A stretch of DNA of 64,000 bases from Flavobacteriales bacterium (lineage in GTDB: Bacteria; Bacteroidota; Bacteroidia; Flavobacteriales_C; GCA-002722245). The notes beneath the pieces were generated by a model that saw only the letters and a program-made list of their open reading frames with translations, was not told the DNA's origin and made no database searches. Location: assembly GCA_023251095.1 (NCBI GenBank), contig JAHEZL010000008.1, forward strand, positions 62,001 through 126,000, in the 5' to 3' direction. Below, one piece after another: positions 1 through 64,000 of this stretch. Each line of letters opens with the position of its first letter. Position 1 is the stretch's first letter. The position numbers and the translations under genes were made by a program.

Positions 1-247
1 TCATTTCGCAGGCATCATCGGCGGTATCATCTGGGGCATCGGAACTTCTTTTAACATCATCGCTTCAGGAAAAGCGGGCTTTGCTATCTCTTACGGATTG
101 GGACAAGGGGCAACTTTGATTGCTGCCATCTGGGGAGTTTTCATCTGGAAAGAATTTAAAAATGCATCGCGCCTTACCAACTTTTTTCTTGCGCTGATGT
201 TTGTGTTTTATGTGTCGGGATTGCTCGTAATTATTTTATCAAAATAA
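1..247 (+). CDS. GRP/DMT-type sugar permease, C-terminal fragment (partial at window start)
   Basis: The open frame enters from outside the window (codons begin at position 2) and ends at the TAA at 245-247, giving about 81 residues. They form two to three hydrophobic helices with the pattern GGIIWGIGTSFNIIASGKAG, then a polar VFIWKEFKNAS loop and a last helix. This matches the end of the ten-helix GRP/RhaT-type permeases of the drug/metabolite transporter superfamily, which import glucose, ribose or rhamnose with protons; inner membrane. The ADP-ribosylglycohydrolase lipoprotein starts 5 bp downstream, so the two are probably one operon, which favours ribose or a nucleoside-derived sugar as substrate. 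The substrate is inferred, not shown by the fragment. Confidence 0.72.
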   Translation, partial: HFAGIIGGIIWGIGTSFNIIASGKAGFAISYGLGQGATLIAAIWGVFIWKEFKNASRLTNFFLALMFVFYVSGLLVIILSK

Positions 248-252
248 AAGTC

Positions 253-1602
253 ATGAGAAAAAATATATTTTTTATTTCTTTCATTTTATTGGTGGCCTGT
301 TCTTCAGGAGAACATTCAAATTCCTTGGTGAATAAGGATTTTGAATACAAAGAGTATGTTCCTAAATCTACCGACAGAAAAATTTCGCGCTCAAAATATT
401 TAAATCAATTACAAGGATTTTGGCTCGGGCAATGCATTGCCAACTGGACGGGTTTAGTCACCGAAATGGATAAAATCGGCAACGTTGGAGAAATAAAAAC
501 CGGAGCTTTTTATACACGCAACGATTGGGGAAAGCCCGATCAGCCAAGTATCTGGGGACAAGGAATACCGAGTGATTTATCGCCCACCATCGATTTTGTT
601 TTTAAAAATGAAGGAGAGATTTGGGGTGCTGATGACGATACCGATATTGAATATATTTATCAGGAACTTTTGTTTTCAAATAAAACATCTGTGCTGAGTC
701 CTCAGCAAATAAAGGAGGGTTGGATGAAACACATCAAAGCCGAGGAAGAAAATTATTTGTGGGTTTCCAATCAAAAAGCTTTTGATTTGATGCGTGGCGG
801 AATGCTTCCTCCCGAAACCGGTGATCCAAAAAATAATCCCGAATTTGAAATGATTGATGCGCAACTGACCACCGAAATTTTTGGTTTGTTTGCTCCTGCT
901 CGTCCTGATGTTGCATTGAAAATGGCGCATTTGCCTATTCAAACCACAGCACGAAAAAATTCAGAATGGATCTCTGAATTTTATGTGACAATGTATTCTC
1001 TCGCATCTTATGTTGACGAAAAAAAATCAATGAAGGATAAAATTCACTGGATGGCCGATGAAGCACGAAAGCATTTGCCAAACGATTCTTATTCTGCTAA
1101 AATGTTCGATTTTGTGAAAAGTAGATATGCAGCAAACATCCCTTGGGAACAGGCAAGAGATGAAGTATATCAACGCTATCAGGTGGAACAGGCCGATGGT
1201 TATAACATGACTTCACAGAACAAATACGGCAACGGTTGTTTTGCCGCGGGAATTAATTTTGCATCGAGCATTATCAGTCTTTTGTATGGTGAAGGTGATA
1301 TTGTGAATACCATAGAAATCGGAACGCTTGCCGGTTGGGATTCCGATAATCCTACGGCAACATGGGGGGGAATGCTTGGATTTATGCTGGGTAAAGAAGG
1401 TGTGGAAAAAGCTTTCAACAGAAAATTTGCCGATCAGTTTAATATTCACAGGACCAGAATTGGTTTTCCAAATAAGGGCATTGATAATTTTTTAAATATG
1501 GCTACTAGGGGTGTGTTTATTGTGGATAGAGTGGTGCAGGAAGAAATGGGAGGTGGTGTTGATTTGGAAGAGGATGTGTGGTATGTTCCTGAACTGAAAT
1601 AG
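253..1602 (+). CDS. ADP-ribosylglycohydrolase family lipoprotein
   Basis: 449 residues. The N-terminus is a lipoprotein signal with lipobox LVAC (Cys16), so the protein is probably anchored in a membrane outside the cytoplasm. The rest resembles the ADP-ribosylglycohydrolase (DraG/ARH) fold: an early acidic motif ADDDTD at residues 126-131 and a late LAGWDSDNPTA motif near residue 360, the two Asp-rich sites that hold the divalent metals in this family. Family members cleave N- or O-glycosidic bonds of ADP-ribose. Secreted Bacteroidota relatives next to ribose permeases and ribokinases more likely act on nucleosides or ribosides. It starts 5 bp after the permease stop, consistent with co-transcription. 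The substrate is not determined by the sequence. Confidence 0.8.
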   Translation: MRKNIFFISFILLVACSSGEHSNSLVNKDFEYKEYVPKSTDRKISRSKYLNQLQGFWLGQCIANWTGLVTEMDKIGNVGEIKTGAFYTRNDWGKPDQPSIWGQGIPSDLSPTIDFVFKNEGEIWGADDDTDIEYIYQELLFSNKTSVLSPQQIKEGWMKHIKAEEENYLWVSNQKAFDLMRGGMLPPETGDPKNNPEFEMIDAQLTTEIFGLFAPARPDVALKMAHLPIQTTARKNSEWISEFYVTMYSLASYVDEKKSMKDKIHWMADEARKHLPNDSYSAKMFDFVKSRYAANIPWEQARDEVYQRYQVEQADGYNMTSQNKYGNGCFAAGINFASSIISLLYGEGDIVNTIEIGTLAGWDSDNPTATWGGMLGFMLGKEGVEKAFNRKFADQFNIHRTRIGFPNKGIDNFLNMATRGVFIVDRVVQEEMGGGVDLEEDVWYVPELK

Positions 1603-1620
1603 CAAAGCTGCAAGTTGTAA

Positions 1621-1786
1621 AATCCTCCTTGCCCTCACACAATTCCTTCGCACTCCTCCTTTTTCAAAGGAGGAAGTTAATTAGCTGGCATTTCCTGAAG
1701 TGTATTGTGAAAATGGATGAGTAGCGCACTTCTCCCTTTGTAAAAGGGAGAGAGCGGAGGATTGATGTGTGAGGGCAAGAGGGATT
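1621..1786. repeat. Palindromic intergenic element with two inner hairpins
   Basis: The outer arms 1621-1646 and 1759-1786 are near-perfect inverted repeats; the shared core is GTGTGAGGGCAAG and its complement. Inside are two smaller perfect hairpins: TCCTCCTTT/AAAGGAGGA (1654-1674) and CTCCCTTT/AAAGGGAG (1732-1750). No coding frame is seen. The structure resembles a non-autonomous, MITE-like repeat. It fills most of the 285 bp gap between the lipoprotein and the phosphoesterase and could also stop transcription of the upstream operon. Confidence 0.6.
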
Positions 1787-1887
1787 TTTAACTTTGGGAT
1801 TGTCTAAACCCTACCATTTTTGGTTGGATTTCTCCCTCCTTACTCCCCTATATTTGAAAGAACACCAAAACATAAACCCATACTGAT

Positions 1888-3798
1888 ATGAAAAAGATAT
1901 TCACCTTTATTTGCTCTTTCTTTTTAGCGATAGCAAATGCTCAGGATTTTACGTTGATGGTTTTGCCCGATACGCAATTTTACATTGTAAGCTGGAGCAC
2001 GCCGGCTGCAGGCGGACAAGGGAAGCCTATCATGTTTCAACATCAGATTGATTTCATTAAAACACAAAAAGACAATTTGAATATCAAATTTGTAACACAT
2101 GTTGGCGATATTGTGGATCATGGTGATCAGAAGTGGGAGTGGGATCTGGCAAATTCATATATGAGTCAGCTGGATGGTGTGGTCCCTTACGCCATCGCTC
2201 CCGGAAATCACGATGCCGATGTGATGTGGACCCACAATTATACTTTGCTGAATACTACTTTTCCGGCATCCCGTTATAAAAATGAAACCTGGTTCGGTGG
2301 AAATTTTCCTGTAGGAAATTATAAAAACAATTATGAATTGTTCACTGCCAGCGGAATGGATTTTATCATCATTCACCTGGAATCCGATCCTCAACCAGAT
2401 GCGAGAACATGGGCTTCAGGAATTTTGGATTTGTATCCCAATCGCCGCGCCATCATCACCACGCACTGGTATTTGGAAGGTGGCATGACTGCACAGGGAA
2501 CCAATATCTGGAATGATGTGATCAACAACCACGCAAATGTTTTTATGGTGATTTGCGGTCACTCTTGCGCACGTGAGGGGATGTCGACTTCCACCAATAA
2601 ATTCGGCGGAAAAGTGTACCAGATTTTAACCGATTATCAATGTGATTACAATGGCGGTAACGGACAGTTGCGCTACTACACTTTTCATCCCGATCAAAAT
2701 AAAATTGAAGGATTTACTTATTCTGTAGAGACACAAAAATATGGCACGCATTTTCTGATGGATTATCAAATGTCAACACCTACAACACCTCAGATATCAG
2801 CCGTTACGGCAACACCATCAGCTGTGAAATCAACTGACGCGGTGAAAGTTTCTGCTACGATTAGCGACGACGGAAGTATTTCTTCGGCGACTTTATTCTG
2901 GGGATTAACGGCAGGAAATCTTGGCAATACTTTAAATATGACGGCCGTAGGAAATACTTATTCGGCCACTATTCCGGCACAAGTGGATGGATCATCCGTG
3001 TACTATAAAATCAGCGCCACTGATAATTCTGCAAATACCACAACTTCTTCTGTTGCGAATTATACGGTGTCGAATAACAGCAGCGTTTGTTATGCTACTT
3101 ACGACGGAAGTGATTTAAATTTCACAGGATTCGGAGGCAGTAACTTTGCTAAAGTGGCTAATCCTTCTGCTACAGGAATCAACACCAGCGCTATGGTTGG
3201 ACAATGCATTAAAGATCCTGCGTCACAAACCTGGGCGGGAATTTTCTCTACCACTCTTTCTTCTAAATTGGATTTCTCCGCCAATAAAATTTTTAAAATG
3301 AAAGTGAACAGTCCGAAAGCCTGCACGGTATTAATTAAACTGGAAGATGCTGCCAACGCCGCAACTGTCAAAGAAGTTCAGGTGAACACTACTCAAGTAA
3401 ATGCATGGGAAGAATTGGCTTTTGATTTCACGGGAGCAGCTTCTGCCACCTACAATAAAATCACTTTGTTTTTTGATTTTGGTGCAACTTCGGGTAACAC
3501 CTTTTATTTTGATGATTTGTGTTTTGTGCCTGACATAAGCACTGGAATTGCAGAGGGAACAAGTGTTTTCAAAAAATTAAATATTTATCCTAATCCTGCC
3601 AATGATGTTTTGAATATTGAAAATTCCCGTCCGATCGAAGAAGTGCATATTCACAATGTAGCAGGACAGGAAGTAGAAAGTGTTTTTACTGCGGGCTTAA
3701 GCGTGAAGATTCCAACCTGTGATTTGCCTAGAGGAATTTACACCGTCACCATTCGCGCAAATGATGAAGTAATGTATCAGAAATTTGTTAAAGAGTAA
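1888..3798 (+). CDS. Secreted calcineurin-like metallophosphoesterase with T9SS sorting domain
   Basis: 636 residues. A signal peptide ends near residue 18 (…ANAQ). The metallophosphoesterase domain carries the usual metal ligands in order: D28 in PDTQ, GDIVDHGD at 73-80, GNHD at 106-109, a THW motif near 190 and GHS near 220. This predicts a dinuclear metal site hydrolysing phosphate mono- or diesters outside the cell. After it come an immunoglobulin/Fn3-like segment (about 300-390) and a jelly-roll segment resembling a carbohydrate-binding domain (about 400-540). The last 80 residues are a T9SS type A sorting domain (NIYPNPANDVL, then LPRGIYTV). It looks monocistronic and ends in a terminator. 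The physiological substrate cannot be read from the sequence. Confidence 0.85.
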   Translation: MKKIFTFICSFFLAIANAQDFTLMVLPDTQFYIVSWSTPAAGGQGKPIMFQHQIDFIKTQKDNLNIKFVTHVGDIVDHGDQKWEWDLANSYMSQLDGVVPYAIAPGNHDADVMWTHNYTLLNTTFPASRYKNETWFGGNFPVGNYKNNYELFTASGMDFIIIHLESDPQPDARTWASGILDLYPNRRAIITTHWYLEGGMTAQGTNIWNDVINNHANVFMVICGHSCAREGMSTSTNKFGGKVYQILTDYQCDYNGGNGQLRYYTFHPDQNKIEGFTYSVETQKYGTHFLMDYQMSTPTTPQISAVTATPSAVKSTDAVKVSATISDDGSISSATLFWGLTAGNLGNTLNMTAVGNTYSATIPAQVDGSSVYYKISATDNSANTTTSSVANYTVSNNSSVCYATYDGSDLNFTGFGGSNFAKVANPSATGINTSAMVGQCIKDPASQTWAGIFSTTLSSKLDFSANKIFKMKVNSPKACTVLIKLEDAANAATVKEVQVNTTQVNAWEELAFDFTGAASATYNKITLFFDFGATSGNTFYFDDLCFVPDISTGIAEGTSVFKKLNIYPNPANDVLNIENSRPIEEVHIHNVAGQEVESVFTAGLSVKIPTCDLPRGIYTVTIRANDEVMYQKFVKE

Positions 3799-3834
3799 TC
3801 TAGTTCCCTCCTGTATTTATAATACCCCCTAGTG

Positions 3835-3870
3835 AATTGAGATAAGAAGCGCCAGCTTTTCATCTCAATT
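3835..3870 (+). terminator. Rho-independent terminator after the phosphoesterase
   Basis: The arms AATTGAGAT (3835-3843) and ATCTCAATT (3862-3870) are perfectly complementary and are followed on the plus strand by TTTTT. It lies between the plus-strand phosphoesterase and the minus-strand modC. The T-run favours termination of the plus-strand transcript. Confidence 0.7.
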
Positions 3871-3873
3871 TTT

Positions 3874-4752
3874 TTATGCTTTGTATTTTATCACGCTGGG
3901 ATTAAAAGCTTTCGAAACAATCAAAACACTGTCGCCAATATTGAGTTGTTCCGCTTCTTCTTTGGTGATGATCACCTTCATAAGGTTGTTGCCCGACAGT
4001 ATTTGGGCGATGTACACAATGTCATTTTGAACTAGAGAAATCAACTGTCCGGCGATTTGCACTTTTCCTGATATCTGATGGTTGTGGAAAAGTAAATCGG
4101 GAGAACCTTGCTGTACAATTTTTCCGAAATCCATTTTGATGACGGTATCGGCGAGGCGATAAATCTCGGAAGTATCGTGACTGATCATGATGGTAGTGAG
4201 ACCAAAATGTTTGTGAATTTTTATAAGTTCATCCTGTAATTTCAATCGCATTTCATTGTCAAGAGAAGAGAGCGGTTCATCCAGTAAAAGCAAATCGGGT
4301 TGCTTTACCAAAGCACGTGCGAGTGCAACGCGTTGCTGTTGTCCGCCGGAGAGCGTAGTCACGGAAGTGTTTGCCAACCCTGCGAGTCCGGTGATTTCTA
4401 ACAATTCATCAACGAAGTTTTTGTTTTTTTTATCGGGTAAAACAAATTCTAAATTTTGTCGCACACTCATATTAGGAAAGAGCGCATAATCCTGAAATAC
4501 AAATCCGATTTTTCTTTTTTGAGGCGATAGCGTTATTTTTTTTTCTTTGTCGAACCAGGTTTCTTTTCCGGCAATAATGCGCCCTTTATCAGGTTCGGTG
4601 ATTCCCGCAAGCATTTTTAAAAAGGTAGTTTTTCCCGCCCCCGATTTTCCGTAAAGGGCTACAAATTGTTTTTCGGAAATTTGTAAATCAATATCCAAAA
4701 GCATGTCGCCCTGTGCTGAATGTAGTTTTTTGGAAAGTTGAATTTCAAACAT
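3874..4752 (-). CDS. modC: Molybdate ABC transporter ATP-binding protein
   Basis: 292 residues from the ATG at 4752, one base after the modB stop. A longer in-frame start exists but lies inside modB. Cytoplasmic ATPase that powers molybdate import. Visible motifs: Walker A GKSGAGKT, signature LSGGQQQRVALARAL, Walker B LLLLDEP and the switch His in MISHD. The C-terminal 65 residues form a single TOBE/Mop-type oxyanion-binding domain (…IAQILSGNNLMKVIIT…), normal for ModC. It is the last gene of modA-mop-modB-modC. Molybdate import would supply molybdenum-cofactor enzymes, but none is encoded in this window. Confidence 0.93.
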   Translation of the reverse strand: MFEIQLSKKLHSAQGDMLLDIDLQISEKQFVALYGKSGAGKTTFLKMLAGITEPDKGRIIAGKETWFDKEKKITLSPQKRKIGFVFQDYALFPNMSVRQNLEFVLPDKKNKNFVDELLEITGLAGLANTSVTTLSGGQQQRVALARALVKQPDLLLLDEPLSSLDNEMRLKLQDELIKIHKHFGLTTIMISHDTSEIYRLADTVIKMDFGKIVQQGSPDLLFHNHQISGKVQIAGQLISLVQNDIVYIAQILSGNNLMKVIITKEEAEQLNIGDSVLIVSKAFNPSVIKYKA

Positions 4753-4753
4753 G

Positions 4754-5413
4754 TTAGAAAATTTTAGTTTTCCATTTTTTATTGAACAGAAAAAGCAAAA
4801 TGACAAAAGAAAGTGCGAGCAATACCAGCGAATAAAAATTTGCGGCATCGTAATTCATGCTTTCTACTTCATCGTAAATGGCCAGTGATGCTACTTTGGT
4901 AACGCCCGGAATATTTCCGCCTATCATCATCACCACGCCGAATTCACCAACGGTGTGCGCAAAGGTGAGCACAATTCCGGTGAGTAAGGCCGGTTTAATG
5001 TTGGGAATCAATACCCGAAAAAAAGTTTTTCGAGGAGAAATTCCCAGCGTATATGCCGCGTCTTTTAAAGAAGGCGAAAGATTTTGAAACCCGGATTGAA
5101 CAGGATGAATCATGAAAGGCAAACTGTAAATGACGGAAGCGATGATCAATCCTTCAAAAGAAAAAAGTAAGCGCACTGAAAAATATTGGTCTAAAAATTT
5201 CCCGAAAAAATTATTCGGACTGAAAGCGAGCAGCAAATAAAATCCCAGTACTGATGGTGGCAATATCATGGGCAAACTGATTACGCTTTCAAAAACAGGT
5301 TTTAATTTATTTTTGCTTTGCGACAACCAATACGCCAATGGTACACCAATCACCAGTAAAATAGCGGTGGTGATGAGAGACAGTGTAAATGAAAGTAACA
5401 AAGGTTCCCACAT
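4754..5413 (-). CDS. modB: Molybdate ABC transporter permease
   Basis: 219 residues with five to six hydrophobic helices. The EAA-type coupling loop is visible as DAAYTLGISPRKTFF near residues 138-152, which docks on the ModC ATPase. LPPSVLGFYLL is typical of ModB/CysT permeases. Inner-membrane channel for molybdate (or tungstate). It starts 3 bp after the mop stop and ends one base before modC, so translation is probably coupled. Confidence 0.93.
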   Translation of the reverse strand: MWEPLLLSFTLSLITTAILLVIGVPLAYWLSQSKNKLKPVFESVISLPMILPPSVLGFYLLLAFSPNNFFGKFLDQYFSVRLLFSFEGLIIASVIYSLPFMIHPVQSGFQNLSPSLKDAAYTLGISPRKTFFRVLIPNIKPALLTGIVLTFAHTVGEFGVVMMIGGNIPGVTKVASLAIYDEVESMNYDAANFYSLVLLALSFVILLFLFNKKWKTKIF

Positions 5414-5416
5414 AAT

Positions 5417-5809
5417 TTACTGCTGTATCAATAATAAATCATTTGTTTTTACCAGTGCTTCCAGTTCTTTTCCCACAAAGAGATTCAGCTTTTCACAACT
5501 CTCTGCGGTGATGATGGAAGTGATAATTTGGTTTTTAAAATTCAAAACAACTTCACACAATATTTTTCCTTTTTGAATGGATTTTATGCTGCAGGAAAAG
5601 CGGTTTTCAATGCTGATGCCCTCGCCGGTATTTTCACGCAATATGACTTCTGTTTCTTTAAAAGCCATGTACACCGACTGGCCAACTTTAATGGAGTCAT
5701 CCTGACTGATGATCAACGAAGAAAAAATTTCATTTTCGCATTTCAGGTTGACTAAAGCCAGATCACCGCTCGTTTTTATTTCCGTTATGTCTGCTAAAAT
5801 CCGATTCAT
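5417..5809 (-). CDS. Molybdenum-binding protein with two TOBE/Mop domains
   Basis: 130 residues forming two tandem copies of the about 65-residue TOBE/Mop fold (each starting N-x-L/F-x…I-x-x-I, with SIKVGQSVYMAFKETEVIL closing the first). Proteins of this type (molbindins, or the C-terminal part of ModE) bind molybdate in the cytoplasm and buffer or sense it. There is no helix-turn-helix, so it is not a full ModE regulator. Its start codon overlaps the modA stop by 4 bp, and it sits between modA and modB, an insertion I regard as a lineage-specific arrangement. Storage or delivery of molybdate is inferred from family membership. Confidence 0.82.
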   Translation of the reverse strand: MNRILADITEIKTSGDLALVNLKCENEIFSSLIISQDDSIKVGQSVYMAFKETEVILRENTGEGISIENRFSCSIKSIQKGKILCEVVLNFKNQIITSIITAESCEKLNLFVGKELEALVKTNDLLLIQQ

Positions 5810-6555
5810 TTTGTAAACTGGTAACCGTATTTTTTTAAAATGTTTTGTGCTTTCGCCGAGTAAATATAATTGTAAAAAGCGTCGGCATCAGTTTTATTTC
5901 CGTTGGCGTGTTTTAATACAACTGCACCTTGTTCTATAGGAGTGTAAGCTTTTTTGTCGATGTCGATCCAACGGCCTTTGCCTTGCATTTCCGGACTCAT
6001 CACTACCGATTTTGCCGTAAAACCAACATCGGCACTTTTAGACGTAATGTATTGATTTACCTGCGAAATACTTTCGCCGTACACTATTTTTTTCTCCACG
6101 GCATCGTAGAGTTTATAATATTTCATCACATCCACGGCAGCTACGCCATAAGGTGCCAACTTGGGATTGGCGATGGCAATGCTTTTTACATTTGCAGCGA
6201 GTAAGCTCTTCATGATCAGGCCTTCTTCAATCGTTAACGACCACAATACCAAACTTCCGTAAGCGTAAACTTTTGGTTCTCCAAGGGTGAGCCCTTCTTT
6301 GTGTAGTTGATTTGGAAAATCCATATCTGCCGACATGAAAATATCAAACGGAGCACCTTCGCGGATTTGTGCAGTGAGTTTTCCTGATGAACCGATGATG
6401 AGTTCAATGTCTTTCCCTGTTTCTTTTTCGTAGAGTATTTCAATCGCTTTCATCGCATATTGCGCATTGGCGGACACAGCGATGGTGATTTTTTCCTCCG
6501 CTAAATTTCCTGAGGTGAAAACAAAAACCGCTAAGAGGACAAGGAAGGGCTTCAT
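5806..6555 (-). CDS. modA: Molybdate ABC transporter substrate-binding protein
   Basis: 249 residues with an N-terminal signal peptide (hydrophobic to about residue 18). The mature start ITIAVSANAQYAMKAI, then IIGSSGKLTAQIREGAPFDIF, are characteristic of ModA, whose Ser residues in these loops hold the oxyanion by hydrogen bonds. Also visible are IANPKLAPYGVAA and the hinge region GESISQVNQYI. Periplasmic receptor delivering molybdate to ModB. First gene of the operon; its stop overlaps the next start (ATGA). Confidence 0.95.
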   Translation of the reverse strand: MKPFLVLLAVFVFTSGNLAEEKITIAVSANAQYAMKAIEILYEKETGKDIELIIGSSGKLTAQIREGAPFDIFMSADMDFPNQLHKEGLTLGEPKVYAYGSLVLWSLTIEEGLIMKSLLAANVKSIAIANPKLAPYGVAAVDVMKYYKLYDAVEKKIVYGESISQVNQYITSKSADVGFTAKSVVMSPEMQGKGRWIDIDKKAYTPIEQGAVVLKHANGNKTDADAFYNYIYSAKAQNILKKYGYQFTK

Positions 6556-6603
6556 ACGTTTTTATTGTAAAAATACAACTAATGAAATGCAATAATACAA
6601 AAA

Positions 6604-6619
6604 TTTAGACTAATCTAAA
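6604..6619. promoter_or_regulatory. Palindrome upstream of modA (possible operator)
   Basis: TTTAGA-CTAA-TCTAAA is a perfect 6+6 inverted repeat with a 4 bp spacer, 49-64 bp upstream of the modA start in the AT-rich gap shared with the divergent HAD gene. Position and symmetry fit a repressor site for the molybdate operon. No regulator is assigned. Confidence 0.35.
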
Positions 6620-6636
6620 TATATTTTCCGAAATAC

Positions 6637-6667
6637 TTGATTTGTAATTTATATGGGTGTAAATTTG
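6637..6667 (+). promoter_or_regulatory. Bacteroidota-type promoter for the HAD phosphatase gene
   Basis: TTG at 6637-6639, 20 bp spacer, then a perfect TAnnTTTG element (TAAATTTG, 6660-6667), the Bacteroidota primary-sigma consensus. This puts the transcription start after the upstream in-frame ATG at 6653 and supports the later start codon at 6713. Confidence 0.6.
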
Positions 6668-6712
6668 GGAATACACGGGGGTGTAGTCTTAACAACTTGT
6701 AAAAGAAAACTT

Positions 6713-7525
6713 ATGAAACGCAAAGGATTTTTAATCGACATGGATGGTGTTATCTACAAAGGAAAGGAACCCATACCCGGAGCAATCCAATTCATCAACA
6801 AATTAAAATCGGAAAATATTCCCTTTTTATTCCTCACAAATAACAGTCAGAAAACCGGCAGAGATGTTTGTTACAAGCTCAAGCGTTTGGGCTTCGATGT
6901 GGAAGTGAAAGATATTTTCACTTGCGGATTGGCTACAGCAAGATATCTTGCCAATACAAAACCCAATGGTAGTGCTTATGTAATAGGAGAGGGTGGATTG
7001 ATTACCGAATTACATCAACACGGCTATTCCATTGTAGATGACAATCCGGATTATGTAGTGATTGGCGAAGGAAGAACGATCATGCTGGAAAGCGTTGACA
7101 AAGCGGTAAACATGGTGATGAACGGTGCAAAATTAATTGCTACGAATCTGGATCCTAACTGTCCGGTTGACGGCGGAAAATACCGCGCAGGCTGCGGAGC
7201 TTTTGTGGCGATGATAGAATTCGCCACCGGAAAAAAAGCTTTCAGCGTGGGAAAACCGAGTCCGATTATGATGCGCATGGCCCGCAAAACTTTGCAGCTC
7301 ACCACCGATGAAACCATCATGATAGGCGATACTATGGAAACCGATATTTTAGGTGCGGGTACAATGGGATTCACAACAATACTCACGCTTTCGGGAGTAG
7401 CTAAAAAAGAAAACCTGAATGATTACGGTTATTCTCCCGATTACATTATCAATTCCATCAATGATTTATTGAACGAAGATTTTTTCGCGCAAATCATGGA
7501 CAGGAAAAAATTGTTGGTGGCGTAG
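6713..7525 (+). CDS. HAD-IIA family sugar-phosphatase (NagD-like)
   Basis: 270 residues from the ATG at 6713, chosen because the homology begins at once (KGFLIDMDGVIYKG) and a promoter overlaps the earlier ATG at 6653. HAD motif I is DMDG with the nucleophile and acid/base Asp, motif II is TNNS, motif III/IV includes GKPSP and GDTMETDI. The cap of about 100 residues between motifs II and III is the C2a type of the NagD/p-nitrophenylphosphatase group. Cytoplasmic phosphatase acting on small phosphorylated metabolites, perhaps as house-cleaning; substrate unknown. Ends 13 bp from the convergent hemN. Confidence 0.88.
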   Translation: MKRKGFLIDMDGVIYKGKEPIPGAIQFINKLKSENIPFLFLTNNSQKTGRDVCYKLKRLGFDVEVKDIFTCGLATARYLANTKPNGSAYVIGEGGLITELHQHGYSIVDDNPDYVVIGEGRTIMLESVDKAVNMVMNGAKLIATNLDPNCPVDGGKYRAGCGAFVAMIEFATGKKAFSVGKPSPIMMRMARKTLQLTTDETIMIGDTMETDILGAGTMGFTTILTLSGVAKKENLNDYGYSPDYIINSINDLLNEDFFAQIMDRKKLLVA

Positions 7526-7538
7526 GTAGTTTTTGTAA

Positions 7539-8894
7539 TTACACTGCCTTACTGAAAGTATCTTTTTCAGGAATCTTTTGCCAGTAGCGGAGATCCATAG
7601 CCAGACAAATATTGCGCAAAAATATTTTGCCTTTTTCGGTGACTGAAAATGAATAGTGGTGTGATTCAATTAATCCGTCTACAGCCAATTCATGTAAACG
7701 TTTGATGATGCCTGTTTCCCGCATTTGCACCAGCTCTTCGTGCATCCATTCGGTTTGGTATTGGCACATGATATTTAAAATCTGGTGACGGATAAATAAA
7801 TCTTCGTCGTTTAAATGATGTCCGTTAGTGAGCGGTAATTTTCCTGATAAAACAGTGTTTTGATAAGTCTCCACTTCTTTGATATTTTGCGCAAAGGCAG
7901 TCCAGGTGTCGCTAATGGCCGAGACTCCGAGTCCTATCAATAATTTTGTCTGATTGTCGGTATAGCCCATAAAATTACGGTGCAGCTTTCCGTTTTTTTC
8001 GGCAATAAATAATTCATCGTGCGGTAAAGCAAAATGATCCATGCCAATTTCTTTATAGCCGTTTTGAGCCAATAAATTTTTCCCTTCTTCATACAAGGCG
8101 CGTTTGTATTCTTTGCCCGGAAGGTCTGTGTCGCTGTAATGTCGCTGTCCGGGACGTTTCCACGGCACATGTGCATAGGAGTAAAATGAAATTCTGTCGG
8201 GTTGTAATTCGGCAACTTTTTTGAAAGTATAGAGGATACTTTCTAAAGTTTGAAAAGGCAAACCGTAAATTAAATCGTAGCTTATAGAAGTGTAGCCAAT
8301 GCTTCTGGCCAGTTCAGTAACAGTGCGCACATCTTTAATGCTTTGATAGCGGTTGATGGCTTGTTGCACCTTCCCGTCGAAATCCTGAATACCTAAACTC
8401 AGTCTTCGAAAACCCATATTATACAGCACTTTCAGGTGTTCTTCTGTAGTGTTCGCAGGATGAGCTTCAAAGCTGAATTTTGGATCAGCAGATTTTTCAC
8501 AACCTTTTAAAATTCCCGAGATTAATATTTTTAAATTTTCGGGAGAGAAGAACGTGGGCGTTCCTCCACCCAGATGCAGCTCTTTTATTTTGGGTGCTTT
8601 TTGAAAAATGTTTTTGTATAAATTCCATTCTGCGAGAACGGCGAAAATGTAAGGAGTTTCCACCTGATGGTTCACCGTGATGCGTGTGTTGCAGGCGCAG
8701 TAGGTGCATAGGCTTTCGCAGAAGGGCAAATGAATATACAAACTGATTCCGTTGGTATCATTGCTTTCATCAAAAGTGATTTTCACCTGCTTTTTATATT
8801 CATCATCACTGATGTTATTTCCCCAGTATGGAACAGTTGGATAGCTGGTGTAACGCGGACAGGCTATGTCGTATTTATCAATGAGGGTTTTCAT
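7539..8894 (-). CDS. hemN: Oxygen-independent coproporphyrinogen III oxidase
   Basis: 451 residues from the ATG at 8894; a longer frame to 8957 runs into a palindromic repeat and lacks homology. The N-terminus IACPRYTSYPTVPYW and the radical-SAM motif CESLCTYC (Cys59, 63, 66, with Cys68 after) identify anaerobic HemN, which decarboxylates coproporphyrinogen III to protoporphyrinogen IX using S-adenosylmethionine and a [4Fe-4S] cluster. The SAM-binding LGGGTPTF motif and the C-terminal HemN domain are present. Heme made at low oxygen would supply the cbb3 oxidase encoded just upstream. A palindromic element separates it from the SafE-like gene. No TGA-N6-TCA box pair is seen in front of it. 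Confidence 0.95.
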   Translation of the reverse strand: MKTLIDKYDIACPRYTSYPTVPYWGNNISDDEYKKQVKITFDESNDTNGISLYIHLPFCESLCTYCACNTRITVNHQVETPYIFAVLAEWNLYKNIFQKAPKIKELHLGGGTPTFFSPENLKILISGILKGCEKSADPKFSFEAHPANTTEEHLKVLYNMGFRRLSLGIQDFDGKVQQAINRYQSIKDVRTVTELARSIGYTSISYDLIYGLPFQTLESILYTFKKVAELQPDRISFYSYAHVPWKRPGQRHYSDTDLPGKEYKRALYEEGKNLLAQNGYKEIGMDHFALPHDELFIAEKNGKLHRNFMGYTDNQTKLLIGLGVSAISDTWTAFAQNIKEVETYQNTVLSGKLPLTNGHHLNDEDLFIRHQILNIMCQYQTEWMHEELVQMRETGIIKRLHELAVDGLIESHHYSFSVTEKGKIFLRNICLAMDLRYWQKIPEKDTFSKAV

Positions 8895-8910
8895 ATAAAT
8901 TAAATTTAGT

Positions 8911-9002
8911 ACGTTATTGCGAGGAGTGTACTCACGACGAAGCAACCTCATCATCAAAATGAGTTTGCTTCATTTTTGAGTACAAAAATTTCGCAATGAC
9001 GT
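8911..9002. repeat. 92 bp palindromic repeat invading the 3' end of the SafE-like gene
   Basis: The ends ACGTTATTGCGA (8911-8922) and TCGCAATGACGT (8991-9002) are inverted with one mismatch. The inner arms GAAGCAACCTCAT and ATGAGTTTGCTTC pair at 12 of 13 positions, with a 7-base loop, and GTACTCA/TGAGTAC pair in between. The ATTGCGAGGAG…ACGACGAAGCAA wording is that of a widespread dispersed bacterial palindrome. It supplies the last ten codons and stop of the SafE-like gene and lies 17 bp upstream of hemN. Confidence 0.75.
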
Positions 9003-9704
9003 AGTGGGTGTATTTTTATGACAGCAATTCATGGTTTTTGTTTTTTCTTCAAAGTGCGGACTCACATAAGGAATACCCAGATTCAAGCCCCGAAGAATAA
9101 AAAGTAATCCGATGACGAGGGTTCCATATGGTGCCCATTTTCTGAACTGATTTTTAAATTGAGTTCCTAATGCAGAAAAGCCTATAGAACAGGTAAGTAG
9201 AAGTGGCAGAGTTCCCAGTCCGAAAAAAGCCATATACGCCATTGACTCCCCTACTGAACCCGCAGCTGTTGATGCAACGAGTGCCGCATATACCATCCCG
9301 CAGGGTAAAATTCCGTTCAGCATTCCCATTAATGTTACAGAGGAATAAGTAGGTTGAAATAAATATTTTCTCAGGGAAGTTTGAATTTTATTCACCGGAA
9401 CTGCTATTCTTTTTTCCAAAGCATTTTTGATTTTAGGGATGAAAAAAATCAGCACTAAAAATGCTCCGGCTACAATAGACATCCATTGTTCAAATCCCAC
9501 TAAGGCCATCAATGAACCAATGCTTCCTGAAAAAATTCCCAATAAGGCATATACTGCAATTCTTCCCGAATGGTAAATGCCCATGGCCAGGTATTTACTT
9601 TTTTTGAAATGTATAAATGGCACATTCATCACAATGGGACCGCACATTCCTACGCAATGCAAACTAGAGGCTAATCCTAGTAATATGGCTGTTAACAGAA
9701 GCAT
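8970..9704 (-). CDS. SafE/UreH-like membrane protein of the cbb3 cluster
   Basis: 244 residues, six to seven hydrophobic helices. The start SSLHCVGMCGPIVMNVPF and the later NGILPCGMVYAAL are the paired motifs of the sulfite exporter TauE/SafE (UreH-like) family that travels with cbb3 maturation genes, where a role in copper or metal handling during assembly is proposed. It follows ccoH by 1 bp. The last ten residues and the stop are encoded by the palindromic repeat at 8911-9002, so the native C-terminus has been replaced. The metal-binding tail MNCCHK just before the junction is retained. Inner membrane; the exact transport role is uncertain. Confidence 0.78.
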   Translation of the reverse strand: MLLLTAILLGLASSLHCVGMCGPIVMNVPFIHFKKSKYLAMGIYHSGRIAVYALLGIFSGSIGSLMALVGFEQWMSIVAGAFLVLIFFIPKIKNALEKRIAVPVNKIQTSLRKYLFQPTYSSVTLMGMLNGILPCGMVYAALVASTAAGSVGESMAYMAFFGLGTLPLLLTCSIGFSALGTQFKNQFRKWAPYGTLVIGLLFILRGLNLGIPYVSPHFEEKTKTMNCCHKNTPTTSLRNFCTQK

Positions 9705-9705
9705 T

Positions 9706-10125
9706 TTAAATAATTATATTTTCTTCCCAATAGTATTCTTTGTTGTTCGCTTTCCAGTCTATTTGTATTTCGTAGCTGCCGTTTTTAAATAGATCACGAG
9801 AAAAAGATTGTTTTTTCCGATTCACTTTTAAATCGAAATATTTGTCACTATTGATATCGGCAGCCCTTACAAAATTCACTTTTCCTGAACTTACGTTTTG
9901 AGGAAATTCAACGTAAACAGAATCGCCAAATACTTTCACGGTGAATACCAGAGAGTCGTTGATAGTATTTTGTTTTTTGTCGATTTCCTGTTGAAAGGCA
10001 ACTTCTTTTTCGTAATAATTTTCGCTTGTTAAGTTGGTGTCAAAAGTGGTGCTGTAGGCTACTACGCTCAGCATTCCTACAACAAAAACTGAATAAACAA
10101 TTGTGATTTTCCATCCCCAGTTCAT
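9706..10125 (-). CDS. ccoH: FixH/CcoH family cbb3 oxidase assembly protein
   Basis: 139 residues: a short cytoplasmic start MNWGWKI, one transmembrane helix (about residues 6-27), then a periplasmic domain containing the family's NYYEKEVAFQQEIDK segment. FixH/CcoH proteins are needed for cbb3 assembly and interact with the catalytic complex. It lies 10 bp after ccoG and is followed at once by the SafE-like gene, the usual order in this phylum. Confidence 0.85.
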   Translation of the reverse strand: MNWGWKITIVYSVFVVGMLSVVAYSTTFDTNLTSENYYEKEVAFQQEIDKKQNTINDSLVFTVKVFGDSVYVEFPQNVSSGKVNFVRAADINSDKYFDLKVNRKKQSFSRDLFKNGSYEIQIDWKANNKEYYWEENIII

Positions 10126-10135
10126 ACTGAATAGT

Positions 10136-11557
10136 TTAATGTTTAATTTTTGTTTTATGATGTCGCGGTGCCATAAATACAGTGGCCACTTCTTCCAGTT
10201 TTCTTTCTTTGGTCATTACTTCCAATCTCAGCGGAGTAGTTCTTTTTTGAATCTGAAGCGTATCTATTTTAATCATTAAAATGCCCTCTATTTTTTGTTC
10301 GGGCTGCAACATAATTTCTTTGGTGCCAATGATTTCAATTTCACCTTTGATGTCCAGCATATTAAAATGAATGGGCACTTCTTCGTTCGTTTTATTCACT
10401 ATTTTATACTTGTACAAATTGCTGATGCGCCCGTCGTTCATCACTGTAAACATTTGTCCGCGTGAGCGCAATACCGATGTTTCTACTTCGCCCCGTACAA
10501 AAATCATTACTCCAAGTATCACTAAAATCAATGCTAAAAAAGCCGTATAGGCTTTCATCCTTGCTGTAAAAACAAAGGGTAATCCTTTTGAAATTTGATT
10601 TTCAGAAGCGTACTTAATTAAGTTAACAGGTTTGTTGATGCTTAACATTACATCGTCGCAGGCGTCAATACAGGCCGTGCAATTCACGCATTCCAGTTGG
10701 GTTCCGTGACGAATGTCAATTCCTGTTGGACAAACCACTACGCATTGTTTGCAATCAATACAATCTCCTGCTGAAGCTGAACGGATTTTAGTGTTTTTTT
10801 CACGCGGCTCGCCACGTTTGTGGTCATAGCCCACCACAATGGTATTGCTATCGAGCATTACTCCCTGGAATCTTCCGTACGGACAAATATTGGTGCACAC
10901 TTGTTCGCGCAGGAAAGCAAACACTCCATAAAATGCGAGGGAAAAAATAGTGATGGTAATTAGTCCGCCAAGGTGTTCAGCGGGATTGTCTAACTGAATA
11001 TCAATTAATTCTTTTTTTCCTATGATATAAGCCAGGAAAGTATTGGCTACTAAGTAAGAAATTCCAATAAATACAATGTGTTTAGAAGTTTTCTTGAAAA
11101 TTTTATCGGCTGTCCATTTTTGCTTGTTAAGTATTTTTTGATCGATGTGATCTCCTTCAATCAAGCGTTCAATTTTACGGAAAACCATTTCAAGGAAAAT
11201 AGTTTGCGGACAGATCCATCCGCAAAAAATTCTGCCGAAAACCACGGTAAATAAAATGATAAAGAGAATAAACGCAATCATGGCGAACAAGAAAATATGA
11301 AAATCCTGCGGCCAGAAAATCTGTCCGAAGATGATGAATTTTCTTTCGATGATATTGAGAAGAATCCATGGTTCTCCATGAACGTAGATGTGCGGAAGTC
11401 CGAATAAAATAGCCAGCAACAGATAGCTTGCCAGAGTTCGGTATTTGTATAATTTACCTTTTACTGCTTTGGGATAAACCCATATTCTTTTTCCTTTCTC
11501 ATCAACAGTGGAGAGGTGTCCGCGAAAGTCATCGGAATATGTTTCTTTGTTTTCCAT
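10136..11557 (-). CDS. ccoG: cbb3 oxidase accessory protein with two ferredoxin-type 4Fe-4S sites
   Basis: 473 residues. About five transmembrane helices in the first 340 residues, with GRIFCGWICPQT and REQVCTNICPYGRFQ containing paired Cys motifs. The two classical ferredoxin sites are CIDCKQCVVVCPTG and CVNCTACIDACD (about 265-305), then a further helix and a periplasmic Ig-like C-terminal domain. CcoG (RdxA/FixG) is a membrane-bound electron-transfer protein; in the family it acts as a cupric reductase providing Cu(I) for the CuB centre. Starts directly after the ccoP stop. Confidence 0.93.
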   Translation of the reverse strand: MENKETYSDDFRGHLSTVDEKGKRIWVYPKAVKGKLYKYRTLASYLLLAILFGLPHIYVHGEPWILLNIIERKFIIFGQIFWPQDFHIFLFAMIAFILFIILFTVVFGRIFCGWICPQTIFLEMVFRKIERLIEGDHIDQKILNKQKWTADKIFKKTSKHIVFIGISYLVANTFLAYIIGKKELIDIQLDNPAEHLGGLITITIFSLAFYGVFAFLREQVCTNICPYGRFQGVMLDSNTIVVGYDHKRGEPREKNTKIRSASAGDCIDCKQCVVVCPTGIDIRHGTQLECVNCTACIDACDDVMLSINKPVNLIKYASENQISKGLPFVFTARMKAYTAFLALILVILGVMIFVRGEVETSVLRSRGQMFTVMNDGRISNLYKYKIVNKTNEEVPIHFNMLDIKGEIEIIGTKEIMLQPEQKIEGILMIKIDTLQIQKRTTPLRLEVMTKERKLEEVATVFMAPRHHKTKIKH

Positions 11558-12358
11558 TTATTTTTTCAAACTATCTACAGGAAGAGTTTTTGTAGTATCA
11601 GCTGCAACTACTTCTTCCACATATTTATTTCCTTGCGGAGCTTTCCCATCGGCAGCCGGTTTTAATTGTTTGATATAACTTACAATCGCTTGTATTTTAT
11701 TGCCATTCAAAATATTCCACGCCGGCATTCCCTTCTCAATTTTCCCATATTTAGCAGTAGTGAAAATATCTTTCACGCTTCCGCCGTATAGCCAGTATTC
11801 ATCGGTGAGATTGGGGCCGTTTAATCCTTTTCCTCCTGCGCCGTGACAGGTTTGGCAATTCCCTTCAAACAAAGTTTTTCCAAAGGCAATGCTTCCTGCA
11901 TCTGTTAAAAGAACAACAGAATTTTCGTCGACAGATTTTACATTAGAAGATTTTTTCTCCACTTCTTTTGATGCTTTATAATCGGCCAGTTCCGTTTCAT
12001 ATTCTTGTTTTTGAGTCGGTCCGCCCATCATATGATAGTAACCGAAGTACAGTACAGCAAACACAATGCACGCATAAAACATGTACACCCACCAAGGCGG
12101 TAAATTATTATCGAGTTCGCGGATGCCGTCGTATTCGTGATCCATCAAAATAGTATGTTCCTCTTCTATGGGAACATAGGCAGTGAGCTGCTCATAAACA
12201 TTGATTGTTTTTTTAGGCGCTTTTTCTTTGATGCCATCGGGATAAAGCGTTTTGAAAACAGATTTGAATGTTGAGTATAAAATCGTCAAACAAATCAGTA
12301 GTACGGCAATAACGATTAAAAGCGTCGAGTAAAAAGGGTCTGATAAAATTGCGTTCAT
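11558..12358 (-). CDS. ccoP: cbb3 oxidase cytochrome c subunit III, single-heme form
   Basis: 266 residues. An N-terminal helix, a second transmembrane helix near residue 92 (preceded by NNLPPWWVYMFY, conserved in CcoP), and one cytochrome c domain with CQTCH near residue 170 and an axial Met in KGMPAW. Proteobacterial CcoP carries two hemes; this one has a single CxxCH, as in other Bacteroidota. It passes electrons towards CcoO and the catalytic subunit. Located between ccoQ and ccoG. Confidence 0.92.
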   Translation of the reverse strand: MNAILSDPFYSTLLIVIAVLLICLTILYSTFKSVFKTLYPDGIKEKAPKKTINVYEQLTAYVPIEEEHTILMDHEYDGIRELDNNLPPWWVYMFYACIVFAVLYFGYYHMMGGPTQKQEYETELADYKASKEVEKKSSNVKSVDENSVVLLTDAGSIAFGKTLFEGNCQTCHGAGGKGLNGPNLTDEYWLYGGSVKDIFTTAKYGKIEKGMPAWNILNGNKIQAIVSYIKQLKPAADGKAPQGNKYVEEVVAADTTKTLPVDSLKK

Positions 12359-12371
12359 AATAATTGTTTTT

Positions 12372-12539
12372 TTATTTGTCCAATGGTAAAGAGCTCATTT
12401 CGTCCATGTGTTTTTTATCGGCTTTCCATACATAAATCACGGAAAAGAGAAAGACCGAGAAGAAGATCAGGAAGGAGACAATAGGAAAAATTTCAACTCC
12501 TGATATTGTATCTAAATGATGTTTTATAAATTTTAGCAT
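12372..12539 (-). CDS. ccoQ: CcoQ-like small membrane subunit
   Basis: A 55-residue frame between ccoNO and ccoP with an ATG at 12539. It has a short amphipathic start (MLKFIKHHLDT), one transmembrane helix (about residues 17-38) and a charged tail (WKADKKHMDEMS). Length, topology and position match CcoQ/FixQ, the small subunit that stabilises cbb3 oxidase. It starts 4 bp after the ccoNO stop. Confidence 0.8.
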   Translation of the reverse strand: MLKFIKHHLDTISGVEIFPIVSFLIFFSVFLFSVIYVWKADKKHMDEMSSLPLDK

Positions 12540-12543
12540 GGCT

Positions 12544-14730
12544 TTATTTTTTTGCTTTTGGATAAATGTCGGTTCCTAATCTTTGTAAATACGCGATGAT
12601 GGCTACCATTTCGGTTTCTTCCAATTTCATTTCACCTGCAGCAATTTTATCGTAGGTTTCATCGGAAATCATGAGTCCGTCAATGTTATCGTATAAGGGT
12701 TGCGCTACTTCTTTTGCCTGAAGATTCATATCGCCAATAGCTTTGCTTTCATATCCTTCGGGATAAGGCACGCCCATTTTTCGCATTGCAGTGATTTTTT
12801 TCTCCAGCGTTTTGCTGTCGAGTTTATTCAACAACCACGGATATCTTGGCATGATGGAACCATCCGATACGGAATCGGGAACCAGCAAGTGATTGAAGTG
12901 CCAGTCGTTGGGTTTGTACAAGCGACCGGTTTTTACACCTTCACGCGCCAAATCCGGACCGGTACGTTTTGATCCCCATTGGAAAGGGTGGTCGTACACA
13001 AATTCACCTGCTTTGGAATAATCGCCGTAGCGCTCAGTTTCCCAGCGGAAAGGACGAATCATTTGCGAGTGACAGTTGTAACAGCCTTCGCGGATGTATA
13101 AATCTCTGCCTTCCAGTTCCAAAGGAGTGTAAGGTTTTACGCTGGTGATGGATGGAATATTTGATTTCACCAGAAAGGTTGGAATCATCTCTATTGCCCC
13201 ACCAATTAAAATCACTACAACGCTTAACAATAACATTTGTATCGGACGTCTTTCAATCCATCTGTGCCAGTGTTCTTTTTCATGTTTAACATTTGCTTTT
13301 GCCAAAGGATAAGCTTCTGCTTCTTCGTTCGCCAGAAGTTTTCCTGATTTTACGGTTTTGTATAAGTTGAAAAACATCAACAAAACACCAATGATGAAGA
13401 TGCTTCCGCCAATGGCTCTGGTAGCATACATTGGAATGATTTGCGTTACCGTATCCAAAAAGTTCTGATTGGTTAAAGTACCGTCGGCATTGAATTCTCT
13501 CCACATTTGATTTTGTACGATTCCCGCCCAGTACATTGGAACTGCATAAAATAAAATGCTTGCAGTGGCTAACCAAAAGTGCCAGTTGGCCAGTTTTTGA
13601 GAATACAATTTGGTTTGAAAAATTCGTGGAATGATGAAATATATAATCGCGAAAGTCATACAGCCATTCCATCCCAATGCACCTAAGTGAACGTGACCAA
13701 CCACCCAGTCGGTATAGTGCGTCATCGCATTTAAAGATTTCAGGGACAACATCGGACCTTCGAAAGTGGCCATTCCATAAGCGGTTACAGCAACCACCAT
13801 GAATTTTAAAACAGCATCGTCGCGCACTTTATCCCATGCACCACGCAGTGTGAGCAAGCCATTGAGCATACCACCCCATGACGGAGCGATGAGCATGATG
13901 GAAAATACAGTACCCAGCGATTGTGCCCAATCAGGTAAAGCGGTGTACAACAAGTGATGTGGCCCCGCCCAGATGTAAATAAATATCAGCGCCCAAAAGT
14001 GAATGATGGACAAGCGATAAGAAAACACCGGACGATCAGCTGCTTTTGGAATATAGTAATACATCAAACCAAGGAAAGGAGTGGTAAGGAAAAACGCCAC
14101 CGCATTGTGTCCGTACCACCATTGTACCAAGGCATCCTGCACGCCTGCATACATCGAATAACTTTTGAAAAATGAAACAGGTAATTCAATGGAATTTACA
14201 ATGTGTAATACAGCAACGGTTGCCCACGAAGCAATGTAAAACCAAATGGCAACATATAAATGTTTTACTCTTCTTTTTATAATTGTGCCCAGCATGTTCC
14301 ATCCGAAGATGATCCACACTACTGCAATACCAATATCGATAGGCCATTCTAATTCAGCGTATTCTTTCCCAGTAGTGTATCCTAAAGGAAGTGTAATGGC
14401 AGCAGCAACAATAATCAATTGCCAACCCCAGAAATGAATTTTGCTCAGCATATCGCTGTACATTCTGGCTTTTACCAAACGTTGCAAAGAATGGTAAACA
14501 CCGGCGAAAATTGCGTTCCCCACAAAAGCAAAAATCACGGCATTGGTATGCAATGGTCTCAATCGTCCGAAGGATAAAAACGATACTCCGTTAGTGATTT
14601 GTGGCCAAAACATTTCGATGGCGCAGATCAATCCTACTAAAAATCCGATAAGCCCCCAAAGTGCGGTGGCGTATAAAAAATTACGAACGATTTTGTTGTC
14701 GTAGGAAAATTTTTCCAATTGCATTTCCAT
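12544..14730 (-). CDS. ccoNO: cbb3 oxidase catalytic subunit fused to the monoheme cytochrome subunit (CcoN-CcoO)
   Basis: 728 residues. Residues 1-about 480 are CcoN: twelve transmembrane helices with heme and CuB histidines in LRPLHTNAVIF, WWYGHNAVAFFL, GPHHLLYTALPDW and VGHVHLGALGWNG. Residues about 500-728 are CcoO: one membrane anchor (MLLLSVVVILIGGAIEMIP) and a cytochrome c domain with CYNCH in EGCYNCHSQMIRPF and an axial Met in IMPRYPW. In Proteobacteria these are two genes; the fusion is common in Bacteroidota. High-affinity proton-pumping reduction of O2 at low oxygen; inner membrane. It lies 2 bp after ccoS. Confidence 0.96.
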   Translation of the reverse strand: MEMQLEKFSYDNKIVRNFLYATALWGLIGFLVGLICAIEMFWPQITNGVSFLSFGRLRPLHTNAVIFAFVGNAIFAGVYHSLQRLVKARMYSDMLSKIHFWGWQLIIVAAAITLPLGYTTGKEYAELEWPIDIGIAVVWIIFGWNMLGTIIKRRVKHLYVAIWFYIASWATVAVLHIVNSIELPVSFFKSYSMYAGVQDALVQWWYGHNAVAFFLTTPFLGLMYYYIPKAADRPVFSYRLSIIHFWALIFIYIWAGPHHLLYTALPDWAQSLGTVFSIMLIAPSWGGMLNGLLTLRGAWDKVRDDAVLKFMVVAVTAYGMATFEGPMLSLKSLNAMTHYTDWVVGHVHLGALGWNGCMTFAIIYFIIPRIFQTKLYSQKLANWHFWLATASILFYAVPMYWAGIVQNQMWREFNADGTLTNQNFLDTVTQIIPMYATRAIGGSIFIIGVLLMFFNLYKTVKSGKLLANEEAEAYPLAKANVKHEKEHWHRWIERRPIQMLLLSVVVILIGGAIEMIPTFLVKSNIPSITSVKPYTPLELEGRDLYIREGCYNCHSQMIRPFRWETERYGDYSKAGEFVYDHPFQWGSKRTGPDLAREGVKTGRLYKPNDWHFNHLLVPDSVSDGSIMPRYPWLLNKLDSKTLEKKITAMRKMGVPYPEGYESKAIGDMNLQAKEVAQPLYDNIDGLMISDETYDKIAAGEMKLEETEMVAIIAYLQRLGTDIYPKAKK

Positions 14731-14732
14731 AA

Positions 14733-14894
14733 TTACTCTTTTGGTTTTTTGGTTAGTTCATCGTCAAAAAGAATGCGCACGGAGGGAGTGTAATCGTCTT
14801 CAAACTGATCAGTTTTTATGGCCCAGTAGTAACAACCTACAAAAAAGGCGGCTACTGTTAAACTGATGATGATTAAAAGGAATAAGACACTCAT
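14733..14894 (-). CDS. ccoS: cbb3 oxidase maturation protein CcoS
   Basis: 53 residues starting at the ATG at 14894. An N-terminal transmembrane helix (MSVLFLLIIISLTVAAFF) is followed by GCYYWAIKTDQFEDDYTPSVRIL, matching CcoS, in which an aromatic/FxD segment follows the single helix. CcoS is needed for insertion of heme b and CuB into CcoN. First gene of ccoS-ccoNO-ccoQ-ccoP-ccoG-ccoH, directly downstream of the box-pair promoter. Confidence 0.88.
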   Translation of the reverse strand: MSVLFLLIIISLTVAAFFVGCYYWAIKTDQFEDDYTPSVRILFDDELTKKPKE

Positions 14895-14910
14895 GTGCGT
14901 TGCTTTGATG

Positions 14911-14975
14911 TAAAAGTAGCGGGCTTAGGGATTTTTAACTTTGAGGGGAATCAGGGGTGGATATGATAGAAATCA
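14911..14975 (-). promoter_or_regulatory. Crp/Fnr-type dual-box promoter of the cco operon
   Basis: Read towards ccoS: distal dyad TGATTTCTATCA (14964-14975), proximal dyad TGATTCCCCTCA (14942-14953), then TACTTTTA (14911-14918), five of six informative matches to TAnnTTTG. The dyad centres are 22 bp apart and the near one is 29.5 bp from the first base of the -7 element. The distal dyad overlaps the ccoI stop codon. Same geometry as other promoters up to 34 kb. Confidence 0.7.
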
Positions 14976-17342
14976 GTTTATAAACTTCCTGCGATACGCA
15001 AAGTAAGTTCCACCCACTGCCAGCGACACAACAGTAATAGAGCTGATGGGCATTAATACTGCTGCAAATAAAGGAGTTACCTGCAAAGTACAAGCGAAGT
15101 ACATTCCAACAATATTGTATAAAAACGACAAGCCCAAACAAGCGTATATCACTTTCAATACCGAGCGGGAATAAGAAATCATTTCAGCGAGTTGTATAAA
15201 ATTTTTTCCATCGAGGATGATGTGGGCTGAAGGATAAAATGAATTTACATTATCGGAAACCGCAATACCTACATCGCTTACTTTCAGTGCAACTCCATCG
15301 TTGATGCCATCGCCCACCATCATGGTTTTTCCATTCTCTGCAAGCATTTGAATGTATTGTTTTTTGCCTTCCGGATTTTGGTTGAAGAGCATGTTTTTTC
15401 CGAAGTATTGCAGCAGTTGCGGATTTTCATCTTTGTGATCACCACTCAATAAATATATTTCAGAATCGGCAGATAATTTTTCCAGCATATCCCAGAGTCC
15501 TTTACGGTAGCGACTTTCCAGAAAATAATAACCCTTGTGTTTTCCATTGATCGCCACGTGAACCACCGAACCATGTTTTGGATTTTCAACTGTTACGTTG
15601 GATTTGGTGAATAAAGCCGAGCCGATACAAACAACATTATTTTGAAATTTTGCTTCAATACCTTTTCCTTTTATTTCTTCATAAGCTTCTGGTTCTAGTG
15701 AAGGTGTGTGTTTGAGTTTGTCGCTTAAAATTCTGCTCAGCGGATGATTGCTGGAATTCACGGTAGAAAAAACGAGAGACTCTTCTTCGTCGGATAAAGT
15801 AGATCCGCAATACGTCACTTCCACTTTTTCGGCAACGGTGATGGTTCCGGTTTTATCGAGAACAATATTTTTGATGCCCGCTACTTTTTCAATAACGAAA
15901 GCATTTTTTAAATAAAATCCGCGACGCGATAACAGGCGTATGGCATTGCCTAAAGCCATGGGTGCGGATAAAGCAGAGGCGCACGGACAAGTAATCAGCA
16001 GCACGGCGGTGAGTGCATTGAATGCCCCGTGAATATTGTTGTTCATCCAGTAATAAGAAAAAGCAGAAAGAGCGATGAGCAAAACCAAAGCCGTAAAATA
16101 TCCGCTGAATTTTCCGGTGAGCGATTCCAGCACATCTTTTTTGCCACTCGATTTCACTTCATCCCACAAACAAGCCAGATAACTTTTATCTGTTTTTTTC
16201 AGCACTTTAAATTCTCCGGATTTACCAATGATTTTGCTGCCCGCGTAAATTTTATCGCCCTTGTTAAATCGTCTGGCCATGGCTTCTCCTGTGATAAAGC
16301 TCAAATCTGCGGTGATGCTTTCAGAAACAACTTCAGCGTCGCAGGGAATAATCTCTTCGTTTTTTATTTTAATAAAATCTTCTTCTTTCAGGTTTTCAAT
16401 TAGCACACGCTCTTCACCGATCGTTGTTTTTTTCAAAACAGAAAGAGGAAAATAGGAATACAATTCGCGCTCAAAAGAAAACTGATTGAAAACTTTATTC
16501 TGAAAATATCTGCCTGTTAGCAAAAGAAAAACGAGTCCGGCCAGTGTATCAAAATAACCTGATCCGGTTCCGCTGATCACTTCATACATGCTTCTTCCAA
16601 AGAGCGCGATAATACCGAGTACTAAAGGAACATCAATACTTATTTTTTTTACTTTCAGAGCACTGATACTGTTTTTAAAAAACTCACTACCCGAGTAAAA
16701 CAGGATGGGAAGGATCAGTAAAATATTGAGATAGCGAAAGAGTGATTTAAAATCATCTGACACTTCTTCCAGCGCCAGATATTCAGGAAAGCTGAGCAGC
16801 ATGATGTTGCCAAAACAAAATCCGGCCACGCCTATTTTCCACAATTGTTTTTTGTAGGAGGTGTTGTTTTCCGGAGTACCCGATTTTTTTTTGAAGGAAG
16901 GTTCGTAGCCGATTTTCGTAAGCAAGAGGGCAATTTCTTTTATAGATACTCGTCGTGGATCATAAGTAATAGCGGCTTCTTTCAAAGAAAAATTTACGTG
17001 TACAGTTAAAATTCCTTCTTTGAGTTTATGTAAATTTTCAAGTAAATAAATACAAGAGCTACAATGAATCTGAGGAAGTAACAAGCGCACTTTTTCTGCT
17101 TCGGTGCTTTTAAAATCGAGGAGTTTGTCAACTGCATCGGGAAGATCAAGAAAAGCAAAAGCGTCGTTTTTAACTAAAGGCGTGAAGCCCGGGGATGACG
17201 CGAGAGAGTAGTATGAGCTTAAACCCGATTTGCTGAGTAAATAATAAACATTCACACAGGCTGCACAACAAAAAAGATGATTGTCTCCGGTGAATTTTTC
17301 TTTCACTTCTTCTCCGCAATGAAAACAGCTGATTGTTGTCAT
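14973..17342 (-). CDS. ccoI: Copper-translocating P-type ATPase of cbb3 maturation
   Basis: 789 residues. N-terminal Cys-rich segment (CFHCGEEV, CCAACVNVYY) characteristic of CcoI/FixI, then a heavy-metal-associated domain whose CxxC is CSSC (near residue 93). Eight transmembrane helices with the ion-binding motif TCPCAS, phosphorylation motif DKTGTIT, actuator TGE in FITGEAM and hinge GDGINDG. It exports Cu(I) for cbb3 assembly. The actuator reads TGEAM where most relatives have TGES. It lies upstream of ccoS with its own box-type promoter; a 79 bp gap with a second promoter separates it from ccoS. Confidence 0.94.
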   Translation of the reverse strand: MTTISCFHCGEEVKEKFTGDNHLFCCAACVNVYYLLSKSGLSSYYSLASSPGFTPLVKNDAFAFLDLPDAVDKLLDFKSTEAEKVRLLLPQIHCSSCIYLLENLHKLKEGILTVHVNFSLKEAAITYDPRRVSIKEIALLLTKIGYEPSFKKKSGTPENNTSYKKQLWKIGVAGFCFGNIMLLSFPEYLALEEVSDDFKSLFRYLNILLILPILFYSGSEFFKNSISALKVKKISIDVPLVLGIIALFGRSMYEVISGTGSGYFDTLAGLVFLLLTGRYFQNKVFNQFSFERELYSYFPLSVLKKTTIGEERVLIENLKEEDFIKIKNEEIIPCDAEVVSESITADLSFITGEAMARRFNKGDKIYAGSKIIGKSGEFKVLKKTDKSYLACLWDEVKSSGKKDVLESLTGKFSGYFTALVLLIALSAFSYYWMNNNIHGAFNALTAVLLITCPCASALSAPMALGNAIRLLSRRGFYLKNAFVIEKVAGIKNIVLDKTGTITVAEKVEVTYCGSTLSDEEESLVFSTVNSSNHPLSRILSDKLKHTPSLEPEAYEEIKGKGIEAKFQNNVVCIGSALFTKSNVTVENPKHGSVVHVAINGKHKGYYFLESRYRKGLWDMLEKLSADSEIYLLSGDHKDENPQLLQYFGKNMLFNQNPEGKKQYIQMLAENGKTMMVGDGINDGVALKVSDVGIAVSDNVNSFYPSAHIILDGKNFIQLAEMISYSRSVLKVIYACLGLSFLYNIVGMYFACTLQVTPLFAAVLMPISSITVVSLAVGGTYFAYRRKFIN

Positions 17343-17346
17343 GTTG

Positions 17347-17389
17347 TAAAAGTGAGAAAGAGTAAGCTATAACGATATGACGGAAGTCA
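17347..17389 (-). promoter_or_regulatory. Crp/Fnr-type box and -7 element of ccoI
   Basis: Proximal dyad TGACTTCCGTCA (17378-17389 read on the minus strand) is a perfect TGAC-N4-GTCA. Its centre is 29.5 bp from CACTTTTA (17347-17354), a weak TAnnTTTG match ending 5 bp before the ATG, so the mRNA would be nearly leaderless. At the expected distal position (17400-17411) only one half-site (TGAT) is present. Confidence 0.5.
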
Positions 17390-17398
17390 GTTAAAGCG

Positions 17399-17776
17399 CT
17401 ATTTGATATCAGGAACCCTGCTGAGTTCCTCGCCTTGGAGGTTTTGTTCTTTTAAAGTCCAGCTGTCGGTTACAGTAGTTTCTAACCAGGCTTTTCCAGA
17501 TTTGCGAAAGACCTGCACTCCCAGTCCGTATTTAGTGCCAAAGGTTTGTTCCAGCTCATCCACAGTCATATCAGGAGTGATAGTGATTTTTCCTTTTTTA
17601 TGAATGCTGCGGCATTCATTTAATGTTTTACTGCCGTGTTTAATAAATTTTTTTGCCGATACACAACCGGGTTTATGGGTGCTGGAAAAAAATTCAATTT
17701 TTAAGTAAGGAAAAAGAGCAGAGAATTCTTCCTGAATTTCCAATATCTTTCTGTTATCGTCAATGCTGATTTTCAT
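17399..17776 (-). CDS. Conserved protein of unknown function in the cco regulon
   Basis: 125 residues, no signal peptide or membrane segment. I do not recognise a domain. Visible features are an N-terminal acidic/amphipathic stretch, IEFFSSTHKPGCVSAKKFIKHG with a single Cys, and a C-terminal beta-rich part (GLGVQVFRKSGKAWLETTVTD). TPDMTVDELEQTFGTKYGL suggests a ubiquitin-like or beta-grasp type fold, but that is a guess. It sits between the response-regulator gene and ccoI, and its own promoter carries the dual-box architecture, so it is probably expressed with the cbb3 system. Confidence 0.7.
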   Translation of the reverse strand: MKISIDDNRKILEIQEEFSALFPYLKIEFFSSTHKPGCVSAKKFIKHGSKTLNECRSIHKKGKITITPDMTVDELEQTFGTKYGLGVQVFRKSGKAWLETTVTDSWTLKEQNLQGEELSRVPDIK

Positions 17777-17805
17777 CTTTATACTTTTTAATTAAGTAGA
17801 TGAAG

Positions 17806-17870
17806 TAAAATTAATGCATCAACTGTGTTAAAAGAATGAGGGAACTTACCAATTGGAGTGATTAGTATCA
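17806..17870 (-). promoter_or_regulatory. Crp/Fnr-type dual-box promoter of the 17.4 kb gene
   Basis: Read towards the gene: distal dyad TGATACTAATCA (17859-17870, overlapping the stop codon of the regulator gene), proximal dyad TAAGTTCCCTCA (17837-17848, one mismatch), -7 element TAATTTTA (17806-17813). Dyad centres 22 bp apart, 29.5 bp from the -7 element: identical geometry to the ccoS promoter. Confidence 0.65.
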
Positions 17871-18926
17871 GTTTTTCATTTTTGCAAGCTTGTCCAAAGA
17901 CAGAATAATGATAGAACTTCCTTTGATATCCACGATGCCTTCGTCTTTAAAATCACTAAGGGTACGAATAGTGGTTTCGGTTGCTGTGCCTGCAAGGTTG
18001 GCTAAATCTTCCCGTGGAATATTCATGCTAAACTGAGTGTCGCCGTCTTTTTTGTATCGTTTGCTAAGAGTGGATAATGCTTCTGCAACTCTTTTTCTTA
18101 CTGAGTTGTAAGCCAATTTAAGGAGTTGTTCTTCTTTTTCTTCCAGGTTATCGGAAATCATTTTGATGAACTTTCTGGAGATTTCCGCATTCTTATAAAT
18201 CAAAGAATAAAAATGTTCTTTTGGGATCATGCAAACTTCAGCGTCTTCCATGGCTGCTGCCGAATCGGAATATTTTGCTTCTTCCAATAAAGCGAGGTAG
18301 CCGAAGAAATCACCTTCTTTATATAAGCCTGTGATGAACTCTTTTCCTTGTTCGTTAGTGCGGTAAGTTTTTACTTTTCCTTTATTGATGAAGAAAATTC
18401 CTTTTGGGTAATTTCCTTCGAAGTAGATGCTTTCTTTTTTCTTGTGTGTTCTTATTTCATTTTCTTCGGAGAGTTTTTTCAAATCTTCAAATTCTTTCGC
18501 ACCTAAAAGAAATTCAGAAAGTCCTTGTGCATTTTTTGCAAATTCCATTTTTGCAACATCCGATTTTTTTAAGCGACTTTCAATAGCATTGAGCAATTCA
18601 ATATTATCGAAAGGTTTGGTTAAGTAGTCATCTGCACCCATTTCCATTCCTTTGCGCAATTCGCTTCTTTCGGCTTTTGCGGTAAGGAAAATAAAGGGAA
18701 TGGTAGAAGTTTCGGTGTTTTTAGAAAGCAGGTGCAACACGCCGTAGCCATCCAAAACCGGCATCATGATATCACAAATAATCAAATCGGGTTTGTCTTT
18801 AAGCGCAAGCTCAACACCTTCTTTTCCGTTTTTTGCGGTAATTACGTTGTAATTGGAAAGGGAAAGAATTTCCGCTGTATTTTCTCTTACGTCGTTGTTG
18901 TCTTCTATTAAAAGTATTTTCTTCAT
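17868..18926 (-). CDS. Response regulator fused to a Crp/Fnr-type transcription factor
   Basis: 352 residues. Residues 1-120 are a CheY-like receiver with acidic pair E8/D9, phospho-acceptor D52, T82 and K104 (YLTKPF). Residues about 130-255 are a cyclic-nucleotide-binding-type beta roll. Residues about 270-345 are a Crp/Fnr winged helix with recognition helix around TATETTIRTLSDF, keeping the family Glu and Arg. In the phosphate-binding cassette the sequence FGYLALLEEAKYSDSAAA lacks the Glu and Arg that hold cAMP in Crp, and no Fnr-type Cys cluster is seen, so control is probably by phosphorylation. Translation is coupled to the kinase gene (4 bp overlap). Best candidate for the regulator that binds the TGA-N6-TCA boxes nearby; that link is inferred. 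Confidence 0.88.
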   Translation of the reverse strand: MKKILLIEDNNDVRENTAEILSLSNYNVITAKNGKEGVELALKDKPDLIICDIMMPVLDGYGVLHLLSKNTETSTIPFIFLTAKAERSELRKGMEMGADDYLTKPFDNIELLNAIESRLKKSDVAKMEFAKNAQGLSEFLLGAKEFEDLKKLSEENEIRTHKKKESIYFEGNYPKGIFFINKGKVKTYRTNEQGKEFITGLYKEGDFFGYLALLEEAKYSDSAAAMEDAEVCMIPKEHFYSLIYKNAEISRKFIKMISDNLEEKEEQLLKLAYNSVRKRVAEALSTLSKRYKKDGDTQFSMNIPREDLANLAGTATETTIRTLSDFKDEGIVDIKGSSIIILSLDKLAKMKN

Positions 18927-20125
18927 TGCGGTAATGATATGGTAAATATTGTTCCTTTATTTTCTTCACTTTCAAATTCAATTGCGCCATTCATTAACTC
19001 GGCATAGCGGGCAACAATGCTGAGTCCTAAACCGGTTCCCTGAATATGAGTGGCATTGTGTCCGCGGAAAAATCTTTCAAATAAATTTTTCTGATCGGCT
19101 TTAGAAATTCCAATGCCATTGTCTTTCACTGAAATTTTAACGGAGAGATTTTTCACTTCAGAGTTCACTTCAATGTTTTTTCCTTCCGGTGAAAACTTAA
19201 TGGCATTTGACATGAGGTTGAATAAAATATTTTTCAATATTTTTTTATCCAGATGTGCAGTTTCTTTGCCTGTGTGGGTGTATAAAATTTTATGAATGGT
19301 GGTCAGTTGCTGCATTTCACCTATAGTTTCGCTAATGAAAGATTTTAAATTTATTTCTTCAGGAGAGTTTTCCAGTTTACCTTCTTCGAGTTTACTTACC
19401 GATAAAAAGTCGTTCAATATATCAGTGAGATTATTAATGGAATTTTTAATTTTCCCCACATGCTTGTCTTGATTTTGTTTGTCGTTTTTTTCGCCGTATA
19501 AAGTCACCAGTGACAATGACGACATCATGGTAGTAAGGGGAGTGCGAAACTCATGAGAAGCCATAGATACAAAACGCGATTTCATTTCGTTGAGTTCTTT
19601 TTCTTTGTCCAAAGCGTCATTCAGTTCCTTTTTTGTTTTTTCCAGTTCTTCAACAGCTTCCTCTAAAATCATGGTGCGGTTTTTAACCTGTCTTTCCAGT
19701 TCACTGGAATAAGTTTTTAATTTTTCTTCGGCTTGCTTTCTAACAGTGATATCAATAATGAAAGCAATTACAAATTTCCCTTGAGGGGAGGCATAAGGAC
19801 TCAAGCTTATTTCAACGGGAAATTCCGTCCCGTCTTTTTTTAAACCAAAAAGATTCATTCCTGCACCCATGGATCGGGCATGAGGATTACTATGAAATTT
19901 ATCTCTGTGTCCAACGTGTTTTTCCATTAAACGTCTTGGTACCAATGTTTCAATTCGTTGTCCAATCAGTTCATTTTCTTCATAGCCGAAGAGTTTTGCT
20001 CCGCTGGGATTTATGCGTGTTATTTCGCCTTTGTCATTAGTTACCAAAATACCTTCGGTAGCATAAAGAAAAAGAGCTTCAATACCTTCTTTAGTTTCCA
20101 TTTTATGGTTGAATGAATTATTCAT
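18923..20125 (-). CDS. Soluble PAS-domain sensor histidine kinase
   Basis: 400 residues, no transmembrane segment, so it senses an intracellular signal. A PAS domain (about 12-128) is followed by a coiled coil (130-185), HisKA with H191 in SHEFRTPL, and HATPase with N307, DNGIGI (335-340) and GTGLGLS (363-369). In the PAS domain His70 lies 27-29 residues before KDG, the spacing I recall for the heme ligand His200 of FixL, while the distal Arg position is Met90. Heme binding is therefore possible but unproven; many non-heme PAS domains share this wording. Partner of the adjacent response regulator. Probably co-transcribed with the two small membrane proteins upstream. Confidence 0.9.
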   Translation of the reverse strand: MNNSFNHKMETKEGIEALFLYATEGILVTNDKGEITRINPSGAKLFGYEENELIGQRIETLVPRRLMEKHVGHRDKFHSNPHARSMGAGMNLFGLKKDGTEFPVEISLSPYASPQGKFVIAFIIDITVRKQAEEKLKTYSSELERQVKNRTMILEEAVEELEKTKKELNDALDKEKELNEMKSRFVSMASHEFRTPLTTMMSSLSLVTLYGEKNDKQNQDKHVGKIKNSINNLTDILNDFLSVSKLEEGKLENSPEEINLKSFISETIGEMQQLTTIHKILYTHTGKETAHLDKKILKNILFNLMSNAIKFSPEGKNIEVNSEVKNLSVKISVKDNGIGISKADQKNLFERFFRGHNATHIQGTGLGLSIVARYAELMNGAIEFESEENKGTIFTISLPQ

Positions 20126-20170
20126 GTCTAAAGTAGATATTTTATAGGTAAAACAACCTGGCGCTGAAGT

Positions 20171-20293
20171 TTAATTTTTTTCTTGTTTTTGTTTGTTGTT
20201 AACCAAGGCTTTAATGGCGCCTGATAAAGCAAACAGAGACAATATTACTATTGCAGCTAAAAGTCCCAAAATATAATAATGTGCTGTATTCAT
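20171..20293 (-). CDS. Small single-helix membrane protein (40 aa)
   Basis: The ATG at 20293 opens a 40-residue frame: short N-terminus, one hydrophobic helix (YILGLLAAIVILSLFALSG) and a basic/polar tail (NNKQKQEKN). Located 6 bp downstream of the other small membrane gene and 45 bp upstream of the kinase. No family is recognised. Its place in an operon led by a dual-box promoter suggests a role linked to respiration or signalling by the kinase. Confidence 0.55.
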   Translation of the reverse strand: MNTAHYYILGLLAAIVILSLFALSGAIKALVNNKQKQEKN

Positions 20294-20299
20294 AAAAAA

Positions 20300-20476
20300 T
20301 TATTTAGAGTTTTTCATTCCAAAAAACATAGCCGATAACGTTCCGAAAATGGTGAGTAAAAACATCACTAAAGTGAATTTTGGTTTAGTAATGTCAATTT
20401 GCATATAAGCATAACGGAAAGGGCCAATAATCACTACTGTAGCGATTATAATGGCAATGAGTTTGTTTTTTGTCAT
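20300..20476 (-). CDS. Small two-helix membrane protein (58 aa)
   Basis: 58 residues from the ATG at 20476 (an upstream ATG at 20512 would lie close to the -7 element). Two hydrophobic stretches: LIAIIIATVVIIGPF and FTLVMFLLTIFGTLSAMFF. No recognised domain. First gene downstream of the divergent dual-box promoter and of an apparent operon with the 40-residue protein, kinase and regulator. A decayed copy of its promoter and first 20 codons is present at 34042-34189. Confidence 0.65.
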   Translation of the reverse strand: MTKNKLIAIIIATVVIIGPFRYAYMQIDITKPKFTLVMFLLTIFGTLSAMFFGMKNSK

Positions 20477-20495
20477 GAGTGTATATTTAATCCTC

Positions 20496-20590
20496 CAAAG
20501 TTCTTTATACAAGGTGTAAAGGGGAATGAGGTGTATCAGGACAGGATATGACGGATGTCATAATTCGCTAAAATCAAGTGATTAACTTTG
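20496..20590. promoter_or_regulatory. Divergent promoter sharing one pair of Crp/Fnr-type boxes
   Basis: Two dyads, TGAGGTGTATCA (20527-20538) and TGACGGATGTCA (20549-20560), with centres 22 bp apart. Leftwards, GAACTTTG (20496-20503) begins 29.5 bp from the near dyad, serving the small membrane protein operon. Rightwards, a perfect TAnnTTTG (TAACTTTG, 20583-20590) lies 28.5 bp from its near dyad and ends 5 bp before the ATG of the RNase gene, implying a leaderless or nearly leaderless mRNA. Confidence 0.72.
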
Positions 20591-20595
20591 GCTGC

Positions 20596-21960
20596 ATGAG
20601 CGAAATAAAAATTCATTTCTTAGGAGCGGCCGGAACGGTTACCGGGTCAAAATATCTGGTAGAGGTTGGGAGTAAAAAAATACTGATCGACTGCGGACTC
20701 TTTCAGGGAATTAAAAAACTGCGTCAACTTAACTGGGATAATCTTCCGCTGAATGTGGGGGAAATTGAGTGTGTTTTAATTACGCACGGACATTTAGATC
20801 ATTGCGGATTTTTGCCCAGATTGGTGGAAATGGGTTACCAAAACCGGATTTACGGGACAGCACCTACTTTGGAAATTGCCGAAATTATTTTGCGCGACAG
20901 TGCTAAAATTCAGGAGGAAGATGCAGAAAGAGCCAATAAAAAAGGCTATTCCAAACATCATCCTGCAAAAGCACTTTATACGATTGAGCAAGTTGATAAA
21001 GCTGTTGCGCATTTCAGGGCGATAGAAGAAAACTACTGGATGGAGATCAGTAAAGACATAAAAGTACGATTCACTTATGCCGGACATATTTTAGGAGCTG
21101 CTACTATTGAGTTGGATATAAAGGGTAAAATATTTGTTTTTTCAGGTGATATTGGAAGGGAAAATGATCTTATCATGTTTCCGCCAAAAACGCCTGAACA
21201 TGTTGATGTTCTTTTTATTGAAAGCACTTATGGTGATCGTTTGCACACCAAAGAAAATATTGAAGATCGTTTGATAAAAATCGTCAATGAAACTATTGCT
21301 GCCGGGGGAACACTCATCATTCCAAGTTTTGCGGTGGAGCGAACACAATTGCTAATGTATCTGTTGTGGCAAATGAAAGTGAAAAAACAAATTCCGGATG
21401 TGCTGATGGTAATGGACAGTCCGATGGGCGCCAATGTAAATAGAGTTTTTCAGCACCATATCAAATGGCAAAAGCTTTCTATGGATGACTGCAACGCGAT
21501 GTGCAACTGTTTTGTGGAAACCAAAGATTTTAAAGAATCATTGTCCATCGTTCATGATGAAAGACCAAAAATCATTATTGCCGGAAGCGGTATGATTACC
21601 GGCGGCAGGGTTTTAGCTTATTTAAAAGAGTATATCTCCAATCCGAAAACAACAGTGCTTTTGGCAGGATTCCAATCTGAAGGAACCCGTGGCCGTCAAT
21701 TGTTACGAGGTGCGGCAGAGATTAAAATATATGGAAGATATTATCCTGTTAATGCCCGTATTGAAGAGATTGGCGGATTAAGTGGACATGCTGATCAAAA
21801 GGGATTAATGCATTGGATGTCGCAAATTAAAAACAAACCCGAAAAGGTTTTTATTGTTCATGGCGAACCCCAATCTTCTGATGTGCTGAGGGTGAAAATT
21901 GAAAGTACATGGGGCTGGAACTGTGTGATACCGCAATTATGGGAAACTATCGACTTGTAG
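20596..21960 (+). CDS. Beta-CASP metallo-beta-lactamase ribonuclease (CPSF73-like)
   Basis: 454 residues from the ATG at 20596; an in-frame GTG at 20578 precedes the -7 element and is rejected. The start FLGAAGTVTGSKYLVE, the zinc motif HGHLDHCG (64-71), the downstream His in FTYAGHILGA and Asp in FSGDIGRE, the beta-CASP domain, and the C-terminal GLSGHADQ and VHGEPQS motifs define the bacterial/archaeal CPSF73-like (RMMBL) family. These are cytoplasmic zinc-dependent RNases involved in RNA processing or decay. It is transcribed divergently from the sensor operon by shared boxes, which suggests RNA turnover is adjusted with the respiratory switch. Confidence 0.92.
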   Translation: MSEIKIHFLGAAGTVTGSKYLVEVGSKKILIDCGLFQGIKKLRQLNWDNLPLNVGEIECVLITHGHLDHCGFLPRLVEMGYQNRIYGTAPTLEIAEIILRDSAKIQEEDAERANKKGYSKHHPAKALYTIEQVDKAVAHFRAIEENYWMEISKDIKVRFTYAGHILGAATIELDIKGKIFVFSGDIGRENDLIMFPPKTPEHVDVLFIESTYGDRLHTKENIEDRLIKIVNETIAAGGTLIIPSFAVERTQLLMYLLWQMKVKKQIPDVLMVMDSPMGANVNRVFQHHIKWQKLSMDDCNAMCNCFVETKDFKESLSIVHDERPKIIIAGSGMITGGRVLAYLKEYISNPKTTVLLAGFQSEGTRGRQLLRGAAEIKIYGRYYPVNARIEEIGGLSGHADQKGLMHWMSQIKNKPEKVFIVHGEPQSSDVLRVKIESTWGWNCVIPQLWETIDL

Positions 21961-22078
21961 CACTAAATAAAAATGCAAAGGCAAGAAGTATTCGGTTCAT
22001 GATCTTTTTTTATAAAAATACCAAAGGCAATCATTTGACAATAACAGAGATAACGAATGCCTGCTCTTCATTATCATT

Positions 22079-22723
22079 TTATTTTTGAGGTGCAATTCTT
22101 CGCATCATGCCGTATACCAACAAACTGATGATTGATGCGAAGAAACACCAAACAGAAACAATGTAGTCTTCATAAAATATAGTGGTAACGATGTATGATA
22201 TTAGGATAGCACTGCCAACGATCCACATCTTTTTTATGGATGAAGCAAGAGGGGGGGCTATAGTGGAAATCACATAAAGAGCTCCTCCGTAAAGACTAAG
22301 AAAGGCGGGGTAATCCTGTTCGTAGGAAATATGATAACCAATGATTTTAGCTTCAACATTATAAACCATCAGGCAGTAGCCTAAATAAACAGAAACTATT
22401 GTTCCGATGCCCAATAATATTTTTTGACCTTTTTTACGTTGTTCATTTTTTTCAAGTTTGTAAATGGAGAGCGGTACCCATACCGGCCATACCACTTGTG
22501 CAAAAAACAGGAAAAGGTAAGTTGTAAATATATGTATTGAGGAAAATGCAGGGTTTGAAAATGACAGCCATAAAAACCCTTCCGTAATTTGTTGAACGGC
22601 AAAAATCAACGGAATACTTGCAAAAATAATTTGTGAGGGTGTTTGTACTTTTTTTAAAGAGATAACACCTATTACAGAAAGAACAATACCTGCCCCAAAA
22701 CTTGCATTGGCTGAAAAACACAT
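22079..22723 (-). CDS. DUF6629-like integral membrane protein
   Basis: 214 residues with about seven hydrophobic helices. The N-terminus MCFSANASFGAGIVL and the segment PLIFAVQQITEGFLWLSF resemble a family I recall as DUF6629, whose function is unknown. Inner membrane. Upstream is an AT-rich 90 bp gap, then the K+ channel gene in the same orientation. No dual-box promoter is seen in front of it. Confidence 0.7.
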   Translation of the reverse strand: MCFSANASFGAGIVLSVIGVISLKKVQTPSQIIFASIPLIFAVQQITEGFLWLSFSNPAFSSIHIFTTYLFLFFAQVVWPVWVPLSIYKLEKNEQRKKGQKILLGIGTIVSVYLGYCLMVYNVEAKIIGYHISYEQDYPAFLSLYGGALYVISTIAPPLASSIKKMWIVGSAILISYIVTTIFYEDYIVSVWCFFASIISLLVYGMMRRIAPQK

Positions 22724-22815
22724 AAGTTATAGTTTATAAATGATTTGTAAAAAAACAATTCAGCAAATATTTATAAACCAGCAGGAAAGCCATTTGCAAT
22801 AACTTTTTGCTTAAA

Positions 22816-23130
22816 TTAATTACCCTCTCTTTTACTAAAGGATTTTGAATAGTGATGGTATAGCGTATTGATGAATGTTAAAATGATGCCAATGCCAATG
22901 ATGATATAAAATATTGTAAATATTTTTCCCGGATTGGTTTTTGGGTAAAAGTCCCCGTAAGCTACTGTAGTCAGGGTAGTAATGCAGAAATATAGTGAAT
23001 CCAGCCAACTCCAATTTTCAATATAATGATAGCTTATTGTGCCAATGATTAATATAATGAAAGTAGTAATTAACAAATCCCGATAGCCTTTATCCATAAT
23101 GAAAGAAAGTATCGTTCGGAAGAAAATCAT
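22816..23130 (-). CDS. Two-helix potassium channel subunit
   Basis: 104 residues from the ATG at 23130. The longer frame to 23175 runs through the terminator hairpin of the upstream gene and is rejected. Two transmembrane helices (about 19-37 and 72-95) flank a pore loop with selectivity filter TTVAYGDFYP, close to the canonical TVGYGD but with Ala for the first Gly. This is the KcsA/Ion_trans_2 type; four subunits form a pore. No cytoplasmic RCK domain is attached, so gating is not visible. Inner membrane. Confidence 0.85.
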   Translation of the reverse strand: MIFFRTILSFIMDKGYRDLLITTFIILIIGTISYHYIENWSWLDSLYFCITTLTTVAYGDFYPKTNPGKIFTIFYIIIGIGIILTFINTLYHHYSKSFSKREGN

Positions 23131-23146
23131 AGGATTGGATTTTAAA

Positions 23147-23174
23147 TGTCCTCCCGATGTAAACCGGGAGGACA
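23147..23174 (-). terminator. Terminator hairpin after the T9SS protein gene
   Basis: The arms TGTCCTCCCG (23147-23156) and CGGGAGGACA (23165-23174) are perfectly complementary around an 8-base loop, starting 5 bp after the stop of the 23180-24553 gene. On the minus strand it is followed by a short T-rich stretch (TTTAAAAT). Confidence 0.65.
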
Positions 23175-23179
23175 ATAAA

Positions 23180-24553
23180 TTATTCTTTTATAAATTTATT
23201 TTTTGTATAACCTTCAGCACTTATTATTTCATAAAAATATATTCCTGAAGACAATTTGCTTACATCAAGAGTCACTGAATTTGCGTTTACAGTGAAGTCG
23301 ATTTTTTCTGTTTTTCTTCCTGAAACGTCATACAAATTCAAGATTGTTTGGCCGCTGATGTTTTTTTCGGAACGGATGAAAACTACATCTTTGGCCGGAT
23401 TAGGGTAAGAAGTACTTTGTACAGAAGTATTGCCGATTTCAAAAATTCCTACAGAAGGATCAGATTTCAACCAGAGTTTATCAATATATAAAACACTGCC
23501 TACGTTTGCTTGTGTAGAATACCAGGAAGAAGATTGAATTTCAATACTAAGAGTGTCCGCTTTTACAGGATAACCCGCTTGAAAAGGAAATTCGAAATAA
23601 GTGTAGTTGGGAGTAGCAACAGTAAATATTTTATTACCAGAACCTTCACTATAACCACCAGTAGTAATTTGCATATGAATGGTTGCAGTATCATTACCTA
23701 CCGGAAAAAATTTGTAATATCCACAAAGTGTATCATTGATATTTCCGGTATATGGTCGTCCACCTTTTGGTCCTTGATGGGTCATTTGTCCGGTAGTAAT
23801 TCCCGATTGGCTCAGAATGGTTGTTTCCAAACGAACTGCATAAGTTCCTTCATAACTGCTTGTAGATTTGCTAACTCCTTCTCCCCATGTACCCCAATTT
23901 ACAGGAACATCATTGGTTAAAGCGGTCCAATTTTCAAATTCATTGTTGGCCAATTGCTGAGTGATACCTGATCCAGTGAAAATCAATTGATCCAATTCTA
24001 AAAAGCTTCCGTTTTGAACTCCAACATTGGACATTAAGTTACTTGCTGCTGCTGCAATAATAACAGTGTCGGGTGTAACCGAAAGTGAAAGAGGAATAGA
24101 AAAAGAAATAAAAGTGTTTTGACTTCCTGTTCCTTTTATTTTTAAAAGATCAGTACTTACAACACTTCCTCCTTTTTTAAATAGCACTAGAATTAACGCA
24201 GTATCATTTACAGGTAAGTTGTAACGATAGTATCCTGTTAGGGCACTTGGTTTTTGTGAATAAGGAGCTCCACCTGATTCTCCCTGAGGACTGCCATTGG
24301 AAAAGTATGCATAAGAAGTATCACCATTTAAAGTTGATGTTTGTAATCGTATTGCAAAACCGCTATAACCGCTCACTTTGCTAACAGGTGCAATTCCCAA
24401 TCGGGAAAGCCCATCCTTGTTTTGTGTTTCCCATGCTTCGGGTTCATTATAAGAAGTTGAATTCCAGTTTTCAAAATCGCCGTTAGGTACAACTTGTGCG
24501 TAGGTATCCATTTGTGATGCAACAGCAATCGCAATGAGTAATAACTTTTTCAT
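23180..24553 (-). CDS. Secreted protein with duplicated NGDFENW domain and T9SS sorting domain
   Basis: 457 residues. Signal peptide to about residue 19 (…DTYAQ). Two tandem homologous domains of about 180 residues follow: the first opens VPNGDFENWNS, the second NNEFENWTA. Each has a W-rich start, a GGxPYxxxxxxLxGYY motif and an end giving a beta-sandwich-like pattern, similar to the secreted carbohydrate-metabolism (PCMD-like) domains; the match is not certain. The C-terminal 75 residues are a T9SS type A sorting domain (SYPNPAKDVVFI, LSSGIYFYEI). Cell surface or secreted; probably binds glycans. Own terminator downstream, and separated by another terminator from the coiled-coil gene upstream. 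Confidence 0.75.
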   Translation of the reverse strand: MKKLLLIAIAVASQMDTYAQVVPNGDFENWNSTSYNEPEAWETQNKDGLSRLGIAPVSKVSGYSGFAIRLQTSTLNGDTSYAYFSNGSPQGESGGAPYSQKPSALTGYYRYNLPVNDTALILVLFKKGGSVVSTDLLKIKGTGSQNTFISFSIPLSLSVTPDTVIIAAAASNLMSNVGVQNGSFLELDQLIFTGSGITQQLANNEFENWTALTNDVPVNWGTWGEGVSKSTSSYEGTYAVRLETTILSQSGITTGQMTHQGPKGGRPYTGNINDTLCGYYKFFPVGNDTATIHMQITTGGYSEGSGNKIFTVATPNYTYFEFPFQAGYPVKADTLSIEIQSSSWYSTQANVGSVLYIDKLWLKSDPSVGIFEIGNTSVQSTSYPNPAKDVVFIRSEKNISGQTILNLYDVSGRKTEKIDFTVNANSVTLDVSKLSSGIYFYEIISAEGYTKNKFIKE

Positions 24554-24666
24554 AATTTTTTTATTTAAGATTTAAGCAATGTTAGCTCAAAAGAGGTGGT
24601 ATGGAAATGATAGCGCTTAGTGAAGAATATGATTATAAACAGCTCTAAAAATATTTTTCCAATAAA

Positions 24667-24694
24667 ATGCCCGCATAATTTATCATGCGGGCAT
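24667..24694 (-). terminator. Terminator after the first coiled-coil gene
   Basis: Perfect arms ATGCCCGCAT (24667-24676) and ATGCGGGCAT (24685-24694) with an 8-base loop, 22 bp after the stop codon at 24717; on the minus strand it is followed by TTTTATTGG. Confidence 0.75.
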
Positions 24695-24716
24695 CAGTAA
24701 CTTGCGTAGCTACTGT

Positions 24717-25316
24717 TTATACAAAAGCTTTCTTCAAATGTTTATAAGCATTTTTAATTTCAGTGCTGAAGTTTTCTGCTTTGCTGAAAGCCGTGGATTT
24801 ATTGCCTGAAATTTTTTCTTTCATTTTTTCTACTTGTTTTAAAAAATCGGCTTTTTTGACTTCAAATTCTTCTTTGATATCAACCTTTTTAAGCTCAAAG
24901 TGAAGTCGGAGAATCTCGAGTTTGATTTTAAATCGTTCAATTTCATGTTGCAGTTTAGCGTGTACTTCCGCAGTGAAAGGATTGTTCTCTAATTCTTTTT
25001 CAAGATTGTTGAGGGCACGTGTGATTTTTTTCTTCTGTTCGTTAAAAGCATCAATGGTATCGGCCTTTCCGAGAGTCAGTTGTAATTGCAATTCTTCTAA
25101 ACGTGTTTGCAATTCATCTTTTCCCCCTTTTAGTTCGTTGACTTTAAGTTTGGTTTCGTGAAGCAGTTTGTTGAATTTTTTCTTTGTTTCTTCGTATTTG
25201 TCCTTTACTTCGGCTTTTCCGAGCGCGAGCTGCAATTGAAATTCTTCCAACTCAATCTGAGCTTTTTTGATTCCACTGATGAGAGTATTTGCGATTTTTG
25301 CGGTTGTAGTTTCCAT
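24717..25316 (-). CDS. Coiled-coil protein with three internal repeats (paralogue A)
   Basis: 199 residues, highly charged, no signal peptide or membrane helix; almost all predicted helix. A 26-residue unit occurs three times (about 23-48, 73-98, 133-158), with pattern LEExQLQLxLGKAxxxDxxx followed by ExKKKF. It differs from paralogue B at 33330-33929 at about 23 of 199 positions with no gap. No known domain; apolipoprotein/phasin-like helical bundles are one possible comparison. It lies downstream of the secreted 303-residue protein gene in the same direction and may be read from the same dual-box promoter at 26.4 kb. Confidence 0.75.
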   Translation of the reverse strand: METTTAKIANTLISGIKKAQIELEEFQLQLALGKAEVKDKYEETKKKFNKLLHETKLKVNELKGGKDELQTRLEELQLQLTLGKADTIDAFNEQKKKITRALNNLEKELENNPFTAEVHAKLQHEIERFKIKLEILRLHFELKKVDIKEEFEVKKADFLKQVEKMKEKISGNKSTAFSKAENFSTEIKNAYKHLKKAFV

Positions 25317-25451
25317 GTTTTTTAATCCTGGTTAATATTTATGATGTCTAATTTTGGCACTGATTTGGAGGCTTCCAGCAGGTAAGCGTTTTTTGGAGTT
25401 GCAAGTAGTTTCATATAATAGAGTTTATGGTTTATTTTTAGTGAGAGGTCA

Positions 25452-26363
25452 TTATTTAATATTGTCATCGTACTGCATAACTGTAATATTTCCGCTAGGA
25501 TCGATCAAATAAATAAAATACACTTGATTGATAAATTTGGCAAAATCGAGATTAACAATTGTTGTCCCGTCTATTGAAGGAATAAATCCTTCAAAAATTA
25601 TTTTTCCTGTATGATCAATAATTTTGATATGAAAATTCTCTCCATTTCTGCTTAGATATGAAAACTTTGCATCTCCATCCAGTTTATCAACAAAAAGAGT
25701 TGTTTTTTGGTCTTCTTTTCTGTTTACATAAATTGCCCTCACTTCAGGATAGCTGCATGCATCTTGGTCGTTCATATGTTTTAATCGATAAAAATTTATT
25801 CCTTCATTAGGATCTTTATCAGTATAATGATAATTGTTTAAAACTCCTGATTTTCCTGAAGCTTCAACTTTTGCGATAGATTCATAATCTTTATTGTTTA
25901 TTGATCTTTCGAGAGTAAAATAATCCTTCTTTTTTTCCAGTACCGTGGCCCAGTTGATATCGATATTGATGCCGTGCTTTTCAATTTTATATGAAATCAC
26001 TTCAACCGGAATGTTTTTGCAAACAATTGTTGAATCATTAGGGAAAGAGGAATGGATTTGTGTATTTGTTTTATTTGTGTTTTCCCAGTTTGTGCCGCTC
26101 CATTGAGCGTGATATGTTCCTTTTATATCTCCTATTATATAGGCATTTTTACTGGAATCAAAATAAAGCTTCACTTGATTTGAATCTGTTTTTAAAGAAT
26201 GATATTTCCAGTAGCCATTTTCTTTTTCCTGCGATATTTGAATGCCTTTTGTAAATGTTGAATCGGTGATATATATCTTTTTTTCTTGTGCGTCGCAGTT
26301 TAGGGCAAAACCTACTATAAAAGAAATAGAAAGAAGGTGAGTGCTTTTTGTGAATAGTTTCAT
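25452..26363 (-). CDS. Secreted protein of unknown function
   Basis: 303 residues. A signal peptide ends about residue 25 (…ALNCDAQ). The first half has repeated beta-strand/aromatic segments (GYWKYHSLKTDSNQVKLYF) resembling a small surface repeat. A middle Fn3-like part contains the WATVLEKKKDYFTLERSIN pattern common in T9SS cargo. The C-terminus (about 225-303) looks like a sorting domain in layout but lacks the PNP motif and ends in DDNIK, so T9SS export is uncertain. Its promoter carries both Crp/Fnr-type boxes. Confidence 0.65.
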   Translation of the reverse strand: MKLFTKSTHLLSISFIVGFALNCDAQEKKIYITDSTFTKGIQISQEKENGYWKYHSLKTDSNQVKLYFDSSKNAYIIGDIKGTYHAQWSGTNWENTNKTNTQIHSSFPNDSTIVCKNIPVEVISYKIEKHGINIDINWATVLEKKKDYFTLERSINNKDYESIAKVEASGKSGVLNNYHYTDKDPNEGINFYRLKHMNDQDACSYPEVRAIYVNRKEDQKTTLFVDKLDGDAKFSYLSRNGENFHIKIIDHTGKIIFEGFIPSIDGTTIVNLDFAKFINQVYFIYLIDPSGNITVMQYDDNIK

Positions 26364-26393
26364 AATGATTAAGATTAAAAGTAATTATCGTTA

Positions 26394-26458
26394 CAAATCT
26401 ATGTTGTGTTATTAGAGTATTGAATGAGGGGAGTCAATAGTATATCTGACCTTTGTCA
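26394..26458 (-). promoter_or_regulatory. Crp/Fnr-type dual-box promoter of the secreted-protein gene
   Basis: Read towards the gene: distal dyad TGACAAAGGTCA (26447-26458), proximal dyad TGACTCCCCTCA (26425-26436), both exact TGA-N6-TCA, and a perfect -7 element TAGATTTG (26394-26401). Centres 22 bp apart, near one 29.5 bp from the -7 element. This is the best-preserved example in the window and the reference for the others. Confidence 0.78.
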
Positions 26459-26485
26459 GGAATCTAGCACTCCTTTCTTCAATAA

Positions 26486-26519
26486 TGATTTAGGTCATTT
26501 GCAGAATTGAGGATTTTCA
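26486..26519 (+). promoter_or_regulatory. Orphaned Crp/Fnr-type box pair in front of the ATPase remnant
   Basis: TGATTTAGGTCA (26486-26497) and TGAGGATTTTCA (26508-26519) are both exact TGA-N6-TCA dyads with centres 22 bp apart. No TAnnTTTG lies at the expected 28-30 bp downstream; homology to the P-type ATPase C-terminus begins there instead. The pair probably belonged to the intact ATPase promoter before a deletion. Confidence 0.6.
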
Positions 26520-26541
26520 TTCTTTTATATGGGGTAATAAT

Positions 26542-27102
26542 GCTTTAGGATGGATATATCCCAATATTTTTTCGCCTGTACATATCATCTTTTTAGAATT
26601 GATTATGGGACCAACATGTTCCATCATCTATGAAAATGAGCCGATGGAAAAAAATACAATGCTTCAAAATCCGAGACCCTTCACTACTACTTTTTTTAAT
26701 TGGAAGGAATTAACCACTAGCATTGTACAGGGATTGGTAATTACTACAGCAAGCTTGTTTAGTTATCAATTTGCAGTATATCAAGGTTTCGATGAGGCAC
26801 TAACCCGCACAATAGTATTTACCGTTCTCATCTCTGCCAATATATTTTTAACTCTTGTGAATCGTTCTTTTTATTATTCGTTACTAACTTCTTTAAAAAT
26901 CAGGAACAATTTAATTCTGTTAATCATTGGAATTTCGGTATTGCTATCAGGATTATTACTTTTTGTAAAACCTCTGACTGTGTTTTTTGAATTTGAAACG
27001 ATGACTGTCATTCAGCTTTTATTTAGTATTGGTATAGGGTTTTTATCGGTGATATGGTATGAGGCAGTGAAATGGAGGAAAAGGAAGTTAAGTGTTGCAT
27101 GA
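26542..27102 (+). pseudogene. C-terminal remnant of a cation-transporting P-type ATPase
   Basis: The frame contains only the last four transmembrane helices of a Ca2+/cation P-type ATPase. The typical junction LGWIYPNIFSPVHIIFLEL is readable from 26545, followed by IMGPTCSIIYENEPMEKN and PRPFTTTFFNWKELTT. All upstream parts are absent (TGES actuator, DKTG phosphorylation site, nucleotide-binding domain, first helices), about 650 residues by family length. The only initiators for the remnant are TTG at 26599 or ATG at 26605. An in-frame stop lies at 26491. A 167-residue membrane protein could still be made, but transport activity is impossible. Convergent with the Na/Pi transporter, 3 bp apart. 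Confidence 0.8.
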
Positions 27103-27105
27103 TAT

Positions 27106-28758
27106 TTAAACTAGAGAAATGTTATTGAAACTTTCTGCTCTGTTAGCATCCAGTTTAAAATCTTTAATGGCATACACCATTGCTTTACAGGAGGAGTAAA
27201 GCTCCCGGTTTACATTTAGTAAGGTAGAAACGTCGATTTCTTCCAAAGTATTTATTTTGCTTTGGTTATAAAGTCCGCTCATGCGTAAATTATAGTCCTT
27301 TCGGATTTGGGTGATTAAGGTGCTTAGTTTTTCCAAACAAATGTCTTTGTTTTCTTCCTGCAAAATTTCACTTGCCTGTGTATAAAATTGAAGTAATTGA
27401 GATTTCATTAATTTGTATTCATCATACTTGATGTTATTGACTGAATTACGAAAATCTTTTCTGTCCTGTTGAATGTCTTTTATTCCTTTTGCTGAATACA
27501 TAGCGTTTCTGAGGGAGGAGATCAATTGATTGATTCGTGCAAAATCTTCTTCACTGATTTTTCCTTCTCTCATTTTAGAATGGAAGGAAAGTATTTCTCC
27601 TTCGCTGAGTTTTATGTTGTAGTATTTTTTTTCATAAGGCAAATTGTGCTCTTCTTTTATTGTTTTTTCGTTCATCACTTCAAGATGAAAAACTTCAGTA
27701 TTGATAATGATCACACGACGAATCAATAACAGTATTTCTTTTTCAAGAACATCAATGGCGGTATCGGTAATTTGAGGACTGGCATTTTGAATGTAGTATG
27801 TGCTTCTGATTTTTTTCTCTTTGAAAATCTTTTCAAGTAATTGGCCAAAAGATTTGATAAAGGGAAAAAACAGGATGACTCCAACAACATTTATTAAGGT
27901 ATGAAAAGCAACTAAAATAAAGAGAGGATCATCTATGCCGATAAAATTTTTGAGCGCAGAAATAATGGGTAGCAGAAAAATAAATCCTAGTGTTGCGATG
28001 AACAAATTAAAAAGAAAATTAGCCATGGCAATTCTTTTTTTTGCTGTAATTCCTCCTATCGAACCGATTAGTATTTTAATGGTGGTTCCGAGTTCGGCGC
28101 CTATTACCACTGCTATTCCTGTTTCCAGCGGTAAAATCCCTGTGCTGATAGCGCTCAGCACAATCACTACTGTTGCAGCGCTGATTTGTATCAATGCGGT
28201 GATGATAAAACCAATTAAAACAAAAATTATTTTATGGTAAGAAAGGTAGGGTTTGAAATCGAAATTTTTTACCAAGCCATCCATGCTTTCTTTCATGAAA
28301 ATGAGGCCCAAAAATAAAAGGCCCAATCCCATGAAAAATTTAGAAATCTGGTAAATCGTTTTGTTGTTGGCGAAAATAAGCAATCCTAATCCTGCAATAC
28401 CAATAATAGGAAAAGTGAAATTCTCGAAGTCGATTTTAAATCCAAGCAGTGCAACAATCCAACTATTGAATGTCCCGCCAATATTAGCTCCCAGTATTAT
28501 TCCCAGCGCATTGTCCATTACAATGATTTCGGCTCCTACCAATGAAAGCACCATCAAAATTACTATTGAGCTGCTTTGCAATATAGCGGTAACTATAGTT
28601 CCGCTGAATATAGCACTGAGTTTATTGGACGTGTTTTTTTTAAGAAAAACTTTGAGTGCCCTTCCATCAAGTTGTTTCAATACTTCCTCCAGAAGAAACA
28701 TTCCGTAAAGGAAAATCGCTAGTCCGGCCAGCAGTTGCCAAAAATTGTGTAACGCCAT
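27106..28758 (-). CDS. Na+/phosphate cotransporter family protein with PhoU-like tail
   Basis: 550 residues. Residues 1-310 hold eight or nine transmembrane helices with the duplicated Na_Pi_cotrans motif: GTIVTAILQSSSIVILMVLS and the second QISAATVVIVLSAI, each with the QSS/QxSA signature, plus GANIGGTFNS and GAELGTTIKI. Residues about 330-550 are a helical PhoU-like domain. Inner-membrane sodium-dependent phosphate (or other anion) transport. The preceding gene ends 1 bp before its start, so it forms an operon with the stress protein under a box-type promoter. Confidence 0.88.
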   Translation of the reverse strand: MALHNFWQLLAGLAIFLYGMFLLEEVLKQLDGRALKVFLKKNTSNKLSAIFSGTIVTAILQSSSIVILMVLSLVGAEIIVMDNALGIILGANIGGTFNSWIVALLGFKIDFENFTFPIIGIAGLGLLIFANNKTIYQISKFFMGLGLLFLGLIFMKESMDGLVKNFDFKPYLSYHKIIFVLIGFIITALIQISAATVVIVLSAISTGILPLETGIAVVIGAELGTTIKILIGSIGGITAKKRIAMANFLFNLFIATLGFIFLLPIISALKNFIGIDDPLFILVAFHTLINVVGVILFFPFIKSFGQLLEKIFKEKKIRSTYYIQNASPQITDTAIDVLEKEILLLIRRVIIINTEVFHLEVMNEKTIKEEHNLPYEKKYYNIKLSEGEILSFHSKMREGKISEEDFARINQLISSLRNAMYSAKGIKDIQQDRKDFRNSVNNIKYDEYKLMKSQLLQFYTQASEILQEENKDICLEKLSTLITQIRKDYNLRMSGLYNQSKINTLEEIDVSTLLNVNRELYSSCKAMVYAIKDFKLDANRAESFNNISLV

Positions 28759-28759
28759 T

Positions 28760-29245
28760 TTAATTTCCCCATGTCAGATGAGTGCCTGATGTATGTAAAA
28801 TATGTTCAGCTTGTTGAATTTCATGGATATTGCCTTGTACCATTACCAAAAAATTTCCTTTTACAATGTGTTCCTGGTATTTAACAACTTCTTGCTCTTC
28901 AACACCAAGAATTACCATTAAGGAGACAAATCCGCCGGCCAGCGCTCCCATATCCAGTCCCGCAATTGCGCCAATAACAGCACCAGCACCGTATAAAAAA
29001 CCAAAACCTGGAATTGCGAAAATTCCTAATCCTGTTAAAATTCCAAGTACCGGTCCGGCTATTGCTCCAATTGCCAAAGGAGCATTTTCAATTGTGTCTC
29101 TTGATTTGATTCGCATATTGTCGTCGATGATTTCGGCTTTCCCTATAATGGAAACCTGTTTGATAGGGAAACCATTGAATTCTAATTCTTTTACAGCATT
29201 TATTGCTTTTTCGTGAGAATCATATACGGCTACTTTTGCTTTCAT
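28760..29245 (-). CDS. General-stress-protein-like (YflT/GSP17M type) membrane-glycine protein
   Basis: 161 residues. The N-terminal 60 residues (VAVYDSHEKAINAVKELEFNGFP) match the ferredoxin-like domain of general stress protein 17M/YflT relatives, in which a sequence of this kind precedes a Gly/Ala-rich double-helix hairpin (APLAIGAIAGPVLGILTGLG, then GAGAVIGAIAGLDMGALAGG). The last 45 residues form a second small domain. Usually induced by stress; molecular role unknown. The gene leads the two-gene operon with the Na/Pi transporter. Confidence 0.72.
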   Translation of the reverse strand: MKAKVAVYDSHEKAINAVKELEFNGFPIKQVSIIGKAEIIDDNMRIKSRDTIENAPLAIGAIAGPVLGILTGLGIFAIPGFGFLYGAGAVIGAIAGLDMGALAGGFVSLMVILGVEEQEVVKYQEHIVKGNFLVMVQGNIHEIQQAEHILHTSGTHLTWGN

Positions 29246-29272
29246 AATAGTTGATTTTTATTTTAATGAATA

Positions 29273-29315
29273 CAAAAATCTGTGGTATTGAGCATTAAAA
29301 AAATGAGCCAACTCA
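29273..29315 (-). promoter_or_regulatory. Single Crp/Fnr-type box with -7 element (stress protein operon)
   Basis: Dyad TGAGTTGGCTCA (29304-29315, minus-strand reading) with its centre 29.5 bp from GATTTTTG (29273-29280), a five-of-six match to TAnnTTTG. The arms extend to a 7 bp palindrome AATGAGC-type. No second dyad is found 22 bp further upstream, so only half of the usual architecture is present. Confidence 0.45.
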
Positions 29316-29344
29316 TTTTAACAACTTGCTTGACGTGATTTGTG

Positions 29345-30625
29345 TCATGTGATCTTCCACAAATCAAAAGCTTCTTTTTCCAGAGTTTCGCGATGAGATG
29401 GATGAGCAATGTTGATCAGCTCCCTGATTCTTTGTTTGATGTTTTTGGCGTACAAATTGGCAACACCAAATTCTGTTACAACATAATGTACGTGCGCTCT
29501 GGTAGTTACTACGCCTGAGCCGGCTTGCAAAGTGCTTACAATTTTTGAGGCTCCGTTTTTTGTGATGGAAGGTAGAGCAATGATGGGTTTTCCACCTTCT
29601 GATAAGGATGCTCCGCGGATGAAATCCATTTGTCCACCCACGCCCGAATAGAGCCTGCAGCCAATGGAGTCGGCACAAACCTGCCCCGTTAAATCAATTT
29701 CAATAGCACTGTTGATGGCTGTTACTTTAGGGTTTTGCATGATCACGTATGTGTCGTTAACGTAAGCAGTGTCGTGCATTTCAAACAAAGGATTGTCGTT
29801 TATATAATCGTATAATTTTTTTGTGCCAACCGCAAAACTTGAAATGATTTTGTGAGGATGTTTCATTTTCATTTCGCCGGTAATCACTCCTTTTTCAACC
29901 AGATCAATAATACCGTCGGAAAACATTTCTGTGTGAATGCCTAGTTTTTTATGATGGATGAGTTTACTTAAAACAGCATTTGGAATTTTACCAATGCCCA
30001 TTTGTAATGTAGCCCCGTCATCCACTAAACCGGCGATATTGCTCGCGATTTTCATTTCAATGTCGTTCGGTTCACCAACCTCAATCTCGGGTATCGGATC
30101 ATTGGATGAAACCATAGCCGAAAATCTGGATACATGAATCATTCCGCCGCCATGGGTGCGCGGCATATTGGGGTTGACTTGGGCAATAATGTTTTTTGCA
30201 ACTTCTGCAGCTGCAATAGCTATATCGGCAGAAACACCCAAACTGCAATAACCATGTTCATCCGGCGGTGAAACATGAAGCAAAGCAAAATCAACAGGAA
30301 TAATTTTTTTGCGAAACAAAGCCGGTATTTCACTGAGAAAAACGGGGATATAATCGGCATTTGCTGAATTGACGGCAGCACGTGTACTATTGCCGATAAA
30401 AAAACAATGGGTATTGAAAATACCTTTATAGCATGGGTCACAATAGGGAGCGAGTCCTTCTGTATGCATTTGGTAGATGGAAATATTGCTTAATTTCCCC
30501 CCAACCTCCACCAGGCCATTCACCAAAACCATTGGAATAGCAGCTCCTGTTTGAATGAAAATAGAGTCTCCTGATTTTAATGAAGAAAAAGCCTTTTCAG
30601 CGGAGATGTATGGTGTTATCTTCAT
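29345..30625 (-). CDS. Acetyl-CoA hydrolase/4-hydroxybutyrate-type CoA-transferase
   Basis: 426 residues from the ATG at 30625, which directly opens the conserved MKITPYISAEKAFSSLKSGD; an upstream in-frame ATG at 30649 is less likely. Motifs of the family are seen: QMGIGKIPNAV, the catalytic Glu in EIDLTGQVCADSIG and the CoA-site GVGGQMDFIRGA, GGKPIIALPS. These enzymes move CoA between acetate, butyrate, 4-hydroxybutyrate or succinate. Cytoplasmic; useful for acetate or acyl-CoA balancing under fermentative or microaerobic conditions. It follows the CBS gene by 45 bp and is probably transcribed with it. Confidence 0.88.
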   Translation of the reverse strand: MKITPYISAEKAFSSLKSGDSIFIQTGAAIPMVLVNGLVEVGGKLSNISIYQMHTEGLAPYCDPCYKGIFNTHCFFIGNSTRAAVNSANADYIPVFLSEIPALFRKKIIPVDFALLHVSPPDEHGYCSLGVSADIAIAAAEVAKNIIAQVNPNMPRTHGGGMIHVSRFSAMVSSNDPIPEIEVGEPNDIEMKIASNIAGLVDDGATLQMGIGKIPNAVLSKLIHHKKLGIHTEMFSDGIIDLVEKGVITGEMKMKHPHKIISSFAVGTKKLYDYINDNPLFEMHDTAYVNDTYVIMQNPKVTAINSAIEIDLTGQVCADSIGCRLYSGVGGQMDFIRGASLSEGGKPIIALPSITKNGASKIVSTLQAGSGVVTTRAHVHYVVTEFGVANLYAKNIKQRIRELINIAHPSHRETLEKEAFDLWKIT

Positions 30626-30670
30626 GTTATAAGTTTTGCAATAAAGCAATGGTCTCGTGATTGTTTTTTT

Positions 30671-31075
30671 TTAATTGTTCAGGAAATAACGAATCACATC
30701 TGCTGTTGAAACAATTCCTTTAACGTCACCATCGTCGCTGATAACTATAGCGTGAACGCGGCCTTTGGCAAGTTCTTCTGCCACTTCATTGATAGTTGCT
30801 GAAGTTGATTTTGTTGCTGGATGTGCGCTCATGATGTCCTTAACAAAAAGATTTTGATATTCCTGTTCATTATCATCTAACGAAGCATTTTTAATCGCAT
30901 AAAGAAAATCAACCAAGCTGATAATTCCTTTTAGTTTTCCGTTTTCGATTACAGGAATATGATGGTGGAACTTTTCTTTTTCAAAGATATGTTTAACGTC
31001 AACTAGTTTTTGAGATGGATCAACAGACACGACTACTGTAGTCATGATTTTTGAAATGGGAATATTATTATTCAT
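30671..31075 (-). CDS. Two-CBS-domain regulatory protein
   Basis: 134 residues consisting of a pair of CBS domains: PISKIMTTVVVSVDPSQKLVD and VKDIMSAHPATKSTSATINEVA open each half, and IPVIENGKLKGIISLVDFL and VISDDGDVKGIVSTADVIR close them. CBS pairs bind adenosyl nucleotides (AMP, ATP, SAM) and act as energy sensors. Stand-alone CBS proteins of this size are often hypoxia-induced. The gene starts a probable operon with the CoA-transferase and is divergent from the phasin-like/UbiB pair. Confidence 0.85.
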   Translation of the reverse strand: MNNNIPISKIMTTVVVSVDPSQKLVDVKHIFEKEKFHHHIPVIENGKLKGIISLVDFLYAIKNASLDDNEQEYQNLFVKDIMSAHPATKSTSATINEVAEELAKGRVHAIVISDDGDVKGIVSTADVIRYFLNN

Positions 31076-31099
31076 AAATAAGATGTTTTAATTACGGAG

Positions 31100-31195
31100 T
31101 AAAAATAGTGGTAGTAATAGGCAATCCTACTGACCGAGGTCATCTTTCGGGCCTATAATTATCATGTTTTATTTTCTTCTTTAGTCCTTTCTTTG
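31100..31195. promoter_or_regulatory. Divergent promoter with a Crp/Fnr-type box pair (CBS and phasin/UbiB)
   Basis: A perfect dyad TGACCGAGGTCA (31131-31142) and a degenerate one CTATAATTATCA (31153-31164), centres 22 bp apart. Leftwards, TATTTTTA (31100-31107) is 29.5 bp from the perfect dyad. Rightwards, TTTCTTTG (31188-31195) is 29.5 bp from the degenerate dyad and 51.5 bp from the perfect one. Both -7 elements are five-of-six matches. The layout mirrors the divergent promoter at 20.5 kb. Confidence 0.6.
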
Positions 31196-31215
31196 TTACC
31201 ATAAAATCTGCAAAT

Positions 31216-31560
31216 ATGAGAGCAAAAACAATGATTGAACTATTGACCTTATCTACTAACTTATATCTGATAGCAAAGGATAAGGAAACCATGGAAAATA
31301 TTACCCAACTGGTAAACAAAGGAAAAGAGAAATGGGATGAGGCAATGAAACCCTCTGAAGACGGCGAAGAAACTGATTTGATGCAAAAAATCATTGTCAA
31401 GGCCAAAGAAGCCAAACAGGAGCTGGATGAAAAAATGGAGGAAATAGCGGTAAAAGTATATGCCAAAATGCACATTGCTCATGCCGATGATGTAAAAGAG
31501 TTGGAGCAAAAAATAACTCAATTGGAAAAGCAAATCAGTTTATTACAGGCAAGAGCATAA
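31216..31560 (+). CDS. Phasin-like coiled-coil protein
   Basis: 114 residues, no signal peptide, mostly helix. The C-terminus ADDVKELEQKITQLEKQISL resembles the end of phasin/PhaF-type proteins, in which an Asp-Val followed by a leucine-zipper-like LxxxIxxLExxI segment mediates oligomerisation; the middle is amphipathic and charged. Such proteins coat polyhydroxyalkanoate granules or serve as regulators. A second ATG (31231) is also possible. It ends 3 bp before the UbiB-type gene. A PHA synthase is not in the window, so granule binding is unproven. Confidence 0.6.
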   Translation: MRAKTMIELLTLSTNLYLIAKDKETMENITQLVNKGKEKWDEAMKPSEDGEETDLMQKIIVKAKEAKQELDEKMEEIAVKVYAKMHIAHADDVKELEQKITQLEKQISLLQARA

Positions 31561-31563
31561 ACC

Positions 31564-33267
31564 ATGGGAGTCTTCAGTTACATTGACGGTAAGTACAGTT
31601 ATCTGAAACGCTACAATCAGATCATTAGAGTATTGTTTAAATACGGATTTGAAGATCTGGTGGCGTATATGGATGAAAAAAAACGCTTTCATTTTTTAAC
31701 GAAACTCATTCCTAATGCTACCTACGAGCAGTCACTTCACCTTAGCAAATGGGAAAAAATGCGTTTGGTGTGTGAAGAGCTCGGACCGACTTTTGTGAAA
31801 TTCGGACAAATTGTAAGCAACCGTGCTGATATTCTTCCTGCTGAATTAATTAAGGAATTAGAGAAATTACAGGATAGTGTTCCTCCGCTTCCCGGTAAAA
31901 TAATGATGGAAGCATTGGAGAAAGAGCTCCATAAAAAAATCACTGATGTTTTTGAATATTTTGAGCCCGAGGCTTTCGCTTCGGCTTCTATGGCTCAGGT
32001 ACACCGCGCCACCCTTAAAACAGGAGAGAAGGTGGTGGTGAAAATCCAACGTCCGGGCATAAAAGAAATCATCGAGTCGGATATCAAAGTAATGCTTTAC
32101 ATGGCCGATCTTTTCAAAAAAAGAATGCCTTCTCTGAAAAGTTTAGATCCTGTTGGCCTGATCAAAAACTTTGAAAAAAGTGTAATGGAGGAATTGGATT
32201 TTACTCGTGAATCCATTAATGTGGTACGCTTTCACTATAATTTTACGGAAGATAAAAGCGATCAAGGACACATTCATTCGCCAAAAGTTTATCCTGAGTT
32301 CAGCACCTCAAAAATTCTTACTCTGGAATATATTGACGGAGTTAAAATTTCTGATCTCGGAAAATTACAAACTAACGGACTGGATAAAAAGATAATTGCC
32401 AACCGTTTGCTCACTTCCTATTTCAAACAGGTTTTTGATTACGGTTTTTTTCATGCCGATCCGCATCCGGGTAATTTACTGGTGTTGCCGAATAATGTGG
32501 TATGTTATATTGATTACGGCATGATGGGCAATATTATGCGAAAGGATATTGAGCAACTTGGTACTTTGTTTTTAGCTGTTAAAGACAAAAACATTCAAAA
32601 GATCATTCGTGCTTTCCAACAAATTTCTGATACTCCTACTATTAAAAACATGAGAGAGATGGAAGCTGATCTGAATGAGTTCGTTCAGAATTTTTCTGTT
32701 CAAACCCTGCATCAAAATGAAATGAGTACCATTCTTTTGCAATTGAAAGACATTATCATTAAACATGGATTGAAAATGCCAACTCATTTTTTTCTGTTGG
32801 CCCGATCCATGATGACTATTGAAGGAGTAGTGCATCAGCTCGATTCTGAACTGGATATGTTGAAAGTGGTACGTCCGTTTTTAATTCGTACGGTAACTAA
32901 AAATTATAGTCCGCTTCGTTTTATGAAACAGATCTTAGGTTCTGTTCATGAAATGGGAATGTATATGGAAGAATTTCCCCGCGATTTGAAAAGTGCCATT
33001 CGCAAAATTAACAGTGGAGAAATAAAAGTAGATTTGAGGCATCAAGGGATTGATCCTTTGGTGCACACCATTAATCGTGTGAGCAAGCAAATTATTTCTG
33101 CAGTGATCGTTTCTTCACTGATCATTGGTTCTTCTCTGCTGATTGCATCTAATATCCATCCATTATGGGGCAAAACTTCTGCTCCCGGAATCATAGGTTT
33201 TATTATAGCCGGGGTTGTGGTTTTGGGAACTATACGGGATCTTCGCAAGGGGGATCACGATCAGTAG
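31564..33267 (+). CDS. UbiB/AarF (ABC1) family atypical kinase
   Basis: 567 residues. Family landmarks: the KxGQ motif in FVKFGQIVSNR, the Ala-rich nucleotide loop ASASMAQVHRA, the Lys in VVVKIQRPG, the catalytic-loop FFHADPHPGNLL and metal-binding DYG in YIDYGMMG. Two C-terminal transmembrane helices (about 500-520 and 535-555) anchor it. UbiB proteins support ubiquinone/menaquinone biosynthesis or lipid transport by ATPase activity. Its placement with a phasin-like partner under a low-oxygen-type promoter suggests a link to quinone or lipid metabolism under microaerobic conditions. Confidence 0.9.
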   Translation: MGVFSYIDGKYSYLKRYNQIIRVLFKYGFEDLVAYMDEKKRFHFLTKLIPNATYEQSLHLSKWEKMRLVCEELGPTFVKFGQIVSNRADILPAELIKELEKLQDSVPPLPGKIMMEALEKELHKKITDVFEYFEPEAFASASMAQVHRATLKTGEKVVVKIQRPGIKEIIESDIKVMLYMADLFKKRMPSLKSLDPVGLIKNFEKSVMEELDFTRESINVVRFHYNFTEDKSDQGHIHSPKVYPEFSTSKILTLEYIDGVKISDLGKLQTNGLDKKIIANRLLTSYFKQVFDYGFFHADPHPGNLLVLPNNVVCYIDYGMMGNIMRKDIEQLGTLFLAVKDKNIQKIIRAFQQISDTPTIKNMREMEADLNEFVQNFSVQTLHQNEMSTILLQLKDIIIKHGLKMPTHFFLLARSMMTIEGVVHQLDSELDMLKVVRPFLIRTVTKNYSPLRFMKQILGSVHEMGMYMEEFPRDLKSAIRKINSGEIKVDLRHQGIDPLVHTINRVSKQIISAVIVSSLIIGSSLLIASNIHPLWGKTSAPGIIGFIIAGVVVLGTIRDLRKGDHDQ

Positions 33268-33274
33268 TCAAATA

Positions 33275-33309
33275 AAAATGCCTGCAGAAAAATATCTTGC
33301 AGGCATTTT
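33275..33309. terminator. Bidirectional terminator between UbiB and coiled-coil paralogue B
   Basis: AAAATGCCTGCA (33275-33286) and TGCAGGCATTTT (33298-33309) pair perfectly around an 11-base loop. T-runs occur at the 3' side on both strands, fitting the two convergent genes. Confidence 0.8.
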
Positions 33310-33329
33310 ATTGGTAGTTTGAAAGAAAC

Positions 33330-33929
33330 TTAAACAAAAGCCTTTTTCAAATGTTTGTAAGCATTTTTAATTTCTGTACTGAAGTTTTCTGCTTTGTTGG
33401 AAACCATAGATTTATTGTCGGAAATTTTTGTTTTCATTTTTTCCACCTGTTTTAAAAACTCAGCTTTCTTTGCTTCAAACTCTTCTTTGATATCGCTTTT
33501 TTTTAGTTCAAAATGTAGTCGAAGAATTTCCAGTTTTATTTTAAATCTTTCAATTTCATGTTGGAGTTTAGTGTGTACTTCTGCGGTAAACGGATTGTTT
33601 TCCAGTTCTTTTTCAAGATTATTCAAGGCACGGGTTATTTTTTTCTTTTGCTCATTAAAAGCATCAATGGTATCTGCTTTTCCAAGAGCCAATTGCAATT
33701 GCAATTCTTCTAAGCGCGATTGTAATTCGTCTTTTTCCCCTTTTAGTTCATTCACTTTCAGTTTGGTTTCGTGAACCATCTTATTGAATTTTTTCTTTAC
33801 ATCTTCATACTTGTCCTTTGCTTCTGCTTTGCCTAATGCTAGCTGTAGTTGAAATTCTTCCAGATCAACCTGAGCTTTTTTAATTCCGCTGATCAGGGTG
33901 TTTACAATTTTTGAACTTGTTGTTTCCAT
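33330..33929 (-). CDS. Coiled-coil protein with three internal repeats (paralogue B)
   Basis: 199 residues from the ATG at 33929; the frame extends to 33983, but the start METTSSKIVNTLIS aligns exactly with paralogue A. The same three 26-residue repeats of the LEExQLQLxLGKA type are present and the C-terminus EIKNAYKHLKKAFV is identical. No domain is recognised. Its promoter at 33969-34033 carries two exact TGA-N6-TCA dyads, and a relic of a further promoter lies behind it. Probably a cytoplasmic structural or membrane-associated helical protein induced with the cbb3 regulon. Confidence 0.78.
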   Translation of the reverse strand: METTSSKIVNTLISGIKKAQVDLEEFQLQLALGKAEAKDKYEDVKKKFNKMVHETKLKVNELKGEKDELQSRLEELQLQLALGKADTIDAFNEQKKKITRALNNLEKELENNPFTAEVHTKLQHEIERFKIKLEILRLHFELKKSDIKEEFEAKKAEFLKQVEKMKTKISDNKSMVSNKAENFSTEIKNAYKHLKKAFV

Positions 33930-33968
33930 ATTTTTTAAAGTTAAAGTGAATAACAAAATTTTTTGTCT

Positions 33969-34033
33969 TAAATGTAGTCCCACGAGCTTCGTTTTTTAAT
34001 GAGTGCAGTCATTCGGAAAAGTGATGCCTATCA
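33969..34033 (-). promoter_or_regulatory. Crp/Fnr-type dual-box promoter of coiled-coil paralogue B
   Basis: Read towards the gene: distal TGATAGGCATCA (34022-34033), proximal TGACTGCACTCA (34000-34011), both exact, then TACATTTA (33969-33976), five of six informative positions. Centres 22 bp apart and near dyad 29.5 bp from the -7 element. The ATG follows about 40 bp later. Confidence 0.7.
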
Positions 34034-34041
34034 GTTAATTA

Positions 34042-34103
34042 TCATAAAGGACCAATAATTACTGCGGTAGCAATTATACGGGCAATGCCTTGGTTTTTTT
34101 CAT
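34042..34103 (-). pseudogene. Decayed duplicate of the small two-helix membrane gene
   Basis: The minus strand shows KNQGIARIIATAVIIGP, matching KNKLIAIIIATVVIIGP of the intact gene at 20300-20476. The first codons after the ATG (34103) are out of frame and a stop follows immediately after the conserved stretch (34042-34044). Nothing of the second helix is left. With the promoter copy behind it, this is the relic of a duplication. Confidence 0.72.
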
Positions 34104-34124
34104 GATGGTTTGATTTTATTCCCT

Positions 34125-34189
34125 CAAATTTCTTTATCGAAGCTGAGAATTTGAGTGAGGTTGGTTAGGATGAAATATGACGGATGCTA
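34125..34189 (-). promoter_or_regulatory. Decayed duplicate of the 20.5 kb dual-box promoter
   Basis: Distal TAGCATCCGTCA (34178-34189), proximal TAACCAACCTCA (34156-34167) and GAAATTTG (34125-34132) keep exactly the 22 bp and 29.5 bp spacings of the intact promoter (TGACATCCGTCA, TGATACACCTCA, GAACTTTG). Left half-sites are damaged in both dyads, consistent with loss of selection. Confidence 0.6.
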
Positions 34190-34238
34190 TAATTTCCTGA
34201 AAGAGAGGTTTTTTTTTGTTGGAAGGCGGATAACAAAG

Positions 34239-34266
34239 GTCATCCTGAACTTGTTTAAGGATCTAT
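34239..34266. repeat. Half-copy of a dispersed TCATCCTGAACTTG-type repeat
   Basis: GTCATCCTGAACTTGT followed by TTAAGGATCTATG has the wording of a palindromic repeat scattered in many bacterial genomes, including Bacteroidota (TCATCCTGAACT…AGGATCT). AGGATC and the CCTGA part form only a short imperfect hairpin, so it is probably half of an element. It separates the box-regulated block from the ArsR/SRPBCC block; the rest of the 33930-34279 gap is described in the entries around it. Confidence 0.4.
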
Positions 34267-34279
34267 GAAATGAGATAAT

Positions 34280-34654
34280 TTATTTTTTCGCTTTCTCTTT
34301 TGCCTTATTCAGATTTTCTTTCGCTCTGAATTTCACTATTTTTTTTATGAGCGCAAGAGGAAGTGGTTTATCCAAAGGGAATTGTACTGTTCCTTTAGAA
34401 GTTTTATAAACCGACAATTCTTTTTTGAATTCTGCTATTCCCGTAGGAACAGCATAAAATCCAATGTGTTTTTTATAAGCAGCAAAGTAAACCAGCATGC
34501 CGTGGTATTTAAAAGCCGGCATTTGATAGCTGATGACTTCTTCGGCCTTAGGAGCTGCACTTTGTATGGCGTGACGTAATTTTTCCAGCAATACTCTTAC
34601 GTTTTCGGGATGCAGAGATATGTAAGTATCAACGTCTTTTATTTTATTTTCCAT
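34280..34654 (-). CDS. DUF1801 (YdhG-like) protein A
   Basis: 124 residues, soluble. The start DTYISLHPENVRVLLEKLRHAI and the core EEVISYQMPAFKYHGMLVYFAAYKKHIGFY are typical of the DUF1801/YdhG family; a frataxin-like fold and possible iron binding are discussed for relatives. A Lys-rich tail follows. It overlaps the DoxX-like gene by 11 bp and ends the ArsR, SRPBCC-VOC, DoxX, DUF1801 operon. A second DUF1801 gene of another subtype lies at 38120-38545. Confidence 0.85.
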   Translation of the reverse strand: MENKIKDVDTYISLHPENVRVLLEKLRHAIQSAAPKAEEVISYQMPAFKYHGMLVYFAAYKKHIGFYAVPTGIAEFKKELSVYKTSKGTVQFPLDKPLPLALIKKIVKFRAKENLNKAKEKAKK

Positions 34655-35021
34655 TTTCTTCTTTTAGTTTAAGATGATGAAAGCGGTAGGATAAAATCAA
34701 AAACGAGACAGGCAATAAAATGAAAATCATTTGCGGTTGAAGTCCGGCAGTTGCAATTACAGAATATATTGCGCCAATTAAATCGAAAGCCAAACCTGCA
34801 TACGCCCATTCTTTTATTTTCGGAAAGCCCGGAATTAAAATGGCTACGGCTCCTAAAATTTTTGCCACACCAATGAAGGGAACGAAATATTCAGGATAGC
34901 CCAGCTGCGTTATAAATTTTATTGCGTCCTCCGCCATCAATACATCGGGAATGGCTGTAAAAGCCATAAATGCAGCGAATAGTCCGGTGAAGGTCCAATA
35001 AAGAATTTTTGTTTTTTTCAT
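34644..35021 (-). CDS. DoxX-like membrane protein
   Basis: 125 residues and four transmembrane helices. The pattern LGYPEYFVPFIGVAKILGAVAIL near the first third and a closing basic tail are typical of DoxX-like proteins. Role often unknown; some relatives contribute to redox or thiosulfate:quinone reactions. Middle gene of the ArsR-led operon, 39 bp after the SRPBCC-VOC gene. Confidence 0.85.
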   Translation of the reverse strand: MKKTKILYWTFTGLFAAFMAFTAIPDVLMAEDAIKFITQLGYPEYFVPFIGVAKILGAVAILIPGFPKIKEWAYAGLAFDLIGAIYSVIATAGLQPQMIFILLPVSFLILSYRFHHLKLKEENGK

Positions 35022-35060
35022 GATGTTATTTTTGTTGATACATTGAAATTAAGGTTTTTT

Positions 35061-36032
35061 TTATTTTGCTTCATTGCAATTGAACATCCAGTTGATGCCG
35101 TATTTATCGGTACAGCTTCCATAGTATGCGCCCCAAAACATATCCTTTAATTCCATGGTCACATTGCCTCCTTTGGAAAGCGCATCGTACAAGCGCTTGG
35201 TTTCTTTTCGGGTGTCGGGTTCTAAATTGATGTGCATGTTGTTGCCTGTGTTGAGTGTGAAGCCCATGCTGGCAGGCGCATCGGTAGCCATTAAAACATG
35301 TCCGCCCAAAATTTCCAGTTCAGCATGTAAAATCATTTTTTTGATTTCATCGGATAGGGGAGGATGATCGGCATTTGCCGGAATATCTTCGAAGCGTTGG
35401 AGTCCGCCACCGCCAAATTCACCGCCGAAAACCGATTTATAAAAATTAAATGCTTCTTCGGTATTGCCCGGAAAATTTAAGTAGGTGCTTACTCTTGCTC
35501 CTTTATGTTTTTGTAATTGTTGTTGCAATTTTATTTTTTCGCTGATATAGCGATCCAGCTGATCGAAAGTTTTTCCGAAGCCTTCGTTCATATTTGAATG
35601 GAAAGAGGTGTACGCTTTTATTTCTTCTTCGCTGGCTCCGAATGGATTTCCTTTTAATGTTAAAGTGGTGATGCCTTTGATTTCCGTGAAAGTCCACTCG
35701 TTCAATATCTCCAAGGGAAAAGCACCGTCGAAAGGAGCTTTAATGGCATTTCCTTTTTCGTCGGCAAAAGCACTGGTGAACACAATTCTTTCCGGGGCTT
35801 TAACTTCTTTGTAATTGAAAATGCCATACATGGCATGTCCGTCGGGAGTAATTATTTTGTAATGAAATTTCCCATTTGCTCTAACGTCGAGATGGATCAC
35901 TTCCAGTTTTAATCCGGCCGGACCCCACCAGTGTTGTAAATGTTCGGCCTGAGTAAAGGCTTCAAATACTAATTTTTTTGGAGCATTGATAACTCTTGTT
36001 ATAACCAGCTCTTCTTTTTTTGCTGCGTTCAT
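35061..36032 (-). CDS. Fusion of SRPBCC (AHSA1-like) and VOC/PhnB-like domains
   Basis: 323 residues. Residues 1-165 are an AHSA1-type START-like domain: VITRVINAPKKLVFEAFTQA, HLQHWWGPAGLKLEVIHLDV and GEGKTFDQL-type end (GFGKTFDQLDRYI). Residues about 180-320 are a PhnB/glyoxalase-like VOC domain: STYLNFPGNTEEAFNFYKSVF and DKYGINWMFN at the end. These usually exist as separate genes. Ligand unknown; such proteins often come with an ArsR-type repressor. Its start overlaps the ArsR stop by 4 bp (translational coupling). Confidence 0.88.
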   Translation of the reverse strand: MNAAKKEELVITRVINAPKKLVFEAFTQAEHLQHWWGPAGLKLEVIHLDVRANGKFHYKIITPDGHAMYGIFNYKEVKAPERIVFTSAFADEKGNAIKAPFDGAFPLEILNEWTFTEIKGITTLTLKGNPFGASEEEIKAYTSFHSNMNEGFGKTFDQLDRYISEKIKLQQQLQKHKGARVSTYLNFPGNTEEAFNFYKSVFGGEFGGGGLQRFEDIPANADHPPLSDEIKKMILHAELEILGGHVLMATDAPASMGFTLNTGNNMHINLEPDTRKETKRLYDALSKGGNVTMELKDMFWGAYYGSCTDKYGINWMFNCNEAK

Positions 36033-36364
36033 TTTTTCTTCTTTTTATTTTTTTGAATGGTGTTTAAATAGCTTTCCAGTGAATCCAGTTTACTTTCCCA
36101 AAACTGTTTGTATTGTTCTATCCAAAGAGATACTTCATTGAGTTTATCCAGTTTTGCTTCGCAATATCTTTCTCTTCCCTGTTGTTTTATTTTAATGAGT
36201 CCGCATTCCGTTAACACTTTAACATGTTTGGAAATGGCAGGCCTGCTGATATCGAAATTTTCAGCGACTGCATTCAGCGTTAAGCTTTGCATGGCAATGA
36301 GGCCGAGGATTGCTCTTCTCGTGGGATCGGCTATGGCCTGAAATACATCTCTTCTTGTTTCCAT
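36029..36364 (-). CDS. ArsR-family winged-helix repressor A
   Basis: 111 residues. The start [20 protein letters not shown] and the recognition region FDISRPAISKHVKVLTECGL define ArsR regulators of the SRPBCC-linked group; the C-terminal helix is followed by a Lys tail. There are no Cys/His metal motifs (ELCVCDL type is missing), so a small molecule or SRPBCC partner rather than metal is the likely input. Auto-regulation is suggested by two TGTAAC-N6-GTTACA operators over its promoter. Paralogue of the gene at 39050-39370. Confidence 0.9.
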   Translation of the reverse strand: METRRDVFQAIADPTRRAILGLIAMQSLTLNAVAENFDISRPAISKHVKVLTECGLIKIKQQGRERYCEAKLDKLNEVSLWIEQYKQFWESKLDSLESYLNTIQKNKKKKK

Positions 36365-36366
36365 AA

Positions 36367-36413
36367 TGTAACTAAGTGGTTACAAATATATGTGTAACAA
36401 TTCAGTTACGCAA
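36367..36413 (-). promoter_or_regulatory. ArsR A promoter with two operators
   Basis: A near-ideal promoter, TTG (36411-36413), 20 bp, TATATTTG (36383-36390), lies between and under two dyads: TGTAAC-N6-GTTACA at 36367-36384 and TGTAAC-N6-GTTACG at 36393-36410. The centres are 26 bp apart. One overlaps the -7 element and start region, the other the spacer next to -33, so binding would block polymerase. Confidence 0.75.
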
Positions 36414-36522
36414 TAGTTTTGTAAAAAAAAATATTGAAATGAATTTCATTTATAAAGAAGAATTCCGAATTATTATTACTTTAGATACGCGTCAGAATAA
36501 TCAACCATTAAATTTTACAACC

Positions 36523-36624
36523 ATGGCAAAATCACAGGATGCTAAGAAATCAACGAAAAAAGAACCGTTGAAAACTGCAAAAGAAAAAAAGGCAGCTAAA
36601 AAAGAAAAGAAAGCGAAAAGATAG
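36523..36624 (+). CDS. Small lysine/alanine-rich basic protein (33 aa)
   Basis: From the ATG at 36523 the frame encodes 33 residues, AKSQDAKKSTKKEPLKTAKE followed by a run of Lys/Ala/Glu; about half are Lys. An earlier in-frame ATG at 36376 would produce a poorly conserved leader. The basic, unstructured composition suggests nucleic-acid binding. It has its own strong terminator and precedes the DEAD-box helicase gene, a pairing that hints at an RNA-related role. Function unknown. Confidence 0.6.
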   Translation: MAKSQDAKKSTKKEPLKTAKEKKAAKKEKKAKR

Positions 36625-36646
36625 TTCTTGTAAGCTTTCAAAAACT

Positions 36647-36679
36647 AAAAAGCCCGTGAATAATGTTCACGGGCTTTTT
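36647..36679 (+). terminator. Strong Rho-independent terminator
   Basis: AAAAAGCCCGTGAA (36647-36660) and TTCACGGGCTTTTT (36666-36679) pair perfectly around a 5-base loop and end in a T-run. It follows the small basic protein by 22 bp and precedes the helicase. Confidence 0.9.
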
Positions 36680-36714
36680 GTTTGTACTTTTAGCAAACAA
36701 AATAATTGTAGTAT

Positions 36715-38055
36715 ATGAGCACTTTTCAAAATTTTAATCTTTCCAAACAATTGATGAATGCAATTGTTGATTTAAAATTTACGGTGCCTACGCCCATACA
36801 AACACAGGCTTATCCGGTAATCCTTTCGGGCAGAGATGTGGTTGGGATTGCGCAAACCGGAACGGGAAAAACGCTGGCTTACATGCTTCCGATTTTACAG
36901 GACTTAAAATTTTCAACGCAAATGAGTCCGCGGGTTTTAATTTTAGTTCCCACTCGTGAGCTCGTTGTTCAAATGGTAGAAAACATAAAAGCCTTTTCCA
37001 GATACAAAAGTTTCAGAGTGAAAGGAGTGTATGGTGGTGCGAATATCAATACGCAAGTACAGGATTTGGCAGAGGGTGTGGATATTCTGGTAGCAACACC
37101 GGGGCGCTTATTTGATTTGGCCACCAGCAGAGTGGTGAAATTAAAAACTATCAATAAATTTGTGATGGATGAAGTGGATGTTTTGCTGGATGAAGGTTTC
37201 CGCGTTCAGCTCACCAATATATTAGATATGCTGCCGGAGCGCCGACAAAATATTTTGTTTTCAGCTACCATGACAGAAGAGGTGAGTACTTTGATTGATG
37301 ATTTTTTTGTTAACCCTCTCCGCATTGAAATTGCTCCGAGTGGCGAGCCGCTAAAAAATATTTCGCAACAGGCTTATCCCGTAAAAAACTTTTACACTAA
37401 AATCAATTTACTTACTCATTTGCTTGCCGAAAAAAAGGAATACCATAAAGTATTGGTTTTTGTATCGAGCAAAAAAATGGCCAATCTCCTCTTCGAAATT
37501 CTGGAACAGGAAATGTCGGGCATTGGTATCATTCACGCCAACAAGGAACAAGCCTACCGTTTGGAAATCACCAGAAAATTTGATGCGGGCAATATCCGCA
37601 TTTTAATCGCTACCGATTTAATTGCGCGAGGTATCGATTTAGATAAATTATCGCATGTCATTAATTTTGATACCCCTAGTTTCCCCGAAAATTATATCCA
37701 TCGCATAGGAAGAACAGGAAGAGCCAATCAAACAGGTAAATCTGTTTTATTTTATACCGAAAAAGAGGAAGAGTATAAAAATGCCATTGAAACGCTGATG
37801 AATTATCAAATACCGGAAATAGATTTTCCGGATGCAGTGGAAATCAATTTTAAAGTATTGCCAGAAGAAGAAACTAAAATTGCTGTTAAACGCAACAGAA
37901 AAACAGCACCTCCGGTTACTCCCCAAACTGGCTTTCACGAAAAAAGTGAAAAAAATCAAAAAGTAAATGAGGGCGGGGCATACAAAAAAAGCGATGCTTA
38001 TAAACACAAACAAGCATTGGCTAAAAAAAGGGCGAAGCTCAAAAATAAAAAGTGA
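36715..38055 (+). CDS. DEAD-box RNA helicase
   Basis: 446 residues. The Q motif (PTPIQTQAYP), motif I AQTGTGKT (46-53), Ia PTREL, Ib TPGRL, II DEVD (variant of DEAD), III SAT, IV VLVFVSSKKMA, V ARGID and VI HRIGRTGR are all present. Motif II DEVD instead of DEAD is a tolerated variation. The last 60 residues are a basic tail (KQALAKKRAKLKNKK), typical for RNA binding. ATP-dependent RNA unwinding in ribosome assembly or mRNA turnover; cold-shock or growth related. Confidence 0.93.
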   Translation: MSTFQNFNLSKQLMNAIVDLKFTVPTPIQTQAYPVILSGRDVVGIAQTGTGKTLAYMLPILQDLKFSTQMSPRVLILVPTRELVVQMVENIKAFSRYKSFRVKGVYGGANINTQVQDLAEGVDILVATPGRLFDLATSRVVKLKTINKFVMDEVDVLLDEGFRVQLTNILDMLPERRQNILFSATMTEEVSTLIDDFFVNPLRIEIAPSGEPLKNISQQAYPVKNFYTKINLLTHLLAEKKEYHKVLVFVSSKKMANLLFEILEQEMSGIGIIHANKEQAYRLEITRKFDAGNIRILIATDLIARGIDLDKLSHVINFDTPSFPENYIHRIGRTGRANQTGKSVLFYTEKEEEYKNAIETLMNYQIPEIDFPDAVEINFKVLPEEETKIAVKRNRKTAPPVTPQTGFHEKSEKNQKVNEGGAYKKSDAYKHKQALAKKRAKLKNKK

Positions 38056-38119
38056 ATATTCACAAGCATTTAAATGTGCTTTATGAAATGTCCATGGAGT
38101 AGCTGGCTATTTCACTAGA

Positions 38120-38545
38120 TCAATTCTGAGTCTCGGCCGCATATCGTATTGCCTCCTCAAGCATATCAATATTAATATCATTCAGCGTTTTGAACTTTAT
38201 GCAATACCCGCTCACGCTCGCCTTACCAAGTGTTTTTCCATACGTTTGGGCTAAGTATGTTTTATCTTTTATACCAATTATGTATACAGAGATTCCGCTT
38301 TTGTTTGCGCTCAAACCAATTTGATAAAACTCCCTGCTTGTTCCATCAGCATATTTTATGGTTTGAAGTCCGTAGCCTATGTTAGAATTAGAAACAGTTT
38401 TACCTTTCCCGTCTTTGCCATTCAGGAACCATAATTTACATGCCGGCATTACTTGCAGAATGATGCGGTGCAAGGCTTGCATGTCGCTGCGTTTTGGTTC
38501 AGGTTGACTGGTAATATACTCATCGATTTGTTCTTGGATGTTCAT
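38120..38545 (-). CDS. DUF1801 protein B
   Basis: 141 residues from the ATG at 38545; an upstream in-frame start at 38587 overlaps the preceding SRPBCC gene. MNIQEQIDEYITSQPEPKRSDM and MPACKLWFLNGKDGKGK are typical for the DUF1801 type that travels with SRPBCC genes. A single catalytic role is not known. Last gene of an operon ArsR B, SRPBCC, DUF1801. Confidence 0.8.
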   Translation of the reverse strand: MNIQEQIDEYITSQPEPKRSDMQALHRIILQVMPACKLWFLNGKDGKGKTVSNSNIGYGLQTIKYADGTSREFYQIGLSANKSGISVYIIGIKDKTYLAQTYGKTLGKASVSGYCIKFKTLNDINIDMLEEAIRYAAETQN

Positions 38546-38555
38546 TTTTTTGTCT

Positions 38556-39053
38556 TTATTTTTTGTGATCCGCAAACATTTCTCCAAGGTAATTCAAGGT
38601 CATTGTAAATCCTTCTTTAAAGCCCATCTCGATCATTTTTTCCATACGTTCAAGCGAATCATTTTTAATAGTGATCCTCACTTTTGTTATTTCATTTTGT
38701 TGACTAAAATTCAAATCCCAATCAGAACCCGGTAATGACGGATTTTCATCTTTGTCAGCAAAAGCATTCATATATTTGAAATTGGTTTTTGGACTAATGG
38801 AAGTATATTCCTGGATCCCCCAATGCTCTTGTCCTTCCGGACCCACCATTGCATAAAATCTTCGACCGCCAACTTCAAAATTCATATATTTTGTTTTTGA
38901 TGCGTAAGGTTTTGGTGCCCACCATTGATCCAAAATTTCGGGCTTGGTAAAAGCATCCCAAACCAGTGAAAGCTCTGCATCAAATTCTTTTGTTACAAAA
39001 ACCGATTTTGACGATTTGTCAACGATAAAATCAAATAGCAAATTGTTTTTCAT
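38556..39053 (-). CDS. SRPBCC (AHSA1-like) domain protein
   Basis: 165 residues, one START-like domain: [56 protein letters not shown] and the closing [17 protein letters not shown] hydrophobic cavity for a small ligand is expected from the family. Overlaps the ArsR B stop by 4 bp and lies 10 bp before DUF1801 B. It parallels the N-terminal half of the fusion protein at 35061-36032. Confidence 0.88.
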
Positions 39054-39370
39054 TTTTCATTTTTTTTCATTGTTAGTAATATATCGTCTAACTGGCTGAA
39101 TCGGTTTTCCCAGATCTTTCGGAATTGATCTAACCATTTATCGATCTCTTTCATTTTTTTTATTTCAAGAGAGTAGTAAATCTCTCGGCCTTGCTGTTCT
39201 TGTTTTATAAGTTCGCACTCCGTTAAGATCTTAATGTGATTTGATACGCCTTGTCTTGATATGTCAAAATGCTCAGCAAGTGCATTGGGGGTCATTGCCT
39301 GAACTACCAGAAGGCTTAATATGGATCGTCTTGTAGGATCGGCTATGGCTTGGTATATATCTCGTTTCAT
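39050..39370 (-). CDS. ArsR-family winged-helix repressor B
   Basis: 106 residues from the ATG at 39370 (a longer frame reaches into the promoter). [20 protein letters not shown] and recognition segment [20 protein letters not shown] mark it as a paralogue of ArsR A; the recognition helix differs at P/Q, A/G and K/N. No metal-binding Cys pattern. It begins the ArsR B, SRPBCC, DUF1801 operon and its promoter bears two GCAA-N8-TTGC operators. Confidence 0.9.
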
Positions 39371-39378
39371 TTTATTGT

Positions 39379-39424
39379 GCAAGTAATCATTTGCAAATAT
39401 ATGCGCAAACAATCACTTGCGCAA
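39379..39424 (-). promoter_or_regulatory. ArsR B promoter with two operators
   Basis: Promoter TTG (39422-39424), 20 bp, TATATTTG (39394-39401), identical in spacing to ArsR A. Operators GCAAGTAATCATTTGC (39379-39394) and GCAAACAATCACTTGC (39405-39420) have centres exactly 26 bp apart. Consensus GCAARYAATCAYTTGC. Confidence 0.75.
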
Positions 39425-39503
39425 TTTTTTATGGAAAATATATGTTAGTACTGGCTAAAAAAGAAAGAAGAATTGTTACAATATTGTAACCCTTAAAACA
39501 AAA

Positions 39504-39533
39504 AAGCCCGTCAACAATTAAGTTAACGGACTT
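39504..39533 (-). terminator. Terminator of the tRNA transcript
   Basis: Twelve consecutive base pairs (two of them G-U) between AAGTCCGTTAAC and GTTGACGGGCTT on the minus strand, loop of 6, then TTTTTTG. It lies 6 bp after tRNA-Leu. Confidence 0.8.
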
Positions 39534-39539
39534 ATTATG

Positions 39540-39622
39540 TACCTCGGGCGGGACTTGAACCCGCACAGTATTGCTACTACAGGATTTTAAGTCCTGCGTG
39601 TCTACCATTCCACCACCAAGGC
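39540..39622 (-). tRNA. tRNA-Leu (anticodon TAA)
   Basis: 83 nt class II tRNA: acceptor GCCTTGG paired with CCGAGGT, anticodon stem CAGGA/TCCTG around loop CTTAAAA giving TAA, long variable arm, T-loop GGTTCAAGTCC and discriminator A. The CCA is not encoded. Second gene of the small tRNA operon, reading UUA codons. Confidence 0.93.
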
Positions 39623-39635
39623 AAACTAAAAAGAA

Positions 39636-39657
39636 AAAACCCTGCTAACAGGGTTTT
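39636..39657 (-). other. Perfect hairpin between the two tRNA genes
   Basis: AAAACCCTG and CAGGGTTTT pair fully around CTAA. It lies 13 nt downstream of the first Leu base and 10 nt before the Gly 3' end, so in the transcript it separates tRNA-Gly and tRNA-Leu. It may be an attenuating terminator or a processing signal. Confidence 0.5.
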
Positions 39658-39667
39658 CTCTTATTGG

Positions 39668-39740
<73 letters not shown>

Positions 39741-39892
39741 GTTATTTAAAGAACTTTCTCCAAAGAGAGGGTGCAAATATAAGTGATCTAGCTTAATTTG
39801 CAAACACAATCGACTTACTTTCTTGCTTTTCATTTTAACTCACTAAGTTATAACCTCTTTCGCCGTCCGGCGTATTAAGCCCTGATCGGGTT

Positions 39893-42800
39893 ATGAATCA
39901 CAAAACAAAATATTTGCTTTTCCTTGTTCTGCTTTGCCATGCAGCCTTTTCCCAGCAATATTACTTTGAAAGAATTTCGGTAGAGGAAGGCTTGTCGCAG
40001 GCCTCTATTTATGCGGTATTGGAAGATAGTAGAGGTAATTTGTGGTTTGCTACCGAAAGTGGGGGGGTAAACATGTACGATGGTGAGGAAATCAAATACT
40101 ATTTCAAAAATCAGGGGCTTCCCGACGATAATATCCGGGCAATTTTTGAAGACAGTAAAGGTCGTATATGGTTTGGAACTGCCAATGGCGGAGCTTGTTA
40201 TTTTGAAAACGGCAAGTTTCATACTCTCAACATGAATAACGGCCTGCCCGATAATTATGTAAAAGCAATTACCGAGGACAATGAAGGCCGCATCTGGATA
40301 GGAACTCTGAACAATGGTATTGCGATCTACGACAAAGGGAAATTCATTTATTACCCCCGGGATAGAGGCTTGCTGAGTGATGGTATCAGAACTTTAATAA
40401 AAGATCACCTCGGACAAATTTGGGTGGGAACCGATCGCGGTTTATCGGTTTTTAAAAACAAGCGCTTCCACCATTACACTGAAATTCATGGAATGCCCAA
40501 TAATAAGGTCATCAGCTTGTTTGAAGACAAGGACCATAACATTTGGGTGGGAACGGAACAAGGGGCTTGCTACTTTGACGGAAAAACATTTACTACTATA
40601 AGCAATTCAGATGGATTGAGTGATAACCGGATTTCGTGCATTTATCAGGATAAGTCGGGAAATATTTGGTTTGGAAGCAAGGGCGGTTTAGACAAATGGA
40701 ATTATGCCGACTTTAAAGCGGGACTGGTGACTTTTGTGAATTTTAATGAAAGCAACGGCTTATCGAACAATCGAATTTTATGCATTACTCAGGATTGTTC
40801 GGGTTCGGTTTGGATAGGAACTAAGTTTGGCGGGGTGAATAAATACATCGGTGAAAAATTTGTGAATTACAATGTGGTGAACGGACTCAGCGATCAGGTG
40901 ATTACTGCTTTGTATACCATGAAAGATTCAACGTTGGTTTTAGGTACTTTTTCCAACGGAATCACGCTTAAAAAAGGAAAACGCTACGATTATATCAATG
41001 AAATGCAGGGCTTATCGGGAGTAGAAATATCTGCGCTCACCGAAGATCGCTCCGGTGCTTTATGGATAGGAACCGATGGCAATGGCATTTATAATTATTA
41101 CAAAGGAACCCTGAGTCCTTTTTCACAGGAAATGATTAGTGAAATCAATTGTTTGTTTACTGATTCCAGAGGATTAATTTGGGTGGGAGCCAATGAAGGA
41201 TTGCAATGTATTGCACCGAAAAAATCCGATGGTAAATATTCTTCCGATTTATTTGAACTCACTTCATTTCCTGCTTTTGATGAAAAAAATATTTACAGCA
41301 TTTGTGAAGATCATTTAGGAAGAATATGGGCTACCAGCGATACCGGTGTGGTTTTTATTGCACATCCGGAAGCATACAAAACTGCAAATTTTGAAATGAA
41401 GTTTCTCAAAGATCTTCCTGTAGATAAAAATGCAAGTATCATTTCCTGCATTGCCGATAAAGACAATCAGAAAGTATGGTTTGGTACCAAAGGCGACGGG
41501 ATATTTTCTTACTACAAAGAAAATTTTTATCTCATACAGGGAAGCAATGATCTGGATAATTTAATCATCAATTCCATTTCTGTGGGTAAGCAGCAATTGT
41601 GGCTAGGAACCAATAAGGACGTGAGAATGATTTCTTTGAACGACTATTCCATGCAAACCTATAGTTTTAAAGATGGCTTCAATGGTATTCAATGCAATAA
41701 AAATGCGGCCTGCATTGATCCGCAAGGAAATTTATGGATAGGAACCATCAACGGAACCTGTAAAATTTACATCAACCGTCCTTCTCAGATTCCAACCGGA
41801 TTTACGCCTCCGCTGCAACTCACGCAAATAAAATTCAATTATGCCGCCTTCGACTGGAAACCTTATTGCGATTCGTTAACAGGGTTTTATGATATTCCCA
41901 ATAAATTGGATTTGCCTTATGATATCAATAATCTCAGTTTTGATTTTAAAGCCAAAGGATTGATTAATCCTTCGGATGTGGAGTACCGCTATTATTTAAA
42001 AGGACACGATGATTCCTTGTCGCCGCCCGATCATAAAAATGAAATTACTTATTCCAATCTTGCGCCGGGAGAATATGATTTCATAGTTTATTCCCGACTC
42101 AAAAATGGAAAATGGAGCGATAAACCCATTCAGTTTCATGTAACGATCAATCCCCCTTTCTGGGCTACCACAGCTTTTCGTACTTCAGCTGTTGTGTTGC
42201 TTTTTTTATCGCTCTTTGGCGGTTTCAGATGGAGAACGCGCCGACTCATTCATGAAAAGAAAAAGCTGGAAGAAATAGTAAAGGCCCGAACCCTTGATCT
42301 GGAAGAAGAAAAACATAAATCGGAAGCACTTCTGCTCAATATTTTACCTGAAGAAATTGCCGATGAATTAAAACTGCACGGTGTGGCAAGTACAAAATTA
42401 TATCCGGCTGCAACCATTATGTTTACTGATTTTAAAGGATTTACCAGCTTGTCGGGAAAATTAACACCCAACGAATTGGTGAGTGAACTGAGTACTATTT
42501 TTACTCAGTTTGATGAGATTACGGACAGGCACAATATGGAAAAAATTAAAACCATCGGAGACGCTTATATGTGTGCCGGCGGTATTCCGGTGGAAAACAG
42601 TACGCATCCGGTAGATGCGATTCTGGCTGCTTTTGATTTCATTTTATACATTGAGCAGTTCAATAAAGAAATGGGACAGGGAAATATTTGGGAAATACGT
42701 GCGGGCTTACATACGGGCCCCATCATTGCGGGCGTGGTAGGAAAGAAAAAATTCGCGTATGACATTTGGGGCGACAGCGTAAACATCGCCAGCAGAATGG

Positions 42801-43045
42801 AATCCAACAGTGAAGAAGGAAAAGTAAATATCTCTGAATCTACCTATGAATTGATTAAAGATTATTTCGTGTGCACACCAAGAGGAGGGAAGCATGTGAA
42901 AAATAAAGGGGAAATGATTATGTATTTTGTGGAGAGGTTGCTGCCTGAATATTCAAAGGACGACAAAGGTTTTGTGCCTAATGAAAGGTTGTATGAAACA
43001 CTTGAAAAATCTCCTATTGTGATTAATTCCGATGCGTCACTTTAA
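39893..43045 (+). CDS. Beta-propeller sensor fused to an adenylate cyclase
   Basis: 1050 residues. Signal peptide to about residue 20, then roughly fourteen two-component-regulator-propeller (Reg_prop) repeats with pattern DxxGxxWxGTxxGG (20-610) and a Y_Y_Y domain (about 640-750): a large periplasmic sensor. One transmembrane helix (about 757-778) and a coiled coil precede a class III cyclase (about 825-1020) with metal Asp in FTDFKGF, Asp in KTIGDAYM, substrate-selecting Lys in EKIKTIGD and Asp in YDIWGD, and transition-state Asn/Arg in VNIASRM. This set predicts ATP rather than GTP as substrate. In relatives the propeller is joined to a histidine kinase; here the output is cyclase. Preceded by 150 bp without a gene. 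Confidence 0.92.
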   Translation: MNHKTKYLLFLVLLCHAAFSQQYYFERISVEEGLSQASIYAVLEDSRGNLWFATESGGVNMYDGEEIKYYFKNQGLPDDNIRAIFEDSKGRIWFGTANGGACYFENGKFHTLNMNNGLPDNYVKAITEDNEGRIWIGTLNNGIAIYDKGKFIYYPRDRGLLSDGIRTLIKDHLGQIWVGTDRGLSVFKNKRFHHYTEIHGMPNNKVISLFEDKDHNIWVGTEQGACYFDGKTFTTISNSDGLSDNRISCIYQDKSGNIWFGSKGGLDKWNYADFKAGLVTFVNFNESNGLSNNRILCITQDCSGSVWIGTKFGGVNKYIGEKFVNYNVVNGLSDQVITALYTMKDSTLVLGTFSNGITLKKGKRYDYINEMQGLSGVEISALTEDRSGALWIGTDGNGIYNYYKGTLSPFSQEMISEINCLFTDSRGLIWVGANEGLQCIAPKKSDGKYSSDLFELTSFPAFDEKNIYSICEDHLGRIWATSDTGVVFIAHPEAYKTANFEMKFLKDLPVDKNASIISCIADKDNQKVWFGTKGDGIFSYYKENFYLIQGSNDLDNLIINSISVGKQQLWLGTNKDVRMISLNDYSMQTYSFKDGFNGIQCNKNAACIDPQGNLWIGTINGTCKIYINRPSQIPTGFTPPLQLTQIKFNYAAFDWKPYCDSLTGFYDIPNKLDLPYDINNLSFDFKAKGLINPSDVEYRYYLKGHDDSLSPPDHKNEITYSNLAPGEYDFIVYSRLKNGKWSDKPIQFHVTINPPFWATTAFRTSAVVLLFLSLFGGFRWRTRRLIHEKKKLEEIVKARTLDLEEEKHKSEALLLNILPEEIADELKLHGVASTKLYPAATIMFTDFKGFTSLSGKLTPNELVSELSTIFTQFDEITDRHNMEKIKTIGDAYMCAGGIPVENSTHPVDAILAAFDFILYIEQFNKEMGQGNIWEIRAGLHTGPIIAGVVGKKKFAYDIWGDSVNIASRMESNSEEGKVNISESTYELIKDYFVCTPRGGKHVKNKGEMIMYFVERLLPEYSKDDKGFVPNERLYETLEKSPIVINSDASL

Positions 43046-43145
43046 TTTTTATAAACCGGATTATAGTTCTATATTTAAAACAGGGGGGTCTGTTTTACTT
43101 TTCATATTACTTGTAAATCATTTTTACTTGTAGAAATAATCATTT

Positions 43146-44669
43146 ATGAAGAGAATTTTTTTGCTGTTTATTTTCCTTTTACCCTTTATATCCAAAGCTC
43201 AAACCTGTAATGGTAATCTGGTGTGGTCGGATGAGTTTGATAGCACTATGCTGGATTTAAATAAATGGGCTTATCAAATTGGCGATGGTTGTCCGAATTT
43301 ATGCGGCTGGGGAAACAGCGAACTGGAATATTACACCAGCAATGGCAACAATACTTATATCAGCAGCGGTGTTTTGAATTTAAAAGTCATTAAACAAAAT
43401 GCAGGATCAGCTTCTTTCACTTCCTCTAAATTAATTACCAAAGGCTTGTACAGTCGCACCTACGGGCGCTTTGAAGCGCGCATGCGAATGCCAACGGGTT
43501 ATGGTTTGTGGCCGGCTTTCTGGATGTTGAGCACCAACAATAACTGGCCAACCACAGGAGAAATTGACATTATGGAATACCGTGGTGATAAAACCAAAAT
43601 CACGCAGGGAACTTTGCACTATGGTTCAAAATCTCCCAATAACCAATACGATGGAGATAGTTATACGAGTGCAGTAGCACTTGATCAGGATTTTCATATT
43701 TATGCTGTAGAATGGACGGTGGATGATATAAAATGGTATTTCGATGGTGTTTTATTTAAAACAGAAACTAAAAATCCTAATTCGTTAGATCCTGCTTCAA
43801 ATAATGCTGTAGTTTGGCCATGGACCAGTGATTTTTACATCATTTTAAATTTGGCCGTTGGCGGATGGTTCACAGGTACCACTAACCCTGCAGATGTGGC
43901 ATTGACAAAACCTACTTTTGAAATTGATTATGTGCGGGTTTACGATATGGATAATTCTTCCGTTGCTGAAACTGCTTACAATGGCTCTTCTTATGCCATT
44001 CCCGGAAAAATAGAAAGTGAAAATTACAACATTAAATGTGGTGGTGCTTATTATGATGTAGATGGTATAAACAATGGTGCACAATATCGTTTGGATGGTG
44101 TGGATATTGAAACCTGTACCGATGCGGGTGGCGGCTATGATGTTGGTTTTTCAGATGTTGGGGAGTGGATGGATTATACAGTTACTGTTGCAAAAAGCGC
44201 CAATTATGATCTTGATTTAAGAATTGCTTCGGGAGGCACCGGCACTTCAGCGATGCATGTTGAAGTGGATAATGTTAATGTTACAGGTTCAGTGAGTGTT
44301 TCCAATACGGGCGGATGGCAAACATGGAAAACTACCAGCGTGAAAAATATTTCTTTAACGCAGGGAAAACATACTGTTCGCTTGGCTTTCGACGGTGCCA
44401 ACATCAATAGTAATTACATGGATTGGAAAGAATCTTCTAATGGAATTGCCGACTACCCATCTCAAATTAAGGTGGAAGATTTTTCGCAAAGAATTTTGTT
44501 TCATGAGGTGAATTCTTCGGCGCTTTTCATTTATGATCTCACGGGTGCCGAAGTGAAAACTTCGTTTTCTCTGCTTGGAAATTCTGTTCAGATCAATAAA
44601 GAAAATTTACCGGCGGGAGTTTATTTATACCGCATAAACCATCGGGCCGGAAAGTTTGTGGTGTATTGA
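43146..44669 (+). CDS. Secreted GH16 beta-glucanase with CBM6 and sorting-domain-like tail
   Basis: 507 residues. Signal peptide to residue 18 (…ISKAQ). A GH16 catalytic domain (about 22-270) shows the motif GEIDIMEYRGD with nucleophile E139, D141 and acid/base E144, and aromatic cleft LWPAFWMLST. It should hydrolyse beta-1,3- or beta-1,3-1,4-glucans such as laminarin. A CBM6-type jelly roll (about 285-440, GKIESENYN … NVGY-like DVGEWMDYTV) binds glycan. The last 70 residues have the layout of a T9SS sorting domain (LPAGVYLYRIN) but with a weak start motif. Monocistronic, 100 bp after the cyclase gene; perhaps both concern polysaccharide sensing and use. Confidence 0.9.
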   Translation: MKRIFLLFIFLLPFISKAQTCNGNLVWSDEFDSTMLDLNKWAYQIGDGCPNLCGWGNSELEYYTSNGNNTYISSGVLNLKVIKQNAGSASFTSSKLITKGLYSRTYGRFEARMRMPTGYGLWPAFWMLSTNNNWPTTGEIDIMEYRGDKTKITQGTLHYGSKSPNNQYDGDSYTSAVALDQDFHIYAVEWTVDDIKWYFDGVLFKTETKNPNSLDPASNNAVVWPWTSDFYIILNLAVGGWFTGTTNPADVALTKPTFEIDYVRVYDMDNSSVAETAYNGSSYAIPGKIESENYNIKCGGAYYDVDGINNGAQYRLDGVDIETCTDAGGGYDVGFSDVGEWMDYTVTVAKSANYDLDLRIASGGTGTSAMHVEVDNVNVTGSVSVSNTGGWQTWKTTSVKNISLTQGKHTVRLAFDGANINSNYMDWKESSNGIADYPSQIKVEDFSQRILFHEVNSSALFIYDLTGAEVKTSFSLLGNSVQINKENLPAGVYLYRINHRAGKFVVY

Positions 44670-44670
44670 T

Positions 44671-46584
44671 TTATCTCTTCCACAGCACTTGTAATTTCAC
44701 TTCACTTTTGTGATTTCCATTGATGAGATCTTTATCGGAACCTATGCTATTTTTGCTGTCATACAAAGAGGTGGAAGCTTTGAGGCACAAACTTAAATTT
44801 CTGTTGACGGGATAATTTATCATAGTATAAATTCTGTTTCCTCCTCCGTCGAAAAAGGGGATGGAAGAGCTATACAGCATATCGCTTTCGTAAGTGTAAA
44901 TTCTTGAATTATAATCGGAGATGTTGAATAAACTGTAACGCAAATGAATTTTGAAAGGCAGGTTTTTAGGTTGATGCGCAATGTTTACATAAGCGATCCA
45001 GGAATATTTTTCGTTTACAAAATGTATTTCGCTGCGCACGCTCAGTGTGGATGCGAAAGAATAATTCCAGTTTAAATGGGCGCGCAATTGGCTGTATTTC
45101 TGATCGCTTTCTTTGTTTTGATAACGCAAATAAAAATTGAGTTCATCGTTCACAGTTGCCTGATACAAAACCGAAAATTCTTTTCCCTGCGTAGGTTGTG
45201 TAATTCCGTAGCGCATCCATGGATGAGAAAATATATCATAGGATAAACTCAATTGCCTGTCGGAAGAAATATTCCACAAGAGATTGATATCAGTACCCGT
45301 TTCGTTTTTCACTCCTGAACTTTGTGAATAGCTTTCTGCATAAGGATTAACGTAGTAAGGATCGTAATAACGCATTCGTATGGAAGCGGATAATTGTTCG
45401 TTCAAACTGATTAAAATGCCTGCGATCATTGCGAATTTAAATTGTTTGGAAGCAGCAATTTCACCAAAGAAATTAAAGTTTTTGTAATCAATGGAACAAT
45501 CGATACTGTTGAGGTATTGCCATCCGCTTTGTGAAAAATCGGGTTTGTAATAAGCGCTGTCGGGTACGTAAGGAAGATTGTATTTATACACTAAATTATT
45601 GAAGGCAATGCTTCGGTTTTCCTTTTGATACAAGGCGGAAATTCCAAAGGAAATTTCGGTGACATTGTCTTTTTTGTTTAATTCGGAAAGCGTTCGGTGG
45701 TAGCCGGTATTCAGCAGCGTAGTGATTTTTCCATTACTCACGGATGCATCAATTTTTTTGTAAGAAAGGAAGGCTTGCAAAATATATTTTCCAATTTGTT
45801 GTCGATAGCAAAGTCCTCTGAAAAAAGCGTTTTCATCGCTTGAAGTGTAGGGTTTGCTTTGGTTTTGAAACAAATTGGCATACAAGGGAGAGGTGATAAA
45901 ACTATTGCGGTAGCCATTGCTGAGTAGCAAGCCCTGTCCGGTGTTTATTGTAAAATCTCCGATAATTAAATTCGTTTTTTTTTGTTTGTATTGTACAAAG
46001 CCGCTGTAAAAATCAAAAGCATTGGGCTGGTATTTATCGTAAAAAGATTCTCCCGGATCTTTTTCGGCAGTAAAGCCAAAGGATATTTTATTGTCGGTAA
46101 ATCTGAATCGGGAATATATTTTAGCGGAGCTGCCCGTGTAAGTGTTTGTACTGCTGTCGGCATAAGCTTTTTGGTCTTCAATGATTTCTTGTGCTCTGAT
46201 CATAAAAAGCACATCAGCCTTTGCTGACGGAGCAGCATCTATTTTAAAATAATGCGACAATAATTTTATTAATTCTACATTGAATTGCAAATGTTTTAAT
46301 TCGTAAATGCTAAAGAATTTTCCGTTTTTCTCCCGATAATCCACTATCCTTTTTGCTTGTTCCATATTGATCAGTGGAAGTTTGGCCAATGAATCAGCAT
46401 CAGCGGTGTTGATGTTAACAGGATGTTTTAAAATAACGCGCAACTGTTCTGCCACATCATCGGCATTTACCATTTCATCCTGATTTCCGCTGAGTAAATA
46501 ATCTATGCTTTGCTGCAAAATATCATTTTGAGAAAAAACAAAATGAGAAAGAAATAAGAAAAATAAGAGCAATGTATTTTTCAT
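44671..46584 (-). CDS. Helix-hairpin-helix domain protein with outer-membrane barrel
   Basis: 637 residues. Signal peptide to about residue 18. Residues 35-115 hold tandem ComEA-like HhH motifs (VNINTADADSLAKLPLINME, SIYELKHLQFNVELIKLL). The rest (about 150-637) is rich in amphipathic beta strands with alternating aromatic residues and ends LQVLWKR, typical of a porin-like barrel. It may bind DNA at the cell surface and pull it in, but no experimental role is known to me. It overlaps the upstream barrel gene by 4 bp and is convergent with the GH16 gene. Confidence 0.75.
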   Translation of the reverse strand: MKNTLLLFFLFLSHFVFSQNDILQQSIDYLLSGNQDEMVNADDVAEQLRVILKHPVNINTADADSLAKLPLINMEQAKRIVDYREKNGKFFSIYELKHLQFNVELIKLLSHYFKIDAAPSAKADVLFMIRAQEIIEDQKAYADSSTNTYTGSSAKIYSRFRFTDNKISFGFTAEKDPGESFYDKYQPNAFDFYSGFVQYKQKKTNLIIGDFTINTGQGLLLSNGYRNSFITSPLYANLFQNQSKPYTSSDENAFFRGLCYRQQIGKYILQAFLSYKKIDASVSNGKITTLLNTGYHRTLSELNKKDNVTEISFGISALYQKENRSIAFNNLVYKYNLPYVPDSAYYKPDFSQSGWQYLNSIDCSIDYKNFNFFGEIAASKQFKFAMIAGILISLNEQLSASIRMRYYDPYYVNPYAESYSQSSGVKNETGTDINLLWNISSDRQLSLSYDIFSHPWMRYGITQPTQGKEFSVLYQATVNDELNFYLRYQNKESDQKYSQLRAHLNWNYSFASTLSVRSEIHFVNEKYSWIAYVNIAHQPKNLPFKIHLRYSLFNISDYNSRIYTYESDMLYSSSIPFFDGGGNRIYTMINYPVNRNLSLCLKASTSLYDSKNSIGSDKDLINGNHKSEVKLQVLWKR

Positions 46585-47378
46585 AATACGATGGCACTGG
46601 CAGGTGAAATGCCGAGAAACTGATGGTAAGCAAAAGCAATTTTTATTTCAACGGGTTTTAGTTTGTACCCAACGCCAATGTTGAAAGGCTGATTGGTGCT
46701 GGAAATATTGAAGCCGATGCAAATTTTTTCTTTCGGAAAATAGTCGATGCCCACTCCCACGAAAGGATAGTTTTTATTCTGAAAAATAATCTGAGCATGT
46801 ATTTTAATCTTCTCATCAAACACATAGCTCAAGCCTATGCGTAATAACTGCGCTTCATTTATTTTATGTTCATTATAAAGGTTGGAAGTGAAATTGCGTA
46901 TGGCCGAAGATGCATTTAATTTATTGTTGATTCTATAGCTAATTCCTAATTCGGGAAAAGCGTAATACAGCGGACTTTGTTCAGATTGATAGATATACTG
47001 AAAGTGCAATTGAGCACCCAAACGGATATTGTCATTTAAGCGCATTCCTCCGCCGATACTGATTTGATTTTTCGAATAGAATTCATTTCCAAAACGAAAT
47101 AAACTGATGGCCGATGAAATTTTTTTGTTTAAAGGAAAAGCTGCAATCAGATATTGTGAGGAAATATCTTTGATTAAAAAATTACTGTTGTAAAATAATC
47201 CGCACGACAATTTTTTTACTTCCGTTAATCCGGCGGGATTACAGCTTGCGCTCCATACATCGTTGGAATTTAAACTGTAATTGCAGGTTGCTGCGGAGTG
47301 GGCAATTAATGCAGCATCCTGTCCGCAGCAATAAAATGCACGCAACAGAGCGAATGCGCTCCATAAAAATTTATTCAT
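46581..47378 (-). CDS. Outer-membrane barrel protein (PorV/FadL-like)
   Basis: 265 residues. A signal peptide ends near residue 19 (…FYCCGQ). The mature part opens AATCNYSLNSNDVWSASCNP and GLTEVKKLS, the conserved start of PorV/FadL-type barrels in this phylum, and continues with regular amphipathic strands to a Leu end. Its translation is coupled to the HhH protein. Possible jobs are small hydrophobic solute channel or partner of the HhH protein in DNA uptake. Confidence 0.68.
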   Translation of the reverse strand: MNKFLWSAFALLRAFYCCGQDAALIAHSAATCNYSLNSNDVWSASCNPAGLTEVKKLSCGLFYNSNFLIKDISSQYLIAAFPLNKKISSAISLFRFGNEFYSKNQISIGGGMRLNDNIRLGAQLHFQYIYQSEQSPLYYAFPELGISYRINNKLNASSAIRNFTSNLYNEHKINEAQLLRIGLSYVFDEKIKIHAQIIFQNKNYPFVGVGIDYFPKEKICIGFNISSTNQPFNIGVGYKLKPVEIKIAFAYHQFLGISPASAIVL

Positions 47379-47423
47379 AGTAAAAGGTGACTTTTTGTTT
47401 TCGTTAAGCGCGGTTCAAAGAGA

Positions 47424-48263
47424 TTATTTCTTTTTCCTTTTTGTTTGTTGTATCAGTTTCTTTTCATCACCCTCCAACTTTCGCTGTAATTTTTTCACGT
47501 CTTCTGCAGCAGGTAATTTTTCCGGTTGAATTCCTCTTTCTATCAACATTTTTCGTACAGCTGAACTATTTTCAATATGTTCTTGTTCAATAGGATTTTG
47601 TCCTTTCATGTCCTTACTTTGAACATTCACTCCGGTCATTTCAGCTGCAAGGTCTTTTGCTTTTATGCTGATTGTGGGAAGGAAATCAGCTATTGGCCTA
47701 TTGTCAGGAATACCCAATTTTTTCTTTAATTGCGGAGTAGCTAATTTGAAAAGAGCTTGATCTCCTTTTGAGCGAATGATAGCAAATCCATGATTGTCTA
47801 TTCCGCGTTCATATAAAATTCCTGAAAGATATTTTTCGGTCTGACTCAGTTTCTCTCTGGCTTTTATTCTTTCATATTCAAGAAATCTTTGTTCTATGAT
47901 TTCCGCTCTTCGGGTTTGTACTGCAAAGTAATTTTGAGCAAAAGCGATTTCTTGTTTCCGGCTGTCGCCGTTTTGCGCGATGAGGTAGCAGGCATATCGG
48001 GTTAATAAAATATCATCAACTGATTTTTCAGCTCCTTTTGGCATTGCTATCGTTTTCCTGACGTCAGGAAAATGATCCTTTGTCGTTCCTCCTGCGTTTT
48101 CACAGGCTTCTTTTGCTTTTTGAATTACTTTTTCAAAGTTTTCCCATCTGCTGTATCCTAAAAGGTTTTTTAGCTCGCGTGCGCTCCAGCATTCAATGCC
48201 TTCCAGTTCTGCTGAAACGGATTCAAATTGATTAAAAAGTTGTTTGATTTCTTCGGTTTTCAT
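47424..48263 (-). CDS. dinD: DNA-damage-inducible protein D family
   Basis: 279 residues from the ATG at 48263; an extended frame to 48302 includes the promoter region with a perfect TAnnTTTG (48290-48297). The N-terminal Bro-N-like segment (ECWSARELKNLLGYSRWENF) and the DinD core (KDHFPDVRKTIAMPKGAEKS, RYACYLIAQNGDSRKQEIAFAQNYFAVQTR) are clear. In E. coli DinD modulates RecA filaments and is SOS-induced. No LexA-like palindrome is evident here. Patchy distribution in the phylum suggests horizontal transfer. Confidence 0.9.
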   Translation of the reverse strand: MKTEEIKQLFNQFESVSAELEGIECWSARELKNLLGYSRWENFEKVIQKAKEACENAGGTTKDHFPDVRKTIAMPKGAEKSVDDILLTRYACYLIAQNGDSRKQEIAFAQNYFAVQTRRAEIIEQRFLEYERIKAREKLSQTEKYLSGILYERGIDNHGFAIIRSKGDQALFKLATPQLKKKLGIPDNRPIADFLPTISIKAKDLAAEMTGVNVQSKDMKGQNPIEQEHIENSSAVRKMLIERGIQPEKLPAAEDVKKLQRKLEGDEKKLIQQTKRKKK

Positions 48264-48368
48264 TGATTTCTGTTTAATGTTAGGCGCTCCAAATTTATTC
48301 ACACAAATAAATTTGCCATTAATTAGATATCAATAGATTTCAACAAAAAAGCGAAGCTAATTGTTGTT

Positions 48369-49394
48369 TCAGGAAAAAGCTTTTCCCATTTCAATAAATT
48401 TCTTTTCGAAAAAAGAATAAACGAAATAACTGATGGTCAAGGTTAATGCTATAGCACTAATGATAAAAAGCAAGTTGCTTTCTTCCTTATAAAAATGGCG
48501 AAGTGTTCCATAAACTATAGGATGTAATAAATAAACCGAATAACTCATTTCTCCCAACTTTGACAGCGGTCGGTGTAAAAAATCAGGCAATTCAAAGGGC
48601 AGTTTGTAAAAACAAAAACAAATGATAAAACACAAAAAGTAAAATACCAATCGATTCATTCCCGTGAGCAGATGAATCAAATCTCCTTGCACTGGATAGA
48701 CGATAAAAGTGAATATGCTTAAAAGCAATAGTGCTAAAATCCACAGAGATTTTTGTGTTTTGTTGTGTAAAAGAAATCCTGAGTAAACACCTCCTGCAAA
48801 AAGAAAAAGCTGATTTAAAGGATTGGTATAGGAATGCCATTGATTCCATAAAGAACTTTCATTGTTCATTCCATAAAAGGAATAATAAAGGCACAATGCA
48901 AAGGAAAAAGAGAGGAGGCTAAAAAATACAATTTTATTTTTCTTTAAAGTCCACAGCAGCAAAGGAAATAAAGCGTAAAAAAACAATTCATTGCCTATCG
49001 ACCATGCACCGGTAGCAATAGCAGCATCCCATTTATAAACGGAAAACATGCCTGATAAATTCAAAAATATAACGTTTGCATCAAAGGAACGTGAGCTTAA
49101 AAAAACGTACAATAAAGTAACTGCCCACAACAGCGGAAAAATTCTGAAAATTCTTTTGGTGAGGTATTCTAAAACGGATTTTTTTGAAAGATGAAGTTGA
49201 TCTGCATATACATGATAAAGAGTGATTCCACTCAAAATATAAAATATGGAAACACCGAAAACACCTAGTCGCGCAAGAAAATTATCGGAGCCGTATTGAT
49301 CCAACGATCCCGGTAAGAAATGATAGAGCATGATTCCGAAAGCACAAAGACCCCGTAAATAATCTAAACTATGCAATCTCTTTCCGGTCATCAT
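48369..49394 (-). CDS. Membrane acyltransferase family 3 (OafA/YrhL-like)
   Basis: 341 residues from the ATG at 49394 (a GTG at 49400 and an ATG at 49391 are alternatives). About ten transmembrane helices. Family motifs: RLHSLDYLRGLCAFGIMLYHF with the active His, and a later NELFFYALFPLLLW and YSVYLLHPI. Transfers acyl groups (often acetyl) to surface sugars. It begins right after the AMP nucleosidase stop, but functional linkage is unclear. Confidence 0.88.
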   Translation of the reverse strand: MMTGKRLHSLDYLRGLCAFGIMLYHFLPGSLDQYGSDNFLARLGVFGVSIFYILSGITLYHVYADQLHLSKKSVLEYLTKRIFRIFPLLWAVTLLYVFLSSRSFDANVIFLNLSGMFSVYKWDAAIATGAWSIGNELFFYALFPLLLWTLKKNKIVFFSLLSFSFALCLYYSFYGMNNESSLWNQWHSYTNPLNQLFLFAGGVYSGFLLHNKTQKSLWILALLLLSIFTFIVYPVQGDLIHLLTGMNRLVFYFLCFIICFCFYKLPFELPDFLHRPLSKLGEMSYSVYLLHPIVYGTLRHFYKEESNLLFIISAIALTLTISYFVYSFFEKKFIEMGKAFS

Positions 49395-49399
49395 TCTCA

Positions 49400-50170
49400 C
49401 TAAAACCGAAGATGCTTAACGCTTAATCCGTAATTCATAATTTCTTTTACCGCATCGATACCGATTTTAATGTGGTCTTCCACAAAATTTTCTGTCACCT
49501 TCTGATCGCTTTTTGCGGTTTTTATTCCTTCTGAAATCATCGGTTGATCGGAAACCAGAAGTAAAGCACCTGATGGAATTTTGTTGGCGAAACCAACGGT
49601 AAATATAGTGGCGGTTTCCATGTCGATGGCCATGCAACGCATCACGCGCAATCTTTCTTTAAAAGCTTCGTCGTGTTCCCAAACCCTGCGGTTGGTGGTG
49701 TAAACGGTACCTGTCCAATAATCTTTTCCGGCCGAACGAATGACAGATGATACGGCGCGTTGTAAACTAAATGCAGGAAGTGCAGGCACTTCTTTCGGAA
49801 TATAATCATCAGAGGTTCCTTCACCGCGAATGGCGGCGATGGGTAAAATCAAATCGCCCAGGTTGTTTTTCTTTTTGAGTCCGCCGCATTTTCCAAGAAA
49901 TAAGCAAGCGTTGGGTTTAATGGCGGAAAGTAAATCCATGATCAAAGCTGCGTTGGCACTGCCTATTCCGAAGTTGATCATGGTAATACCATCGTGTGTG
50001 GCATTGGGCATGGCTTTGTCGGCACCTTTTATTTCGGCACCTGTTATTTGAGCAAAGGCTTTTAAATAGCCTCCGAAATTCGTAAGTAATATATGTTTTC
50101 CGAATTCTTCAAGGGGGGTTCCTGTGTATCGCGGCAACCAGTTTTCTACAATATCTTTTTTTGAATCCAT
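49400..50170 (-). CDS. amn: AMP nucleosidase (short form)
   Basis: 256 residues of the phosphorylase/nucleosidase fold: GIGSANAALIMDLLSAI, FLGKCGGLKKKNNLGDLILP, DYIPKEVPALPAFSL and the catalytic region MRCMAIDMETATIFTVG with SDQPM (Asp as general acid). It hydrolyses AMP to adenine and ribose 5-phosphate. It lacks the N-terminal extension of the E. coli enzyme, as usual in Bacteroidota. Divergent from the small nuclease gene. Confidence 0.92.
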   Translation of the reverse strand: MDSKKDIVENWLPRYTGTPLEEFGKHILLTNFGGYLKAFAQITGAEIKGADKAMPNATHDGITMINFGIGSANAALIMDLLSAIKPNACLFLGKCGGLKKKNNLGDLILPIAAIRGEGTSDDYIPKEVPALPAFSLQRAVSSVIRSAGKDYWTGTVYTTNRRVWEHDEAFKERLRVMRCMAIDMETATIFTVGFANKIPSGALLLVSDQPMISEGIKTAKSDQKVTENFVEDHIKIGIDAVKEIMNYGLSVKHLRF

Positions 50171-50211
50171 ATTCTTCTGTTGTATTTTTAACGAACCAAT
50201 ACGTAAAGTTA

Positions 50212-50664
50212 GTGATAAGGTTAAACCTTCCCGAATATCAGTTTAAGATACAACGAGCCGAAGGCGGGAAATTGTACATTTTCGATGAGATCCGGAAGAA
50301 AAATATTTTGCTGACACCCGAGGAGTGGGTGCGGCAGAATTTCATTCGCCACATGAACGAGGAGCACAAAATTCCTTTGTCGCTAATGATATTAGAGAAA
50401 GAGGTGCTGTTGAACGGACAAAAAAAGCGCATAGATATTTTGGTTTATGACACAGCAGGAAAACCAAATATTTTGGTAGAATGCAAAGCCACCAACATTA
50501 AAATATCACAGGAAACTTTTGATCAGGCTGCCCGCTATAATATGGTGACATCGGTTCCCTATCTTATTGTTACCAATGGATTGGAGCATTTTTACAGTTT
50601 TATTGATCACGACAAAAAAGCTTTTTCCTTTTTAAAAGAATTTCCTCCCTTTGAAAAATATTAG
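50212..50664 (+). CDS. Stand-alone HsdR N-terminal-like nuclease-fold protein
   Basis: 150 residues if the GTG at 50212 is used (an upstream TTG at 50161 would overlap the divergent amn start; the choice is uncertain). The core shows the PD-(D/E)xK pattern: WVRQNFIRHMNEE, RIDILVYDTAGKPNILVECK with Asp and the ECK pair, and QAARYNMVTSVPYLIVTNG. This equals the N-terminal nuclease domain of type I restriction HsdR, but it stands alone without helicase or methylase. Solitary members are common in Bacteroidota; repair, defence or RNA-linked role is unknown. Confidence 0.8.
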   Translation: MIRLNLPEYQFKIQRAEGGKLYIFDEIRKKNILLTPEEWVRQNFIRHMNEEHKIPLSLMILEKEVLLNGQKKRIDILVYDTAGKPNILVECKATNIKISQETFDQAARYNMVTSVPYLIVTNGLEHFYSFIDHDKKAFSFLKEFPPFEKY

Positions 50665-50717
50665 TAACCTAGGGATAGAAAAACCGTAATTGTTTACATA
50701 TTATCACAATCCTGCTT

Positions 50718-53700
50718 ATGAAAAAAATACTTACTCTGCTCTTACTTGTTGCTGCATTTACAGCATTTTCACAAAACGAAAAATATTTGGAAAGAACGGT
50801 AATTGTAAAGGTTAAACAGAGTTTTCGTTCCTATTGCTCTGAAAGCGGAGTTCAGTATCCCGGCTTGTCTCAGTTCCTGGATAAAATCAAAACACAGTCT
50901 TTTGCAAAAATATATCCTAAGCATATGGAAATGGCGAAATCCTATACCAGAAATGGTATTCCATTCGTGGATTTGTCGCTGATTTATAAGGTGAAATACA
51001 ATGAAGCTGTTTCAGTAGAGAAAGTAATTTCAGGATTAATGGCCATGGGCATTTTTGAATATGCCGAACCAAGTTATGTTTTTACTACGCTTGGCGTTCC
51101 TAATGATCCGCTCATTAGCAATCAGTGGCATCTCACTAAAATTAAAGCCTTTCAGGCATGGGATGTTACCATGGGGGATAGCAATATAGTAGTGGGTATT
51201 GTAGATACCGGAATTGAGTTGGATCATACGGATTTGGAGGCAAATATAAAGGTGAATTATGCTGATCCTGTTGATGGAAATGACAATGACGGAGATGGTT
51301 ATATTGATAATGTGAGAGGTTGGGATTTATATGGAAATGATAATGACGTATCGCATGAAGCTACCGGAACCCGCCGTCAGCATGGAACCTGGGCAAGCAG
51401 CTCGGTTGCCGAAGTGGCAGACAATAGTATTTATGGAGCAGGTGTTGGTTACAATACCAAAATCCTTCCTGTAAAAGTTGCCGATATAAACGGATCTATC
51501 GTTGCCGGTTATGAAGGTATTGTTTACGCAGCCGATCATGGTTGTGCTGTCATCAATGCTTCCTGGGGTTCTCCAAATGCGTGGACTCAGTACGGACAGG
51601 ATGTGATCACTTATGCCACCATCAATAAAAATGCTCTCGTTACTTCAGCGGCGGCCAATGACGACAAAGAAGATTTGTGGTATCCTGCTTCTTATGATTA
51701 TGTGATTAGCGTTGGCGGATCAGATACTCTGGATAAAAAATGGATAGGTAATGTTGGCGGAAGTAATTACAACGAATTTGTGGATTTGCTGGCTCCGAGT
51801 ATGAGGATTTTTGGAGCAGATATCGGCAATCATTATTATAATTTGGGTGGAGCAACTTCCTTTGCAGCTCCTCTGGTGGCAGCTGCTGGTGCACTGGTTA
51901 AAAAAATTCATCCTGAATATACAGCTTTACAGATTGGAGAAGCTTTAAAAAATTCAACAGATAGAATTGATACTATTCCATTTAATGCGACTTATGCAGG
52001 AAAACTGGGGTCGGGAAGATTGAATGTTTTTAGTGCGGTTACCTTAACAGGTGTTCCGGGTTTTATGGTGACGAATTATACGATCACGGATAATGGTGAT
52101 AACATTTATCATATTGGTGATACCATTCGTTTGAAAGGGATCATCACTAATTTTTTAGCAGCAAGTTCCTCAGCAACTGCTACTATAAGTTCAGCATCAC
52201 CTTACCTTACTTTTATTAATAACTCCTTGAATTTAGGAGCTGTGGCGAGTTTATCGACAAAAGATTTTACCTCAACTCCGTTTAGTTTTAAAGTTGCGGG
52301 AGGCACTCCAAACAATACTTACGCCAACGTGGTTATTACTTTTACCGATGGTGCATATAAAGAAACACAGGCTTTCAGAGTTCTTTTAAATCCGAACTTT
52401 TACAACATGGATGTAAACAAAGTCACCTTATCTGTAGGTGCTGATGGCCACTTAGGATTTATGTCGGCAGGACAAACTTCAGGCAACGGATTTACTTACA
52501 ACGGCAGTTCCAACTACATATATGAAATGGGCGTTATGGTTTCCGATGCTTCTGCCAATGTAATGTTTACCAACGACGGCGATTTTACAGCTGTGAATGC
52601 ACTGGAAGTGAAACAACCGGGCTTGGAATCGGATAAGGATTTTAATGGTTTGATCAATGACAATGCTGCCGGAGTAAATAAAATAGGTGTTCAGGTAAAG
52701 CACAAAACCTTGGGATGGAATGATCCGGGTTTGCGTGATTTTGTAATTGAAGAATACAAAGTAAAAAATACCAGCGGAGCCACTTTAAATAATGTGCGTG
52801 TTGGATTGTATGTGGATTGGGATATGGTTAGCTACACTACCAATGTTGCTTTGTATGATAGTGCCAGCAAAATGGGTTATGCTTATGAATACAATACTAC
52901 CAGTGCTTTTGCAGGAACAAAGGCATTAAAGCATAAATACAATGTAAATAATTATGCTTTGGATTGTAATGGCGCAAATGGAAGTATAAGCACTTATGAT
53001 GTTGATGTTTTATCCGACGCTGAAAAGAAAACAGCTTTAACTACTTCCAGAAACGTAGCAGGTATAGGTGATGTGGCCATTTTGCTTAGTCAGGGACCTT
53101 TTACCATTGCAGCAGGGGACTCCATAACAGTGGCTTTTGCCTTAATTGCCGGAAATAACTTCAATAGTTTAATTGCAAGCGGACTCAAAGCCGATTCCAT
53201 CTATACTACTATAAGAAGCATCACCGCTACTAAAAACACTACTCATGTGAAATGTAAAGGGTCAGCAGACGGAACAGCTTCTGTTTCTGCGATATATGGA
53301 GTTCCGCCCTTTACTTATCAATGGAATGATATTGCGAATCAAACCACTCCAACGGCAAATGCTTTGAGTGCAGGAAATTACTTGTGCGCCATTAAAGATG
53401 CAGTGAATAATAATACGCAAATCAGTGTTGATGTGACGGAAGCCGACTCTTTACTGGTGCTCTCCATAGTGGATACTACCGTGGTAAATGGCAGCTGCAA
53501 TGGCAATGCAACGGTTTTGGCTGTGGGCGGAAAAACTCCTTTTACTTTTTTATGGGATGACGCTTCCAGCCAAACTACAACAGTGGCATCTAATCTTTGT
53601 CAGGGTTCATACAAAGCTATTGTCACAGATGCTTATGGTTGTAAAGACACAGTAAGCGTAACCATCGATAACATTACCGGTACTTCTGAATTGGCAGGAT

Positions 53701-53951
53701 TGGAGATTAAAGTGTTCCCAAATCCGGCAGTCAATCAGGCGTCAGTGAATATTAAAGGGAATTATAAAGGCATAGTAAGCTTGTCGTTGTATGATATTAC
53801 AGGTCGAATGATTCAGTCGCAAAATATGTCGGCAGCGGCAGGATCGGTTTCTATCACTTTGGATTTAAGTAATCTTGAATCGGGCATCTATCTGTTGAGA
53901 ATTAACAATGGTGGTGTAAATCAGGAGGTTAAATTAAGTGTGAGCAGATAA
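50718..53951 (+). CDS. T9SS-secreted subtilisin-like protease 1 with SprB-type repeats
   Basis: 1077 residues. Signal peptide to about 19, propeptide 20-125. The S8 domain has D163 (VGIVDTGIELDH), H222 (HGTW in place of the common HGTH), N314 (SAAAND) and S381 (GGATSFAAPL). A Ca-binding-like loop with DNDGDGYID (about 189-197) is inserted between Asp and His. Ig-like segments follow, then two or three SprB-type repeats (about 840-990, HVKCKGSADGTASVSAI, PFTYQWND) and a T9SS type A sorting domain (VFPNPAVNQASV, LESGIYLLRI). Secreted or cell-surface endopeptidase. Tandem paralogue of the next gene. Confidence 0.92.
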   Translation: MKKILTLLLLVAAFTAFSQNEKYLERTVIVKVKQSFRSYCSESGVQYPGLSQFLDKIKTQSFAKIYPKHMEMAKSYTRNGIPFVDLSLIYKVKYNEAVSVEKVISGLMAMGIFEYAEPSYVFTTLGVPNDPLISNQWHLTKIKAFQAWDVTMGDSNIVVGIVDTGIELDHTDLEANIKVNYADPVDGNDNDGDGYIDNVRGWDLYGNDNDVSHEATGTRRQHGTWASSSVAEVADNSIYGAGVGYNTKILPVKVADINGSIVAGYEGIVYAADHGCAVINASWGSPNAWTQYGQDVITYATINKNALVTSAAANDDKEDLWYPASYDYVISVGGSDTLDKKWIGNVGGSNYNEFVDLLAPSMRIFGADIGNHYYNLGGATSFAAPLVAAAGALVKKIHPEYTALQIGEALKNSTDRIDTIPFNATYAGKLGSGRLNVFSAVTLTGVPGFMVTNYTITDNGDNIYHIGDTIRLKGIITNFLAASSSATATISSASPYLTFINNSLNLGAVASLSTKDFTSTPFSFKVAGGTPNNTYANVVITFTDGAYKETQAFRVLLNPNFYNMDVNKVTLSVGADGHLGFMSAGQTSGNGFTYNGSSNYIYEMGVMVSDASANVMFTNDGDFTAVNALEVKQPGLESDKDFNGLINDNAAGVNKIGVQVKHKTLGWNDPGLRDFVIEEYKVKNTSGATLNNVRVGLYVDWDMVSYTTNVALYDSASKMGYAYEYNTTSAFAGTKALKHKYNVNNYALDCNGANGSISTYDVDVLSDAEKKTALTTSRNVAGIGDVAILLSQGPFTIAAGDSITVAFALIAGNNFNSLIASGLKADSIYTTIRSITATKNTTHVKCKGSADGTASVSAIYGVPPFTYQWNDIANQTTPTANALSAGNYLCAIKDAVNNNTQISVDVTEADSLLVLSIVDTTVVNGSCNGNATVLAVGGKTPFTFLWDDASSQTTTVASNLCQGSYKAIVTDAYGCKDTVSVTIDNITGTSELAGLEIKVFPNPAVNQASVNIKGNYKGIVSLSLYDITGRMIQSQNMSAAAGSVSITLDLSNLESGIYLLRINNGGVNQEVKLSVSR

Positions 53952-54013
53952 TTTAATCTATAACCTTATCCAAAGTCGCTACGTAGAATGACGTATGATT
54001 ATACACATTTTAC

Positions 54014-57000
54014 ATGCGTAGATTTTTACTTTCAGTAATTTTTATTGGATTTTCTTTTTTGTTTTCCTTTGCGCAAATCCCAGGATTTAAAGGGCGTTCA
54101 GGCTATTTTAAAATGCCTGTAACGATTCAGCAAGGAGATTATGTAGAGAAAAAAATCGTATTTAAACTCAAGAAAGATTACAGCACTTTAATCTATGGGG
54201 ATAATATCAATCATTCCGATTTTCAGGCATTGATGATTGCTATTAATGGTAAAGTAAAAAGAAAACATCCAAATGCTGTTCAAAGCATTCATAATCTTAA
54301 GAGCACAGGCATAAGCGCAAATCCCTTATCAATGATTTTTGAAATTGAATATCGTGATCCTTATTCGGTGGAGCAGGTAATCAATCAGTTGTATTCGTTC
54401 AATCTTGTGGAATATGCCGAACCTTTATATATTCCTAAATTATTGTATAATGATCCTCATATTACAGATCAATACTATTTGGCTCGTATCGATGCATTGT
54501 CTGCGTGGAATCAGGAAAAAGGAGATACAAATATCGTGATTGGTATTGTGGATACGGGAGTGGAGTTGACTCACCCCGATTTAATAAAAAATATCAAGCA
54601 CAATTATGCTGACCTTATAGATGGTATGGACAATGATGGTGACGGGTATATTGATAATTTTACCGGATGGGATTTGGGAGAAGCTGACAATAACCCAACG
54701 CCTACTGTAGGCGGACATCATGGTACCTGGGTTTCGGGTTGTGCTGCTGCTGTTCCCGATAATAACGACGGAGGAGTAGGAGTGGGTTTTAACACGAAGA
54801 TAATGCCTATTAAAATTACTAATTCGAGTGGTTATCTGACGGCTGCTTATGATGGTATCATATACGCTGCTGAACATGGTTGTAGAGTGATTAACACCTC
54901 ATGGGGAACAGAAGGAGCTTATTCTCAATACTGCCAGGAAATAATTGATTATGCTGTAAGCAAAGGATGTGTGGTAGTTGCAGCAGCAGGGAATAGCAAT
55001 AATGAAGGGTTATTTTATCCTGCTTCTTATGAGAATGTAATCAGTGTGGCAGGTACGGATCAAACAGATCAAAAATGGATTTATAATGCTCCGAATGGAT
55101 CGAATTATAATGGTTATGTAGATATATGTGCTCCCGCAAAAGCTATTTATACTACCTATCAGGGTGGAGGATTTATTAACATCGGCGGAGGAACTTCTTT
55201 TTCTTCTCCGCAGGTTGCTGCAGCTGCAGCCTTAGTAATGGCTAAATTCCACGGATACAATAATAAACAAGTGGTTTGCCAGCTTAAAGCAACTGTTGAT
55301 GATATTTACGCAATCCCTTTCAATGCCCCTTATGTAGGAAAAATGGGATCAGGAAGATTGAATGTTAATAATGCCCTTACTCAAACAGGATTTCCTTATG
55401 TGCAACCCATTTCAGTGCATGCCAATTATGGTCGATTAGATACAGGTGAAACGGTAGATCTATGGATAGATATGATCAATTATCTTACTGCAACCACCGG
55501 TGTTACAGCTAAAATTTCAAGTACCAATCCCAATATTACAATTATCAACAATACTTGTTCTTATGGTTCAATAGCCAATATGGAAACCAAAGTGGGCGCT
55601 AGTCCTTTTAAGATAGTGGTTGGGAGTGGCGCATCTATCAATGAATTGGTTGTTTTTGAGGTTCAGGTTACCAATGGGCCACATACCTGGACAGAGAATA
55701 CTTCCATAAGAGTGAATCGGGATTATGTGGATGTTATCGTTAATGATTTGAGAACTTCCGTTACCAATTATGGAAGTATTGGATATGATTTCGGACTTTT
55801 CGGGCAAGGGGTGAAATATAAAAACAACACTTCTCTCATGTATGAAATAGGCTTGATGATTGGTACTGATTCTTCACATGTATCGGCTGCCAGAGATTTT
55901 GAATTTTATACTGATCCCCTTATGACTGTTGCTTCTCCGGGAGAATCAGAATTTGATGTTAAAGGAACTTTTAGCGATCAATCTGCCGGATCAAGTGCTT
56001 TGAATATTCAAATTAATCAGAAAACTTTAGCCTGGACTACTACGGGTAATAGTAAATATGTAATTGTAGAATATTGTATCAAGAATAAGGCGGCAGGGGA
56101 TATCAATAATGCTTATGTGGGTTTGTATGCCGACTTTGATATTATTGACGGTAAAAAAAATAAGGTAGGATATGTTGCAGGTAAAAAATTAGGATATGGC
56201 TATAAAGAAGGGGGGATATACTCAGGAGTGCAATTGTTAACTAACGAAACAGCTAATTTTTATGCTATAAATAATGACGGTTCCAGTGGAAGTATAAATA
56301 TTAATGATGGCTTTTCTTCAGCAGAGCAATTTCAGGCACTTTCTGCAGGCACATCACATACTTCTGCCACAGAGGGTGATATTGCGGGTATGATGAGTGC
56401 CGGACCAATTAACATAGCAAAGGGAGATTCAGTGTGGGTTGCTTTTGCTATTATGGGAGGTGATAATCTAAATGACCTCATTACTTCAGCAAATAATGCA
56501 AGTATTAACTACAAGAATTTAAGAGCCGTTCAGGCTTCATTAGTTGATTTCTCGGATGTTTCCTGTTATGGAGTTGCCGATGGGAAAATTTCGTTGGAAT
56601 TGACTCACGGAGTAGCACCTTATACTGTTTCGTGGAGCAATGCTCCGGGTAATACTTCAGCAACAGCAACAAATCTTACTAAAGGAAATTATGTTGTAAA
56701 GGTTAAGGATAAAATGAAATTTGAGGTGACGCAAAACTATACCATTAGTGAGCCTTCAAAACTTCAAATGACTAAAGGAGCCATTCAGGATGTTAAATGT
56801 TATGGTGATAATACCGGTAGTGTTCAATTAACGGTATCGGGAGGAAGTCCTAATTATTATTATGATTGGCATAACTCTTCTATTTCCAGTATAGCTTCTC
56901 CTAATTTACCTGCAGGAACGCATATTTTAACTTTGTCGGATGCACGTGGTTGTTCAATCACCGATACTATTGAGGTTAAACAACCCGAGAAATTAGCTTT

Positions 57001-57517
57001 AAATGTCACTCATGTAAGTAATGATACTACAGGAACAGGGAAGGGTAACGCAACAGTATCATTGTCGGGTGGAACTTTGCCGTATAGTTATTTGTGGGAT
57101 GATTCTTTGGCTCAGCACAGTTCAACAGCTTCGGGCTTGTTTGCTAAAACATATACCATCTCTGTTAGTGATAATAACAATTGCTCTGTTTCGCAAGAGA
57201 TAGTAGTATCCGGTAAACCTGAGGTCAATAAAAATGCCGTTGAAGAAAATGATCCTGCCAAATACAATATGAGTATTTTTCCTAATCCTGCTACAAATTA
57301 CTTTTTTATTGAATTTGAATTATCCGAAACAGGAATCATTGATTTATCCCTCTATGATCAAAATGGTAAAAAAGCCAAACAAGTTTTAACTGGTAATTAC
57401 AACAAAGGATCTTATAAAACATTAGTATATACTGATGATTTGAGCGCAGGATACTATTTTTACCGCTTGAAAACCGGCACTTCTTCAGCAGCTGGAAAAG
57501 TGAACGTATTGAACTAA
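54014..57517 (+). CDS. T9SS-secreted subtilisin-like protease 2 with SprB-type repeats
   Basis: 1167 residues. Signal peptide to about 20. Catalytic D180 (IGIVDTGVELTH), H236 (HGTW), N327 (AAAGNSNN) and S395 (GGGTSFSSPQ), with the same DNDGDGYID loop at about 206-214. Middle Ig-like segments match protease 1. Three SprB repeats (about 845-1075) end before the T9SS type A sorting domain (IFPNPATNYFFI, LSAGYYFYRL). Only 62 bp separate it from protease 1, so they probably arose by tandem duplication and may be transcribed together. Confidence 0.92.
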   Translation: MRRFLLSVIFIGFSFLFSFAQIPGFKGRSGYFKMPVTIQQGDYVEKKIVFKLKKDYSTLIYGDNINHSDFQALMIAINGKVKRKHPNAVQSIHNLKSTGISANPLSMIFEIEYRDPYSVEQVINQLYSFNLVEYAEPLYIPKLLYNDPHITDQYYLARIDALSAWNQEKGDTNIVIGIVDTGVELTHPDLIKNIKHNYADLIDGMDNDGDGYIDNFTGWDLGEADNNPTPTVGGHHGTWVSGCAAAVPDNNDGGVGVGFNTKIMPIKITNSSGYLTAAYDGIIYAAEHGCRVINTSWGTEGAYSQYCQEIIDYAVSKGCVVVAAAGNSNNEGLFYPASYENVISVAGTDQTDQKWIYNAPNGSNYNGYVDICAPAKAIYTTYQGGGFINIGGGTSFSSPQVAAAAALVMAKFHGYNNKQVVCQLKATVDDIYAIPFNAPYVGKMGSGRLNVNNALTQTGFPYVQPISVHANYGRLDTGETVDLWIDMINYLTATTGVTAKISSTNPNITIINNTCSYGSIANMETKVGASPFKIVVGSGASINELVVFEVQVTNGPHTWTENTSIRVNRDYVDVIVNDLRTSVTNYGSIGYDFGLFGQGVKYKNNTSLMYEIGLMIGTDSSHVSAARDFEFYTDPLMTVASPGESEFDVKGTFSDQSAGSSALNIQINQKTLAWTTTGNSKYVIVEYCIKNKAAGDINNAYVGLYADFDIIDGKKNKVGYVAGKKLGYGYKEGGIYSGVQLLTNETANFYAINNDGSSGSININDGFSSAEQFQALSAGTSHTSATEGDIAGMMSAGPINIAKGDSVWVAFAIMGGDNLNDLITSANNASINYKNLRAVQASLVDFSDVSCYGVADGKISLELTHGVAPYTVSWSNAPGNTSATATNLTKGNYVVKVKDKMKFEVTQNYTISEPSKLQMTKGAIQDVKCYGDNTGSVQLTVSGGSPNYYYDWHNSSISSIASPNLPAGTHILTLSDARGCSITDTIEVKQPEKLALNVTHVSNDTTGTGKGNATVSLSGGTLPYSYLWDDSLAQHSSTASGLFAKTYTISVSDNNNCSVSQEIVVSGKPEVNKNAVEENDPAKYNMSIFPNPATNYFFIEFELSETGIIDLSLYDQNGKKAKQVLTGNYNKGSYKTLVYTDDLSAGYYFYRLKTGTSSAAGKVNVLN

Positions 57518-57593
57518 TATCGGCTCCTTCCTGCACTTTTACTCCCAGAACTAAATTTATTTTTTTAACTTTCCGCAAAATTAAAGGTCGTAT

Positions 57594-58178
57594 ATGGATA
57601 TTACAGGAATTTTTGCAATCAGTGGAAAGCCGGGATTGTTTAAAAGTATTGCACAGAGCAAACATGGAGTTATTGTTGAATCTTTGATTGATAAAAAACG
57701 ATTCAATGCTTACACAAGCTACAAAGTAAGCGCATTAGAGGATATTACAGTATTTTCAACGGATGAAGACATCACACTGCTTTCAGTATTTACTAAAATA
57801 GCTGAAAAAGAAGATTTTAAAGCCCTGGATTTTTTAGATAAATCGTCTCCTGAAGAATTAAGAAAATTCTTTGCTTCGGTGATCACTAATTATGATGCCG
57901 ACAGAGTATATGATTCTGACATCAAGAAAATTTTAAAATGGTACAACTTGTTGCACCAAAACAACAGAATAGCCAAAGCTGTTGAGGAAAAAGCAGAAGC
58001 CAAAGCAAAACCAGCTAAAGAAACCAAAGAAGCAGAAGAAGCACCGGTAAAAGAGAAAGCTGCTCCTAAAGCAAAAGCTCCGGCAAAGGCGAAAGCTCCT
58101 AAGGAAGCAGAAGAATCTGCTGAGCCGAAAAAGAAAAAAGCTCCCGCTGCAAAAACAACAAAGAAAAAAGCGGAATAA
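57594..58178 (+). CDS. DUF5606 protein with Lys/Ala/Glu-rich tail
   Basis: 194 residues. The folded part (1-130) begins MDITGIFAISGKPGLFKSIA and continues VEKS-like VIVESLIDKKRFNAYTSYKV, the DUF5606 domain restricted to Bacteroidota. Residues 131-194 are almost entirely Lys, Ala, Glu and Pro, resembling eukaryotic histone H1 tails and suggesting nucleic-acid or ribosome association. Cytoplasmic. Function unknown. Followed by a strong terminator. Confidence 0.85.
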   Translation: MDITGIFAISGKPGLFKSIAQSKHGVIVESLIDKKRFNAYTSYKVSALEDITVFSTDEDITLLSVFTKIAEKEDFKALDFLDKSSPEELRKFFASVITNYDADRVYDSDIKKILKWYNLLHQNNRIAKAVEEKAEAKAKPAKETKEAEEAPVKEKAAPKAKAPAKAKAPKEAEESAEPKKKKAPAAKTTKKKAE

Positions 58179-58204
58179 TTATATAGGCAATTCCTTAAAA
58201 AAGC

Positions 58205-58233
58205 AATCCCATCATGAACTTCATGATGGGATT
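58205..58233. terminator. Terminator between DUF5606 and murB
   Basis: AATCCCATCATGAA (58205-58218) and TTCATGATGGGATT (58220-58233) are fully complementary (a smaller loop forms by opening the inner pairs), followed by TTTTAT on the plus strand. Confidence 0.85.
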
Positions 58234-58254
58234 TTTATTTGTGACGATCGGGCG

Positions 58255-59268
58255 TTATATCATATTCACTTCTCTCTCAAGTGTAATTCCAAACATTTTT
58301 TCAATGGAAGCAATGATCTCCGAAGATAAATTGTAAATCTGATCCCCTGTTGCTCCGCCATAGTTTACCAAAACCAAAGCCTGGTTTTTATGTACGCCAT
58401 ATTCACCAAAAGTTTTGCCCTTCCAGCCTGCTTTTTCAATGAGCCAGCCCGCAGCAATTTTAGTGTTCTTTTCGGCAGGATAAGCACTGATATCGGGGAA
58501 GAGACCTTTTAATTCAGAGTACTGTTCGTTTGAAATCACGGGATTTTTAAAGAAACTTCCGGCATTTCCTATTTGAGCAGGATCGGGCAATTTAGATCGG
58601 CGGATGCTGCATACCGCATCGCTGATAGCTTTTACAGACAATTCAGTCACCTTCATTTTTTCCAGTTCAGTTTGTATTTGTCCGTAATCGGTTCTGAATT
58701 TTGGTTTTTTGCTGAGTTTGAAAGTCACGGAAGTGATGAAGTATTGTCCTTTCAAATCGTGCTTGAACACACTTTCTCTGTAGCCGAAATTACATTCGGA
58801 AAGAGAGAAGGTTTTGGTATATCCTTCATTTAAATGAAGGGCTTCCAGCTCGTAAAAAGTGTCTTTTATTTCGGCGCCGTAAGCACCTATATTCTGAATA
58901 GGACTCGCGCCAACACTGCCTGGTATGAGGGAAAGATTTTCCAGTCCGCCATAATTTTTAGCAATGCAATACAAAACGAATTCGTGCCATACTTCTCCCG
59001 ATTGGGCTTTCACGAAAACATGCTCGTCGGTTTCCTTTACAATTTCTTTTCCCAGTAAATTGTTTTTAAGTACCAGTCCGTTAAAATTTTTAGTGAATAA
59101 AACATTGCTTCCGCCGCCCAGCAATAGCGTAGCGTGTTTTTCGGGTAGTTTTTGTTTTACTATTTCCCGGGCATCTTCCATACTGTTAATGTTGGCAAAC
59201 AAGTTGGCCGAAGCATTGATATGAAAGGTATTGAAAGGAAGAAGAGAAATATTTTGTTCAATCAGCAT
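58255..59268 (-). CDS. murB: UDP-N-acetylenolpyruvoylglucosamine reductase
   Basis: 337 residues. FAD-binding PP-loop region LLLGGGSNVLFTKNF, LENLSLIPGSVGASPIQNIGAYG, the active-site Tyr/Ser region YRESVFK, and IGNAGSFFKNPV with C-terminal AGWLIEKAGWKGK identify type I MurB. It reduces UDP-GlcNAc-enolpyruvate to UDP-MurNAc with NADPH in peptidoglycan synthesis. Monocistronic, divergent from the glycosyltransferases. Confidence 0.96.
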   Translation of the reverse strand: MLIEQNISLLPFNTFHINASANLFANINSMEDAREIVKQKLPEKHATLLLGGGSNVLFTKNFNGLVLKNNLLGKEIVKETDEHVFVKAQSGEVWHEFVLYCIAKNYGGLENLSLIPGSVGASPIQNIGAYGAEIKDTFYELEALHLNEGYTKTFSLSECNFGYRESVFKHDLKGQYFITSVTFKLSKKPKFRTDYGQIQTELEKMKVTELSVKAISDAVCSIRRSKLPDPAQIGNAGSFFKNPVISNEQYSELKGLFPDISAYPAEKNTKIAAGWLIEKAGWKGKTFGEYGVHKNQALVLVNYGGATGDQIYNLSSEIIASIEKMFGITLEREVNMI

Positions 59269-59350
59269 AGGAAAACAATTGTTGGTTAAAGGTAAGGATC
59301 GTGTTGTAAATCAGGGGTGAAAAAATTAGGTTTGTATAAACATTCCGTAT

Positions 59351-60475
59351 TTGAAAAAGGTTGTCGTATCCGTTACCAATGATCTCACTACTGACCAAAG
59401 AGTGCATAGGCATTGTGCAACGCTTGTGGAGATGGGTTATGATGTTGTACTGGTAGGCAGGAAGCTGAGCGGCAGTTTGCCTTTGGCGCAAAGGAAATAT
59501 GAGTGCCGGAGAATGAGCCTGTTTTTTTCTAAGGGCCCATTGTTTTACATGGAATACAATTTCCGACTTTTTCTTTTCCTGCTTTTTCACCGTTTCGATT
59601 TTTTGCTGAGCAATGATCTGGATACTTTGCTTCCTAATTTTTTGGTATCGCGATTGAAATCAAAACCTTTGGTTTATGATTCTCATGAATTTTACACAGG
59701 AGTACCCGAGTTGCAGAGCCGGCCGAGAGTACAAAAAATATGGACGAGGATAGAAAAATTCATTTTTCCGAAATTAAAACATGTTTTTACCGTTAATCAG
59801 TCGATAGCTGATTTGTACAAAAACTTATATGGAAATTCAATTGAGGTGGTGAGAAATGTTCCGTTTAAAAAAGTTCGTCCGCAAGTAACTAAAAAAGAAA
59901 TGGGATTGCCCGAAGGAAAAAAAATAATTTTGATGCAGGGCGCAGGAATCAATATCGACAGGGGTGCGGAAGAAATGGTGGAAGCTTTAAAAATTGTGAA
60001 TTCCGATCAATATCTGTTTCTAATTGTTGGTAGCGGTGATGTGCTTCCTTCCTTAAAGGAAATGGTGAAGAGGTACAAAATGGAGGACAAAGTTGTTTTC
60101 ACAGGAAAGGTTCCTATGGATGAAGTAGTGCGCTATACAGTGCTGGCCGATGTGGGGATCACGATGGATAAAGATACCAACGTGAATTATCGCTATAGCT
60201 TACCGAATAAGCTTTTCGACTATATTCAATGTGGTGTTCCGGTATTGGCCACCAACCTTGTGGAGATTCGTAACATCATAGAAAAATATAAGGTGGGTGA
60301 AGTCATTTCAAATTCTGATCCTTTATATCTTTCCAAAACAATGGTCGATTTTTTGAATAATGAAAGTAAATTAGCCGAGTACAAAAAAAACGCATTGACA
60401 GCAGCGGAAGAATTATGCTGGGAAAAAGAAAAAATAAAGTTTGAGCAAGTCATCTCCAATGTCGTTAAAGCCTAA
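59351..60475 (+). CDS. Group 1 (GT4-like) glycosyltransferase
   Basis: 374 residues starting at TTG 59351; homology begins there (KKVVVSVTNDLTTDQRVHRH). A GT-B fold with GEQ-like DSHEFYTGVPELQ, nucleotide-side IILMQGAGINIDRGAEEMVEA and LFDYIQCGVPVLATNLVEIR, with acidic residues in the C-terminal domain expected for family GT4. Transfers a sugar to a surface polysaccharide or lipid. It overlaps the next glycosyltransferase by 17 bp. Confidence 0.88.
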   Translation: MKKVVVSVTNDLTTDQRVHRHCATLVEMGYDVVLVGRKLSGSLPLAQRKYECRRMSLFFSKGPLFYMEYNFRLFLFLLFHRFDFLLSNDLDTLLPNFLVSRLKSKPLVYDSHEFYTGVPELQSRPRVQKIWTRIEKFIFPKLKHVFTVNQSIADLYKNLYGNSIEVVRNVPFKKVRPQVTKKEMGLPEGKKIILMQGAGINIDRGAEEMVEALKIVNSDQYLFLIVGSGDVLPSLKEMVKRYKMEDKVVFTGKVPMDEVVRYTVLADVGITMDKDTNVNYRYSLPNKLFDYIQCGVPVLATNLVEIRNIIEKYKVGEVISNSDPLYLSKTMVDFLNNESKLAEYKKNALTAAEELCWEKEKIKFEQVISNVVKA

Positions 60476-61589
60476 GTTACATGTAGTTTCGTTTGCAGTG
60501 CCCTATCCTCCGGATTATGGCGGAATCATTGATGTTTTTTACAAAATAAAAAATCTGAGTCACTTGGGTGTTTCTATTGTGCTGCATGTATTTCAATACG
60601 ACGGAAGAGAATCGGATGAGCTGAATAAGTACTGTGAAAAAGTGATTTATTATCCGCGCAGTCGTAAATTTTCCGATCAATTGTCGACTTTACCTTTCAT
60701 CGTTAAATCCCGAACCGATCACAATTTATTGGCTAATTTATTGAAAGACGATGCGCCTATTTTGTTTGAAGGATTGCATACCACTTGTTTCATAGATCAT
60801 CCTGCTTTAGCCGGTAGAAAGCGCTATATCCGCATGCACAATATAGAAAGCGATTATTATTATCATTTGTACAAAGCGGAAAAAAGCTGGACGAAGAAGC
60901 TGTTTTTTTATCTGGAATCTTTGAAGCTGGCGCGCTATGAAAAAGCCGTTTTAGGAAAAGCCAATGGCATATTTACTGTTTCCGAAAAAGATACGCAGCA
61001 GTTGCAGAGCTACGGAAACACCTTGTTTGTAGGGGCTTTTCATTCTTTTGAAAAAGTAAGTTCTGCTGAAGGAAAAAGTAATTTTGCTTTGTATCACGGG
61101 AAACTGGATGTGGCCGAAAACAATGAAGCGGCTTTGTTTTTGGTGAATGAAGTTTTTACAAAAACCGAGTATCCTTTGCTGATAGTGGGTTCAAATCCTT
61201 CCAAAGAGTTGATGAATGCAGCTGAAAAAAGAAAAAATATAGAAGTCCGTACAGGATTGCCGACTGCTGAAATTCATCGTTTATTGGCAGAAGCCCAAAT
61301 GAATGCGTTGCCCACTTTTCAATCTACCGGCGTTAAATTAAAATTATTGTCGGCTTTGTATTCCGGTAGATTTTGCCTCGTAAACGAAGCCATGGTAAAA
61401 GGAACAGGCTTGGCAGAGTATTGCGTTTTGGCTGAAAAACCTGAAGAATGGGTAAAGGAAATCGACAGATTAAAAAACACGTCGTTTAGCGCTCAGGAAA
61501 TAGAGAAAAGAGAAAAACTGATCTCCGGGCAATATTCCAATAAGATAAACGCGGCGAAACTTTACGCGTTTATTTTTCCTTCTTCGTGA
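60459..61589 (+). CDS. Glycosyltransferase (GT4-like)
   Basis: 376 residues from the ATG at 60459 inside the end of the preceding gene. N-terminal domain KLHVVSFAVPYPPDYGGIID and a C-terminal half with ALYHGKLDVAENNEAALFL, LLIVGSNPSKELMN and the acceptor/donor-loop FQSTGVKLKLLSALYSGRF. It lacks the more usual EGF loop but has SGR in place. Cell-surface glycan assembly; specific sugar unknown. Its 3' end overlaps the convergent FtsE-like gene by 28 bp. Confidence 0.82.
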   Translation: MSLKPKLHVVSFAVPYPPDYGGIIDVFYKIKNLSHLGVSIVLHVFQYDGRESDELNKYCEKVIYYPRSRKFSDQLSTLPFIVKSRTDHNLLANLLKDDAPILFEGLHTTCFIDHPALAGRKRYIRMHNIESDYYYHLYKAEKSWTKKLFFYLESLKLARYEKAVLGKANGIFTVSEKDTQQLQSYGNTLFVGAFHSFEKVSSAEGKSNFALYHGKLDVAENNEAALFLVNEVFTKTEYPLLIVGSNPSKELMNAAEKRKNIEVRTGLPTAEIHRLLAEAQMNALPTFQSTGVKLKLLSALYSGRFCLVNEAMVKGTGLAEYCVLAEKPEEWVKEIDRLKNTSFSAQEIEKREKLISGQYSNKINAAKLYAFIFPSS

Positions 61590-62242
61590 ATTTTCTGACC
61601 TTCAAATCGTATGGTTCTTCCCGGGTAATTTTTAATCAGATTGTGATCGTGTGTTGCCATCACCACAGTGGTGCCTTCTTTATTGATATTGAAAAGCAAT
61701 TTTAAAATTCCTTCCGAAGTTTCCGGATCCAGATTTCCTGTAGGTTCATCGGCCAAAATTATTTTCGGACGGTTCAATAAGGCTCTGGCGATGGAAACCC
61801 TTTGTTGCTCTCCACCCGAGAGTTGATGCGGATATTTGTTGTCGTGGCCGCTGAGGTTAACCTCCCACAATACTTCTTTGATACGGGTTTCTATTTCGTT
61901 TTTTTCTGTCCAACCGGTAGCGGTTAAAACAAAAAGAAGATTGTCTCTGATGGTTCTGTCGTTGAGCAATTGAAAATCCTGAAATACTATTCCAAGCTGA
62001 CGGCGCAGCAAAGGCACATTTTTATGTTTTATTTTTTTGAGATTAAAACCTAAAATTTCAGCATCGCCTTCTTTGGGTTCCAATTCGGCGTAAAGCATTT
62101 TTAAGATGCTGCTTTTACCGCTTCCTGTTTTACCGATGAGGTAAACGAATTCACCTTCATGGATAGATAAGGAAACATCATCCAACACTTCCTGTTCGCG
62201 TTGAAAAAGATGAATTTTTTTTATGGATATTAATTCTTTCAA
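61562..62242 (-). CDS. FtsE-like ABC transporter ATP-binding protein
   Basis: 226 residues. Walker [11 protein letters not shown]-loop VFQDFQLL, signature [19 protein letters not shown], Walker [14 protein letters not shown] and switch His MATHDHN. Length and wording ([27 protein letters not shown]) fit FtsE, which with FtsX controls peptidoglycan hydrolases at division. FtsX is not in the window, so other ABC partners (LolD/MacB type) remain possible. Overlaps the downstream gene's end and the SGNH gene's stop by 4 bp. Confidence 0.8.
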
Positions 62243-63129
62243 TGTGATAAAATTAAATGGTTTAATTCTTTGCTGAATAGTTTTGAAGATTCCTGATTCA
62301 AATGATTTCCGTCAATATAAGCGTATTTTAAAGCGAAGGTACTACAATCGAAATAAGGAATTTCTTGTGTGGTGCTAATTTCATTCAATATTTTATTGAG
62401 GTTTGGAAACCCTTTGTTTTCAGCGTCAATGATGGGTTGCCAGGCAGGGATTCTGACTAAAATAACTTTCCCGTGTTTTTTTAAAAGGTCAATTGTTTTT
62501 TTCAGCCATTCTACTTTTTCGTCGGAAATTTTACAATGACTAATTTCTTTTTTTATGGCAATCAATTTCTCGTTTGCTCTTTCTGTTGTTTTTGCCGGAC
62601 TGTCATTCAATATTATTTCCAGGCGACCGTCTTTGTGCGGCAAACAGTTTGGGTTGCCTTCATTGTTTCTTAAAATCAGGGTGTAAAAAGGATTTACATT
62701 TCTATACAGGTATTCGTAATTCGGATCTCCGTGAAAAATGTATTGCTGACTTAAAAGATGGCTCGGAGTTTTTTCATTTTCATTTTCCGAAATCGCCAGG
62801 GGATCAATTTCTAAAATGAATATTCCGTTTTTTGTGGAAGGATCTAATTTCATTTCAATCGCTCTGTAGTACTCTTTGTTGTAGGGAGAATTGTACGAGG
62901 TAAAGGCATAATTCAGCATAGGAGAATCGAAGTGTGTGTCCTGCATTACTATTTCAGGAATAAGTCCTTGAGAAGCTCTTGACGTACCAATAATCAGTGA
63001 TTTGCCTTCGCCTGTGATTTTGCTGTAGTGAAAATCAATAAACCCATTGTCATATTTATCTGCAGTAATAACAACAGCTATTATTGCAGGAAGCGCAAAG
63101 AGTAATATTTTGGCAAATATTTTAATCAT
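62239..63129 (-). CDS. SGNH-like partner of an MBOAT O-acyltransferase
   Basis: 296 residues. An N-terminal transmembrane helix (about 5-22) is followed by a periplasmic domain with GKSLIIGTSRASQGLIP, containing the nucleophile-type Ser, and near the end DGNHLNQESS, the Asp-x-x-His pair of the SGNH/GDSL (AlgJ/DltD-like) fold. Paired with MBOAT genes such proteins transfer acetyl groups to surface glycans. It overlaps both neighbours by 4 and 1 bp. Confidence 0.72.
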   Translation of the reverse strand: MIKIFAKILLFALPAIIAVVITADKYDNGFIDFHYSKITGEGKSLIIGTSRASQGLIPEIVMQDTHFDSPMLNYAFTSYNSPYNKEYYRAIEMKLDPSTKNGIFILEIDPLAISENENEKTPSHLLSQQYIFHGDPNYEYLYRNVNPFYTLILRNNEGNPNCLPHKDGRLEIILNDSPAKTTERANEKLIAIKKEISHCKISDEKVEWLKKTIDLLKKHGKVILVRIPAWQPIIDAENKGFPNLNKILNEISTTQEIPYFDCSTFALKYAYIDGNHLNQESSKLFSKELNHLILSH

Positions 63130-64000
63130 TAAAATTGGGCATAAACAAATTCATTGGATTTAATCACTCCAAAATATACAACAATTAATATCATTAAGGC
63201 ATAAGCGCTCCAGCGAACGAAAGAAGGTAATTTCAAGTGGAAAGACAGGTAATTGTCGGTTTTTGATTGCCAGTATTCCATTCCTAAGAGCGCAAAAACA
63301 AAAACAAAAGACAAGAGAAACTCAATTTTATAATCTCCGAATAAATATAAGCCAAACTGACTGATGTTTATTTTGGTAAAGGATTCAATAATATAAAATG
63401 CTTCGGAGAGGGTATCAGATTTGAAAATAATTAAAGTGAAAAGAAAAAAATGAAAAGTGATGGCAATGCTCACATATTTGTAAAACAGGGAGGGAAGTGT
63501 GCTTTTCATTTTTGCCCTGAAAGGACTTAAAAAATATTCCGCCGTGAGCCCTATAGCATGCAGCACTCCGTAAATTATAAAAGTTAAAGCAGCCCCATGC
63601 CATAATCCGCTAAAGGTAAGTGTTGCAAAAATGGCTAAAATAATTCCCCATTGTTTCCAGTTTCTGTAATTGAACGACAAGGGATTATAGATGTATTCAT
63701 AGCACCAGGTGTAAAGTGAGATGTGCCATCTTTTCCAAAATTCAGTGAGGTTTTGACTGATGAAAGGACGGTTGAAATTGCGTATTAAGTTGAAGCCGAA
63801 AATTCGGGCTGCACCCACCGCCATGTCGGTATAGCCTGAGAAATCGGTGTACACCATAAATACTAAAAAGTAGCAAGCGATAATGCTTTGTAATCCGCTG
63901 TACTGTTCCGGAGAAGAAAACACCATATCTACAAATACCGAAAGGCGATCGGCAATACATACTTTTTTAAATAATCCCCAGGCAATTAACTTGATACCGC
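63129..64000 (-). CDS. MBOAT family membrane O-acyltransferase (partial at window end)
   Basis: The frame runs off the window; 290 C-terminal residues are visible, with IKLIAWGLFKKVCIADRLSV at the edge. Several transmembrane helices and both MBOAT signature regions: NLTEFWKRWHISLYTWCYEY and FSGLWHGAALTFIIYG with the conserved catalytic His. It moves acetyl groups across the inner membrane for the SGNH partner encoded next to it. Reminiscent of AlgI; target glycan unknown, though two glycosyltransferases are nearby. Confidence 0.92.
   Translation of the reverse strand, partial: GIKLIAWGLFKKVCIADRLSVFVDMVFSSPEQYSGLQSIIACYFLVFMVYTDFSGYTDMAVGAARIFGFNLIRNFNRPFISQNLTEFWKRWHISLYTWCYEYIYNPLSFNYRNWKQWGIILAIFATLTFSGLWHGAALTFIIYGVLHAIGLTAEYFLSPFRAKMKSTLPSLFYKYVSIAITFHFFLFTLIIFKSDTLSEAFYIIESFTKINISQFGLYLFGDYKIEFLLSFVFVFALLGMEYWQSKTDNYLSFHLKLPSFVRWSAYALMILIVVYFGVIKSNEFVYAQF

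Follow-up and report, generated by a model that had tools for sequence, protein, structure and literature searches.

The paired TGA-N6-TCA boxes of the window (the whole stretch of DNA analysed, 64,000 nucleotides) are very probably tandem operators of one regulon activated by phosphorylated REC-FNR, a response regulator with a PAS histidine kinase as its partner. To our knowledge, low-oxygen gene control is poorly known in the Bacteroidota, bacteria that abound in lakes, soils, sediments and bioreactors.

Exact TGA-N6-TCA / N10 / TGA-N6-TCA pairs occur five times in the window, against a chance expectation of about 0.025 for exact 22-bp pairs, given 40 dyads per 64 kb. Four of them (14942/14964, 20527/20549, 26425/26447 and 34000/34022) lie where a preliminary description of this DNA had placed them. 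The identical geometry that it reported for 17837/17859 (TGAGGGAACTTA) and 31131/31153 (CTATAATTATCA) holds only in part: a pair is found at both places, with one half-site degraded in each. At a threshold of 12 bits or more, a promoter model trained on 93 promoters of other genera detected 11 promoters in the window, and 20 shuffled windows gave no match. The sites are listed below, with the scores of this model.

14942 to 14975, minus strand: dyad pair of the ccoS-ccoNO promoter, conserved in congeners; -7-like TACTTTTA at 14911-14918.
17378 to 17411, minus strand: decayed pair preceding the gene of the ccoI-type P-type ATPase, with one dyad, at 17378, exact; 15.9 bits.
17837 to 17870, minus strand: pair preceding the 125-aa gene, one half-site degraded; -7-like TAATTTTA at 17806-17813.
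20496 to 20503, minus strand: -7-like GAACTTTG, promoter of the 58-aa gene, kinase and regulator, gap 23.
20527 to 20560, no single strand: dyad pair with two divergent promoters (58-aa gene/kinase/regulator; RNase), dyads conserved in three congeners.
20583 to 20590, plus strand: -7 element TAACTTTG, beta-CASP RNase promoter, gap 22.
24608 to 24641, minus strand: degraded pair, 21.9 bits; -7-like TAACATTG at 24577-24584.
26425 to 26458, minus strand: dyad pair of the gene for the 303-aa protein; exact -7 element TAGATTTG at 26394-26401; 41.5 bits, the top match of the window.
26486 to 26519, no strand assigned: second exact pair; neither strand has a -7 element at the expected gap.
29304 to 29315, minus strand: single proximal dyad with -7-like GATTTTTG at a 23-bp gap, before a YflT-like gene (28760-29245).
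31131 to 31164, no single strand: pair with one degraded half-site between the CBS-domain gene (minus) and the phasin-like/UbiB genes (plus); 17.4 bits on one strand and 16.7 on the other; -7-like TATTTTTA and TTTCTTTG.
34000 to 34033, minus strand: dyad pair of the coiled-coil gene, 33.2 bits; -7-like TACATTTA at 33969-33976.
34156 to 34189, minus strand: weak decayed pair, 13.7 bits.

The model recovers the promoters named previously, i.e., those at ccoS, 17.4 kb, 26.4 kb and 34.0 kb and those on either side of 20.5 kb and of 31.1 kb, together with the decayed versions at ccoI (17378) and 34156; the single box noted at 29304 was also found, with its -7-like element at the 23-bp gap. Two sites are additions to the earlier list, namely the promoter at 24608 and the exact pair at 26486/26508. 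The pair at 17837 to 17870 extends into the 3' end of the gene for the regulator.

Beyond the window, pattern searches and the stretches around their matches gave nine perfect pairs in the whole genome and none for the reversed pattern. A gap of 10 accounts for 9 of the 27 dyad pairs of this genome, and every other gap for at most 3. Perfect pairs also lie elsewhere in the genome: contig C28 has three and C39 has one. When 80 loci of other genomes were picked by the regulator alone, the 22-bp spacing was seen 86 times against 0.46 expected, the gap to TAnnTTTG was again 23 bp, and 81 of the 86 pairs lay outside ORFs of at least 120 aa, although non-coding sequence makes up only 15% of that DNA. 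Single dyads in these loci have -7 gaps of 23 and 45 and are half-decayed pairs. Sixty relatives contained 221 pairs versus 4 in the control. In congeners, the TGA and TCA triplets are invariant while the N6 and the spacer have changed, and the spacing is conserved in orthologous promoters. A phylum-wide spread was rejected: outside the class there are about 0.4 pairs per genome versus 0.1 in the control, which is near background, compared with about 3 per genome inside it. That the spaced pairs are a chance product or a repeat artefact of AT-rich intergenic DNA is practically out of the question. Controls are near zero in every collection; the reversed patterns, the shuffles, which yield no matches, and the non-coding location exclude an origin by chance or composition, and a repeat element is excluded because spacers and N6 differ from site to site.

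Sigma-A promoters of Flavobacterium carry TAnnTTTG at -12 to -5 (PMC9723704), and the regulon promoters share this -7 element and, by prediction, its position, differing in that the proximal dyad takes the place of the upstream element. When TAnnTTTG was sought at gaps of 14-30, 62 matches were obtained against 0 in the control, all of them at a gap of 22-24. The 29.5-bp distance described before is valid when measured between the centre of the proximal dyad and the initial T of the -7 element, the actual gap being 22-24 bp. TAnnTTTG itself is exact in two window promoters (26394-26401 and 20583-20590), and the rest have near-matches such as TAnnTTTA. Since the gap is 23 bp and TAnnTTTG lies at -12 to -5, the proximal centre is predicted at -41.5. 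The TTG upstream element, 17-25 bp before the -7 element, is absent in almost 90% of 101 promoters, and the distal N6 is more AT-rich and more FNR-like than the proximal one (Wilcoxon p 9e-10). In 10 of the 11 predicted promoters, the start codon follows the predicted transcription start by 0-32 nt. The proposal of a shared architecture with positions of the -41/-62 type gains support from the spacing and -7 statistics and by the conservation in orthologous promoters.

The preliminary description had also proposed an activator of the Crp/Fnr family, which agrees with the co-occurrence with a CRP/FNR protein, the spacing and -7 statistics and the target genes. It had named no factor; a candidate regulator gene lies within the studied region itself, adjoined by that of its predicted kinase.

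17868 to 18926, minus strand: regulator of 352 aa with REC, cNMP_binding and HTH_Crp_2 domains (Pfam), a REC-FNR fusion.
18923 to 20125, minus strand: predicted cognate sensor histidine kinase, soluble, with PAS, HisKA and HATPase_c domains (Pfam).

The candidate factor is likely this phosphorylation-type fusion rather than an ordinary Crp/Fnr protein. Its Pfam matches are PF00072 (1e-27), PF00027 (6e-22) and PF13545 (3e-16), and in the receiver pocket E8, D9, D52 and K104 are invariant and T82 is near-invariant among 38 relatives. The top NCBIfam match of the CRP part is Fnr, below the cut-off, and the structures nearest to the AlphaFold model are FNR and CRP, with A. fischeri FNR the closest; this model, whose confidence is low at residues 85-99, added little to the domain assignment. 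The output domain is HTH_Crp_2, not the LuxR-type HTH of FixJ or the NarL/LuxR type of DevR/DosR. E317 and R321 of the recognition helix are invariant, and this Glu/Arg combination is common to REC and REC-less forms. No CxxC motif of Fe-S cysteines occurs in the window protein or in 112 REC forms, whereas the REC-less homologues carry FNR-like cysteines.

The kinase gene overlaps that of the regulator, and a kinase is adjacent in 76 of the 80 loci. Among solved structures, its PAS domain is most similar to the haem-PAS domains of FixL and DosP. His70, kept in 61 of 62 relatives, aligns with a FixL His, but PAS domains without haem may have such a residue as well. The distal Arg of FixL is absent, its place being taken by Met90 and variable among relatives, and haem binding is therefore uncertain. 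A different sensor is present in the neighbouring kinase at 15 of the 76 loci, so that the signal may vary.

Pairs directly adjoin regulator genes, and the promoter was present in 72 of 118 genomes with REC-FNR versus 21 of 129 without it (p 2e-13). REC-FNR, or a homologue sharing its recognition helix, was found in 89 of the 93 Bacteroidia genomes with the promoter, compared with a promoter in 4 of 94 genomes with neither form (p 5e-20); both p-values overstate independence because the genomes are related. No perfect promoter was found in 46 of the 118 REC-FNR genomes, the pattern being strict. REC-FNR is also present in cultivable relatives such as Dyadobacter and Rufibacter. Used by itself, an exact back-translated pattern of the helix had little predictive power (odds ratio 4), and it needed to be combined with the REC-FNR search.

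These distributions bear on the question of which protein reads the sites. One explanation is that two different CRP/FNR proteins, e.g., REC-FNR and FNR, occupy one dyad each and integrate two signals. The distal and proximal dyads are indeed unlike in sequence and several related CRP proteins occur per genome (G023 has three REC-FNRs and three short forms), but this arrangement is unlikely, as congeners G001 and G002 keep the pairs with REC-FNR as the sole match, and the common TGA/TCA core suggests a single protein. It is quite unlikely that the reader is instead an ordinary FNR-type protein, a direct oxygen sensor with an N-terminal CxxC such as those on contig C8, and that REC-FNR does something else. 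The genome has two such proteins, and REC-less relatives with FNR-type cysteines adjoin the same pairs in G011, G013, G023, G034 and G046. However, the recognition helix differs (SEQxIR versus TETxIR), the two model matches near the C8 FNR genes show a different consensus, TGnGAATAAACA, and pairs occur in G001 and G002 without a C8-like FNR, while G005 has such an FNR (46%) but neither REC-FNR nor pairs. By this sequence comparison, the two ordinary FNRs appear neither needed nor enough for the pairs and are unlikely to be the factor; they could share some sites. A repressor or dual-use operator in place of a class II activator site is very unlikely. Repression is possible for CRP/FNR proteins and the direction of regulation is here a prediction, but the fixed 23-bp gap, the TTG element missing from almost all promoters and the predicted centre at -41.5 form a signature of activation rather than of blocking.

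The genes that would be controlled by the pairs of the window are the following.

12544 to 14730, minus strand: ccoN-ccoO fusion, cbb3 oxidase, target operon; COX1 and FixO Pfam matches in the downstream-gene set containing this protein.
14733 to 14894, minus strand: ccoS, target, as previously assigned, which its position before the COX1/FixO fusion fits.
14973 to 17342, minus strand: ccoI/CopA-type P-type ATPase, target, assigned from sequence; pairs in L121 and L122 precede a gene of this type too.
17399 to 17776, minus strand: 125-aa conserved protein, no family assigned, recurrent target beside the regulator; homologues after pairs in L139, L186, L201, L207 and L219.
20300 to 20476, minus strand: small membrane protein of 58 aa, encoded by the first gene upstream of those for kinase and regulator; same place after a pair in congeners L143, L145 and L146.
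20596 to 21960, plus strand: MBL-fold beta-CASP/RMMBL RNase (Pfam), target; predicted +1 one base upstream of the ATG.
23180 to 24553, minus strand: 457-aa secreted protein with a Por secretion tail, target.
25452 to 26363, minus strand: 303-aa secreted protein, target.
30671 to 31075, minus strand: CBS-domain protein, target, followed by an acetyl-CoA hydrolase/transferase (29345-30649).
31216 to 33267, plus strand: weak phasin-like protein and ABC1/UbiB kinase, targets.
33330 to 33932, minus strand: coiled-coil protein, target, paralogue of 24717-25316.

Among 77 genes downstream of pairs, ccoNO occurs 10 times, Usp 6, DnaJ 4, and P-type ATPase, beta-CASP RNase and hemerythrin 3 times each. 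The predicted targets are the cbb3 oxidase with its copper pump, Usp, DnaJ, beta-CASP RNase, hemerythrin and the regulator operon itself, and this gene content points to low oxygen as the condition. The earlier suggestion of a low-oxygen regulon gains support from these genes, from the co-occurrence with the CRP/FNR protein and from the conserved promoters.

In the mechanism proposed for phosphorylated REC-FNR, the kinase, encoded directly upstream, would most likely respond to low oxygen or a redox change via its FixL-like PAS domain and phosphorylate Asp52 of the most likely activator, the regulator of 17868-18926, in which the receiver domain is joined to a complete FNR-type CRP module. Phosphorylated dimers would sit next to each other on the two dyads, with about two helical turns between them; the distal dyad, nearer to the FNR consensus, may be the anchor site, and cooperation would fill the weaker proximal one. 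Given TAnnTTTG at -12 to -5, the dyad centres would lie at about -41.5 and -63.5, and because of the former position the proximal dimer could replace the missing upstream promoter element and contact the sigma-A holoenzyme in a class II-like manner. Being palindromic, a single pair can drive a gene in each direction, and the kinase-regulator operon would activate itself. FNR-type relatives that have cysteines in place of the receiver appear to read the same sites in other Bacteroidia.

The DevR/DosR regulon of Mycobacterium shares some target types, Usp and the CBS domain. DevR/DosR is a two-component hypoxia regulator with cooperative binding and self-regulation, acting at closely packed boxes of unequal affinity of which the proximal one overlaps the -35 region (PMC3029386). 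Two-component control, packed unequal boxes with the proximal one over the -35 region, cooperation and self-regulation are predicted for REC-FNR as well, but DevR is of the NarL/LuxR type with a different DNA motif, and the likeness is one of convergent design, not membership. The FixL-FixJ-FixK system of the Alphaproteobacteria likewise places a PAS kinase and a response regulator over cbb3 oxidase genes, with FixL providing one of the PAS domains closest to that of the kinase, and the FixK/FNR box TTGA-N6-TCAA (PMC4999443) contains the TGA-N6-TCA of this regulon. Here, however, receiver and FNR-type output are in one protein in place of the FixJ-to-FixK relay, the operators are strict pairs at a Bacteroidota TAnnTTTG promoter, and haem is only a candidate feature of the kinase. 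Enterobacterial FNR and its relatives, the top NCBIfam and structural matches, have in common with REC-FNR the CRP fold, the Glu/Arg helix, the TGA-N6-TCA core, the predicted class II position and microaerobic targets; the window protein differs in lacking the Fe-S cysteines and having a receiver domain, and paired operators are its rule.

No description of this architecture, or of a REC-CRP regulator in Bacteroidota, was found in the literature searched, subscription papers and preprints lying outside its scope. The sequence rule of the regulon is precise enough for predicting members in newly sequenced relatives, and a regulator and a kinase can be named. If correct, the scheme would parallel, by convergence, the DevR hypoxia regulon of mycobacteria and provide a clear case of a DNA code retained while the sensor shifts from a metal cluster to phosphorylation. 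An FNR-like activator probably lies behind the Bacteroidia switch, with the Fe-S segment swapped here for a phosphorylation domain. It is fairly probable that one promoter code has been kept across Bacteroidia while the sensor that reads it was exchanged, between an Fe-S FNR and the kinase-controlled REC-FNR clade. The Fe-S-type FNR would then sense oxygen directly in some lineages, and the receiver domain would have replaced the cysteine segment in one REC-FNR clade, in which the kinase sensors vary too.

The recurring two-dyad geometry of the preliminary description is real. The window (C33:62001-126000) contains five exact pairs of TGA-N6-TCA dyads separated by 10 bp (14942, 20527, 26425, 26486 and 34000), and the whole 3.59 Mb genome of this member of the Bacteroidia contains nine, against none for the reversed dyad pattern used as a control. 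Of the pairs elsewhere, three on contig C28 lie upstream of a DnaJ-like gene, a P-type ATPase-like gene and a gene for a small secreted protein, and one is on contig C39; weaker matches to the model on C28 precede glycogen-synthase-like and phosphofructokinase-like genes (functions as read off the sequence). A weight matrix built from 93 promoters of other genera, scanned at a threshold of at least 12 bits, returned 11 promoters in the window and none in 20 shuffled windows. In 10 of these 11 promoters the predicted start falls 0-32 nt 5' of the assigned start codon.

The candidate regulator, here called REC-FNR, is encoded inside the window next to a histidine kinase:

17868-18926, minus strand: response regulator REC-FNR (receiver domain, CRP barrel, HTH_Crp_2)
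18923-20125, minus strand: PAS histidine kinase

With this protein as the sole query, and thus without selection on sites, 80 loci from named genomes were collected. They contain 652 dyads. A spacing of 22 bp accounts for 86 pairs and one of 23 bp for 8, and no other spacing exceeds 4, where 0.46 pairs per spacing are expected. DNA outside ORFs makes up just 15% of these loci, yet it holds 81 of the 86 pairs. In 38 cases 23 bp separate the pair from the -7 element TAnnTTTG, and each other gap length occurs at most 3 times; for dyads without a partner the gap peaks at 23 and 45, and these are the proximal and distal halves of decayed pairs. Sixty relatives gave 221 pairs versus 4 control matches and 62 oriented promoters versus none, all with gaps of 22-24 in a search that permitted 14-30. 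The geometry extends to the class, the full promoter being present in 93 of 247 genomes and the control in none. Comparison of the congeneric species shows constant TGA and TCA triplets and altered bases between them.

Because sigma-A promoters of Flavobacterium carry TAnnTTTG at -12 to -5 (PMC9723704), the 23-bp gap places the dyad centers at a predicted -41.5 and -63.5. Among 101 promoters, few have TTG where the upstream element normally lies, and the N6 of the distal dyad is rich in A and T and FNR-like, with TGAT-N4-ATCA in 39 promoters compared to 13 for the proximal N6 (GC content differs, p 9e-10). The distal dyad may therefore be the strong site and the proximal one the weak site, an unequal pair resembling the strong distal and weak proximal sites of DevR (PMC3029386). 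Of the 61 pairs that have an exact -7 element, 10 are flanked on the opposite side by another with no more than one mismatch, so that divergent use, of which 20527 is an example, is not unusual.

The preliminary reading of a Crp/Fnr-type regulon is supported by co-occurrence and by the targets, but its author had not identified REC-FNR as the likely regulator. The receiver residues of the window protein are intact, its CRP part scores highest with FNR in both family profiles and a structure search, and the kinase PAS is, among named solved structures, most similar to FixL and DosP. At least two pairs occur in 30 of 31 relatives with full-length REC-FNR versus 7 of 29 without it, and the promoter in 72 of 118 genomes of the class with REC-FNR versus 21 of 129 without, although the genomes are related and co-occurrence p-values thus exaggerate the independent evidence. 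REC-FNR or the recognition helix GTATETxIR covers 89 of the 93 promoter genomes; where both are missing, the promoter is found in only 4 of 94. The family also offers a natural experiment that agrees with REC-FNR as the factor: the congeners G001 and G002 keep the pairs and have REC-FNR alone, whereas G005 keeps an ordinary FNR and has neither REC-FNR nor pairs. The signal input may differ between lineages, since the adjacent kinase carries a sensor other than the window-type PAS in 15 of 76 loci (L174-L253). Locus L223, on a contig labelled Alphaproteobacteria, has a regulator that groups tightly with Runella and is probably a binning error.

Short relatives without a receiver, with the same helix and with FNR-like cysteines as putative ligands, adjoin the same pairs in G011, G013, G023, G034 and G046; REC-FNR is absent from G011, G013 and G046. 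In a tree of CRP modules the REC-FNRs form one group (support 90/99). CxxC occurs in 0 of 112 REC forms, and a Cys at the position of the last ligand of FNR is kept in some, including the window protein. We infer that the cysteine segment gave way to a receiver domain in a single event. Two things appear to be new, the strict geometry of two dyads and a Bacteroidota -7 element, and the REC-FNR fusion that probably reads it. The ingredients are each known already: FNR-type boxes, activation of class II, kinases of the FixL type and tandem sites of hypoxia regulators.

The 77 genes directly after pairs in the 60 relatives include cbb3 ccoNO (10), Usp (6), cytochrome c (6), DnaJ (4), P-type ATPase (3), beta-CASP RNase (3) and hemerythrin (3), and from this gene content the regulon is predicted to be microaerobic. 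The window pair at 20527 precedes a 58-aa gene and the kinase gene. In other genomes the first gene after a pair near the regulator is often the kinase gene itself, so the operon is predicted to activate itself. A 125-aa protein (17399-17776) without a match in Pfam or NCBIfam is a recurrent predicted target, its gene immediately following that of the regulator in many Bacteroidia.

On contig C39 (locus L018, C39:27000-46999), a perfect pair at 9990-10023 lies about 200 bp 5' of a PdxH-like gene and is kept in the congener G003 (L142). Downstream of the window pair at 26486, which lacks a -7 element, an ORF (26599-27102) matches a cation-transporting P-type ATPase in its C-terminal part only (Cation_ATPase_C) and is possibly a gene remnant. 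Near-identical coiled-coil proteins of unknown family are encoded about 8 kb apart at 24717-25316 and 33330-33983, only the latter with a clear box pair. Finally, two sites on contig C8 (locus L254, C8:36000-54000; 7234-7267 and 11869-11902) share TGnGAATAAACA, with the 22-bp geometry and 23-bp gap of the regulon; they lie 5' of an ordinary FNR gene and a 457-aa gene and are possibly operators of the bacterium's own ordinary FNRs.
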